This document shows, one piece after another, positions 1 to 37,329 of a stretch of DNA of 37,329 nucleotides; within the stretch, counting starts at the first letter, position 1; every line of letters starts with the position of its first letter. Under the pieces are notes generated by a model. That model made no database searches. It was not told the origin of the DNA and saw only the letters and a list, made by a program, of their open reading frames with translations. The stretch comes from an uncultured Bacteroidales bacterium (lineage in GTDB: Bacteria > Bacteroidota > Bacteroidia > Bacteroidales > Bacteroidaceae). Location of the stretch: contig CACWTR010000028.1 in assembly GCA_902763865.1 (NCBI GenBank), positions 1-37,329 on the forward strand, read 5' to 3'. The translations under genes were made by a program, and so were the position numbers.

Positions 1-143
1 CACATAGACCACCCAGGGCGATGCCCTGGGCTATGGGCTTACTGCCCTTTCAGGGCTGTTCCGAAACTAATGAATGGTGGTACGACCCAGGATAATCATT
101 AATTTTTTCACTATTCACTATTCACTATTCCCTTAAAAAGTTG
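1..143. repeat. Intergenic repeats upstream of rpoN
   Basis: No gene is seen here. Positions 12-30 form a perfect hairpin (CCCAGGGC-ATG-type centre-GCCCTGGG), followed by a second short hairpin (GCCC...GGGC, about 46-56). Positions 109-131 are a short tandem run of the unit CTATTCACT. Both look like dispersed intergenic repeats; the hairpins could also end transcription coming from the left. Confidence 0.5.
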
Positions 144-151
144 TACCTTTG
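144..151 (+). promoter_or_regulatory. Bacteroidetes-type -7 promoter element of rpoN
   Basis: TACCTTTG matches the TAnnTTTG -7 consensus used by the Bacteroidetes primary sigma factor. It lies 14 bases before the rpoN ATG, so the 5' leader would be only about 8-10 nt. No convincing -33 TTTG is seen. Confidence 0.6.
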
Positions 152-165
152 CCCCCGAATAGGAT

Positions 166-1626
166 ATGAGTCAGAAGAATCTACAGACACAGAGCGGGCA
201 GCAGGTGCAAGCCGAGCAGCAGGTGCAGCAGCAGCAATTGTTGCCGCAGCAGGTACTGCTCGTCCGCCTGACGGAGATGCCCGTCGAGGCTCTGAGGCAG
301 CGCGTGGAGCAGGAATGCATGGAGAATCCCTGGCTGGAAGTCTCAGCCTCCCACGACCCCTCCGAGGGGGGGGAGAAGCAACTCGACGAAGTCAACGACG
401 GCGAGGGAGGCGATTTATTCTCCCCTTCTTTGGAGGGGTCGGGGGAGGCCGACGCTTCCTACGACTACCGCTCGGAGGAAGACATGCCCGACTACCTGAC
501 CGGTCCCAGCCACAGCAACGATGCTGCGGAGTACGTCTCCTACGATGACACACTCTCCCTCACTGACCGTCTGCGCGAGCAGATGGCCGATTTCGAGCTC
601 ACCGACCACGAGAAGGAGCTCATGGAATACCTCATCGGCTCGCTCGACGAGGACGGATTGCTGAAGAAGTCGCTTGCCGTCCTTGCCGACGAAGCAGCCA
701 TCTACCAGGGACTCAACACCAGTGTAGCGGAGCTGGAGCACGTGCTTGGCATCCTCCAGCAGTTCGACCCGCCCGGCATCGGTGCACGCTCGTTGCAGGA
801 GTGTCTGCTCCTGCAGGTCCGTCGCAACCCGAAGTTTCCCTATCGGGAGAAGTTCATCACGCTCCTGAGCAAATACTTCGACGACTTCATACACAAGCGC
901 TGGCAGCTGCTGGCCCATAAGCTGAAGGTGACAGTCCGCGACACCGAGCTCATGCAGAAGGAGGTGCTGCGGCTCAATCCGCGTCCCGGAGGCTCCATCG
1001 GCTCTAAGACGGGGGACCGCGCCGTGAGCATCCAGCCCGACTTCCTGGTTGATACCGACGAGGACGGCACCGTCACCGTCACCCTGAGCCGCGGCAACCA
1101 GCCATCGCTCATCATCAGCCCCGATGCCGAGGGAGCGCAGGACACTTTCGTGCGCCAGTACGTGGAGCGGGGCCAGATGTTCATCAACGCTTTGCAGCAA
1201 CGCTCGGAGACGATGATGCGCACCATGCAGGCCATTGTCAAGCTGCAGAAACGCTTCTTCCAGACGGGCTACGAGACGGCGTTGCGCCCCATGAAGCTGG
1301 AGGACGTGGCGCAGGCTACGGGCTACGACATCAGCACCATCAGCCGCGTCAGCAACAGCAAGTACGTCGAGACCTCCTTTGGCACCTATCCGCTGAAGTG
1401 GTTCTTCCTGCACCGTGCCACCCGGAACGATGACGGCGACGATGTCACGGCCCGTCAGGTCAAGGCCGTCCTGCGCCGACTGATAGAAGGGGAGGACAAG
1501 CGCGAACCGCTCAGCGACGAGCAGCTGACCCAGCTGCTCCGCGGCGAGGGCTTCAGCATTGCCCGCCGCACCACCAGCAAGTACCGTGAACAGATGGGGT
1601 TCCCCGTAGCAAGAATGAGGAAATGA
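166..1626 (+). CDS. rpoN: RNA polymerase sigma-54 factor RpoN
   Basis: Sigma-54 directs RNA polymerase to -24/-12 promoters and needs an NtrC-type AAA+ activator to melt DNA. The 486-aa protein has the full architecture: a Gln-rich activator-interacting region I (about 1-60), an acidic region II (about 62-130), the core-binding domain with LTDHEKELMEYLIGSLDEDG and FDPPGIGARSLQECL (about 135-215), a DNA-binding domain with helix-turn-helix LEDVAQATGYDISTISRV (about 380-397), and the RpoN box ARRTTSKYRE at 466-475. The length is normal for the family. Region II carries a paired palindromic element in frame (347-450). The stop overlaps the next start by 4 bp (ATGA), so the downstream gene is probably translationally coupled. 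A likely target promoter and a cognate-type activator are in the same window (15107 and 30415). Confidence 0.97.
   Translation: MSQKNLQTQSGQQVQAEQQVQQQQLLPQQVLLVRLTEMPVEALRQRVEQECMENPWLEVSASHDPSEGGEKQLDEVNDGEGGDLFSPSLEGSGEADASYDYRSEEDMPDYLTGPSHSNDAAEYVSYDDTLSLTDRLREQMADFELTDHEKELMEYLIGSLDEDGLLKKSLAVLADEAAIYQGLNTSVAELEHVLGILQQFDPPGIGARSLQECLLLQVRRNPKFPYREKFITLLSKYFDDFIHKRWQLLAHKLKVTVRDTELMQKEVLRLNPRPGGSIGSKTGDRAVSIQPDFLVDTDEDGTVTVTLSRGNQPSLIISPDAEGAQDTFVRQYVERGQMFINALQQRSETMMRTMQAIVKLQKRFFQTGYETALRPMKLEDVAQATGYDISTISRVSNSKYVETSFGTYPLKWFFLHRATRNDDGDDVTARQVKAVLRRLIEGEDKREPLSDEQLTQLLRGEGFSIARRTTSKYREQMGFPVARMRK
347..450. repeat. Inverted pair of GC-rich palindromic elements inside rpoN
   Basis: The left half (about 348-377, CCTCCCACGACCCCTCC then a G-run and GAGAAG) is matched by the reverse complement of the right half (about 417-449, CCTCCCCCGACCCCTCC then GGGGAGAAT), with about 40 bp between. 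The pair stays in frame and encodes the low-complexity stretch around DPSEGGEK and FSPSLEGSGEA in sigma-54 region II, a segment of variable length in the family. It belongs with the other paired palindromes in this window. Confidence 0.65.
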
Positions 1627-2234
1627 AACAGACGATTCTCTTGGCACGCTTCTTCTCCACCATCTTCCGTCCGTCGTATTATCCCACGGTCGGCATGTTC
1701 ATCCTGCTCAGCTTCACCTATCTGAACCTGTTCCCGTGGGTCTTCAAGCTGTGGGTGCTTTCACTGGTCTTTCTCTTCACGTTCTGCATGCCGGCGCTGG
1801 GCACCTTCATCTACCGACGCCTCCACAAATGGAGTGCCCAGGAGCTGCGGAAGCGTCACAAGCGAGCCGTCCCCTACATTATTAATATATGTTGTTACCT
1901 CTGCCTGATGCACGTCTTTCATGCCACCCACATGCCTCACTTCCTGATGGCTATCGTCGGCATCTCGTTGCTCATCCAGTGCACCTGCATCGTGGTGAAC
2001 CTGTGGTGGAAGGTCAGCATGCACTCGGCTGGTTCGGGAGGCGTGATTGGTGCGCTGGTAGCCTATGCTGCCATCTTCGGCTTCAACCCCGTCTGGTGGC
2101 TCTCCCTGGCTATCCTGGTCTCGGGCTGTGTCATGACGAGCCGCATGGTGCTTCGGCAGCACACCCTGGCACAGGTGCTTGGCGGCACGCTCATCGGCAT
2201 TGCCTGCGGCATCGTGGGGACCATACTGATGTAA
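1623..2234 (+). CDS. PAP2-like integral membrane protein
   Basis: This 203-aa protein has about six hydrophobic segments and resembles PAP2 (phosphatidic acid phosphatase type 2) membrane proteins, which remove phosphate from lipid or polyprenyl phosphates at the membrane. The three PAP2 motifs are degenerate: KRHKRAVPY in place of KxxxxxxRP, SMHSAGSGG in place of PSGH, and SRMVLRQHTLAQ in place of SRxxxxxHxxxD. In the last motif the Arg and His are kept but the final Asp is Gln. Catalysis is therefore uncertain. The start codon overlaps the rpoN stop (ATGA), so the two genes form an operon. The family call is moderate; the substrate is unknown. Confidence 0.75.
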   Translation: MKQTILLARFFSTIFRPSYYPTVGMFILLSFTYLNLFPWVFKLWVLSLVFLFTFCMPALGTFIYRRLHKWSAQELRKRHKRAVPYIINICCYLCLMHVFHATHMPHFLMAIVGISLLIQCTCIVVNLWWKVSMHSAGSGGVIGALVAYAAIFGFNPVWWLSLAILVSGCVMTSRMVLRQHTLAQVLGGTLIGIACGIVGTILM

Positions 2235-2270
2235 CCCTTGTCAACTAACATTTCAAACCATACTTCAACA

Positions 2271-4946
2271 ATGAAAAAGATTCTCCTCGCAGGTACACTG
2301 CTCTTCCATTTGCTCTGTCTGAATGCTCAGGTCGAACCTCCCACGATGGGGTGGAGTTCATGGAACACTTTCTCTGTGAACATTTCTGAAGACATCATTA
2401 AGGGTCAGGCCGATGCTATGGTCTCTCAGGGACTGAAGGATGCGGGCTACCTGTACATCAACATCGACGACGGCTTCCAATATGGCCGCACTGCACAGGG
2501 GAAGGTGCGCATCCATCCCCAGCGCTTCCCCCGCGGCCTGAAGGTGGTGAGCGACTATATTCACTCCAAGGGCCTGAAGGCCGGCATCTACAGCGATGCG
2601 GGCGACTGCACCTGCGGCAGCATCAGCAACGGCGACACGAAGAACACCAACGTGGGCTTCTACGGCTACGAACAGGTGGATGCCGACTTCTACTTCAAGG
2701 AGCTGAACTTCGACTTCATCAAGGTAGATTACTGCGGCGGCAACCATGCCGGCCTGAACGAGCAGGAACAATACACGGCCATTCACGATGCCATCGTCGC
2801 CACAGGCAAGGATGTGCGCTACAACCTGTGCCGCTGGGCCTATCCCGGCACCTGGTGCCACGACATCTCCACCTCGTGGCGCACCACGGGCGACATCTAC
2901 GACGGCTGGGCCTCCGTCAAGGGCATCCTTGCCGAGAATCTCTACCTGTCGGCCTACTGCTACGACGGATGCTACAACGACATGGACATGCTGGAGGTGG
3001 GGCGCTCGATGACCGAGGAGGAGGACAAGACGCACTTCGGCATGTGGTGCATCATGTCGAGTCCGCTGCTCATCGGCTGCAACATGGCAACCATCAAGGA
3101 GCGCCCGCTGGCCTTGCTGAAGAACGCGGAGCTCATTGCCCTGAACCAGGACCCGCTGGGACTGCAGGCCTACGTCGTGCAGCACATTGGTGAGACGTAC
3201 ATCCTGGCAAAGGACATCCTCTCGCTTCACGGCACGACGCGGGCCGTGGCACTCTACAACCCGTCGGACAGGGAAGAGCAGATGTGCCTCAGCTTCAGCG
3301 AAGTCGATTTGGGCGGCAAGGTGAAGGTGCGCGACCTTTTCGAGCATCAGGACCTGGGCGAGGCGGAAGGCGGCCTCTCCGTCGCCGTGCCTGCCCACGC
3401 CACACGCATCTACAGGCTGGAGGCCGAGCAGCGGCTGGACCGCTACATCTACGAAGCCGAGACTGCCTTCATGCACGACTATCAGGAAATCTACAACCAC
3501 CAGTCGGCTGGAACTGCCATCTACGAGACCAACTCCGCAGCCAGCGGCGGTGCCTTTGCCAGCTGGCTGGGAGGGCGCAGGAGCAATTCGCTGCTCTGGA
3601 AGGATGTCTATGTGGCGGAGGAAGGTGATTACACGGCTCACTTCTGTGTCGCTTCGCAGGACAGCCGTTCCTTCTCCGTTGTGCTGAACGGAAAGGAGAT
3701 GGGCAGCATTCCCGCGAAGACGACAAACTGGATAACATTCAAGGAGTACAGCATGACGCTCCATCTGCAGGCCGGCTCCAACAGCATCGAGCTCTACAAC
3801 GAAACAGCCTGGATGCCTAACATCGACTGTCTCACCATCGAGAAGGCGGGCGAGAACACCGTCGTGACACGCCAGCTCGAGGAGACGGTGAAGCATCTGG
3901 AGACGATGAAGGACAACAGTCTGCTCACCGACCGCCTCCGCCAGGACATAGAGAAGCTGCTGGAGCGGGCGGCACAGGACGGCCTTTCGGCCAGCCAGAT
4001 GAAGTCGCTCCTCGCCGAGGCAAGGACGCTGCAGAACGCCATCGGCCAGGTCATTCCCGTCTGCGAGGAATACCGCTCTTGGAGAGCCTACGCCCAGAAG
4101 AACGTGGATGCCAGCATGGAATCGACGGCCCTCACTTCCTTCGTCTCGAAGCTAACGAAGTGCGACGCCAATCTCTCCAAGGCCAACACGTATGCACTGG
4201 CAAACAGCGCCCTGAGCACCCTGACCGCGGCGGTGACCACCTACCTGAAGTCTGCAACCGCCGTGCCCAAGCAGGGAGAGTACCTGGACATGACCATGTT
4301 CGTTGCCAACTGCGACTTCTCGGCCAAGGACGGATGGCAAGGCGAACCGACCTACCGCGACGGATGCGGCGAGGAATACAACAAAGCCTTCGACATGTAC
4401 CAGACCATTGCGGGCATGCGGCCCGGTGTCTATGTCGTGCGGTGCAATGCGCTGTACAGGCCGCAGGGCAACGACGGCGGCGCCGCCTACAGGTCCGGCA
4501 GGGAGAACATCCAGGCATACCTCTACGTCAACGACGGCAAGGTGAAGGTGAAGTCCCTGTACTCCGAGCCGTGGCCCGAAGCCTCTCAGTACGGCTCGGT
4601 AGATAACAAGAACGGCTATCCCCACAGCATGCGGGCCGCAGGCATCCGCTTTGCCGAAGGCTGCTACCGGAATGAGATAGCCTACACCCTCACGGAGCGA
4701 GGAACGCTGAGGTTCGGACTCAAGAGCGACACCGGCGGCAACGACAACTGGTGCTGCTTCGACAACTTCGCGCTCTACTACCAAGCCCTGCCCGAATTCT
4801 ACGACGGCTTAGGCTCCGTTCCCGCCGCGTCCGATGCCACGGGAGCCACCTACGACCTGCAGGGACGCAAGGTGCGCAGCCGCCAGGGGAAAGGCATCTT
4901 CATCCAGGGCGGCAAGAAGGTGGCAGTCCCCACACCGCAACCTTAA
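2271..4946 (+). CDS. Secreted GH27 alpha-galactosidase-type glycosidase with CBM35-like domain
   Basis: The start was set at ATG 2271 (891 aa) because it opens a clear signal peptide (MKKILLAGTLLFHLLCLNAQ). Residues about 22-390 are a GH27 catalytic domain: GWSSWNTF near the start, DFIKVDYCGG with the likely nucleophile Asp153, and SWRTTGDIYDGW with the likely acid/base Asp208. GH27 enzymes remove terminal alpha-D-galactose, or beta-L-arabinopyranose in some members. A galactose-binding-like module of CBM35 type follows (about 394-530), then a helical segment, a second beta-rich domain, and a C-terminal YDLQGRKV...GIFIQGGKKVAV tail like the sorting tails of exported Bacteroidales proteins. 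The protein is probably exported to the periplasm or cell surface. It lies 36 bp after the PAP2-like gene. Neighbouring GH43, GH30 and GH78 genes suggest a shared plant-glycan substrate. Confidence 0.9.
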   Translation: MKKILLAGTLLFHLLCLNAQVEPPTMGWSSWNTFSVNISEDIIKGQADAMVSQGLKDAGYLYINIDDGFQYGRTAQGKVRIHPQRFPRGLKVVSDYIHSKGLKAGIYSDAGDCTCGSISNGDTKNTNVGFYGYEQVDADFYFKELNFDFIKVDYCGGNHAGLNEQEQYTAIHDAIVATGKDVRYNLCRWAYPGTWCHDISTSWRTTGDIYDGWASVKGILAENLYLSAYCYDGCYNDMDMLEVGRSMTEEEDKTHFGMWCIMSSPLLIGCNMATIKERPLALLKNAELIALNQDPLGLQAYVVQHIGETYILAKDILSLHGTTRAVALYNPSDREEQMCLSFSEVDLGGKVKVRDLFEHQDLGEAEGGLSVAVPAHATRIYRLEAEQRLDRYIYEAETAFMHDYQEIYNHQSAGTAIYETNSAASGGAFASWLGGRRSNSLLWKDVYVAEEGDYTAHFCVASQDSRSFSVVLNGKEMGSIPAKTTNWITFKEYSMTLHLQAGSNSIELYNETAWMPNIDCLTIEKAGENTVVTRQLEETVKHLETMKDNSLLTDRLRQDIEKLLERAAQDGLSASQMKSLLAEARTLQNAIGQVIPVCEEYRSWRAYAQKNVDASMESTALTSFVSKLTKCDANLSKANTYALANSALSTLTAAVTTYLKSATAVPKQGEYLDMTMFVANCDFSAKDGWQGEPTYRDGCGEEYNKAFDMYQTIAGMRPGVYVVRCNALYRPQGNDGGAAYRSGRENIQAYLYVNDGKVKVKSLYSEPWPEASQYGSVDNKNGYPHSMRAAGIRFAEGCYRNEIAYTLTERGTLRFGLKSDTGGNDNWCCFDNFALYYQALPEFYDGLGSVPAASDATGATYDLQGRKVRSRQGKGIFIQGGKKVAVPTPQP

Positions 4947-4947
4947 C

Positions 4948-5101
4948 CCAACGGCTCACGAGCTTCAGCCCAACGGCTCACGTGCTTATGGCCAACGGCT
5001 CACGAGCTTCAGGCCAACGGCTCACGAGCTTATGGCCAACGGCTCGCGTGCTTATGGCCAACGGCTCACGTGCTTCAGCCCGACGACTCACGAGCCTTTT
5101 G
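4948..5101. repeat. Seven-copy tandem array with exact 22-bp period
   Basis: Units begin at 4948, 4970, 4992, 5014, 5036, 5058 and 5080. Each follows CCAACGGCTCACGWGCTT plus a variable four-base end (CAGC, ATGG or CAGG). The array starts right after the GH27 stop codon. A related four-copy array with the same period and the same CTCACGAG core lies at 33310-33392. Open frames across it are a by-product of the periodicity. Confidence 0.9.
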
Positions 5102-5177
5102 CCCCCTCCCCGTTCAATCTCTCCCCGACTGAGGAATAATTATGATTCCGGATTCGTGGATTTTGAATTAAAACTTG

Positions 5178-5185
5178 TATCTTTG
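5178..5185 (+). promoter_or_regulatory. -7 promoter element of the GH43 gene
   Basis: TATCTTTG, a TAnnTTTG match, lies 26 bases before the GH43 ATG. The GH43 gene therefore probably has its own promoter downstream of the 22-bp array. No clear -33 element at the usual spacing. Confidence 0.65.
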
Positions 5186-5211
5186 CAGAGACTATTAAAC
5201 CCAGAACAGAC

Positions 5212-6777
5212 ATGAACAGAAACATTCTACTTGCTCTATCACTGCTGCTGCTTGCCTCCCCCACCCTGCCGGTTCGGGCGCAGAGCACAGAGGCCACCGG
5301 ATTCACCAACCCCATCGTGCCCGCTGACTATCCGGACCCCGACGTCATCCGCGTAGGCACTACCTACTACATGGTCAGCACCACGATGTACCACTTCCCG
5401 GGTGCCACCATCCTCAAGTCGCAGGACATGGTCAACTGGGAGTACTGCGCCCAGCCCCTGAAAGCCCTGCTCGACGATGACCGCTACAACCTCCGCAACG
5501 GCGAGAACGGCTATGCCAAGGGCATGTGGGCCTCCACCATGAAGTACCACGACGGCAAGTTCTACCTCCTCGTCAACGGCAACGACGAGAGAGCATGGCT
5601 CCTGTCGGCGGAAGACCCCGAGGGAGAATGGACGGTGAAGCGCCTCGGACGCAACTACTACGACCCCGGCATGCTCTTCGACGGCGGCAAAGTCTATGTC
5701 GCCTGCGGCTACAACCACATCACGATGTGCGAGCTGGATGCCGACTTCAACTTCCTGCGCGAGAAGGAAGTCGTAGTGAGGGAACGCACCGGACTGGAGG
5801 GATGCCACCTCTACAAGATAGGCGACTACTACTACATCTACGCCACCTACGGCGGCTATCCGAGCGGACAGGTGGCCTTCCGCTCGCGCGACATCTTCGG
5901 ACCCTACGAGGAGAAGGTGCTCGTCGAAAAGCACTACGGGCGCAACATCAACACCATCCATCAGGGAGCACTCCTCCAGGACGTGAAGGGCAACTGGTGG
6001 ACAGTGATGCAGGAGGACCTTGGTGCGCTGGGCCGCTTCCCCAACCTGCTGCCCGTGGAATGGGCCGATGGCTGGCCCGTCGTGGCCGGCGGAGTAAGGC
6101 CCCCCGTCAGCTTTGTCGATAAGGTGCCGCGCCCCGCAAGCGAAGGGAAAAGCGTGAACTGCCTGCCCACCTCGGACAGTTTCAAGGGGAAACACCTGGG
6201 CATGCAATGGCAGTGGAACCACAACCCCGTCGATGACGCATGGAGCCTTAGGGAACGCAAAGGCTGGCTTCGACTCAGGACCGCCGGCATCGCAGAACAG
6301 CTCCACCAGGCCCGGGGCATGCTCACACAGCGCATCTTTGCCGACCCCGAAAGGCCCAGCACCGGCACCATCCGCCTCGATGTCAGCGCCCTCCAGGAAG
6401 GCGACCGCGCCGGCATCTGCATCTTCCAGGACCCCTATGCCATGCTCTGCGTGGAGCGCACGGCAGACGGCTTCGAACTGCTCTGGAGGCAGGACCAGGT
6501 GCGCAATGCGGGCCGCGACTTCACCCCGTCAGAGCAGAGAAAACCCCTCAGCCTGAAGAAGGGCATCATCTACCTGCGTGCCGCCATCAAGTTTGGCGAG
6601 AACAAGGCCCGCTTCCTCTATTCGCTCGACGGCAAGACGTGGGAACCGTTTGGCGGCGAGACGCAGCAGACGTTCAACCTCACCATCTTTGTCGGCTCAC
6701 GCTTCGGCCTCTTCTGCCAGGCCACAAAGAAGAACGGCGGCTATGCCGACTTCGACTGGTTCTCGACGGAGAATTGA
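5212..6777 (+). CDS. Secreted GH43 beta-xylosidase/alpha-L-arabinofuranosidase-type enzyme
   Basis: The 521-aa protein has a signal peptide (about 1-23, ending VRAQ). Its five-bladed GH43 beta-propeller starts with NPIVPADYPDPDVIRVG. The catalytic triad of the family is visible: base Asp42 in YPDPDV, pKa-setting Asp151 in YYDPGMLF, and acid Glu196 in LEGCHLYKIG. Residues about 320-521 form a beta-sandwich of the GH43 C2/DUF1349 type that usually packs on the catalytic domain. GH43 enzymes of this arrangement release terminal arabinofuranose or xylose, or galactose in some groups; sequence alone does not decide which. Promoter element at 5178; an inverted repeat follows at 6811-6905. Confidence 0.92.
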   Translation: MNRNILLALSLLLLASPTLPVRAQSTEATGFTNPIVPADYPDPDVIRVGTTYYMVSTTMYHFPGATILKSQDMVNWEYCAQPLKALLDDDRYNLRNGENGYAKGMWASTMKYHDGKFYLLVNGNDERAWLLSAEDPEGEWTVKRLGRNYYDPGMLFDGGKVYVACGYNHITMCELDADFNFLREKEVVVRERTGLEGCHLYKIGDYYYIYATYGGYPSGQVAFRSRDIFGPYEEKVLVEKHYGRNINTIHQGALLQDVKGNWWTVMQEDLGALGRFPNLLPVEWADGWPVVAGGVRPPVSFVDKVPRPASEGKSVNCLPTSDSFKGKHLGMQWQWNHNPVDDAWSLRERKGWLRLRTAGIAEQLHQARGMLTQRIFADPERPSTGTIRLDVSALQEGDRAGICIFQDPYAMLCVERTADGFELLWRQDQVRNAGRDFTPSEQRKPLSLKKGIIYLRAAIKFGENKARFLYSLDGKTWEPFGGETQQTFNLTIFVGSRFGLFCQATKKNGGYADFDWFSTEN

Positions 6778-6810
6778 ACCATGAATTGATAATAAAACAA
6801 CGGATTATGA

Positions 6811-6905
6811 TATAAACAACGGATTGAACGGATTGAACGGATTAAAATAATGTTGAAATCAACAAATCAGACAATCCGTTTAATCCGTTCAATCCGTTGT
6901 TTATA
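6811..6905. repeat. Long hairpin between convergent genes, built of AACGGATT units
   Basis: Left arm 6811-6840 and right arm 6876-6905 pair over 30 bp with about one mismatch around a 35-nt AT-rich loop. The arms are themselves tandem copies of AACGGATTG. The hairpin lies between the ends of convergent genes (GH43 on +, phosphoesterase on -) and could act as a bidirectional terminator. The same unit forms a hairpin at 18838-18926, so it is also a dispersed element. Confidence 0.75.
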
Positions 6906-6958
6906 TTATACTGATTGTATTTGTCCTCCATCCGTTTAATCCGAAGTCCTGTGCGTAA

Positions 6959-9937
6959 TCATTGCGGAATAGGGGAACCCAGTTGTTGTGCCTGCTTCGG
7001 GCTGAGGGCTTTGTCCCAGAAGCGTATCTCGGCAGTCTCAATGGGTTTTTCCTCGCCGTCGTTGTCGGCAAAGAAGAGGGCACCGGTGGAGAGCTTCCAG
7101 TGCTCGTCGCACGAGCTGTTGCTTTGGCCCACCTTCACACCGTCGATATAGACAGTGCCGTAGCCCTCATCCACCACGAAGAGGACGCGGTGCCACTTGC
7201 CTGCGGTCAGGCTGCCGTTGTAGCCCATGCCGTGCGACCCGTTCAGGCCCACCTTGCCGTTCAGGATGAAGAGGCTGCCGTCCTTCGTGTTGCTCAGGTC
7301 GTTCTGCAGGAGTGCGCTGTAGCCGCTGAGGTCGTTGGCCCGTATGTCCCACATGATGCTGTAGGTTGTCAGCGCATCTGTCCCGAGGTTGGACTTCATC
7401 ATAAGGCTGGAGCCTACGGGGACGGCTATGGCACCGTTGCCGTTTGCGGGGCCTGCCACGGCGGTGATGGAGGCTTCGGCAGTCGTGCCGCGGACAGTCA
7501 CGCTGCCCTTTGAGTGGGTGGCCGGCACGATGGTGGCGATGCCGTTCTGAGCCAAGAGGTCGGAAGCGACGTCGAAATTCCAGGTGCTGACAGCTTCGGG
7601 CACAGGTTCGGGTTCAGGAGTCTCTCCGCTGATGCTGCCGAGCCCGGCTATCTGCTTGCCGCTGAGACAGGAGTCCCAGAAGCGTATCTCGGAGGTCTCG
7701 ATGGGCTTCTCCTCGCCGTCGTTGTCGAGGAAGAAGAGGGCACCGGTGCTCATCCCCCAGGCCGTGGCATTGGCCGAGGTGCTCTTGCCTATCAGGACAC
7801 CGTCCAGGTAGATGCTCACGGCGTTGTTCAGGGCAGCGAGGACCACCCTGTGCCACTTGCCGGACGTGAGGGAACCGTGGTAGCCGAGTCCGCCGGTGTT
7901 GATGCCGAGCTGTCCGTTGTTGATGAAGAAGCTGCCGTCCTTCTTGTTGGTGAGGTCGTTCTGGTAGATAGCCGTGTAGCCGTTGAGCTGTTCGGAACGT
8001 ATGTCGAAGAGCAACGTGTAGGTGCCCAGCGTCTGTTCCTCCAGGTTGGATGTCATCTTCAGTCCTGAGCCCACGGGGATGGTGACGGCTCCGTTTGCCT
8101 CGGCGGGTCCTGCCACAGGCTTGATGCCCAGGGAGGCGAGGTTGTCGCTGAAGGCCAGGCTGCCCTTCTCCATGATGGCTCCGGTGAGGGTTGCCGTGCC
8201 GGAGCCGGCCAGCAGGTTGTCGGCATCGTCGAAAGTCCAGGTGCCGACGGCTTCGGGTGGAGTGCCGTCGTCGGTGAGCGTGGTGAAGGTGGCGGTGAGG
8301 GGTGCGGACTGGTTATCGTAGGAGTCATGGCCGATCACCTCGGCGGTGTATTCCGTGCCGGGCTCCAGTCCCGATACGGTGCAGGAAAGACTCTGTGGCA
8401 TGTCGGTGGTGAGGTAGAACTGCGAGAAGATGAAAGAGCTCTTCACCACGCTGTCGCCCTTCCTGACGCGGACATTGTAGCGGAAGACGCACTCGTCGTC
8501 TGTGGCCTGCGGGAAGACAATCTTCACTTCCTCTGCGGCAGGCTTCGCCGTGAGCTTGGCCCCGTCCCGGAAGTGGGGTGCAGGCAGACCCGTGCGGAGC
8601 GGGCGGCCTGCAGGGTTGTCGTCGGCATCGCGGATGTCGGCGTACTGGAACATGCTGCCGTCGAAGGGAGCCTTCAGCACCCAGCGGTTCGCAGGGTCAA
8701 TCTCCACGTCGCGGTAGGTGTCGTAGCGGCGTATCTCGATGTCGCCGTTAGGCTGTTCCAGCAGGATCATGCCCTCGGTGACGTAGGCATAGCCCTCGGG
8801 GTGTATGCCGGCATCGACGGCTCCGGGATTGATCTCGGAGTAGGTGGTGCTGGCCGTGTTGATGGAGGTATAGAAGTTGTTGCGCGAGCTGTTGGGGTTA
8901 GCGCCCTGATGGATGCTGCGCGGGTCGCCCAGGGGGTAGTGGCTGTGACCGCCGAAGACCACGGCCTGCGGGTATTTGTTCAGGACAGGGTTCAGCACCT
9001 TCATGGCCCATGCCTCGCTCTCGAACTCGACCCATGTGCTGTAGCACGTCCAGCGTGGCGGCACGTGCGTGAAGACGAAGATGGGTTTGCCGGGGGCATC
9101 CTCCGTGGCTTTCTCCAGGTAGCGTTCCAGCTGCCTTACCGATGCGGTGGGATAGGAGACGGTGGCGTTGCCGGGGTTCGTGATGTCGTTGTTGGCAGAG
9201 CCAAGGTCGCTGATGGAGATGAAGGGGTAGCCCTTGATGAGGACGTACTGGTGCAGGGGATAGCTCTTGTTGCCGTTGAACTTCCTCAGCCCGGACTTGT
9301 AGTTGGCCTGTCCGTTTGAGTCGAAGTTGTCGTGGTTGCCCATCATGAAGAGGAACTTGCCGACGGGGTTGAGGATGTTCTGGTCGCTGCCGAAGAACTG
9401 CACGAACTCCGTGTATTGACCGCTCCGTCCGTTGTCGGTGAGGTCGCCCACTACGGCCATGAGGTCCAGCTTGCCGTGGCCCGTCAGGTGCTGCAATGCC
9501 TGCGGAATCTTCACCTTGTAGCCAGCGCCGGAGGTGTTGCCGACGTGCGTGTCGGAGATGACGGCAAAGGCAAGGCGTGCCTCCTGCCGGACGGTGAGGA
9601 GCAGCGGGCGGAAGTCCTTGCTGCGGACTGTGAGGATGGCGGTGCGGGCATCCTCGCCGTCGTTCTCGGCGACGGTCAGGGTGAGCTCGCCTGCAGCGTA
9701 GGAGGCTTGGCACCAGTCGGCATCGGAGCTGACGGTGGCGCTCTGCTGGTTCGTCTCTACCCGGATGGTGTGTGTGGCGGCGACGAAGGGCAGGCTGATG
9801 GTGCCATCCTTGATGTGGTCGGAAGCAAAGGTGGCGGCACCGGGGGTAGCCAGCGAGCTGACAACGTAGGTCTGGGCCTGCACGGGGAACAGCAAGCAGG
9901 GGGCAAGAAGCAGGAGAAGGAGAATATGGTTTTTCAT
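6959..9937 (-). CDS. Secreted BACON/calcineurin-like phosphoesterase with two LamG domains
   Basis: The 992-aa protein has a signal peptide (about 1-21), a BACON domain (about 45-118, common in Bacteroidetes glycan-binding proteins), a calcineurin-like metallophosphoesterase domain (about 121-400), an Fn3-like segment (about 470-560), and two laminin-G/concanavalin-like domains (about 565-765 and 785-990). Metal-binding motifs are present: ISDTH (Asp129, His131), VGDLTDNG (Asp165), GNHD (200-203), FTHVP and GGHSH. The two LamG domains share blocks such as DNDGEEKPIET and EIRFWD and are near-repeats at DNA level (about 7020-7090 against 7680-7750), a recent domain duplication. It is the last gene of a - strand operon after GH30 and a small secreted protein. 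The substrate is unknown; a carbohydrate-bound phosphate ester is possible. Confidence 0.88.
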   Translation of the reverse strand: MKNHILLLLLLAPCLLFPVQAQTYVVSSLATPGAATFASDHIKDGTISLPFVAATHTIRVETNQQSATVSSDADWCQASYAAGELTLTVAENDGEDARTAILTVRSKDFRPLLLTVRQEARLAFAVISDTHVGNTSGAGYKVKIPQALQHLTGHGKLDLMAVVGDLTDNGRSGQYTEFVQFFGSDQNILNPVGKFLFMMGNHDNFDSNGQANYKSGLRKFNGNKSYPLHQYVLIKGYPFISISDLGSANNDITNPGNATVSYPTASVRQLERYLEKATEDAPGKPIFVFTHVPPRWTCYSTWVEFESEAWAMKVLNPVLNKYPQAVVFGGHSHYPLGDPRSIHQGANPNSSRNNFYTSINTASTTYSEINPGAVDAGIHPEGYAYVTEGMILLEQPNGDIEIRRYDTYRDVEIDPANRWVLKAPFDGSMFQYADIRDADDNPAGRPLRTGLPAPHFRDGAKLTAKPAAEEVKIVFPQATDDECVFRYNVRVRKGDSVVKSSFIFSQFYLTTDMPQSLSCTVSGLEPGTEYTAEVIGHDSYDNQSAPLTATFTTLTDDGTPPEAVGTWTFDDADNLLAGSGTATLTGAIMEKGSLAFSDNLASLGIKPVAGPAEANGAVTIPVGSGLKMTSNLEEQTLGTYTLLFDIRSEQLNGYTAIYQNDLTNKKDGSFFINNGQLGINTGGLGYHGSLTSGKWHRVVLAALNNAVSIYLDGVLIGKSTSANATAWGMSTGALFFLDNDGEEKPIETSEIRFWDSCLSGKQIAGLGSISGETPEPEPVPEAVSTWNFDVASDLLAQNGIATIVPATHSKGSVTVRGTTAEASITAVAGPANGNGAIAVPVGSSLMMKSNLGTDALTTYSIMWDIRANDLSGYSALLQNDLSNTKDGSLFILNGKVGLNGSHGMGYNGSLTAGKWHRVLFVVDEGYGTVYIDGVKVGQSNSSCDEHWKLSTGALFFADNDGEEKPIETAEIRFWDKALSPKQAQQLGSPIPQ

Positions 9938-10009
9938 CTTGAATGGTCTTTGGTTATGTTGTCGTCATTTCGTTATGACGCTATGATGTTATGATGTTAT
10001 GGCGATAAG

Positions 10010-10756
10010 TTATGGAATCAGAATCTTCACAGCCTTTTGCTGCATCTTGACCACATAGACGCCTGTGGGCAGGGCGACGGTGCGGGGCATCTCTTCGCCC
10101 GAAGCGCTGAAGAGCTGCCATTCGCTGCATCCGCTCACGGAGATGCGGCCTGCGTTCACGCGGATGACGGAGCGCCCAGACCCGGCAGAGCCGATGCCGG
10201 TGTCTATCTCGATGGGGAAGAACTTCCAGCCTATGACCGACGTGCTCTCGCCGCCGTCGGGATAGGCAGCAGCCTGGCCGCCGTACTGCATCAGGGCCAG
10301 GCAGCGGTTCACGCCGTCGTCCTCAACGCTCTCCAGCTTGAAGGCGTTGTCGCCAAGAGGTGTAATGGTGAAGCCCGGCACATCCGAACCGTAGGCGAGC
10401 AAGGTGGCATTGCATTCCTCTGTGCTGAACGAGCAGTTGCTTATCTGGCTGCCTGTGGCACGGTTGGTCAGGATGACCTTGCCGTCCTCGCCTGCCGTCA
10501 GTTTCCATTGCGAGGCGTAATCGTCCGTTCTGGTCGGAAGCAGATGAATCATGATGCTTGCGAGTTCAGTCGCATCTGATTCCAGATCCGTCATCGCATA
10601 CGCCTCCATGCCGGGCACGGCACTGCAGATGCGGTACCAACAGATGACGTCGCCGGAACTCAGCTGCAACTCCGTTGCCGCTTCCTGAGCTCTTGCCCCG
10701 AAGGAAAACAGCAGGCAGAAGCCGAATAAAAATCTTCTTAGGGATGTGTTCATCAT
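10010..10756 (-). CDS. Small secreted protein with C-terminal sorting-like tail
   Basis: The 248-aa protein has a signal peptide (FLFGFCLLFSFGARAQ). Its beta-rich middle (SQWKLTAGEDGKVILTNRATGSQI, split here by position, and NRCLALMQYGG) resembles ricin-type or galactose-binding beta-trefoil repeats, but this is not certain. The end (FSASGEEMPRTVALPTG, then VYVVKMQQKAVKILIP) fits a type IX secretion C-terminal domain, as found in surface-exported Bacteroidetes proteins. It sits between the GH30 and phosphoesterase genes on the same strand, with gaps of 79 and 72 bp, so co-transcription is likely. The function is not recognised; glycan binding is inferred from context only. Confidence 0.7.
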   Translation of the reverse strand: MMNTSLRRFLFGFCLLFSFGARAQEAATELQLSSGDVICWYRICSAVPGMEAYAMTDLESDATELASIMIHLLPTRTDDYASQWKLTAGEDGKVILTNRATGSQISNCSFSTEECNATLLAYGSDVPGFTITPLGDNAFKLESVEDDGVNRCLALMQYGGQAAAYPDGGESTSVIGWKFFPIEIDTGIGSAGSGRSVIRVNAGRISVSGCSEWQLFSASGEEMPRTVALPTGVYVVKMQQKAVKILIP

Positions 10757-10835
10757 AGTGTATTTAGAATTTGTTTGTTAGTTACTCTTTTATTGCGAGG
10801 TCACTGCCCTGTGCCTGAAAAGCAACGTGCATTTT

Positions 10836-12263
10836 TCACTCCCTTCCCGAGAGGGGAACAAGGAGCGTTGTAATGGACTGCGGGGGCAGGGTGACGTTCA
10901 GGGTGCCTCCCTCGCTGGAGAAGCCTTCGCGGATGCGGGCCATGTCCTCGCCTGCCGACGTGCGCCAGCCCTCTATGGCCGCTGCCATCGGAGCATTGAC
11001 GGAGACTCGGTGCAGCACCGCCTGCTCGTCCGTGTTGAGCAGGACCAGCACCAGCGTGTCGCGCCCCGGGCTGACGGCAGCCAGCGCCTGCGGACATTCC
11101 GTGGCGAGGATGTCGTAGCCGCGGCGGATGAAGCGGCTGCACTGCTGTCGCACATAGTAGTTCTTCACCCTCGTGTATGTCTGTCGGCGGAAGTTGCCAC
11201 GGACGGTGCACCACTGGTCGGAGTGTTCCTCCACGTACTGCCAGTCGAACCATGCTGCGGGCTGCAAGTGGCGCACGTCGTCGAAGAGGCGCTGTGCCAG
11301 CTTCAGGTTGCCGTCCAGTCCGCGTCCGCCACTGCCCGTCTCGCTCATCCAGAGGGTAATGCCGGCCTCTTGCGTCAGGTGACGAAGCTGGTCGCGCAGC
11401 TTGTTGTCGGCCTCGTAGGTGTGAGTGTTCCACTGCCCCACCAGCGGCAGCACGCCGGCGTCGCGGTAGGTCTTGAAAGCCTTGACGGAATGTGCCACGC
11501 TGGTCTCGTCGGAGGCTGCGATGACGGTACTGAGCCCCGACTGCCGCAGGACGGGAGCCAACACGCGCAGGAACGCCACCTGCGACCGGTAGTCAAAGTG
11601 GCAGCCCTCCTGCGAACCGCCTTGGTACCAGTAGTTGGTGGCCGACTCGTTGAAGGGTTCCAGCGTCCGGAACTCAATGCCGTACTCGTCCTTGTAGTGC
11701 TTGCAGACATCCACAAGGTAGTGGGCGAACTCTTCGTAGTATTCGGGCCTCAGGTTGTCCTTGCCGCCGTCGGCATTGCCGCCTACGCAGCCGCTCCAGG
11801 TCATGTAGTAGGGGCATGAGTTGCTGAAGGCCTCGAACACGGCATCGGGTCGCTTCTCCCGGATTTTGAGCATTATCTTGCGCTGCGCCGAGTCGCGTTC
11901 CCAGTGGTAACGGTCACCGCTGAAGTCCTTGAAGCCTTCCATCTCGGCCCGCAACCCTTTCCCCGCCGCCATGTGGTGCGGCGTGCAGTTGCGGTTCTCA
12001 GGGTCCTCGCCGCCACCTATGTTGTAGCGGAAATGGCTGTAGTTAAGTCCCTCGGGGCTGACCAGCCACGTCACGAGCTCATCAATCTTCGCGTCGTCCC
12101 ACTGGCCGCACTGTCCGGCCCACCAGCAGAGCGACACGCCCCAGCCGTCCCAATGCTGACGGACCTGACGGACATCGACTGAATGGCTGATGCCGTCCGC
12201 AGCCTTTGCTGCCGAGGCGAGCATCCAAAGGAGGAGCATGAAAAGGAATGGTTGCTTGCACAT
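10836..12263 (-). CDS. Secreted GH30 glycosidase, possibly beta-1,6-galactanase type
   Basis: The start is set at ATG 12263 (475 aa) because it gives a signal peptide (MCKQPFLFMLLLWMLASAAKA) and because a promoter element lies upstream at 12300-12307; a longer frame would overlap that promoter. The (beta/alpha)8 domain shows the clan-A signature residues: acid/base Glu206 in TLEPFNES and nucleophile Glu308 in LWMSETGSGG. WGVSLCWWAGQ and FRYNIGGGEDPEN near the N-terminus resemble GH30 members of the beta-1,6-galactanase group, which cut arabinogalactan side chains; this assignment is from memory of the family. A beta-sandwich closes the protein. Its last residues, VPLSGRE, coincide with a CCCCTCTCGGGAAGGG sequence that resembles the palindromic elements elsewhere in the window. 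Confidence 0.88.
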   Translation of the reverse strand: MCKQPFLFMLLLWMLASAAKAADGISHSVDVRQVRQHWDGWGVSLCWWAGQCGQWDDAKIDELVTWLVSPEGLNYSHFRYNIGGGEDPENRNCTPHHMAAGKGLRAEMEGFKDFSGDRYHWERDSAQRKIMLKIREKRPDAVFEAFSNSCPYYMTWSGCVGGNADGGKDNLRPEYYEEFAHYLVDVCKHYKDEYGIEFRTLEPFNESATNYWYQGGSQEGCHFDYRSQVAFLRVLAPVLRQSGLSTVIAASDETSVAHSVKAFKTYRDAGVLPLVGQWNTHTYEADNKLRDQLRHLTQEAGITLWMSETGSGGRGLDGNLKLAQRLFDDVRHLQPAAWFDWQYVEEHSDQWCTVRGNFRRQTYTRVKNYYVRQQCSRFIRRGYDILATECPQALAAVSPGRDTLVLVLLNTDEQAVLHRVSVNAPMAAAIEGWRTSAGEDMARIREGFSSEGGTLNVTLPPQSITTLLVPLSGRE

Positions 12264-12299
12264 AACGGTTTCGGGGGGGAATAACAGTTGTTCGTGCCA

Positions 12300-12307
12300 C
12301 AAAGATA
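12300..12307 (-). promoter_or_regulatory. -7 promoter element of the GH30 operon
   Basis: On the - strand the sequence reads TATCTTTG, a TAnnTTTG match, 36 bases before the GH30 ATG at 12263. It is AT-rich upstream. It forms a divergent promoter pair with the element at 12351. Confidence 0.65.
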
Positions 12308-12350
12308 CTACTTTTTCCAAATATAATAATGTATATTGAAAAATTTATTG

Positions 12351-12358
12351 TAATTTTG
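12351..12358 (+). promoter_or_regulatory. -7 promoter element of the GH78 gene
   Basis: TAATTTTG fits TAnnTTTG and lies 23 bases before the GH78 ATG. The 118-bp intergenic region therefore serves two divergent glycosidase genes and probably their shared regulation. Confidence 0.55.
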
Positions 12359-12381
12359 TGCAGACGAACAACACCTAGTGC

Positions 12382-14994
12382 ATGCAAATGACCAGACTGA
12401 TATCCTTCCTGCTGCTCTGCCTGCCCGTCGGGATGCAAGCGCAGCTGCGTGTAGGCTCCCTCAGGGTGGAGCACCTCGAGAATCCCGCAGTAGTAGATAA
12501 ACCAAAGCCACGCCTCTCCTGGGTCAACGAGCCTAAGGACGAGAAGGTAAAGGAGCAGTGCCAGACCGCCTATCAGGTCGTGGTGGCTTCCTCCGCAGAG
12601 AAGCTGCGGCGGGGCGACTACGACCTGTGGGACAGCGGGCGGGTGCCGTCCGACCAGAGCGTGCTGGTGCCCTACGGCGGACGCGCCCTCACCTCCGGAC
12701 AGGACTGCTACTGGCAGGTCCGGACATGGGACAGGCGGGGGAAGCGCTCCCGATGGAGCCCCGTCGGGCACTGGGGCATGGGGCTGCTCTCGCCCCGTGA
12801 TTGGCAAGCCAAGTGGATAACGGCCCACCAGCCACAGGGAGCACCCCTCTTCCGTAAGGCCTTCACGCTGAAGGGCAAGGTACGGAAGGCCAAGGCCTAC
12901 GTCACCGCGGGCGGCTACTTCGAGCTCTACGTGAACGGCCAGCGCGTAGGCGAGGATCAGCTCGTCCCCAACTTCAGCAACTACACCACACGCGAGGGGC
13001 TGGACCGCGGAGGCATCGCCCTGGAGAACAACTTCACGGCCTACCGCGTGCTCTACCTCGCCTACGACGTCACGTCCTTGCTCCAAAGCGGACGCAACGC
13101 GATGGGAGCCATGCTGGGCGACGGCTTCTACCGCTCCGCCAGCCACCGCGTCGGCACCTTCGGAGAGCCCTGCCTGCTCTGCCAGCTCGACGTCACCTAC
13201 GCCGACGGGACACGGGAGCGCATCGTCTCCGACCAGACGTGGCTCACCCGTCCCTCCCCCATCACCCTGACCGGCGTCTATGACGGCGAAGCCTACGATG
13301 CACGGCTCGAGACGCCCCGATGGGCAGAAGCCGACCTGGACGAAAGCGGATGGCAGGAGGCAAGCCTGGCCGTGGCTCCCGTAGGGCAGCTCTCGGCGCA
13401 GACCTCGCCCTCGGACCGCATCACGGAAGTGCTCCGCCCCGTCAGTGTGGAGCGGCAGGACAGCGTCTTCGTTGTCACCTTCGAGAAGGAAGTGGCCGGA
13501 TGGGTACGCCTGAGCAACATACACGGCAGTCGCGGGCAGAAGGTCAGCGTAGAGTACGTCTGCGAGTCGCCGCTCGGCATACAAGAGTACATCTGCAAGG
13601 GAGCCGACGAGGGCGAATCCTATGCCCCGCGCTTCACCTGGTACGTCTTCCGGCAGGTCAAGGTTCGCGGACTCGGCAGCCTCACGTCAGGACAGATTCA
13701 GGCTGAAGCCGTCAACACCGACGTGCCCCTTTCCTCCGAGTTCCGGTGCAGCCATCCGCTGCTGAACCGCATCAACGCCATCTGGCAGCGCTCGCAGATG
13801 GACAACATGCACGGCTGCATCGCCAGCGACTGCCCCCACCGCGAGCGCCTCCCCTACACGGGCGACGGACAGATAGCCGCTGCCATGGTGATGCTCAGCT
13901 TCGATGCCGCAGCCTTCTACCAGAAATGGCTGTGCGACATGCGCGACGCACAGAACCCGCGGACCGGCTACGTCCCCAACGGAGCGCCCTGGCAACCCAC
14001 CTGCGGCGGAGGCGTGGCATGGGGAGCAGCCATGAACGTCATTCCCTGGGAATACTACCTCCAGTACGGCGACCTCCAGCAGCTCCGGCTCTGCTACCGG
14101 CCCATGCAGCAGCAGGTGCGCCACATGCTCACATGGCTCACGCCCGAGGGCACCATGTTCCAGCAGAAGCTGAACTTCGAGACAGGCGAGCCCTGCTACT
14201 GGCTCAACCTGGGCGACTGGGTGCCGCCCTACGGCATGCCAGCCGACGAGAAGGTGCACACCTTCTACCTCTGGCTCTGCGCCACGAACACCGCCAAGGC
14301 CGCCCGCGTGCTGGGAGACAGCGAGGGAGAGCAGGAATTCCAAGCCATCGCACAGCGCACGTGGGAAGCCTTCCACCGCAAATTCTACGATGCAGCTCAT
14401 GCCACCTACGGCGACTTCGGGCCCAACATCCTGGCCCTCTACATGGGGGTTCCCGCCGAGCGCAAGGCAGCCGTCACGGGAAGCCTGCGCCGCGAAATCA
14501 TGGAGACGCACGGCGGGCACATCAACACGGGCTTCGTCACCACCAAGTTCTTCTTCGAGACACTCACCGACTGCGGACTCCACGACGTGGCAACCACCGC
14601 TATGCTCAAGACCGACTACCCGAGCTACGGCCACTGGATAGAGCAGGGAGCCACCGTCACCTGGGAACAATGGGACGGCCAGAACTCCCACAACCACCCC
14701 ATGTTCGGCGGCGGACTGACATGGTTCATGCGCCGGCTGGCCGGCATCAACGTGACCGAGCAGGGAGCCGGCTACCGCCACTTCGAGGTGCGGCCCGTGC
14801 CTGCCGTGGGCGTGGATACCGTCTTCTATGCTCTGCAAACGCCGCAGGGACGGCTCTCCTCGCGCGTCATCAGCCACGAGGGGCAGCTCCGCTCGCTGGA
14901 AGTGCGCGTCCCCGTTGGCAGCACGGCCACCGTCTGCCTCCCCTCGGATACGGTCCAAGTCCGTCAGGGAACCTACAGGTTCGAGAACCGCTGA
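12382..14994 (+). CDS. Secreted GH78 alpha-L-rhamnosidase
   Basis: GH78 enzymes remove terminal alpha-L-rhamnose from pectin or arabinogalactan side chains and glycosides. The 870-aa protein has a signal peptide (LISFLLLCLPVGMQAQ), an N-terminal Fn3-like segment (HLENPAVVDKPKPRLSW), beta-sandwich domains with a carbohydrate-binding-like module (about 140-430), and an (alpha/alpha)6 catalytic domain (about 445-785). The catalytic motif DCPHRERLPYTGDG starts at Asp483 with Glu488 as the expected acid. GATVTWE ends at Glu762, the expected base. The more common DCPQRDERLGW motif is varied here. A C-terminal beta domain follows. It is divergent from the GH30 operon, and the sigma-54 control region of the exporter starts 31 bp after its stop. 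Confidence 0.93.
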   Translation: MQMTRLISFLLLCLPVGMQAQLRVGSLRVEHLENPAVVDKPKPRLSWVNEPKDEKVKEQCQTAYQVVVASSAEKLRRGDYDLWDSGRVPSDQSVLVPYGGRALTSGQDCYWQVRTWDRRGKRSRWSPVGHWGMGLLSPRDWQAKWITAHQPQGAPLFRKAFTLKGKVRKAKAYVTAGGYFELYVNGQRVGEDQLVPNFSNYTTREGLDRGGIALENNFTAYRVLYLAYDVTSLLQSGRNAMGAMLGDGFYRSASHRVGTFGEPCLLCQLDVTYADGTRERIVSDQTWLTRPSPITLTGVYDGEAYDARLETPRWAEADLDESGWQEASLAVAPVGQLSAQTSPSDRITEVLRPVSVERQDSVFVVTFEKEVAGWVRLSNIHGSRGQKVSVEYVCESPLGIQEYICKGADEGESYAPRFTWYVFRQVKVRGLGSLTSGQIQAEAVNTDVPLSSEFRCSHPLLNRINAIWQRSQMDNMHGCIASDCPHRERLPYTGDGQIAAAMVMLSFDAAAFYQKWLCDMRDAQNPRTGYVPNGAPWQPTCGGGVAWGAAMNVIPWEYYLQYGDLQQLRLCYRPMQQQVRHMLTWLTPEGTMFQQKLNFETGEPCYWLNLGDWVPPYGMPADEKVHTFYLWLCATNTAKAARVLGDSEGEQEFQAIAQRTWEAFHRKFYDAAHATYGDFGPNILALYMGVPAERKAAVTGSLRREIMETHGGHINTGFVTTKFFFETLTDCGLHDVATTAMLKTDYPSYGHWIEQGATVTWEQWDGQNSHNHPMFGGGLTWFMRRLAGINVTEQGAGYRHFEVRPVPAVGVDTVFYALQTPQGRLSSRVISHEGQLRSLEVRVPVGSTATVCLPSDTVQVRQGTYRFENR

Positions 14995-15024
14995 CTGCCC
15001 CTCACGCCCACGAAAGGCGAACAA

Positions 15025-15065
15025 GTGTCCGCTTCCGAACACACAAAGTGTCCGAAAGCGGACAC
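15025..15065 (+). promoter_or_regulatory. Two tandem palindromes, likely NtrC-type enhancer sites
   Basis: Site 1 (15025-15042) is GTGTCCGCTTCCGAACAC, 7-bp arms with one mismatch. Site 2 (15048-15065) is GTGTCCGAAAGCGGACAC, a perfect 7-4-7 inverted repeat. Their centres are 23 bp apart. They end 43 bp before the -24 GG of the sigma-54 promoter, which fits an upstream activator site for a Fis-type HTH activator dimer. The obvious candidate protein is the NtrC-family regulator at 30415; binding is inferred. Confidence 0.75.
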
Positions 15066-15106
15066 TTCATTTTTAGCCCCTTCTCGCTTCCAGGCACTTA
15101 TGCGTT

Positions 15107-15122
15107 TGGCACGGTTATTGCA
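15107..15122 (+). promoter_or_regulatory. Sigma-54 (-24/-12) promoter of the exporter cluster
   Basis: TGGCACG-GTTA-TTGCA matches the TGGCACG-N4-TTGCW consensus exactly. The GG at 15108-15109 and GC at 15120-15121 are separated by the obligatory 10 bp. The transcription start would be near 15133, giving a leader of about 73 nt before permease A1. That leader contains an ATAACG-type low-complexity run (about 15155-15190). Confidence 0.88.
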
Positions 15123-15205
15123 TATATATAAGGTGAGCCTCGCAATAAAGAAGGCGTTATAACGATATAACGTAATAACGACATAACGACAAAAGAAGAA
15201 AAACT

Positions 15206-16567
15206 ATGAGTCACATCCGACAAGCTCTCGCCATGATGCGGGAGGAAAAGCTGTTCTCGGGCATCTACATTGCGGGAACAGCCATGGCCCTGGCCTTCAC
15301 GATGGTGATGGCGGTGGTCTATTACATCAAGCTCGCCCCTATCTATCCCGAGACGAACCGCCCGCGGACGGTCTATCTCAAAAGTATTGCCGTCCGCGTG
15401 GAGAGGGACGGCAGGCTGATAGGAGCAACAGGCTATTGCTTCAGCGAGAAGGCTTTCGAGGAATGGCTGCTGCCATCGAAAAATTATGAGTACTGCGCCC
15501 CGACGCTCCCGACGGCAGGCAGCGGCAGCTTCAGTGAGTACACCACCGAGAGCACAAAGAGCCCGACGGGCGAGTACATCGATGCCATCACGAACTACAC
15601 CAATGCCGACTTCTTCAAGATATACGAGTACGAGTTCCTCGAGGGCCGTCCGCTCACGAAGCAGGACGTGGAGAACCACGAGACGGTCTGCGTCGTGAGC
15701 GATGACTTTGCCGAGCAATACTTCGGGCGGGACGTGAGTGCCGTGGGCAGGATGGTGGAGAGGGAGAATCATGGACCGATGCGCGTGGTGGGCGTAGTGC
15801 GTAGCGGAAGCCAACTGACCCCCGACAGCTACATGCAGCTCTTCCTGCCCTACACGCTTAGCAACACCCAACACTACGACAATCCCTATTGCGGAAGCCA
15901 CGGCATCGTGCTGACCGTGAAGGACGACCGTCAGCTCGAGGCCCTCAGGCAGGAGCTGGACGAGATAGCGGCACGGCTCACGCAGACGGACGCCATACAA
16001 ATCGGCTGGGGCGACGAGGAGGGCACGACGCGGACGGTGCAGCTGACGAATGGGATGGAGACGCACCCGATGCACACCTTGCTCGACGCGTCGGGGGCTG
16101 ATAGCTTCCTCGGCGAGACTTCCTGCTGGCCGATTGTGAAGCACTTTGCCGGCCTGCTGTTCGTGCTGCTCGTGGTGCCTGCGCTGAACCTGTGCAGCAT
16201 CGTGGCGGGGCGGATGGAGCGGCGCACGGCGGAGATGGCTGTGCGCAAGACCTTCGGTGCCCGTCGGTCTGTGCTCTTGAACCAAGTGGTGACGGAGAAC
16301 CTCGTCATGACCTGCATCGGCGGCCTCATCGGTCTTGCCCTGGCTTGGCTGGCCGTCTATGCCTTCCGCACGCCCATCCTCGGCTTGTTCTTCGACAGCA
16401 GCGCACCCGGTTCGTCGCCCATCGTCACGGGCGAGATGCTCTTTGCGCCGTTGCTCTTCGTAGGAGCCTTTGCCGCCATCCTCGTGCTGAACCTGCTGGC
16501 CGCCTTGCTACCGGCTTGGTGGAGCCTGAGGAAACCTATTGTGGAGAGTATGATGGAGAAGAGATAA
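15206..16567 (+). CDS. FtsX/MacB-like ABC permease A1
   Basis: Permease subunit of a tripartite ABC exporter in the inner membrane. The 453-aa protein has the four-helix FtsX/MacB plan: TM1 (about 18-40), a large periplasmic MacB-like core (about 45-300), and TM2-TM4 (about 308-335, 365-390, 411-441). The cytoplasmic coupling stretch EMAVRKTFGARRSVLLNQVV between TM2 and TM3 is typical. The end SLRKPIVESMMEKR is shared with A2, A3 and A4, which marks it as the A type. It is the first gene after the sigma-54 promoter. It has no ATPase domain of its own and must rely on the ATPase at 18074. The exported substrate is unknown. Confidence 0.9.
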   Translation: MSHIRQALAMMREEKLFSGIYIAGTAMALAFTMVMAVVYYIKLAPIYPETNRPRTVYLKSIAVRVERDGRLIGATGYCFSEKAFEEWLLPSKNYEYCAPTLPTAGSGSFSEYTTESTKSPTGEYIDAITNYTNADFFKIYEYEFLEGRPLTKQDVENHETVCVVSDDFAEQYFGRDVSAVGRMVERENHGPMRVVGVVRSGSQLTPDSYMQLFLPYTLSNTQHYDNPYCGSHGIVLTVKDDRQLEALRQELDEIAARLTQTDAIQIGWGDEEGTTRTVQLTNGMETHPMHTLLDASGADSFLGETSCWPIVKHFAGLLFVLLVVPALNLCSIVAGRMERRTAEMAVRKTFGARRSVLLNQVVTENLVMTCIGGLIGLALAWLAVYAFRTPILGLFFDSSAPGSSPIVTGEMLFAPLLFVGAFAAILVLNLLAALLPAWWSLRKPIVESMMEKR

Positions 16568-16707
16568 ACAGCCCCTCCCAACCTCCCCCGAGGGGGAGGA
16601 GTTCATTCACACTAAACACAACATAAAACAAAATAACAATGAATAACAAACGAACTTTTCGCCTATCACTCCCCTCCTTAGAGGGAGGGGTCTGGGGTGG
16701 GTCTGTA
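16567..16707. repeat. Inverted pair of palindromic elements around the start of permease B1
   Basis: The left element (about 16570-16602, CCTCCCCCGAGGGGGAGG core with a C-rich tail on its left) and the right element (about 16669-16704, CCCCTCCTTAGAGGGAGGGG then a G-rich tail) face each other. They bracket an AT-rich stretch that contains the B1 ATG (16639). The right element is translated as SLPSLEGGVWGGSVG. Confidence 0.7.
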
Positions 16708-17985
16708 GGGCCTTCTGTATGGCTCTTCCTGGAACTCGTCGTGATAACCATCGTGGCTTGGGTGGTCGTGGACCCGGCTGTAGTGAACCTCTACTACCTT
16801 CATCTCCCGAAGGGCTACGACAGCGAGCGCCTCGTCTATGCCGAGATAAGGGGTCTCATCCACAGCGAGCCTGTGGTGGGCGACACTCCCTTTGGCAGCA
16901 AGCTTGCACCGTGGCTGACGGAAAGGCTGAAGGAGACGGAGGGCGTGGAGAATGCCTACTGCTACGGCCTTCCTTACAATATCCCCTCGTCGCGCTACTC
17001 CACTCAGGTGTCCGTCTGCCGCGAGCACGACACAATCTATGTTGCCTGTACGCGTTTCGAGGAGGGAAGGCATTTCTTCGAGACCTTCGGCTTGAGGCCC
17101 CTGCCCGGTAGCCCGAAGGCCGAAGAGCTGTCGGAGCAGAAAGAGGCGGAGAAGGGAGCGGTGCTCTCCGAGTCGGCAGCCAGGTACGTCTTCGGCACGT
17201 CGGAAGGCATCGTGGGGCGACGCTTCACCGTACTCAACATGTCGAATAATGAGCCGGAGCAGCATTGGACAGTGGCCGGCGTGGTGGCCAACGCGCAGCA
17301 CCAGCGCTACAGCTCCTTGCACAGCATGATATACTTCCCCAGCTATTCGGACATGACGCCAAACTTCATCATGATACGCCTCAGGAAAGGCGTGAAGCCG
17401 CAGAAGTTCGTCGATGAACACGCGGCAGACATCATGAGCACGGTGCAGACTCCCTTCTACCGCATCAAGAAGATGGAGCCCTACGAGGAGCTACTTCACC
17501 GCGAGGACCTGCGGAGAGAATTGCCGCAGAAGACGAACATAAGCCTCGCGCTGGCCCTGTTCTTCCTCGCCAACCTGAGCCTGGCCGTCATTGGCACGGT
17601 GTGGCTGCAGGCCCGCCGGCGGACGGAGGAATGTGGCGTGCGCCGTGCCTTCGGAGCCACAAGGCTGCGACTGCTCATGTCCTTCCTCTCGCGGGGAGCC
17701 TTGATGGCCACCGCCAGTGTCCTCATCGGCTGCTTCATCTACTTCCAGTACGCCTACAGCGGCTATGAGGTCTATGACGGATGGGAGAGCTTCAAGATGT
17801 ACACACCGGAGATAAACTATCCGCCGCTCTCCGACCAGACCTGGGTCAATCACTTCTGGCCGCACTTCCTCATCGTCTCCGCCGTGGTATATATTATTAT
17901 ATTATGTACCGTCCTCATCGGCACAGCCATCCCTGCCCTGAAAATCATCACCACGAAGGTCACCGACGCGCTGAGGGACGAGTAA
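16639..17985 (+). CDS. FtsX/MacB-like ABC permease B1
   Basis: B-type permease partner of A1 (448 aa). TM1 is at about 27-50 (WLFLELVVITIVAWVVVDP), followed by a periplasmic core (about 55-295) and TM2-TM4 at about 302-325, 350-374 and 409-434. The coupling motif is EECGVRRAFGATRLRLLMSF, and the C-terminus TKVTDALRDE matches the TITEAIREE end of B3 and B4. The first 26 residues include SLPSLEGGVWGGSVG, encoded by a palindromic element and absent from B2 and B3. Codons for the Ile-rich part of TM4 (17887-17912) are strikingly AT-rich and identical in B3 and B4. Confidence 0.9.
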   Translation: MNNKRTFRLSLPSLEGGVWGGSVGPSVWLFLELVVITIVAWVVVDPAVVNLYYLHLPKGYDSERLVYAEIRGLIHSEPVVGDTPFGSKLAPWLTERLKETEGVENAYCYGLPYNIPSSRYSTQVSVCREHDTIYVACTRFEEGRHFFETFGLRPLPGSPKAEELSEQKEAEKGAVLSESAARYVFGTSEGIVGRRFTVLNMSNNEPEQHWTVAGVVANAQHQRYSSLHSMIYFPSYSDMTPNFIMIRLRKGVKPQKFVDEHAADIMSTVQTPFYRIKKMEPYEELLHREDLRRELPQKTNISLALALFFLANLSLAVIGTVWLQARRRTEECGVRRAFGATRLRLLMSFLSRGALMATASVLIGCFIYFQYAYSGYEVYDGWESFKMYTPEINYPPLSDQTWVNHFWPHFLIVSAVVYIIILCTVLIGTAIPALKIITTKVTDALRDE

Positions 17986-17988
17986 AGG

Positions 17989-18170
17989 CCTCACCCCAGA
18001 CCCCTCTCCCGTGGGAGAGGGGAGAAAGGAAGACAATTAACATGCAACAATAATAATTTTAATTAGTACAAATATGAAAACTAACGAGAATGTAACAACG
18101 AATCAGAATTCAGCAAGTCTGTCACTATCAACACCCCTCTCCCACGGGAGAGGCGCTGGGGGTGAGGCTG
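17989..18170. repeat. Inverted pair of palindromic elements containing the ATPase start
   Basis: The left element (17989-18024) begins GCCTCACCCCAGACCCC and the reverse complement of the right element (18131-18169) begins GCCTCACCCCCAGCGCC. Both contain a CTCTCCC...GGGAGAG hairpin. About 105 bp of AT-rich DNA lies between, holding the only upstream ATG of the ATPase (18074). The right element is translated as TPLSHGRGAGGEA. Confidence 0.8.
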
Positions 18171-18838
18171 TAATTCGTCTCAGCGAAATCAACAAAATCT
18201 ATCGTACCGAGGAGGTGGAGACACAAGCCCTGGAGAACGTGAACATCGAAGTCCGCAAGGGCGAGTTCCTCAGCATCATGGGGCCTTCGGGCTGCGGCAA
18301 ATCGACGCTGCTCAACATCATGGGCCTGCTGGACGAACCCACGAGCGGCACCATCGAGCTGTGCGGACAGGTCATCGACACACACATGAGCGACAACCGC
18401 CTGGCCGAGATTCGCAACCGGACGCTGGGCTTCATCTTCCAGAGCTTCCACCTCATCCCGACGCTCAACGTGCTGGACAACGTGCAACTGCCCCTCATCT
18501 ACCGCGGCGTGCGCAGCAGCGAGCGGGTGCGGCTGGCAAAGGACGTCATCGCCCGCGTCGGCCTCTCCCACCGCATGAAGCACCGCCCCACGCAGCTCAG
18601 CGGCGGACAGTGCCAGCGCGTCGCCATCGCCCGCGCCGTCATCGGCAATCCCGAGATACTCCTTGCCGACGAGCCCACCGGCAACCTCGACTCCAAGATG
18701 GGTGCCGAGATTATGGAGCTGCTGCACACCCTCAACAAGGAGGACGGCCGCACCATCGTCATGGTGACGCACAACGAAAAGCAAGCCGCCGAGACCAGCC
18801 GCATCATCAAGTTCCTGGACGGACGACAGGTTTCCTAA
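18074..18838 (+). CDS. ABC exporter ATPase, MacB/LolD type
   Basis: This is the only ATP-binding subunit in the cluster; it powers the FtsX-type permeases from the cytoplasm. The 254-aa protein has Walker A GPSGCGKST (70-78), Q-loop Gln123, signature LSGGQ (175-179), Walker B ILLADE (195-200), D-loop, and H-loop His233. These features and its similarity to LolD/MacB place it in the lipoprotein/macrolide exporter class. Homologues normally start near MIRLSEINKIYRTE. Here the first 33 residues (ending TPLSHGRGAGGEAV) are encoded by an inserted palindromic pair, and VIRL stands where MIRL would be expected. The original start codon therefore seems to have been lost and replaced by the ATG at 18074. 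Confidence 0.95.
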   Translation: MKTNENVTTNQNSASLSLSTPLSHGRGAGGEAVIRLSEINKIYRTEEVETQALENVNIEVRKGEFLSIMGPSGCGKSTLLNIMGLLDEPTSGTIELCGQVIDTHMSDNRLAEIRNRTLGFIFQSFHLIPTLNVLDNVQLPLIYRGVRSSERVRLAKDVIARVGLSHRMKHRPTQLSGGQCQRVAIARAVIGNPEILLADEPTGNLDSKMGAEIMELLHTLNKEDGRTIVMVTHNEKQAAETSRIIKFLDGRQVS

Positions 18839-18926
18839 ACAACGGATTAAACGGATTGAACGGATTGGCTCTACTGATGCTATTGCTTTAGATAAATAAT
18901 CCGTCAAATCCGTTGAATCCGTTGTT
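18838..18926. repeat. AACGGATT-type long hairpin between the ATPase and permease A2
   Basis: Left arm 18838-18866 (AACAACGGATT then AAACGGATT and GAACGGATT) pairs imperfectly with right arm 18898-18926 around a 31-nt loop. It is the same element type as 6811-6905. It starts within the ATPase stop codon and ends 17 bp before the A2 ATG, so it may modulate transcript ends or stability between the two genes. Confidence 0.7.
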
Positions 18927-18943
18927 AAAAAAGAAGAAAGACT

Positions 18944-20353
18944 ATGAGTAAGTTCATCTTATTTCTGCGTCATGCGATAGCGTTGGTGCGCGAGGACAAG
19001 CTGTTCTCCACCATCTACGTGGCGGGCACAGCCGTTGCCATCGCCTCGGCCATGGTGGTCGCCATCTTTGTGAACATCCTTTTGGCAGACATCCCGCCCG
19101 AGTCGAATCGCAGCCGTACGCTCTACCTCACCAGTTACTACCGCAAAGCATCAATGGGTAACGGGGAATGGCTCTATACGCAGTTTTCCACCGAGGCCAT
19201 CGACTCGTGCTTCCGCAGAATGGAGTGCGTGGAGGCTGTGGCCGGCTTCATGTCGTACCTTCACTATCTGGACTATAAAGTCAGCGACATGGACGGACAG
19301 CACGAGTTGCCTGTCAGCTTCACTCCTGCCAACACCGACTTCTTCCGCCTCTACGACTTCACGTTCCTCAGCGGCCGACCCTTCTCCGAGCAGGAGTTCC
19401 AGAACGGCGAGCCTGTCTGCGTCATCACGGAGAGACTGGCAAAAAGCCTTGGCCTTGGCCTCACCCCTAACCCCTCTCCCGCGGGAGAGGGGCAAAACCA
19501 GCAACCCACTCCCCTCTCCCACGGGAGAGGGGCTGGGGGAGAGGCTCTGCTTCTGGCCGACAAGCCATTTCGCATCGTGGGAGTAGTCAAGACGGTTAGC
19601 TACATGCTGATGAACGCGGCGGCTGATGTCTATATTCCCTACAAGGTGGAAGGCATTGGGCTTCATCCCGAGCGGCAAACCAACATTCCATACAGCGGCA
19701 ACCTGGATGTCCATATCCTCCTGCGGAAAGGCTTCACGCAGCAGGACTTCATGCGCGAGCTGGAGCCGTGGCGGCAGAGGTATGAAGCCGTGGCGAGCAG
19801 TCAGACAGGCGAGGAAACGGGCTGGCGAGTGTGGGCAAACAGTCATTTCTTCAGATACATTTCCTTTTTCTACAGTCGCGGCCAGGAGGAGAGCACGACG
19901 CTCAAGGTCATGAACCTCATGCCGATTGCCCTGTTGATGCTGCTCTTCCTGCTTCTGCCAGCCGTCAACCTGAGCGGCCTCGTCTCGAACCGCATGGAGG
20001 CACGTCGGGCAGAGATGGGCATAAGGAAAGTTTTCGGTGCCAAGCGGCGGTGGCTGTTGCAAGAAGTCATCAACGAGAACCTGGTCTTGACGCTTCTTGG
20101 CGGTGCCGTAGGCTGGGGGCTTTCGTGGCTCTTCATCAGCCTGATGCGCCACACGAGGGAGTTCCAAACATTATTCGTCAGCGAGGACTCCAAGAGCTTT
20201 GAACTCAGCCTCGACCCCGCCATGTTCTTCACGCCTACGCTCTTCCTCATTGCCTTCCTCTGCTGCGCCGTGCTCAACCTCATGGCAGCCCTCATCCCGG
20301 CATGGCGCTCACTCCGCAAACCTATTGTAGAATCCTTAAATCAGAAAAGATGA
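18944..20353 (+). CDS. FtsX/MacB-like ABC permease A2
   Basis: A-type exporter permease, 469 aa. TM1 is at about 22-45, the periplasmic core at about 50-320, and three C-terminal helices follow. The coupling motif is EMGIRKVFGAKRRWLLQEVI and the end is SLRKPIVESLNQKR. The periplasmic core is interrupted in frame by about 28 residues (LTPNPSPAGEGQNQQ followed by PTPLSHGRGAGGEA, about residues 173-202) made by two palindromic elements. The insert lies just where A1 has its AVGRMV strand, before FRIVGVV. Whether the domain still folds normally is open. The stop overlaps the next ATG (ATGA), so B2 is probably translationally coupled. Confidence 0.9.
   Translation: MSKFILFLRHAIALVREDKLFSTIYVAGTAVAIASAMVVAIFVNILLADIPPESNRSRTLYLTSYYRKASMGNGEWLYTQFSTEAIDSCFRRMECVEAVAGFMSYLHYLDYKVSDMDGQHELPVSFTPANTDFFRLYDFTFLSGRPFSEQEFQNGEPVCVITERLAKSLGLGLTPNPSPAGEGQNQQPTPLSHGRGAGGEALLLADKPFRIVGVVKTVSYMLMNAAADVYIPYKVEGIGLHPERQTNIPYSGNLDVHILLRKGFTQQDFMRELEPWRQRYEAVASSQTGEETGWRVWANSHFFRYISFFYSRGQEESTTLKVMNLMPIALLMLLFLLLPAVNLSGLVSNRMEARRAEMGIRKVFGAKRRWLLQEVINENLVLTLLGGAVGWGLSWLFISLMRHTREFQTLFVSEDSKSFELSLDPAMFFTPTLFLIAFLCCAVLNLMAALIPAWRSLRKPIVESLNQKR
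19460..19550. repeat. Inverted pair of palindromic elements inside permease A2
   Basis: The left copy (about 19460-19492) contains CCCCTCTCCCGCGGGAGAGGGG preceded by CCTCACCCCTAA; the core is a 22-bp palindrome. The right copy (about 19510-19549) has the same core with ACG in the centre, followed by CTGGGGGAGAGGCT. Outer ends are inverted repeats of each other and the spacer is only about 18 bp. The whole pair is open in the A2 frame. Confidence 0.85.
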
Positions 20354-21633
20354 CACTAAAGAACTTTTGGGCGCATCGTGGGCAAAACGCCTTTATATTC
20401 GTGGAGATTCTTCTCACTGCCACCCTCAGCTTCTTTGCCCTCGACGCTATTGTCGTCGAAACATACAACATCTACATTGCGCGTGCCAGCGGCGAGTTCG
20501 AGAAGGAGCATTTGCTGGTGGGAGAGGTGAAGAACACCATAGCCTTGTCCGGCGTCATGAGCCTCGACTCCATCTTTGCCCCCATCTATGCCTTGCGCGA
20601 CCAGGTTCAGAGCCTGCCCGAGGTGCAGTCCGTGAGCCTGGTCAATGAAAGCTTTAGCGGGCGCTTCCAGGAAAGTTCATGGGACAGCGTGCGCACCGAG
20701 ACAGACACGCAGTGCCTGATTGCCTACGAGCACACCTTTGTCTCTGGCGAACGTTTCTTTGAGACGCTTGGCCTGACGCCTGCGCCCGGCAGTCCTTCGG
20801 CAGAGGAGCTGTCGGAGGTGAGAGGCGAGGACAATGTCGTCATCACTCGCAGCCTGGCCCAGGCGCTCTTCGGCACCGAGAAGGTAATAGGCCGACGACT
20901 CGTGTGGGGCGGGAAGTACCATCGCGAGGAGGACAAGAAGCACCTCACCGTCTGCGGCGTGGTGGAGGACGTGAAGGCCATAGAGAGCCAACGGTACTTC
21001 TACAGCATCTTCTTCCCCAATGGTTTGTGGGACAACAGTCCGTTCATGCTCATCCGCCTCAAGCCCGATGCCGACGCCGGGGCATTCTTGGCGCGATATG
21101 ACATGCCGGACCTGCGTCCGCAGGAAGGCGCGTATCAGTTGACGACATTAGAGACGTACAATGACTACAAAAAGAACCACAGCAAGTTGGGCGAAGCGCA
21201 CATGGTGTCAACGATGTTTGGTCTCTTCCTCGGCATTCTGCTCCTCAACGTCATGCTCGGCACACTTGGCAGCTTCTGGCTTCAGATACGCAAACGGACG
21301 GAGGACATCGGCATCATGCGGAGCTTCGGCGCCAAGCGGCGCGACATCTTCCGGATGATATGGCAGGAGGCAGCCCTGCTCACCTTCGTGGCTTGCGTCA
21401 TCGGGCAGGCCATCTGGCTTCAGTTTGCCATGAACGACCTCCTCTTCATGGGGGTGCATGGTTATGATGCCTTGGAGCATGAGACGGACTGGGTGGCGCA
21501 GTTCTGGCCGCACTTCCTCACCGTCTGCGGCATTCAGCTGCTGCTAATGCTCCTCGTCGTCACCCTGGGCATCACCATCCCCACCGTGATTGCTATGTAT
21601 AGGAAACCCGTAGAAGCACTGAGGCATGAATAA
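20350..21633 (+). CDS. FtsX/MacB-like ABC permease B2
   Basis: B-type partner of A2. ATG 20350 was chosen because it overlaps the A2 stop (ATGA) and opens MTLKNFWAHRGQNAFIFVEI, matching the N-terminal layout of B3. An earlier in-frame ATG lies inside A2. The protein is 427 aa, with TM1 at about 14-35, a periplasmic core, and three C-terminal helices. The coupling motif is EDIGIMRSFGAKRRDIFRMI and the end is RKPVEALRHE. It is the most divergent of the four B permeases and carries no palindromic insert. Confidence 0.9.
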   Translation: MTLKNFWAHRGQNAFIFVEILLTATLSFFALDAIVVETYNIYIARASGEFEKEHLLVGEVKNTIALSGVMSLDSIFAPIYALRDQVQSLPEVQSVSLVNESFSGRFQESSWDSVRTETDTQCLIAYEHTFVSGERFFETLGLTPAPGSPSAEELSEVRGEDNVVITRSLAQALFGTEKVIGRRLVWGGKYHREEDKKHLTVCGVVEDVKAIESQRYFYSIFFPNGLWDNSPFMLIRLKPDADAGAFLARYDMPDLRPQEGAYQLTTLETYNDYKKNHSKLGEAHMVSTMFGLFLGILLLNVMLGTLGSFWLQIRKRTEDIGIMRSFGAKRRDIFRMIWQEAALLTFVACVIGQAIWLQFAMNDLLFMGVHGYDALEHETDWVAQFWPHFLTVCGIQLLLMLLVVTLGITIPTVIAMYRKPVEALRHE

Positions 21634-23170
21634 AATAAGACCCTCCCTAACCCTCCCTTCTTATAGGAAGGGGATAATAATGATACTGCTGCTCGTCTGC
21701 ACGCTTCCCATGCTGTCTGCCCCTCTCCCTTTAAGGGAGGGGACGGGGGAGGGTCTTTTGTCCCTCTCGCTTCCCGACTGCATCGCGATGGCGCGGCGGC
21801 AGAGCGTGGACGCGGCTGTGGCCCTGGGCGAGCTGAAGTCGGCCTACTGGCAGTGGCGCAGCTACAAGGCCGACCTGCTGCCGGAGGTGTCGCTTTCGAC
21901 GAGCGGCAGCTACAACAAACGCTACACGAGCTACCAGCAGGGGGACGGCGGCATCTCGTACGTCCGCAACGACTACCTCGGGCTCAACGGTTCGCTCTAC
22001 GTCACGCAGAAGCTGTGGCCCACGGGCGGCACCCTCAGCGTGGAGTCGTCGCTCGACTTCCTGCACCAGTCCGGCTCGGGCGGCGGCAACCAGTTCATGT
22101 CGATGCCTGTTGCCGTCACGCTGTCGCAACCGCTCTTCGGCGTGAACCACCTGAAGTGGAACCGTCGCATCGAGCCCCTGCGCTACCGCGAGGCACAGGC
22201 GCGTTTCCTGACCGCGACGGAACAGGTGGCAATGAAGGCCATCAGCCTTTTCTTTAATCTGATATTGGCAGGCGAGCAGGTGGGCATTGCCCGTCAGAAC
22301 CTGCAGAAGGCGGAGGAACTCTACAAGGTGGCTGGGGCCAAGCGAGAGATGGGCACCATCAGCGAGAACGACGTGCTGCAACTGAAACTGGACGTGCTGA
22401 ACGCGCATAGCGCCCTGACAAACAGCGAGAGCAACCGTCAGGCCCGACAGTTTGCCCTGCAATCGTTCTTGGATGTAGAGGCAGAGATTGAACCAATAGT
22501 GCCAGCACTCCCCCAAAAGGGGAGCGGGGAGGGAGCTTTGCACCTCGACTATGAAGAAGTGTTGAACCATGCCCTGCAGAACAATGCCTTTGCCACGACG
22601 ATGCGCCGCCGCCAGCTGGAGGCCGACTACAACGTGGCATCGGCCAAGGCCAACCGCCGCAGCGTCACGCTCCACGCACAGCTGGGCTTCACCGGCATGG
22701 CCGACAAGCTGGGCGGTGCCTACCGCGACCTGCTGAGCAAGCAGGTGGTGCAGGTGGGCTTCTCCATCCCCATCCTCGACTGGGGCAAACGCAAGGGGCA
22801 GCGCAAGATGGCGGAAAGCAACCGCGAGATAGTGCAGGGTCAGCTCAGGCAGCAGGCACAGGAGTTCCGTCAGGACATCTTCATCCTGACGGAGCAGTTC
22901 AACAACCAGGCAGAGCAACTGCGCATCGCCTGCGAAGCGGACACCATTGCCCAGAAGCGTTACAATACGAACATAGAGACTTTCAAGATAGGCAGCATCT
23001 CCATGCTGGACATCTCCGATGCTACAAAGGCCAAGGACGAGGCAAGGCAGAACCGCATCGCACAGCTGCATTACTACTGGTACTATTACTACCAGCTGCG
23101 CAGCATCGCCCTCTGGGACTTCGAGAAGGGATGTGACATAATTGAAGACATTGAAAAGCTTATAAAGTAA
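21626..23170 (+). CDS. TolC-like outer-membrane efflux protein
   Basis: Outer-membrane channel of the tripartite exporter. The frame from ATG 21626 gives 514 aa and overlaps the B2 stop by 8 bp. The signal-peptide core MILLLVCTLPMLSA starts at Met19 (21680), so either ATG may be used. Two OEP repeats with long amphipathic helices are visible: LPDCIAMARRQSVDAAVALG to about residue 280, then YEEVLNHALQNNAFATTMRR to the end with ISMLDISDATKAKDEARQNR. A palindromic pair brackets the signal peptide and encodes PLPLREGTGEG directly after the cleavage region. A single further element at 22506-22535 encodes LPQKGSGEGAL between the two repeats. Confidence 0.93.
   Translation: MNKIRPSLTLPSYRKGIIMILLLVCTLPMLSAPLPLREGTGEGLLSLSLPDCIAMARRQSVDAAVALGELKSAYWQWRSYKADLLPEVSLSTSGSYNKRYTSYQQGDGGISYVRNDYLGLNGSLYVTQKLWPTGGTLSVESSLDFLHQSGSGGGNQFMSMPVAVTLSQPLFGVNHLKWNRRIEPLRYREAQARFLTATEQVAMKAISLFFNLILAGEQVGIARQNLQKAEELYKVAGAKREMGTISENDVLQLKLDVLNAHSALTNSESNRQARQFALQSFLDVEAEIEPIVPALPQKGSGEGALHLDYEEVLNHALQNNAFATTMRRRQLEADYNVASAKANRRSVTLHAQLGFTGMADKLGGAYRDLLSKQVVQVGFSIPILDWGKRKGQRKMAESNREIVQGQLRQQAQEFRQDIFILTEQFNNQAEQLRIACEADTIAQKRYNTNIETFKIGSISMLDISDATKAKDEARQNRIAQLHYYWYYYYQLRSIALWDFEKGCDIIEDIEKLIK
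21636..21758. repeat. Inverted pair of palindromic elements bracketing the TolC signal peptide
   Basis: The left element (21638-21672) starts AGACCCTCCCTAACCC; the reverse complement of the right element (21720-21756) starts AGACCCTCCCCCGTCCC. The right one carries a CTCCCTTTAAGGGAG hairpin. Only about 47 bp lie between, coding for the signal-peptide core. Both halves are open in the TolC frame. Confidence 0.75.
22506..22535 (+). repeat. Single palindromic element inside the TolC gene
   Basis: CTCCCCCAAAAGGGGAG followed by CGGGGAGGGAG: one right-hand half of the paired elements seen elsewhere, without a visible left partner. It is translated as LPQKGSGEG between the two OEP repeats, at a position where loops tolerate insertion. 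Confidence 0.65.
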
Positions 23171-23275
23171 AAGTGAATAGCGAGTAGTGAAAAATTGCCA
23201 CCGCCTCTAACTATGAATTAGGAACGGACACATGAGGATAAACTTCGAAGTGAAGCGTGAGTAAGGCTGTGTAAC

Positions 23276-23349
23276 GATGCCAGTACCACCGCAGGAAAAC
23301 TCCAGTACCACCACGTGAAAACTCCAGTACCACCGCGGTGGTACTGGAG
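23276..23349. repeat. 22-bp periodic repeat ending in a 28-bp perfect palindrome
   Basis: CCAGTACCACC recurs at 23280, 23302 and 23324, an exact 22-bp period, with AAAACT in the linkers. The last unit is fused to its own inverse: 23322-23349 is a perfect palindrome centred on CCGCGG. It lies in the 268-bp gap between TolC and the HlyD-like gene, which otherwise holds only low-complexity GAATTATGAATT-type repeats (about 23385-23437). A T-run needed for a terminator on + is missing. Confidence 0.8.
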
Positions 23350-23438
23350 AAAACAAATAACTTCCGGAAGTTTGAATGCACTATGAATTGTGAATTATGA
23401 ACTGAGAACTGAGAATTATGAATTGTGAATTATCTTCA

Positions 23439-24683
23439 ATGGACAGGCAGATACCTGTCAGCGAAAGGCGCAAACGTAAAATAAAGAAGGCGGCGGCATG
23501 GGCTGGCGGCTTCCTGGCCGTGCTGGGCGCAGCCACATGGCTCGGCACACAGATGATACCGACGCTGGACCGGAAGGCCCTCGTCATCTCGGACGTCGAT
23601 AGAGGCACGATAGACGTCAGCGTCTCGGCCACGGGGCGCATCGTACCGGCCTTCGAGGAGGTCATCGTCTCGCCCATCAGCTCGCGCATCCTCGAAGTCT
23701 ATGCCCACAGCGGCGACAGCGTAGATGTAGGCACACCGCTGCTCCGGCTCGACCTTCAGACAGCCGAGACGGACTACGCCAAGGCCCTCGACGAGCGCGA
23801 GATACGGCGGCAGCAGATGGCACAGCTCCGGGCGAACACCGAGACGCAGCTCTCCGACCGCCGCATGCAGATAGAGGTGGAGGAGATGAAGGTGTCGCAG
23901 CTGGAGGCTCAGCTCCGCAACGAGCTCTACCTCGACAGCCTCGGCTCCGGCACGCGCGACCGTGTCCGCCAGGCCGAGACAGCCCTCCGCACGGCACAGC
24001 TGCAGCTCCGGCAGCTCCGGCAGCAGTACGAGAACGAGCAGCGCGTCAAGCAGGCCGACATGCGCATGCAGCAGCTTCAGAACAGCATCTTCGAGAAGGG
24101 GCTCGGCGAGAAGCGTCGCACCCTGGACGATGCCAAGATACGCTCGCCCCGCCGCGCCACCCTGACCTACATCAACTCGGAGGTCGGCTCCACAGTCTCT
24201 GCGGGTCAGAAGCTCGCCATCGTCAGCGACCTCACGCACTTCAAGGCCGAGTGCGAGATAAGCGACACACATGCCGACCGCGTCCGCGTGGGCGGAGCCG
24301 TCATCCTGAAGATAGGCAAGGAGATGCTCAGCGGCACCGTCGGCACCGTCACGCCTCTCAGTCAGAGCGGCGCCATCACCTTCACCGCCATGCCCCACGA
24401 CATGAGTCACCCGCGCCTGCGCTCCGGCCTCCGCACCGAAGTGTTCGTCATCACCAGCATCAAGGACGACGTCCTGCGCATCCGCAACGGCTCGTTCTAC
24501 AGCGGCCCGGGCGACTACACGCTGTTCGTAATGAAGAATGAAGAATTAAGAATGAAGAATGTCAAGCTCGGCGAGTGCAACTACGACTATATCGAAGTGG
24601 TCGAGGGTCTGGAGGAAGGTGAAAAGGTCGTCGTCAGCGACATGACAAAGTACAAGGGACGCGAGAAGCTGAAGGTGAAATAG
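23439..24683 (+). CDS. HlyD/MacA-like membrane fusion protein
   Basis: Periplasmic adaptor linking the permeases to TolC. ATG 23439 (414 aa) is preferred over an ATG 21 bp earlier that lies within a GAATTATGAATT repeat. The protein has a basic N-terminus (RRKRKIKK), one TM helix (about 18-35), a barrel-sandwich half (EEVIVSPISSRILEVYAHSG), a long coiled-coil hairpin (about 105-225), the second half (IRSPRRATLTYINSEVGSTV), a beta-barrel, and a C-terminal membrane-proximal domain (LGECNYDYIEVVEGLEEGEK). Residues VMKNEELRMKN near 365 are encoded by an AAGAATGAAGAATTAAG repeat; a duplicate of the 3' end at 27445 lacks this and reads ERLVPRQVRLGECN. Confidence 0.93.
   Translation: MDRQIPVSERRKRKIKKAAAWAGGFLAVLGAATWLGTQMIPTLDRKALVISDVDRGTIDVSVSATGRIVPAFEEVIVSPISSRILEVYAHSGDSVDVGTPLLRLDLQTAETDYAKALDEREIRRQQMAQLRANTETQLSDRRMQIEVEEMKVSQLEAQLRNELYLDSLGSGTRDRVRQAETALRTAQLQLRQLRQQYENEQRVKQADMRMQQLQNSIFEKGLGEKRRTLDDAKIRSPRRATLTYINSEVGSTVSAGQKLAIVSDLTHFKAECEISDTHADRVRVGGAVILKIGKEMLSGTVGTVTPLSQSGAITFTAMPHDMSHPRLRSGLRTEVFVITSIKDDVLRIRNGSFYSGPGDYTLFVMKNEELRMKNVKLGECNYDYIEVVEGLEEGEKVVVSDMTKYKGREKLKVK
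24531..24560 (+). repeat. GAATGAAGAATTAAG repeat inserted in the HlyD-like gene
   Basis: An AT-rich low-complexity run made of AAGAATGAAG-type units lies within otherwise GC-rich coding sequence. It resembles the intergenic GAATTATGAATT runs at 23385-23437 and AATGAAGAATG at 28940. It keeps the frame and replaces residues preserved in the duplicated gene fragment at 27445. Confidence 0.7.
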
Positions 24684-24745
24684 AAAGCAAAGCCTCATCA
24701 TAATGAAATAACGTTATCACGTCATAACGAAAAAGAACACAACAA

Positions 24746-26029
24746 ATGAACAGACAGAATCCTATTCTCCCCCTAAAGGAGGCCAAGCTCTACTCCGCCC
24801 TCTACATCCTGGGCACGGCCCTCGCCATCGCCTTCACGATGCTCATTGCCGAGGTCTATTACGTGAAGACTGCCAACATCGCACCCGAAGTGCGTCGCAG
24901 CAAGACGTACTATCTGGATGTCATGAGAATGAAAGACAACTCCAAAGGCCTTATCATCCCGCCTGCCCTCTTCCGTGATATGTTCCAGAAGATGCAGACG
25001 CCGGAATGCATGACAGCCGTGATGGATTTCTATACAGGCGGCGAAGACTATGTGAAGCTGCCCGACGGCATCCACGACCACGAGGTGAAGGTGAAGATGA
25101 CGGAGCCTGGCTTCTTCCGCTTCTTCAAGTTCCGCTTCACCGAAGGCAATCCCTTCACGCAGGATGACTTCGACAGCGGCCGCCGCAACGTCGTCATCAC
25201 GGAAGAAGTGCGCAGCCTGCTCTTCCCGAAGGAAGCAAAAGCCGTGGGCTCCACCGTCACCTTCCGCCACCAGGACTACCGCATCTGCGGCGTGGTAGAA
25301 ACGCCGAGCGAGCTGACGGAGAAGTGCGTGGCAGACATCTATGTGCCCTACGCTGCCGACGGCCTGCTGCAGGAACACGACTTCAACAGCTACGAAGACG
25401 GTTGCGTGGAAGTCTATTTCAGCGTGCCCGCCGCAAAGCGCAAGGCCTTCATGCAGGAGATGAAAGAGGTGGAGGCACGCTACAACGCCATGCATGCCGA
25501 CGAGCAGGTGGACATGACAATAGACATGGAGTCGCACTACGCCACGGTCTGGAAGAGTCTCGGCTATGTGTTCGATGCCTGGGGCGACAGCATCATCTGG
25601 TACGTCCTGCCGGGCATCCTGCTCCTGCTCGTCGTGCCTGCCGTCAACCTAAGCGGCATGGTGGCCAGCCGCATGGAGCGTCGTCTGCCCGAAATGGCTA
25701 TCCGAAAAGTCTTCGGAGCCAAGCGTCGCACGCTGCTCTGGCAGATTGTCATGGAGAACCTCATGCTCACGCTTGCCGGCGGCCTCTTGGGTCTGTGCCT
25801 CGCATGGCTGGCGCTCTATGGCTGGCGCGACTGGGTGTTCGCCATCTTCGCCACGAATGCGGAGATGTATGCCGACGTGCCGGTGCTCAAGGGCGAGATG
25901 TTCTTCGGCCCCGCCGTCTTCCTCATCGCCCTGATTGTCTGCTGCACCCTGAACGTGCTGGCTGCAACCCTGCCCGCATGGCTCAGCCTCAGGAAACCGA
26001 TTGTTGAATCTATGATGATAAAGAAATGA
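24746..26029 (+). CDS. FtsX/MacB-like ABC permease A3
   Basis: A-type exporter permease, 427 aa, closest to A4. TM1 is at about 18-40 (ILGTALAIAFTMLIAEVYYV), with a periplasmic core and three C-terminal helices. The coupling motif is EMAIRKVFGAKRRTLLWQIV and the end is SLRKPIVESMMIKK. Its extreme N-terminus differs from its paralogues: A1 and A4 begin with a ...RQALAMMREEKL helix, A2 with a related one, whereas A3 has MNRQNPILPLKEAKL. That segment coincides with a palindromic-element fragment (CTCCCCCTAAAGGAGG at 24767-24782). The cytoplasmic N-helix seems to have been overwritten. The stop overlaps the B3 ATG. Confidence 0.9.
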   Translation: MNRQNPILPLKEAKLYSALYILGTALAIAFTMLIAEVYYVKTANIAPEVRRSKTYYLDVMRMKDNSKGLIIPPALFRDMFQKMQTPECMTAVMDFYTGGEDYVKLPDGIHDHEVKVKMTEPGFFRFFKFRFTEGNPFTQDDFDSGRRNVVITEEVRSLLFPKEAKAVGSTVTFRHQDYRICGVVETPSELTEKCVADIYVPYAADGLLQEHDFNSYEDGCVEVYFSVPAAKRKAFMQEMKEVEARYNAMHADEQVDMTIDMESHYATVWKSLGYVFDAWGDSIIWYVLPGILLLLVVPAVNLSGMVASRMERRLPEMAIRKVFGAKRRTLLWQIVMENLMLTLAGGLLGLCLAWLALYGWRDWVFAIFATNAEMYADVPVLKGEMFFGPAVFLIALIVCCTLNVLAATLPAWLSLRKPIVESMMIKK

Positions 26030-27318
26030 AACAGATAAAAGAGATATTTCGTCGGAGTTCCTCTCTCTGGTTAATTATGGAACTCATCCTCGTCACCTTT
26101 GCCTGCTGGTGGGCCTTCGACCCTGTCATCGTCACAAGCTACGTGGCACGCCTGCCCTTAGGCTACGACATCGACCGCATGGTAAAGCTGCAAGTCGCCA
26201 GCTCGTCCAATTATAAGGAACGGGACGCAGACCAATACGCCATCATGCAGGAAGAGGAACGTCTGCTCGGGAAGGTGCAGGAGATGGACGGCGTGGAGCA
26301 AGCCTATCGTGCCAAAAGCGTTCCCATGGGTTTTGGCTCAGTCGGCTCAATAAATTCCCTGTTTAACGACAACGGAGACTCCATTCAAGTTTACGGCTTT
26401 CGCTTCGAGCCTGACTCGAAGATGTTCGAGGTCTATGGCATGAAGTCGCTGACGCCAGGCGTGCCGACCAATGAGCTGACGCACGACTGCGAATGGGACA
26501 AGAGCATCATCATCCCGCGCTCGCTGGCAATGGGACTCTTCGGCACCACCGACGTGGCAGGCCGGAACGTGCTTGTCCGCTATTATGGCTGGGACGAGGA
26601 GAAAATGGAATCAGGCTGGCTCAAGAAGCATTACAACATTCGCGCCGTGGTGGAGGACGTACGCTATCAGTCCTTCGACCACAACTATGCGACCATATTC
26701 CTTTGCAGCGGTGGGGTGAACCTGAACGTCCCCATCATCGTCCGCCTTCGCGAAGGCGTGAATGCCGACCGCTTCGTGCAGGAACATCAGCAGGAGGTGC
26801 AGCGCGAGCTGGTGACAGAGCATTGCTATGTCCGCCAGATGCTGACGGCTCGCGAGGCGTTTGAGAAAGGTTATGGGGAAGTCAGGATGAAGCGAATGAC
26901 GCGACGCAACCTGCTCATCGCTGCCTTTTTTGCCACGAACCTGGCTTTCGGCGTGCTGGGCACATTGCTGATGTACACGCAGCAGCGCAGGGAGGAGGCA
27001 GGCGTGAAGCGTGCCTTCGGCGCTACCCGGTGGCGTGTCTTCTGGGACTTCATCCGCGAGGCATGGCTTCTTACGACCGTCAGCGTCGTCATCGGCTGCG
27101 TCATCTACTTTCAGTTCGCCGCCTCGCACGGCCTATTCAGGATGGAGAACAACGACAATCCTGCCGTCCACTTCTGGTTCTACGACTTCGGCAAGCACTT
27201 CATCATCGTGTCCCTCTTTGTCTATATTATTATATTATGTACCGTCCTGCTCGGCACCGCCATACCTGCCTGGCACATCTGCCGCAGCACCATTACGGAA
27301 GCAATAAGAGAAGAATAA
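26026..27318 (+). CDS. FtsX/MacB-like ABC permease B3
   Basis: B-type partner of A3, 430 aa, translationally coupled (ATGA overlap). TM1 is at about 13-33 (LWLIMELILVTFACWWAFDP), followed by a periplasmic core and three C-terminal helices. The coupling motif is EEAGVKRAFGATRWRVFWDFI and the end is HICRSTITEAIREE. Its N-terminus has no palindromic insert and so shows the probable ancestral start of the B family. The TM4 codons at 27221-27245 share the AT-rich block seen in B1 and B4. Confidence 0.92.
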   Translation: MKQIKEIFRRSSSLWLIMELILVTFACWWAFDPVIVTSYVARLPLGYDIDRMVKLQVASSSNYKERDADQYAIMQEEERLLGKVQEMDGVEQAYRAKSVPMGFGSVGSINSLFNDNGDSIQVYGFRFEPDSKMFEVYGMKSLTPGVPTNELTHDCEWDKSIIIPRSLAMGLFGTTDVAGRNVLVRYYGWDEEKMESGWLKKHYNIRAVVEDVRYQSFDHNYATIFLCSGGVNLNVPIIVRLREGVNADRFVQEHQQEVQRELVTEHCYVRQMLTAREAFEKGYGEVRMKRMTRRNLLIAAFFATNLAFGVLGTLLMYTQQRREEAGVKRAFGATRWRVFWDFIREAWLLTTVSVVIGCVIYFQFAASHGLFRMENNDNPAVHFWFYDFGKHFIIVSLFVYIIILCTVLLGTAIPAWHICRSTITEAIREE

Positions 27319-27444
27319 GATTTGTGGGGATTGGCGGATTCTTGCGATAAAAACTTGTGGGGATTGGAGATTTTTTATAAAATAAAATTGAAAATTGAAA
27401 AGGAAGGGAAACAAATGGTAAATGGTAAATGGTTAAATGGTAAA

Positions 27445-27591
27445 TCCGAGCGGCTTGTGCCGCGACAGGTACGGCTCGGCGAGTGCAACTACGACTACAT
27501 CGAAGTCATCGAGGGCCTGGAGGAAGGCGAGCAGGTCGTGGTCAGCGACATGAGTAAATATAAAGGGAAAGAAAAACTGAAAGTGAAATGA
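27445..27591 (+). pseudogene. HlyD-like 3' gene fragment
   Basis: About 49 codons match the C-terminus of the membrane fusion protein (ERLVPRQVRLGECNYDYIEV through MSKYKGKEKLKVK) and nothing else of it is present. It is the left edge of the duplicated block. Upstream (about 27415-27444) is an AAATGGTAAATGG repeat, where the duplication breakpoint probably lies. An ATG at 27412 within that repeat would open a short frame through the fragment, and its TGA overlaps the A4 ATG, so it could still serve translational coupling. A separate protein role is doubtful. Confidence 0.85.
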
Positions 27592-28910
27592 GACATTTAA
27601 GACAAGCCCTCGCCATGATGCGAGAAGAAAAGCTCTACTCCGCCATGTACATCTGCGGCACGGCGCTCGCCATTGCCTTCACGATGCTCATTGCCGAAGT
27701 GTATTATATTAAGGTAGCAGACATCGCCCCCGAGGTGAACAGGAGCAAGACGTATTATCTGGAACACTTGGGGACGAAAGTGGATGGGTATCCCAGCATG
27801 GAGAGTATCTACGAAGACACCTTCCGCGACCTGCTGCAGACGATGCAGACACCGGAGTGCGTGATGGCAACGTCATCTATGGGGCTATGGGACGAAGCTT
27901 ACATGAAGCTTGCCGATGGCATACACGACCGCAAAGTGAAGGTCAAGCTGACCGAGCCGGGCTTCTTCCAGTTCTATCAGTTCACGTTTACGGAGGGTGC
28001 GCCTTTCACGCAGGACGACCTCGCTGGCCGCAGCAGAACAGTAGTAGTGACGACGGAGGTGGCAGAACAACGCTTCGGCAAAGGAGCGAAAGTCGTGGGG
28101 CAGTGCATCTACGTCAACAACCGCGACTTTACAATCTGCGGCGTAGTTGAGACGCCCAGCTCGCTCACAGAGAAATGCGTGGCCGACATCTGGTGCCCGT
28201 TTAAGGCACGGGGCCTGTTCGATAATCTAAACATCGTTGGTAAAGATGGCAAGGTGGTCAGCGGAGAATACAATATAAACCTGGATCTGAATGTGGCCTT
28301 CGCCGTGCCTGCCAACAAGCGCGATGCCTTCATGCAGGAACTGAAGGAAGTGGAAGCTCGCTACAACTCCATGCACAAAGACAAGCCCGTAGATATGACT
28401 GCCTATCTTGAGACACATTATTCCCTGGTCTGGAAAGGACTCGGCAGCATGTTCCAAGTCTGGGATGGAAACCTGTTCTGGTACGTCGTGCCCTCCATCC
28501 TGCTCTTGCTCCTTGTGCCAGCCCTCAACCTGAACGGCATGGTGGCGAGCCGCATGGAGCGCCGCCTGCCCGAGATGGCCATCCGCAAAGTCTTCGGAGC
28601 CAAGCGCCGCACACTGCTCTGGCAGGTCATCATGGAGAACCTCGTGCTCACGCTCATGGGCGGTGCCATCGGGCTCCTGCTGGCTTGGACTGCACTCTAC
28701 GGCTGGCGCGACTGGGTGTTCTATATCTTTTCCAATAACAACAGCCTCTACGAAAGTGTGCCCCTCATCAAAGGCGAGATGTTCTTTGGCCCCGCCGTCT
28801 TCCTCATCGCCCTGCTCGTCTGCACGCTGCTCAATGTCCTGGCTGCCACCCTACCCGCTTGGCTCAGCCTCAGGAAACCGATTGTTGAGAGTATGATGGA
28901 GAAGAGATAA
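27588..28910 (+). CDS. FtsX/MacB-like ABC permease A4
   Basis: A-type exporter permease, 440 aa, duplicate of A3. It keeps the typical N-terminal helix MRHLRQALAMMREEKLYS, then TM1 (about 21-43), a periplasmic core with VKLTEPGFFQFYQFTFTEGA, and three C-terminal helices. The coupling motif is EMAIRKVFGAKRRTLLWQVI and the end is SLRKPIVESMMEKR. Its ATG overlaps the stop of the HlyD fragment (ATGA). Confidence 0.92.
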   Translation: MRHLRQALAMMREEKLYSAMYICGTALAIAFTMLIAEVYYIKVADIAPEVNRSKTYYLEHLGTKVDGYPSMESIYEDTFRDLLQTMQTPECVMATSSMGLWDEAYMKLADGIHDRKVKVKLTEPGFFQFYQFTFTEGAPFTQDDLAGRSRTVVVTTEVAEQRFGKGAKVVGQCIYVNNRDFTICGVVETPSSLTEKCVADIWCPFKARGLFDNLNIVGKDGKVVSGEYNINLDLNVAFAVPANKRDAFMQELKEVEARYNSMHKDKPVDMTAYLETHYSLVWKGLGSMFQVWDGNLFWYVVPSILLLLLVPALNLNGMVASRMERRLPEMAIRKVFGAKRRTLLWQVIMENLVLTLMGGAIGLLLAWTALYGWRDWVFYIFSNNNSLYESVPLIKGEMFFGPAVFLIALLVCTLLNVLAATLPAWLSLRKPIVESMMEKR

Positions 28911-28911
28911 A

Positions 28912-29086
28912 GGACCCACCCCCGACCACCTTTAGGGGGAATGAAGAATGTAATACTAATACATAATATATATATAATATGAACATGGCAAAACAAGCAT
29001 CCACAACATCATCCTCTCTCCCCCTAAAGGGGGTCGGGGGGTCCTCCTCCCCCTTTAAGGGGGAGTTAGAGAGGGTCGGGAGGGGA
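28912..29086. repeat. Palindromic elements around the start of permease B4
   Basis: The left element (28913-28940) reads GGACCCACCCCCGACCACC then TTTAGGGGG. The reverse complement of the right element (about 29017-29044) reads GGACCCCCCGACCCCC then TTTAGGGGG. Between them lies AT-rich DNA with the B4 ATG (28979). A second right-hand copy (about 29045-29086) follows directly. Translated, the right copies give SSLPLKGVGGSSSPFKGELERVGRG. Confidence 0.8.
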
Positions 29087-30340
29087 TCTACCTGGCTCGC
29101 CCTCGAACTCATTCTTGTCACCGTCGCCTGTTGGTGGGCCTTCGACCCCGTGCTGGTGACAGGGACGGTAATAGGGATGCGACCCGGCTACGACATCGAC
29201 AGGATTGTGAAACTGAACGTGGCAAGCACCGTCACCCGCCTGGATGTGGAGCAGCAACAGATTACCTCTCTTCCCGACGAAGAGGAACACTTGTTGCAAA
29301 AGGTGCTGGAGCTGGAGGACGTGGAACTGGCCTATCGTGCCTCTGACAATCCCCTTGGCTATGGAATAGGAGGCTGGTCAGGCTATTTCTACCACGACAA
29401 CGACTCCCTTTACGGCCAGCGCTATAGCTTCGCTAAGGAATCGCGGATGTTCGAAGTCTATGGCATCCAGTCGCTCACGCCCGAAGTGCCAACCAGCGAG
29501 CTGAGCCACGACTGCGAATGGAACGAGACGGTCATCATCACACGCTCCTTTGCGATGGGCCTCTTCGGTACCATCGACGTGGCAGGACGCGCCTTAATCG
29601 GTATGGACTATGGCAACTTGGAGGACGGAGGATATGGCTGGATAAAGAAGACGTACCGCATCCGTGCCGTGGTGGAGGACGTGCACAATCATGCCTGGGA
29701 CCGCGACCTTGCCACGGTGTTTGTCTGCGCCGAAGGGCCGGACACGTCTGCACCTATCGTCGTTAGGCTGCGTGAAGGCGTGAATGCAGAGCACTTTGTG
29801 GAGAGCCACAGGCAGCAACTGCAAGCGGAGATGATGACGGAGCACTGCTACATCCGCGACCTCCAGACGGCCCGGGATGCCTTCCGCGATAGCATTGACC
29901 GCTATCGGATAGGGCGGCAGATGCGCCGCAACCTGCTCATCGCTGCCTTCTTCTCGGTGAACATGGCTTTCGGCGTGCTGGGCACCTTGCTGATGTACAC
30001 ACGCCAGCGCCGCGAGGAGGCAGGCGTCCGGCGTGCCTTCGGTGCTACACGCTGGAACATCTTTTGGGGCTTCATCCGCGAGGCATGGCTCCTGACCACC
30101 TTCAGCGTCGCCATCGGCTGCGCCATCTACTTCCAGTTCGCCGCCTCGCACGGACTCTTCGACAACTTCACAAACGCGAATCCTGCCGTCCGGCTCTGGT
30201 TCGACGACTTCGGCACACACTTCCTCGTCGTGTCCCTCTTTGTCTATATTATTATATTATGTACGGTCCTCGTCGGCACCGCCATACCTGCCTGGCACAT
30301 CTGCCGCAGCACCATTACGGAGGCAATAAGAGAAGAATAA
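28979..30340 (+). CDS. FtsX/MacB-like ABC permease B4
   Basis: B-type partner of A4, 453 aa, about 23 residues longer than B3 because of an N-terminal extension (SSLPLKGVGGSSSPFKGELE) encoded by two palindromic elements. TM1 is at about 40-58 (LALELILVTVACWWAFDP), then the periplasmic core and three C-terminal helices. The coupling motif is EEAGVRRAFGATRWNIFWGFI and the end is HICRSTITEAIREE, as in B3. It is the last gene of the exporter cluster. The start codon lies inside the bracketed AT-rich spacer of the element pair. Confidence 0.92.
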   Translation: MNMAKQASTTSSSLPLKGVGGSSSPFKGELERVGRGSTWLALELILVTVACWWAFDPVLVTGTVIGMRPGYDIDRIVKLNVASTVTRLDVEQQQITSLPDEEEHLLQKVLELEDVELAYRASDNPLGYGIGGWSGYFYHDNDSLYGQRYSFAKESRMFEVYGIQSLTPEVPTSELSHDCEWNETVIITRSFAMGLFGTIDVAGRALIGMDYGNLEDGGYGWIKKTYRIRAVVEDVHNHAWDRDLATVFVCAEGPDTSAPIVVRLREGVNAEHFVESHRQQLQAEMMTEHCYIRDLQTARDAFRDSIDRYRIGRQMRRNLLIAAFFSVNMAFGVLGTLLMYTRQRREEAGVRRAFGATRWNIFWGFIREAWLLTTFSVAIGCAIYFQFAASHGLFDNFTNANPAVRLWFDDFGTHFLVVSLFVYIIILCTVLVGTAIPAWHICRSTITEAIREE

Positions 30341-30375
30341 GCAGGAAGCTGCTGGCTTATGTCGAAATGTTTTCT

Positions 30376-30383
30376 TATCTTTG
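30376..30383 (+). promoter_or_regulatory. -7 promoter element of the regulator/kinase operon
   Basis: TATCTTTG (TAnnTTTG) 31 bases before the regulator ATG. This would give the two-component genes a housekeeping promoter separate from the sigma-54-dependent exporter transcript. Confidence 0.65.
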
Positions 30384-30414
30384 CACTCGTAAATGTAAAA
30401 TGATTAACTGGTAA

Positions 30415-31860
30415 ATGAAGATTCTCGTAGTAGATGACGACAAGAACATACGCCACTCGCTGCGGCGGCTGCTGGAGTACAACGGGCACGAGGCGGTGCT
30501 GACCGAGGAGCCGAAGGCTGCCATACAGGTCTTGCGGGACGAGCCTGCGGTAGAGCTGGTGCTGATGGACATGAACTTCAGTCACTCCACCGACGGCGAG
30601 GAGGGCCTGACACTGCTCAGGCAGGCGAAGCTGTTCCGTCCCGACGTGCCCATCATCCTGATGACGGCCTGGGGCAGCATCGACCTGGCCGTGCGCGGCA
30701 TGCGGGCCGGGGCCTTCGACTTCATCACGAAGCCGTGGAACGCCGACGTGCTGATGGAAAGGATCAGAACGGCGAAGCAAATTAACAATTCTAATAAGGA
30801 TAGGGGGCAAGGAGCAGGGAGCAAGGAGCAAGAGAATACCACCTGCCCCGACAATCCTCTTGCCCCTGGCTCCTCGCCCCTTGCTCCCTACCTCCAAGGC
30901 GTGAGGCTGCCTTCCCTGTCCCATATTTACTCCACGGTGGCTCGCATCGCTCCGACGAATGCGCCGGTCCTCATCACGGGCGAGAGCGGCACGGGCAAGG
31001 AGCTGATTGCCGAGACCATACACCGGCAAAGTAAGCGGGCTAACGGACCATTTGTAAAAGTAAACCTCGGGGGCATCTCAACATCTTTGTTCGAGAGCGA
31101 GATGTTCGGCCACAAGAAAGGTGCCTTCACCGATGCCGTCTCCGACCGCACTGGCCGCTTCGAACTGGCCGACGGCGGCACGATCTTCCTGGACGAGATA
31201 GGCGAGCTGTCGCTGGCAAGCCAGGTGAAGCTGCTGCGCGTGCTGCAGGACCAGACGTATGAGGTGCTGGGCGACAGCCGGACGCGCCGCACGGATGTCC
31301 GCGTCATCTGCGCCACGAATGCCGACCTGCGGGCGATGGTGGCGGAGCACACGTTCCGCGAGGACCTCTTCTACCGCATCAACCTGGTGGGCATCCACCT
31401 GCCGCCGCTGCGCGAAAGGAGGGAGGACATCCCGCTGCTGGTGGAACACTTCCTGCGGAAGGCTTGCGCGGCGGACAATCTTCCCGCCGTGACTGCTTTG
31501 CCGGACGCCATCGCCTACCTGCAGACGCTGCCCTTCCCCGGCAATATACGCGAGCTGAAGAACATGGTGGAGCGGGCTGTGCTGTTGGCCTCTCCCCTAC
31601 CCCCTCCGAAGGGAGGGGGAGAAAGGTTACTGACTGCCGCTGACTTTCGGAACGAGGCACAGACCCTCTCTGACTCCCCCCTAAAGGGGGAGGACTCCCT
31701 CCCCTTAAGGGAGGGTTGGGGAGGGTCTCTTTCCTCCGTGGAGCGGAGCACCATTGCAGCCTGCATAGCCCGCTGCGGCGGCAACCTCTCGCTGGCGGCA
31801 AAGGAGCTGGGCATCAGCCGCGGCGCACTCTACCGGAAGATTGAGAAATATAATTTATGA
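30415..31860 (+). CDS. NtrC-family sigma-54 response regulator
   Basis: The 481-aa protein has three domains. The receiver (about 1-120) has acidic pocket DDD at 7-9, phosphoacceptor Asp52 in LMDMNF, and KPW lysine near 106. The AAA+ domain (about 160-390) has Walker A GESGTGKE near 188, Walker B GGTIFLDEIGE near 254, and the sigma-54 contact loop as GAFTDA, a known variant of GAFTGA. A Fis-type HTH closes it (GGNLSLAAKELGISRGALYR). Phosphorylation should trigger oligomerisation and opening of a -24/-12 promoter, most simply the one at 15107. Two linkers are expanded by repeats: 30803-30892 (QGAGSKEQENTTCPDNPLAPG) between receiver and AAA+, and 31588-31732 (SPLPPPKGGGE, SPLKGEDSLPLREGWGG) between AAA+ and HTH. 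Confidence 0.95.
   Translation: MKILVVDDDKNIRHSLRRLLEYNGHEAVLTEEPKAAIQVLRDEPAVELVLMDMNFSHSTDGEEGLTLLRQAKLFRPDVPIILMTAWGSIDLAVRGMRAGAFDFITKPWNADVLMERIRTAKQINNSNKDRGQGAGSKEQENTTCPDNPLAPGSSPLAPYLQGVRLPSLSHIYSTVARIAPTNAPVLITGESGTGKELIAETIHRQSKRANGPFVKVNLGGISTSLFESEMFGHKKGAFTDAVSDRTGRFELADGGTIFLDEIGELSLASQVKLLRVLQDQTYEVLGDSRTRRTDVRVICATNADLRAMVAEHTFREDLFYRINLVGIHLPPLRERREDIPLLVEHFLRKACAADNLPAVTALPDAIAYLQTLPFPGNIRELKNMVERAVLLASPLPPPKGGGERLLTAADFRNEAQTLSDSPLKGEDSLPLREGWGGSLSSVERSTIAACIARCGGNLSLAAKELGISRGALYRKIEKYNL
30803..30892. repeat. GGAGCAAGG-type inverted repeat inside the regulator gene
   Basis: The left arm (30803-30834) is made of GGGGCAAGGAGCAGGGAGCA-like units and the right arm (30857-30892) is its imperfect inverse (CTCTTGCCCCTGGCTCC...). 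It keeps the frame and encodes the receiver-AAA+ linker. The repeat family differs from the CCCTCC/GGGAGG elements at the other end of the same gene. Confidence 0.7.
31588..31732. repeat. Three palindromic elements between AAA+ and HTH domains
   Basis: The first element (about 31588-31627, CCCCCTCCGAAGGGAGGGGG core) is followed after about 35 bp by an inverted pair. That pair has a left half starting AGACCCTCTCTGACTCCCCC (31661-31680), with an AGGGGGA hairpin arm, and a right half with CCCTCCCCTTAAGGGAGGG ending GGGGAGGGTCT (31692-31722). The outer AGACCCTC/GAGGGTCT ends are exact terminal inverted repeats. Confidence 0.8.
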
Positions 31861-31950
31861 CGTGATAACGTTATAACGAAATAACGTCATAACGACAATT
31901 CGTGATAACGAAATAACGTCATAACGTGATAACGACAACCCGAAATAACG
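31857..31950. repeat. ATAACG low-complexity repeat before the kinase gene
   Basis: About a dozen degenerate units of the form RTAACGWNATAACG fill the gap between the regulator and kinase genes. The same kind of run precedes permease A1 (about 15155-15190), permease A3 (about 24704-24730) and, inverted, the phosphoesterase gene (about 9952-10000). Confidence 0.7.
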
Positions 31951-31961
31951 AAACTACTCCC

Positions 31962-33296
31962 GTGAAACTGAAGCATTACTTTCTCATCCTTGTCGTGGGC
32001 ATTGCTACGCTTGCTGGCATCGGCATCTACGCTTTGCTGGAGGAACGCTCCTGGCTGTTCTACGCCACGGAGTGCCTTGCCGCCGGGCTGTTTCTCTACC
32101 TGAGCTTCTTCTTCCGCAAGGTGATCCGTCCTTACGAGACGCTGATTGGCGGCATGGAGCTGGTGCGCGACCTGGACCTGACGACACGGCTGGCGCTGTC
32201 GGGCCAGCACGAGACGGACGTCATTGTCCGCACGTTCAACGACCTGCTGGCACGCCTGCGCAGCGAGCACCTTTCCCTGGAGGAGCAGTACAACTTCCTG
32301 ACACTCCTTATCAAGGCTTCGCCGCTGGGCGTGGTGCAGTGCAACCTGGACGGAGATGTCACCTCGATGAACCCTGCCGCGCGGAAGATGATGTCGCCCG
32401 CCATAGAGCAGACCATGCAGTCCCTGCCGCTTGACACGGACACGACGGTGCGTCCGCCGGGCGAGCCGCAGCTGTTCCGCATCAGCCATCTCTCCTTCCC
32501 CGACCGCGGCTACAGGCACCCCTTCTTCCTCATCGAGTCGCTGACCGACGAGGTGCGCAAGGCAGAGAAAGCTGCCTACGAGCGCATCATCCGCATGATA
32601 GCGCACGAGGTGAACAACAGCGTGGCGGGCATCGTGGGCAGCCTTGCCGACGACGAGAGGGAGCGCCTGCTGGCCCTCTCCAAGTTCGTCACCCGCATTG
32701 CCGAGGTGGTGAAGATACCGCAGCCGCAGCTGCAGCTCTGCGACCTGAGCGAGGAGGTGGAGGCTTGCCGGCCTTTCCTGGAGAGCCTCTGCACCGTGAA
32801 GGGCATACGCATCGGCTTCCGCCTCACCGACGAAGCCACACCCGTGCGGCTCGACACCGTCCTCTTCCAGCAGGTGCTCATCAACATCGTCAAGAACAGC
32901 ATCGAAGCAGGGGCAAAGGAGATAACTATAACCCTCGCTGACTCCAGGACCCTCGCTGACTCCCCCTTAAAGGGGGAGAACACCGGCGAAGGCTCCCTCC
33001 CTTTAAGGGAGGGCCGGGGAGGGTCTGGAAGCTGGGGAGGGTCTGGAGGCCGGGAAGAGTCTTCCGTGGAACTTTCCGTCATCGACAACGGCCCGGGCAT
33101 ACCGCCCGAAGTGTCGGCCAACCTCTTCACCCCCTTCTTCTCCACCAAGCCGCAGGGCCAAGGCATCGGTCTCATGCTCATCCGCGACATCCTCTCGGCC
33201 CACGGATGCACCTTCAGCCTGCTCACCGACCCCGGCGACCACCTCACCCGCTTCACGATTCATTTCCCCTCCTGCCGCCACGTCCTGTCAAAGTAG
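31962..33296 (+). CDS. Membrane sensor histidine kinase, NtrB-like partner of the NtrC regulator
   Basis: GTG 31962 (444 aa, MKLKHYFLILVVGIATLAG) is preferred over a GTG 36 bp upstream that lies inside the ATAACG repeat. Two close TM helices (about 5-22 and 27-46) bound a very short periplasmic loop, so it may sense a membrane signal. Then come a HAMP-like linker, a PAS-like segment (LLIKASPLGVVQCNLDGDV), the H-box IAHEVNNS with His215, and the N-box NIVKNSIEAGA near 308. The G1 box DNGPGIP starts at 375 and the G2 box is GQGIGLML. Between N-box and G1 an in-frame repeat adds about 36 residues (SPLKGENTGEGSLPLREG...). It follows the regulator by 65-100 bp and is its likely phosphodonor. Confidence 0.93.
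   Translation: MKLKHYFLILVVGIATLAGIGIYALLEERSWLFYATECLAAGLFLYLSFFFRKVIRPYETLIGGMELVRDLDLTTRLALSGQHETDVIVRTFNDLLARLRSEHLSLEEQYNFLTLLIKASPLGVVQCNLDGDVTSMNPAARKMMSPAIEQTMQSLPLDTDTTVRPPGEPQLFRISHLSFPDRGYRHPFFLIESLTDEVRKAEKAAYERIIRMIAHEVNNSVAGIVGSLADDERERLLALSKFVTRIAEVVKIPQPQLQLCDLSEEVEACRPFLESLCTVKGIRIGFRLTDEATPVRLDTVLFQQVLINIVKNSIEAGAKEITITLADSRTLADSPLKGENTGEGSLPLREGRGGSGSWGGSGGREESSVELSVIDNGPGIPPEVSANLFTPFFSTKPQGQGIGLMLIRDILSAHGCTFSLLTDPGDHLTRFTIHFPSCRHVLSK
32930..33056. repeat. Inverted pair of palindromic elements inside the kinase ATPase domain
   Basis: The left half contains GACCCTCGCTGACTCCCCC and a TTAAAGGGGGA arm (about 32951-32981), preceded by a partial copy of CCCTCGCTGACTCC. The right half contains CTCCCTCCCTTTAAGGGAGG ending GGGGAGGGTC (about 32994-33026). 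The tail GGGGAGGGTCTGGA is then repeated once (33033-33048). The insert sits between the strand ITITLA and VELSVIDNGPG, a hairpin-loop position of the GHKL fold. Confidence 0.8.
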
Positions 33297-33429
33297 TGCC
33301 GACGCATGGCCCGGTGACTCACGAGTCGAGGGCCAACGGCTCACGAGTCGCAGCCCGATGACTCACGAGTCATTGGCCATCGGCTCGTGAGCTTCCGGAC
33401 GCAGCTCCGTGCCCTTCCTGTCAAAGTAG
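33283..33429. repeat. Four-copy 22-bp array flanked by 14-bp direct repeats
   Basis: CTCACGAG-type cores occur at 33318, 33340, 33362 and (as CTCGTGAG) 33384, an exact 22-bp period, with GGCCAACGG linkers like the 4948-5101 array. The perfect direct repeat TCCTGTCAAAGTAG flanks the block at 33283-33296 and 33416-33429. The first copy contains the kinase stop codon. Confidence 0.85.
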
Positions 33430-33492
33430 AACCGCTGCACCATGAAGCACCCCTTTTTCCCGCTAAAATTTGGTTGTTTGCATAAATCTCTC

Positions 33493-33500
33493 TATCTTTG
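33493..33500 (+). promoter_or_regulatory. Bacteroidetes promoter before the solitary nuclease domain
   Basis: TATCTTTG (-7) with TTTG at 33469-33472 as a possible -33, separated by 20 bp. It lies 20 bases before the ATG at 33521. It suggests the short gene is transcribed on its own. Confidence 0.65.
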
Positions 33501-33520
33501 CAGACGAGAACATAACCTTG

Positions 33521-33835
33521 ATGCCTATGACACCGATATCCGCCTGCAGATACCCCGTAGGGATACAGACCTTCTCTGAAATCATCAATGGGGGATACGT
33601 CTATGTACGCACTCAGGTGAAATGTGCCGGCGGAAGGACCGACATGGTCGTCTATATGCCCGACACCACATATATTCTTGAACTGAAAGTGAACGCCTCG
33701 GCACAGGAAGCCCTGCAACAGATAAAAGCCCGGAACTACGCCCTACCCTACCACACCGAAGGCAACAGCATCGCCATGGTCGGCATCCGGTTCAATGCCG
33801 ACACACGCACCATCGACGACTGGGTGATTGAATAG
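33521..33835 (+). CDS. Solitary PD-(D/E)XK nuclease-like domain (C-terminal piece of a DUF1703-type protein)
   Basis: The 104-aa product corresponds to only the C-terminal domain of Bacteroidetes proteins that join an AAA-ATPase-like domain to a PD-(D/E)XK nuclease domain (usually about 500 aa). The nuclease core is present: GGRTDMVVYMP, then TTYILELKV giving the D...ExK residues, and QIKARNYALPY, IRFNADTRTIDDWVIE at the end. ATG 33521 is chosen because it follows a promoter element at a plausible distance; an upstream ATG (33470) would include the promoter. It may be a remnant or a functional stand-alone domain. Intact catalytic residues and its own promoter argue against complete decay. Confidence 0.7.
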   Translation: MPMTPISACRYPVGIQTFSEIINGGYVYVRTQVKCAGGRTDMVVYMPDTTYILELKVNASAQEALQQIKARNYALPYHTEGNSIAMVGIRFNADTRTIDDWVIE

Positions 33836-33850
33836 CTCACCGCCTTTTCT

Positions 33851-35058
33851 TCAGGAGCGGCACGACTCAATCCAGGCTGCAAAGTCGGAAATGCTGACGC
33901 AAGGCTGACCCTTGATACGGCTGAGCAGGCGGAGACGCTGGTTGCGAAGGTTCTGCGGACTGATGCCCAGCAGGGTTGCCACCTGCTTCTGCCGCATGTC
34001 GATGGCCGACAGCAGGCACATCTGCATCTCGCTGCGCGTCAGGCCCTGCTTCTCCAGCGTCTGAACCAGATGCGGGTAGCGGTCGCGCACAAAGACATGC
34101 AGCTGTTCCCATTCCTCGGCTGCGGGTTGCTGTCCGCCGTCCGCCAGTTGCTCCATGCGCTGCACTATCTCGTGGAAGATGGGTTGCGGTTCCGGCATCG
34201 GCATCGGCTGCTGCTCCGTGGCCGGCTTCCGACGGCGACGATACATTATCCAAAGTGCTGCAATCAGCGCGAGCGCCGCCAAAGACCCCCCGACTCCCGT
34301 TAGGAGGAGTTCTTCCTTCGCCTGAGCCTCGCCGATTTCTCCCCATAAAGGGATTTGGAGGGGCCTTGGTTGCTGGTACTGCGAGCGCAGCAATGAGTCG
34401 CGGGCCGCAGCGCAGCGACGGATGATGTCGGCGCGGTCGTCGTCGGGATGCTCCTGGAAGTAGCGCAGACAGAACTCCTGGCTTGGGCGAAGTCGCTGTG
34501 GTTGGTATAGAGACTGCTGCGCAAAGCGTAGGCTCCCTGCAGGACGGAGTAGTTACTCCGCTCGTCCTTCTCGATACGCATGAAGTGCTCCAGCGCCTCG
34601 GTATATGCGCCTGTATAGAGGGAGAGGTAGGCCGTCAGGAACTGGCTGGCCTTGTACGACGGGTCGGCCTTCAGCGCAAGGGAGAGCTCCCCTCGTGCCT
34701 CCTCCATCCGGCTTTGCTGAAGCAGCGAGAGGGCAGCCAGGTGATGGGCGCGGGCAGCCTCCTTGGCAGGGCCGTGTGCGTCGAACCACTCCGTGAGCGG
34801 CGGCAAGAGGGAATCCACCGCCTCGCCCTTCGCGTTCTGCGCCATCGCCTGGGCCAGGCGGTAGCGCATCTGTATGGAATCGGGAAAAAAGGCTATCGTG
34901 TCCTCCACCTCGCCGAGCAGGTAGAGCGCATACTGAGCGTCGGAACTGTTCTCCACCGCAATCTCGGCGTAGAGAATCTGCAGCGGCGTCTCCACATGTT
35001 TGCGGCACGAGGTTAGCAGCAAACCCGAAAGGAATAATATGACGAAGGACTGTTTCAC
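33851..35058 (-). pseudogene. Frameshifted TPR lipoprotein with TM helix and C-terminal HTH
   Basis: Two adjoining frames make one protein of about 400 aa. The first part (from GTG 35058) has lipoprotein signal MKQSFVILFLSGLLLTSC and TPR-like helices (YALYLLGEVEDTIAFFPDS, AARAHHLAALSLLQQSRMEE, LEHFMRIEKDERSNYSVLQG). The second part continues as QEFCLRYFQEHPDDDRADII, then a TM helix (GGSLAALALIAALWIMYRRR) and an HTH-like C-terminus (KQVATLLGISPQNLRNQRLR). The switch is near 34478-34485, where one base seems to be missing. Proteins of this plan are common in Bacteroidetes and are thought to be membrane-tethered regulators. A sequencing error is possible because both halves are otherwise intact. 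Confidence 0.75.
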
Positions 35059-35062
35059 GACA

Positions 35063-35070
35063 CAAAGGTA
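35063..35070 (-). promoter_or_regulatory. Promoter overlapping the start of the TPR lipoprotein gene
   Basis: On the - strand TACCTTTG lies only 4 bases before GTG 35058. With initiation a few bases downstream the mRNA would be leaderless or nearly so. This supports GTG 35058 rather than the upstream GTG 35085 as the start. Confidence 0.5.
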
Positions 35071-35153
35071 AGGCTTTTTCCGCACATTTCATGCCTTTTT
35101 GCGATAAACACCAGTAAAAAAGCCGTTTGTTTACTTTTGTTTACTGCCTTTTC

Positions 35154-35184
35154 TTGCAGGAGTTGGCGTTTCGACGTTACTTTG
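35154..35184 (+). promoter_or_regulatory. Probable promoter of the beta-propeller-like lipoprotein gene
   Basis: TTG at 35154-35156 and TTACTTTG at 35177-35184, 20 bp apart, approximate the Bacteroidetes -33/-7 promoter. It lies about 67 bp before the ATG and is divergent from the promoter at 35063. The rest of the 193-bp intergenic region is AT-rich without other clear signals. Confidence 0.45.
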
Positions 35185-35251
35185 CAGCAGAAAACAACGT
35201 CCGGCGTGTTGAATCAAACAAAAAGGTTAAACAATCAAAACAGAACAGAAA

Positions 35252-36589
35252 ATGAAACGAATCACCCCCCTGCTGGCAGTCATGCTGCTGCTCTCTGCCT
35301 GCCACAGTCAACCAGAAGCCTCCGACAAAGATTATGAAGCCTGGATGTGCGACGACAACCTCGTGGAGGCTTCCCGCCTACCTGCGCGTACCGACAGCAC
35401 GCTCCAGAACATCTGCCCGGGCACACCCACGTCGTGGATAAAGGACAAGACCAACCCACAGTTCGCAGGCGACGTCACCATCCTGCCCTTGGCTCCTACG
35501 CCCGGCTTCCACATCGGCCACGTGGAGAAGATAGAGGCCGACGGCGACCTCCTCTTTATGCTTGGAGCCGAGACGGAGGCGGGTGGCGAAAGCGTCTTTC
35601 AGTACAACATCAAGAGGAAAGCAGGCTTCATCTTCCGCAGGGACGGCAGTCTGGTGGCTCAGCTGAAAGTATCAAATGTCAGCAAGGACAAAGACATGGT
35701 CACTATGGCCTTAAACCGAGAGGCCAAGGAGATAAGCCTGATGTTTTGGGAAAAATGGCGGGATAATTGGGGCGACCTCCTTTCCTACGATTACGAAGGC
35801 AACCTGCTGCGTCACGATGTAACCTATTATGATTATGCCAACATCATGGGCTTTACACAGAATCATTTGGTCAGCAATGTGCGTCCGCCGTTACATGATT
35901 TTGCTCCGCAGCTCACGGTGTACGACAAGGAACTCTGGCCCCGGGGCTTCTGTCTCTCCCGTCCCTCGCCGGTTTACACCTGCGACTTGGAGGCCGCGCT
36001 TGTCAACTCTGGCGACGAACTCTTCTATGCCGCCGGCTACTCCGACACCATCTGGCAAGTGACGCCCGAAGGAACCGTGGCCCGATATCTGGTGCGCGAC
36101 GACAGCCTCGGCATTGGCTCTGTGGCTTTCGACTCCTCCCTGACGCAGTCCCAGCGCGTGCTTGCCACCGAGAACATCTATATTCCCAATGCCGGCATCA
36201 GCCCCTCGCTGCTCGTCTCGCCCGGCTTCCTCGTGCGCCGCTACATACGGCGTTACAATATCAAGATAGAGGAAGAATCGGACAGCATATTCCGTTGGAC
36301 CAGTAACAACAGCAACACGTTCCTCGTCTATGACCGCAAGTCGGGCCATAGCTGCTGGGCCTGGTCGATCAATCCCAACAAGTATGAGCTGCAAGGTCTT
36401 TGCCTAAAGGCGGCACAGGGAATGGCGGCGGACGGCACGCTCATCTCGTTCCACACCCCCGCCCAACTGAAGTACTACGCCTCCCACCCCGAGTGGTATC
36501 AGCTGGACGACAAGACACTGACCTTCATCCGTCAGCTCGACATCAAGGCGAACCCCGTCCTATTGCTCATGCCCCTGAAGCACTTCTGA
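35252..36589 (+). CDS. Lipoprotein resembling Bacteroidetes 6-bladed beta-propeller proteins
   Basis: The 445-aa protein has a lipoprotein signal (MKRITPLLAVMLLLSACHSQ, lipobox Cys17), so it is anchored to the membrane. The remainder has repeated beta-strand patterns typical of Bacteroidetes 6-bladed beta-propeller lipoproteins (for example HIGHVEKIEADGDLLFMLGA, FQYNIKRKAGFIFRRDGSLV and AGYSDTIWQVTPEGTVARYL). No catalytic motif is recognised and the function is unknown. It is divergent from the TPR/HTH lipoprotein gene and may be controlled with it. Assignment to the family is by pattern, not by search. Confidence 0.7.
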   Translation: MKRITPLLAVMLLLSACHSQPEASDKDYEAWMCDDNLVEASRLPARTDSTLQNICPGTPTSWIKDKTNPQFAGDVTILPLAPTPGFHIGHVEKIEADGDLLFMLGAETEAGGESVFQYNIKRKAGFIFRRDGSLVAQLKVSNVSKDKDMVTMALNREAKEISLMFWEKWRDNWGDLLSYDYEGNLLRHDVTYYDYANIMGFTQNHLVSNVRPPLHDFAPQLTVYDKELWPRGFCLSRPSPVYTCDLEAALVNSGDELFYAAGYSDTIWQVTPEGTVARYLVRDDSLGIGSVAFDSSLTQSQRVLATENIYIPNAGISPSLLVSPGFLVRRYIRRYNIKIEEESDSIFRWTSNNSNTFLVYDRKSGHSCWAWSINPNKYELQGLCLKAAQGMAADGTLISFHTPAQLKYYASHPEWYQLDDKTLTFIRQLDIKANPVLLLMPLKHF

Positions 36590-36632
36590 CGGAGAGCACG
36601 TCCCATTTGACAGAAGACATCAATAATATATA

Positions 36633-36720
36633 AACCACGAATTACACGAATTACACGAATTGGCTACGCCCTTAGAAAAGGTAAAGACGAGATTCGTGTA
36701 ATTCGTGCTGGTTCGTGGTT
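36633..36720. repeat. Long hairpin built of ACACGAATT units
   Basis: Left arm 36633-36660 (AACCACGAATTACACGAATT...) pairs with right arm 36692-36720 with one bulge, around a 31-nt loop. It has the same design as the AACGGATT hairpins but a different unit sequence. It lies between the convergent beta-propeller-like and YhcG-like genes and may terminate transcription from either side. Confidence 0.75.
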
Positions 36721-36816
36721 AAATATCTTCGTCAGTTTGTTGCTGGTGATTCGTTGGGGCTTCCCGCCTGCAAAAGGGTAAAGTAATGCTATTTCATACC
36801 TTAAACAATTGCGTTC

Positions 36817-37329
36817 TTAATCTTTTTCAATAGCGTTGTCAAAATGGGCTTTGGCTGCCTCTAAGGATTTCTGAATTTGTCGTATCAGCACTTCGCGAGG
36901 CGGCAACTCGGTCATGTACTGGGCAACTTTGATGCCAGCCTTGTCGAGTTGCAGCAATTCTATCTGTTCTTCGCCACCCTCTGTGCAAAGCAACAAGCCC
37001 AAGGGCGACTCTTCGCCAGGCTCCATCTTTCTGATGCAGCCATTGTAAGATAGAACTCTTGTTTGAGTTCGTCCTTTAGGGGCATAACTATCAGGAAGTG
37101 AGACCAAGACAATTTTGACACCAGTGGTGACACAATTTGAATGTCTGGAAACATTTGAGCAAATTGCATCATCCTTCGGATAGTTCTTTCCTCAAATCCC
37201 TTCGTTCCAAAGTCTTCTTGTAATTGTCGTGCCACTGATGCGACAATTTGCTTGCCGTACTCGGCGCGTTGATTGCCAAGAACTTCACGATTGATGCGCT
37301 CGCCTATATGCCAATACATCATGGTGAGT
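36817..37329 (-). pseudogene. YhcG/DUF1016-family nuclease gene with internal deletion, cut by window end
   Basis: The right frame carries the DUF1016 N-terminal domain (MMYWHIGERINREVLGNQRA through FEERTIRRMMQFAQMFPDIQ to LTMAASERWS). The left frame carries the C-terminal end (EPGEESPLGLLLCTEGGEEQ, then IELLQLDKAGIKVAQYMTEL). Family members are about 340-380 aa. The missing middle, roughly 150-170 residues, holds the PD-(D/E)XK catalytic core, and the two parts are out of frame with each other. The join is at GATGGAG (37021-37027). The true N-terminus lies beyond the window. The gene is inactive as a nuclease. Confidence 0.85.

Follow-up and report, generated by a model that had tools for sequence, protein, structure and literature searches.

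Triplex-type palindromic repeats, single and in inverted pairs, in and around protein-coding genes of a Bacteroidales genus

Among palindromic elements that lie in frame in genes, those of Rickettsia are the best known. The DNA analysed here, a whole stretch of 37,329 nucleotides from an uncultured Bacteroidales bacterium (hereafter the window), carries GC-rich palindromes at eight loci, which raises the question of what these palindromes are and how they came to lie in genes. The original prediction regarded them as REP pairs (BIMEs) inserted in frame into at least eight genes and moved by RAYT transposases. We consider that short non-autonomous palindromic repeats with a PIT/TM grammar, either single or in head-out pairs, have probably entered genes of the genus repeatedly and persist in frame in loops and linkers.

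Hairpins with a mirrored tail and their pairs

The palindromes are real: at all eight loci of the window, GC-rich hairpins carry a tail rich in C or G (Table 1). A genome-wide search, proposed in the original prediction, was run as a scan for a hairpin with a mirror tail, and recovered elements throughout the source genome (G000; 44 elements in a partly chosen sample of 637,561 bases) and none in six shuffles. The 44 elements fall within class II of the intrastrand triplex motif (ITxF), roughly the limits that the scan itself had imposed (a stem of 6-15 nt, loops of 1-6 and a third block that mirrors the purine arm). Their stems are 6-10 nt and their first loops 1-6 nt long, the linker is 3 nt in 38/44 and 5 nt in 6/44, and the tail (6-10 nt) tends to mirror the hairpin arm across the 3-nt linker. 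When the tail was not required, its mirror identity was 0.546 versus a shuffled mean of 0.485 (maximum 0.507); the mirror relation is significant, yet modest outside families A and A'. Intact pairs of family A, which has a loop of 2 nt, form units of approximately 85-96 nt. Several copies in the window are degenerate, and the strict scan passed 11 elements at six of the eight loci, with none at the RpoN locus or the 21638 locus and with one pair member failing at each of 17987, 28912 and 32931.

The inverted-pair plan with matching outer ends was also borne out. Inverted repeats in the window include those of 46 nt at 17977/18134, 35 nt at 19458/19511, 42 nt at 336/418 and 49 nt at 32931/32994. 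In G000 and the relative G076, the two-hairpin loci comprised 33 '+-', two '--' and no '-+' arrangements, 64 loci were single, and the C-rich tail pointed outward in 33/33 pairs of separate opposite-strand hairpins. Two more apparent '+-' loci are a single hairpin with a tail on either side.

Table 1. Palindromic elements and one unrelated repeat in the window
Feature	Position	Strand	Details
Degenerate inverted pair, in frame in rpoN (166-1626)	345..450	+	Arms 336-377/418-459, 81% complementary
Pair around ATG 16639 of FtsX/MacB permease gene (16639-17985)	16570..16704	+	Pfam MacB_PCD and FtsX further downstream
Family A pair around ATG 18074 of ABC ATPase gene (18074-18838)	17987..18169	+	46-nt arms, 83% complementary
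Intact 90-nt unit, in frame in MacB_PCD of permease (18944-20353)	19457..19546	+	Pfam match 22-274 spans the unit
Degenerate pair at start of outer membrane efflux protein gene (21626-23170)	21638..21756	+	OEP domain from residue 50
Elements around start codon 28979 of FtsX permease gene (28979-30340)	28912..29077	+	Two copies in N-terminus
Unrelated repeat family insert, receiver-AAA linker of NtrC-type regulator	30802..30890	+	Peptide GAGSKEQ...PLAPGSSPLAP; arms 30816/30873, tandem unit 30802-30830
One element and a pair, in frame in NtrC-type regulator (30415-31860)	31587..31728	+	AAA lid/HTH_8 linker
Pair with repeated tails, in ATPase domain of histidine kinase (31926-33296)	32931..33042	+	In frame, ~37 extra residues

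Host genes and insert-free relatives

The expectation of in-frame insertion in at least eight genes held for four of the eight loci, at which the elements are internal and in frame (RpoN, a MacB/FtsX permease, an NtrC-type regulator and a histidine kinase). At the remaining four loci (16570-16704, 17987-18169, 21638-21756 and 28912-29077), pairs straddle a start codon: the N-terminus holds the second (and third) element but not the first, which is placed ahead of the start region or at it, and the choice of start codon is uncertain there. At the first of them, one element lies directly past the upstream stop and the other in the permease N-terminus. At the second, the predicted RNA fold of 17980-18180 has an energy of -84.9 kcal/mol (z -9.4) with the start codon within a loop. 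G076 has other elements at the site matching 21638..21756, and a block like 28912..29077 at another permease junction.

Among the internal loci, the rpoN pair lies in the linker joining the activator-interacting and core-binding domains (flanking Pfam matches AID 18-59 and CBD 129-319), which varies in sequence and length across 29 aligned relatives. The unit at 19457..19546 has the predicted peptide GLTPNPSPAGEGQNQQPTPLSHGRGAGGEA. The insert of the NtrC-type regulator falls between Pfam AAA_lid_14 (333-393) and HTH_8 (439-479), where 6/7 relatives read have other linkers and G076 also has the pair; at the position of the unrelated repeat in the same gene (30802..30890), G076 has triplex-type elements. 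In the kinase, the spacing of conserved motifs is 84 residues versus 47 in G076 and 46 in G024, and the blastn alignments end at 32897-32906 and restart at 33070-33083 in 7/7 relatives compared.

Alignment of host proteins to insert-free orthologues, also proposed originally, upheld in-frame coding insertion, with relatives lacking the insert for XseA (exonuclease VII), the CCA enzyme, AroE and the kinase; the same-genus genomes compared are drafts of 61-100% completeness. The XseA insert was found in G019 only among 29 aligned relatives, and is present in G076 as well. The insert at CCA site 2 is absent from G034 (91-92% identical over the matched pieces), and G076 has there a 20-nt stub, 78 nt shorter and in frame, which is consistent with a truncated copy after an in-frame deletion. 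In AroE, the two sites have 19 + 14 residues in G005 and G023 versus 40 + 44. In solved relatives without the insert, residues 51/52 of 4wby adjoin at CCA site 1, and residues 191/196 of 8txr meet at the XseA site. The insert-free sites of XseA, CCA and the kinase are local replacements rather than clean insertions, and therefore neither a target duplication nor an exact junction was obtained; comparison of G000 with G076 and with G005, G019 and G034 gave no clean recent insertion with a target duplication, but local replacement or decay. As for MITE features, the outer inverted ends are present, no target duplication was seen at the locally replaced junctions, and the search for transposases covered Y1.

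Elements recur in genes, between genes and around start codons, and the host genes include tRNA-repair and DNA-repair enzymes; host genes of this kind are expected to be essential. In the partly chosen sample, 45/105 loci were internal to genes. In the stretches not chosen for elements, 18/59 loci were strictly internal (G000, 2/10; G076, 16/49) versus 955/1500 random positions, so that overall the loci are about twofold under-represented at coding sites, the pairs (8/14 internal, all from G076) being near the random background. In other phyla, at least 125 triplex-type loci were found in 118 stretches, and since 20 of the 125 have an ORF of at least 60 codons on each side, several of these probably being spurious cases from GC-rich genomes, coding use there looks exceptional.

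How copies may have spread

Twelve intact units (seven in G000 and five in G076, four of them orthologous) were compared by their spacers. The units of the CCA enzyme (two sites), AroE and MacB (that at 19457..19546 in the window) are alike, and a second group consists of the units of XseA and of a second kinase. Likeness passed in 24/66 comparisons (four of them orthologous) versus 0/66 for shuffled spacers. The shared spacers link unrelated genes in both orientations, and in the CCA enzyme identical DNA is read as SLTPDPSPAGEG at one site and as ASPPTPLPQERG at another. Because the spacers are common to unrelated genes and the units are read in two frames, what is repeated is the DNA and not the peptide.

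According to the explanation that we propose, an element would consist of a C-rich tail, a linker of about 3 nt and a hairpin with an arm mirroring the tail. Such units would repeatedly enter protein-coding genes of the genus, housekeeping enzymes included, and would persist where the net change preserves the frame and is placed within a linker or loop. A unit has several open frames and, read in one of them, would give a predicted Pro/Gly/Ser/Glu-rich stretch of about 30 residues. Copies may be produced when the folded DNA is mobilised or recombined; a link with RAYT was not found.

A spread driven mostly by homologous recombination or conversion among existing copies and related sites, instead of by transposition, is in our estimation rather unlikely. 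It would account for the similar blocks at paralogous permease junctions of both the window and G076, for the single CCA-enzyme loop that holds differing repeat families in differing species, and for the local replacement at the junctions. However, units are shared by unrelated genes (CCA enzyme, AroE and MacB), and orthologous spacers are identical in 3/4 unit pairs while paralogous spacers differ, so that conversion is not favoured. The fourth pair fits conversion: at CCA site 1, the likeness of the G076 spacer to its orthologue is 0.8, yet this G076 spacer is identical to the G000 spacer of site 2.

Less probable still is the classical REP/BIME explanation, by which a RAYT (Y1) transposase of the genus recognises the hairpins and moves the pairs. 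REPINs have a similar inverted-pair plan and a hairpin with an unpaired tail, and the source genome contains a single full Y1 gene together with three matches to Y1-like proteins of about 400 residues, a family weakly enriched with the elements (15/22 element-bearing versus 23/51 other genomes, p=0.08). Nevertheless, Y1 presence was uncorrelated with the elements: among 73 same-genus genomes, Y1 genes (E up to 1e-8) were found in 10, elements (called by two exact patterns only) in 22 and both in three (Fisher p=1.0), i.e., Y1 occurs in 3/22 element-bearing and 7/51 other genomes. The element-rich G019 has neither a Y1 nor a Y1-like gene, at 62% completeness. The search for a Y1 gene with matching flanking elements, suggested in the original prediction, also went against it, as none of seven same-genus full Y1 loci is flanked by them on both sides. 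Five of the seven are bordered on each side by another palindrome (CCCAGGGC/GCCCTGGG or CCAGCCA/TGGCTGG), and one of these five (L221 of G088) has one triplex-type element nearby on a single side; no flanking palindrome pair of these types was seen at the other two. The 32 Y1 loci (93,526 bases; a weak test, as most are of other families) gave one element, and the 30 Y1-like loci (109,318 bases) gave five in three loci. RAYT mobilisation is rejected on presence, correlation and flanks as far as the compared genomes allow. The REP/BIME assignment stands for the short dispersed inverted pairs and fails for the tags and the RAYT link: GTAG or CTAC occurs in 5/44 elements with their 8-nt flanks, CGTC or GACG in 9/44, and a loop of 4-5 nt in 8/44, which shows no systematic tag and departs from the CGTC REPs.

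That the peptides are ordinary low-complexity linkers, made by slippage and convergent use of Pro/Gly codons with no mobile DNA, would suit the variable linkers and loops at the insert sites, where other species have other low-complexity repeats, but is highly improbable given the exact pair geometry and the occurrence of the same elements in intergenic DNA and around start codons; the shared spacers, in both orientations and in unrelated genes, and the two reading frames of one DNA refute it for the intact units, while it could still hold for degenerate copies.

Related repeats and the coding variant

The probable mobile repeats described here share their grammar with intrastrand triplex motifs, a better-fitting class than the GTAG/CGTC REPs, the triplex itself being predicted. 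According to the account of TM_ECO (Holder et al. 2015, PMC4666352), in which the motif was counted in proteobacterial genomes, every copy in E. coli MG1655 is intergenic. The TM_ECO/PIT elements described there have the same order of pyrimidine arm, loop, purine arm, 3-nt linker and mirror third strand, a core CCCTCTCCC/GGGAGAGGG with a GGGTGAGGG-type third strand, inverted pairs, and a copy number that differs among close relatives; triplex formation is described there in vitro with the single strand, but neither with the duplex nor in vivo (PMC4666352). The present elements differ in the 2-nt loop of family A, several stem families, the Bacteroidales host and many intragenic copies. The strict TM_ECO string (CCCTCNCCC N3-6 GGGNGAGGG N3 GGGNGAGGG) had no match in 637,561 bases and the pattern with a relaxed loop and third strand had three; the elements are therefore kin of TM_ECO rather than TM_ECO proper. 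The palindromic repeats described for Enterobacter sp. 638, CCCTCTCCCXX(X)GGGAGAGGG, have an identical hairpin core and are often in duplicate or triplicate, but often lie at gene 3' ends, unlike the intragenic copies here (PMC2869309).

The proposed likeness in principle to the Rickettsia palindromic elements is supported by the in-frame insertion in many unrelated genes and the insert-free orthologues; those elements are likewise palindromic and dispersed in frame in many unrelated genes, but as described are ~150 bp long with families of their own, which sets them apart from the GC-rich units of ~90 nt with triplex-type tails (PMC10969869, PMC3733652). GTAG/CGTC REPs also form dimers with in-frame copies in DNA repair genes, but here there is no systematic tag and the tail of 6-10 nt mirrors the arm (PMC3733652). 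That a coding REP system is undescribed in this group was correct insofar as our literature search found no account of the coding form, as a frequent protein-coding insert, in Bacteroidota; intragenic in-frame REP dimers are, however, already reported elsewhere, in DNA repair and other genes (e.g. Opitutus terrae uvrA; PMC3733652). The BrickBuilt repeats of Porphyromonas (also Bacteroidales) are described as always intergenic (PMC4596501). What is new here is a strongly coding variant of a repeat type familiar from between genes in other bacteria.

A triplex-type repeat that, though different from the Rickettsia elements, also lies in frame in genes of a Bacteroidales genus, and whose sites are filled in some close relatives and empty in others, offers natural protein pairs with and without a 30-residue insert and a means of dating insertion and decay. 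For annotation and structure modelling, it is a caution against taking such peptides, which are insertions, for domains. How the elements are copied, and why certain copies have changed less than their host gene, are directly testable questions. Certain intact inserts have diverged far less than the sequence on either side, and others have not: the XseA unit has 0/86 differences versus 109/580 in the flanks, and the unit of a TrpF-like gene 2/119 versus 111/578. In the cyanobacterium Pseudanabaena galeata, similar units occur within annotated genes, one of two in the same frame. Given this slower change and the same-plan unit in cyanobacterial genes, it is conceivable, though doubtful, that some intact intragenic paired units are maintained for their own sake as a structure of the DNA or RNA; if so, a functional triplex or hairpin element would be nested in coding sequence and spread across phyla by an unrecognised system. 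Among phages, one weak partial match was seen, and eight viral-contig stretches match the exact pattern.

Element plan and placement in genes

The elements are a triplex-type palindromic repeat that serves as an in-frame coding cassette, and some copies are unexpectedly conserved. A GC-rich hairpin with a C- or G-rich tail was present at all eight loci for which it was originally predicted. Four element types are listed in the table, the families having been defined by eye. The tails tend to mirror the pyrimidine arm of the hairpin. Scanning 637,561 bases of the genome of the window (G000) with this rule gave 44 elements, and six shuffles (three single-base, three 4-mer-block) gave none; tail and hairpin are separated by a 3-nt linker in 38 elements and by a 5-nt linker in 6. 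Since the scan presupposes the rule, we retested it on hairpins found without it. Among 228 C-rich hairpin-strand entries, each hairpin being entered once per strand, 22 had a symmetric arm; in the remaining 206 the best tail matched the mirror image more closely in 112 cases and the direct copy in 22, with 72 ties. The mirror identity at offset 3 was 0.546, compared with 0.485 (maximum 0.507) in 1000 tail shuffles; the fit was close in families A and A' and looser elsewhere. Exact element patterns read backwards, as a control, did not occur.

This plan is shared with the intrastrand-triplex motif TM_ECO, 5'-CCCTCNCCC-N3-6-GGGNGAGGG-N3-GGGNGAGGG, which is reported to occur 3610 times in 262 proteobacterial genomes and, in E. 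coli MG1655, exclusively between genes (PMC4666352). The strict TM_ECO string had no match in the same 637,561 bases of G000, indicating that the elements are relatives of TM_ECO, not TM_ECO itself. The TM-type pattern was found in at least 118 stretches from many phyla, and among the matches listed a long ORF crossed 20 of 125 loci, most being without one.

A codon-usage model placed 15 of the 30 G000 loci, and 30 of the 75 in its close relative G076, inside coding regions; part of the underlying stretches had been fetched because they bear elements. In stretches not chosen for elements, 18 of 59 loci were internal (2/10 in G000, 16/49 in G076), compared with 955 of 1500 random positions, and for pairs the count was 8 of 14, all 14 from G076; thus, the elements are about twofold under-represented in coding sequence when all are taken together, and the pairs hardly at all. 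Among the hosts with Pfam support are RpoN, MacB/FtsX permeases, an ABC ATPase, an outer membrane efflux protein, an NtrC-type regulator, histidine kinases, the CCA-adding enzyme, a TsaD-family protein (presumably TsaB-like), UvrD, shikimate dehydrogenase and the large subunit of exonuclease VII. As judged by eye, the same ATPase-domain loop carries inserts in two histidine kinases. At four loci of the window the start codon lies within a pair or right next to it, and a regulatory effect of these pairs would be plausible; the predicted RNA fold of 17980-18180 has -84.9 kcal/mol (z -9.4), and that of an internal unit (19440-19560) is likewise strong (-78.6, z -7.7).

Pairs as units and their insert-free orthologues

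The 105 loci of G000 and G076 comprised 64 single hairpins, 33 pairs with tails outward, 2 same-strand pairs, 2 single hairpins bearing a tail on each side and 4 loci with at least three elements; pairs with tails inward were absent. Twelve intact family A units, with lengths of 85-96 nt in the matches, were found, seven in G000 and five in G076, four of the latter being orthologous to G000 units. The spacers were alike, in both orientations, between the units of the CCA-adding enzyme (two sites), AroE and the MacB permease of the window, and a second group comprised those of exonuclease VII and a second histidine kinase. Because 24 of 66 spacer comparisons (4 orthologous) exceeded the threshold, compared with 0 of 66 shuffled ones, and spacers are common to different genes, the whole unit occurs in unrelated genes. 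The two sites in the CCA-adding enzyme translate the unit DNA in different frames, as SLTPDPSPAGEG and ASPPTPLPQERG, and this excludes a repeat at the peptide level. The 90-nt unit also matched plasmids of Pseudanabaena galeata CCNP1313 (75-78% identity) inside the annotated genes WP_281009867.1 and WP_281009668.1; the DNA methyltransferase has it translated as SLTPQPPLPRGEGEQENLLLLPSPSGRGAGGEG, 16 residues ahead of the DPACGSG stretch, and the other gene reads it in a different frame, so in-frame units extend past metagenome bins.

In the histidine kinase, the gap between conserved motifs is 84 residues in G000 vs 47 in G076 and 46 in G024, the only two of seven relatives in which the motif was read, and the DNA alignments break at the insert in all seven. 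A match to exonuclease VII was found in 56 of 61 genomes searched; among 29 relatives fetched and aligned, a set outside which G076 stands, only G019 has the insert, which is also in G076. The G000 peptides of the CCA-adding enzyme were in none of 29 aligned relatives (two unreadable at site 1, two cut at site 2), several of which hold other inserts there. G034 (91-92% identical in matched pieces) has neither unit; G076 has the site 1 unit and, at site 2, a 20-nt stub of the unit, its sequence there being 78 nt shorter with the frame kept, consistent with a deletion. Among 15 relatives compared for AroE, eight (G005, G023, G012, G035, G008, G068, G034 and G070) have 19 residues at site 1 vs 40 in G000, and the others have a different sequence of 23-52 residues. 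At AroE site 2, where the motif was read in four relatives, G005 and G023 have 14 residues vs 44 in G000, G034 has a degenerate copy and G076 the unit. Among relatives of solved structure, 4wby has its residues 51 and 52 meeting at CCA site 1, and 8txr its residues 191/196 at the exonuclease VII site. The junctions are not clean, with a few codons changed or replaced, and no target duplication was seen in comparison with relatives.

Conservation and the candidate mobiliser

The exonuclease VII unit showed 0/86 differences between G019 and G000 vs 109/580 in the 300-nt flanks (binomial 2e-8, assuming independence), and the change in rate is abrupt where the insert begins and ends. Likewise, a unit in a TrpF-resembling protein (by eye) of G076 differed from G019 at 2/119 positions (flanks 111/578), and the AroE unit between G000 and G076 at 1/88 (79/564). 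Exceptions were CCA site 1 (8/86 vs 66/497) and one G019-G076 pair (24/69 vs 106/530), and degenerate copies diverged like their own flanks. Summed over all comparable loci, with two G019 places counted twice via overlapping loci, the differences were 45/706 in elements vs 410/4446 in flanks (G000-G076), 36/213 vs 580/3303 (G019-G000) and 39/345 vs 550/3246 (G019-G076); the slow-down is thus a property of some intact units and is not shared by the whole family. It could come from purifying selection acting on structure, from a transfer limited to the insert or from metagenome assembly collapse, each of these being possible.

The original prediction likened the elements to REP pairs, which RAYT would move; the REP-like pair plan held, whereas mobilisation by RAYT was not supported in the genomes compared. 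The transposase search covered Y1 (RAYT-type) proteins, with E up to 1e-8, and elements were found by two exact patterns: among 73 same-genus genomes, Y1/RAYT occurred in 10, elements in 22 and both in 3, as by chance. Of seven full Y1 loci in the genus, two lack such flanks and five are bordered on each side by a palindrome of another kind; near one of these five there is also a single triplex-type element. This classical RAYT-REP arrangement, with matching palindromes on both sides of the gene, is separate from the coding elements. A family of Y1-like proteins some 400 residues long (L002, L388-L417), with a weak Y1 (HUH) domain, a long C-terminal part and often several copies per genome, occurred in 38 of the 73 genomes and in 15 of the 22 bearing elements (p=0.08); 30 of its loci (109,318 bases) held five elements, all within three loci. 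These proteins are possibly domesticated RAYT relatives.

Other repeats and the genome

In other species, the loops that carry the inserts hold other repeat families, GARSKEQ...PLAPCPLPPAP in G026 and EELRMKNEE...NSSFFILHSS in G019, and the receiver-AAA linker of the NtrC-type regulator of the window has one family in G000 and triplex-type elements in G076. Further repeats are included in the table.

Element types and other repeats, with locations in the window or in fetched genome stretches (L numbers)
Feature	Sequence	Location
Family A	AGCCTCACCCC-NNN-CCCCTCTCCC-RY-GGGAGAGGGG	
Family A'	AGCCTCCCC-NNN-CCCCTCC-NNN-GGAGGGG	
Family B	AGACCCTCCCC-NN-CCCTCCCTTNAAGGGAGGG	
Fourth element type	CCCCC/GGGGG	
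RAYT-flanking palindromes	CCCAGGGC..GCCCTGGG or CCAGCCA..TGGCTGG	L001 1344-1362, 1911-1929, 2086-2104; L221, L364, L374, L387
Second, unrelated coding repeat in protein linkers	GGGAGCAAGGAGCAAG and inverse; peptides GARSKEQ.../PLAPCPLP	window 30802-30890; L092 UvrD gene 7316-9601
Tandem in HlyD-type gene; type also fills CCA-enzyme loop of G019	AATGAAG, read MKNEELRMKN	window 24530-24561; L232 (G019)
22-nt intergenic tandem repeat	on GCTCACGAG	window 4948-5095, 33318-33392; L001 ~1060-1215
Intergenic inverted pairs, AT-rich, plan like coding pairs	AACGGATT units	window 6806-6910, 18838-18926
Tandem palindromic repeats, partly within start region of kinase gene	ATAACGTCATAACGAA-type	window 31855-31953, 24695-24730, 15155-15188

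The window is contig 28 of G000, a genome of 2.9 Mb that is 84% complete. G000 most likely belongs to Bacteroidales, to judge from the matches of its RpoN and from a frequent 10-mer pair. The four best matches of its RpoN in the plasmid collection were from Bacteroides, Prevotella, Phocaeicola and Parabacteroides (39.5-43.5% identity). TACCTTTGCA/TATCTTTGCA, which we take to be the Bacteroidota promoter motif, rank among the commonest 10-mers.
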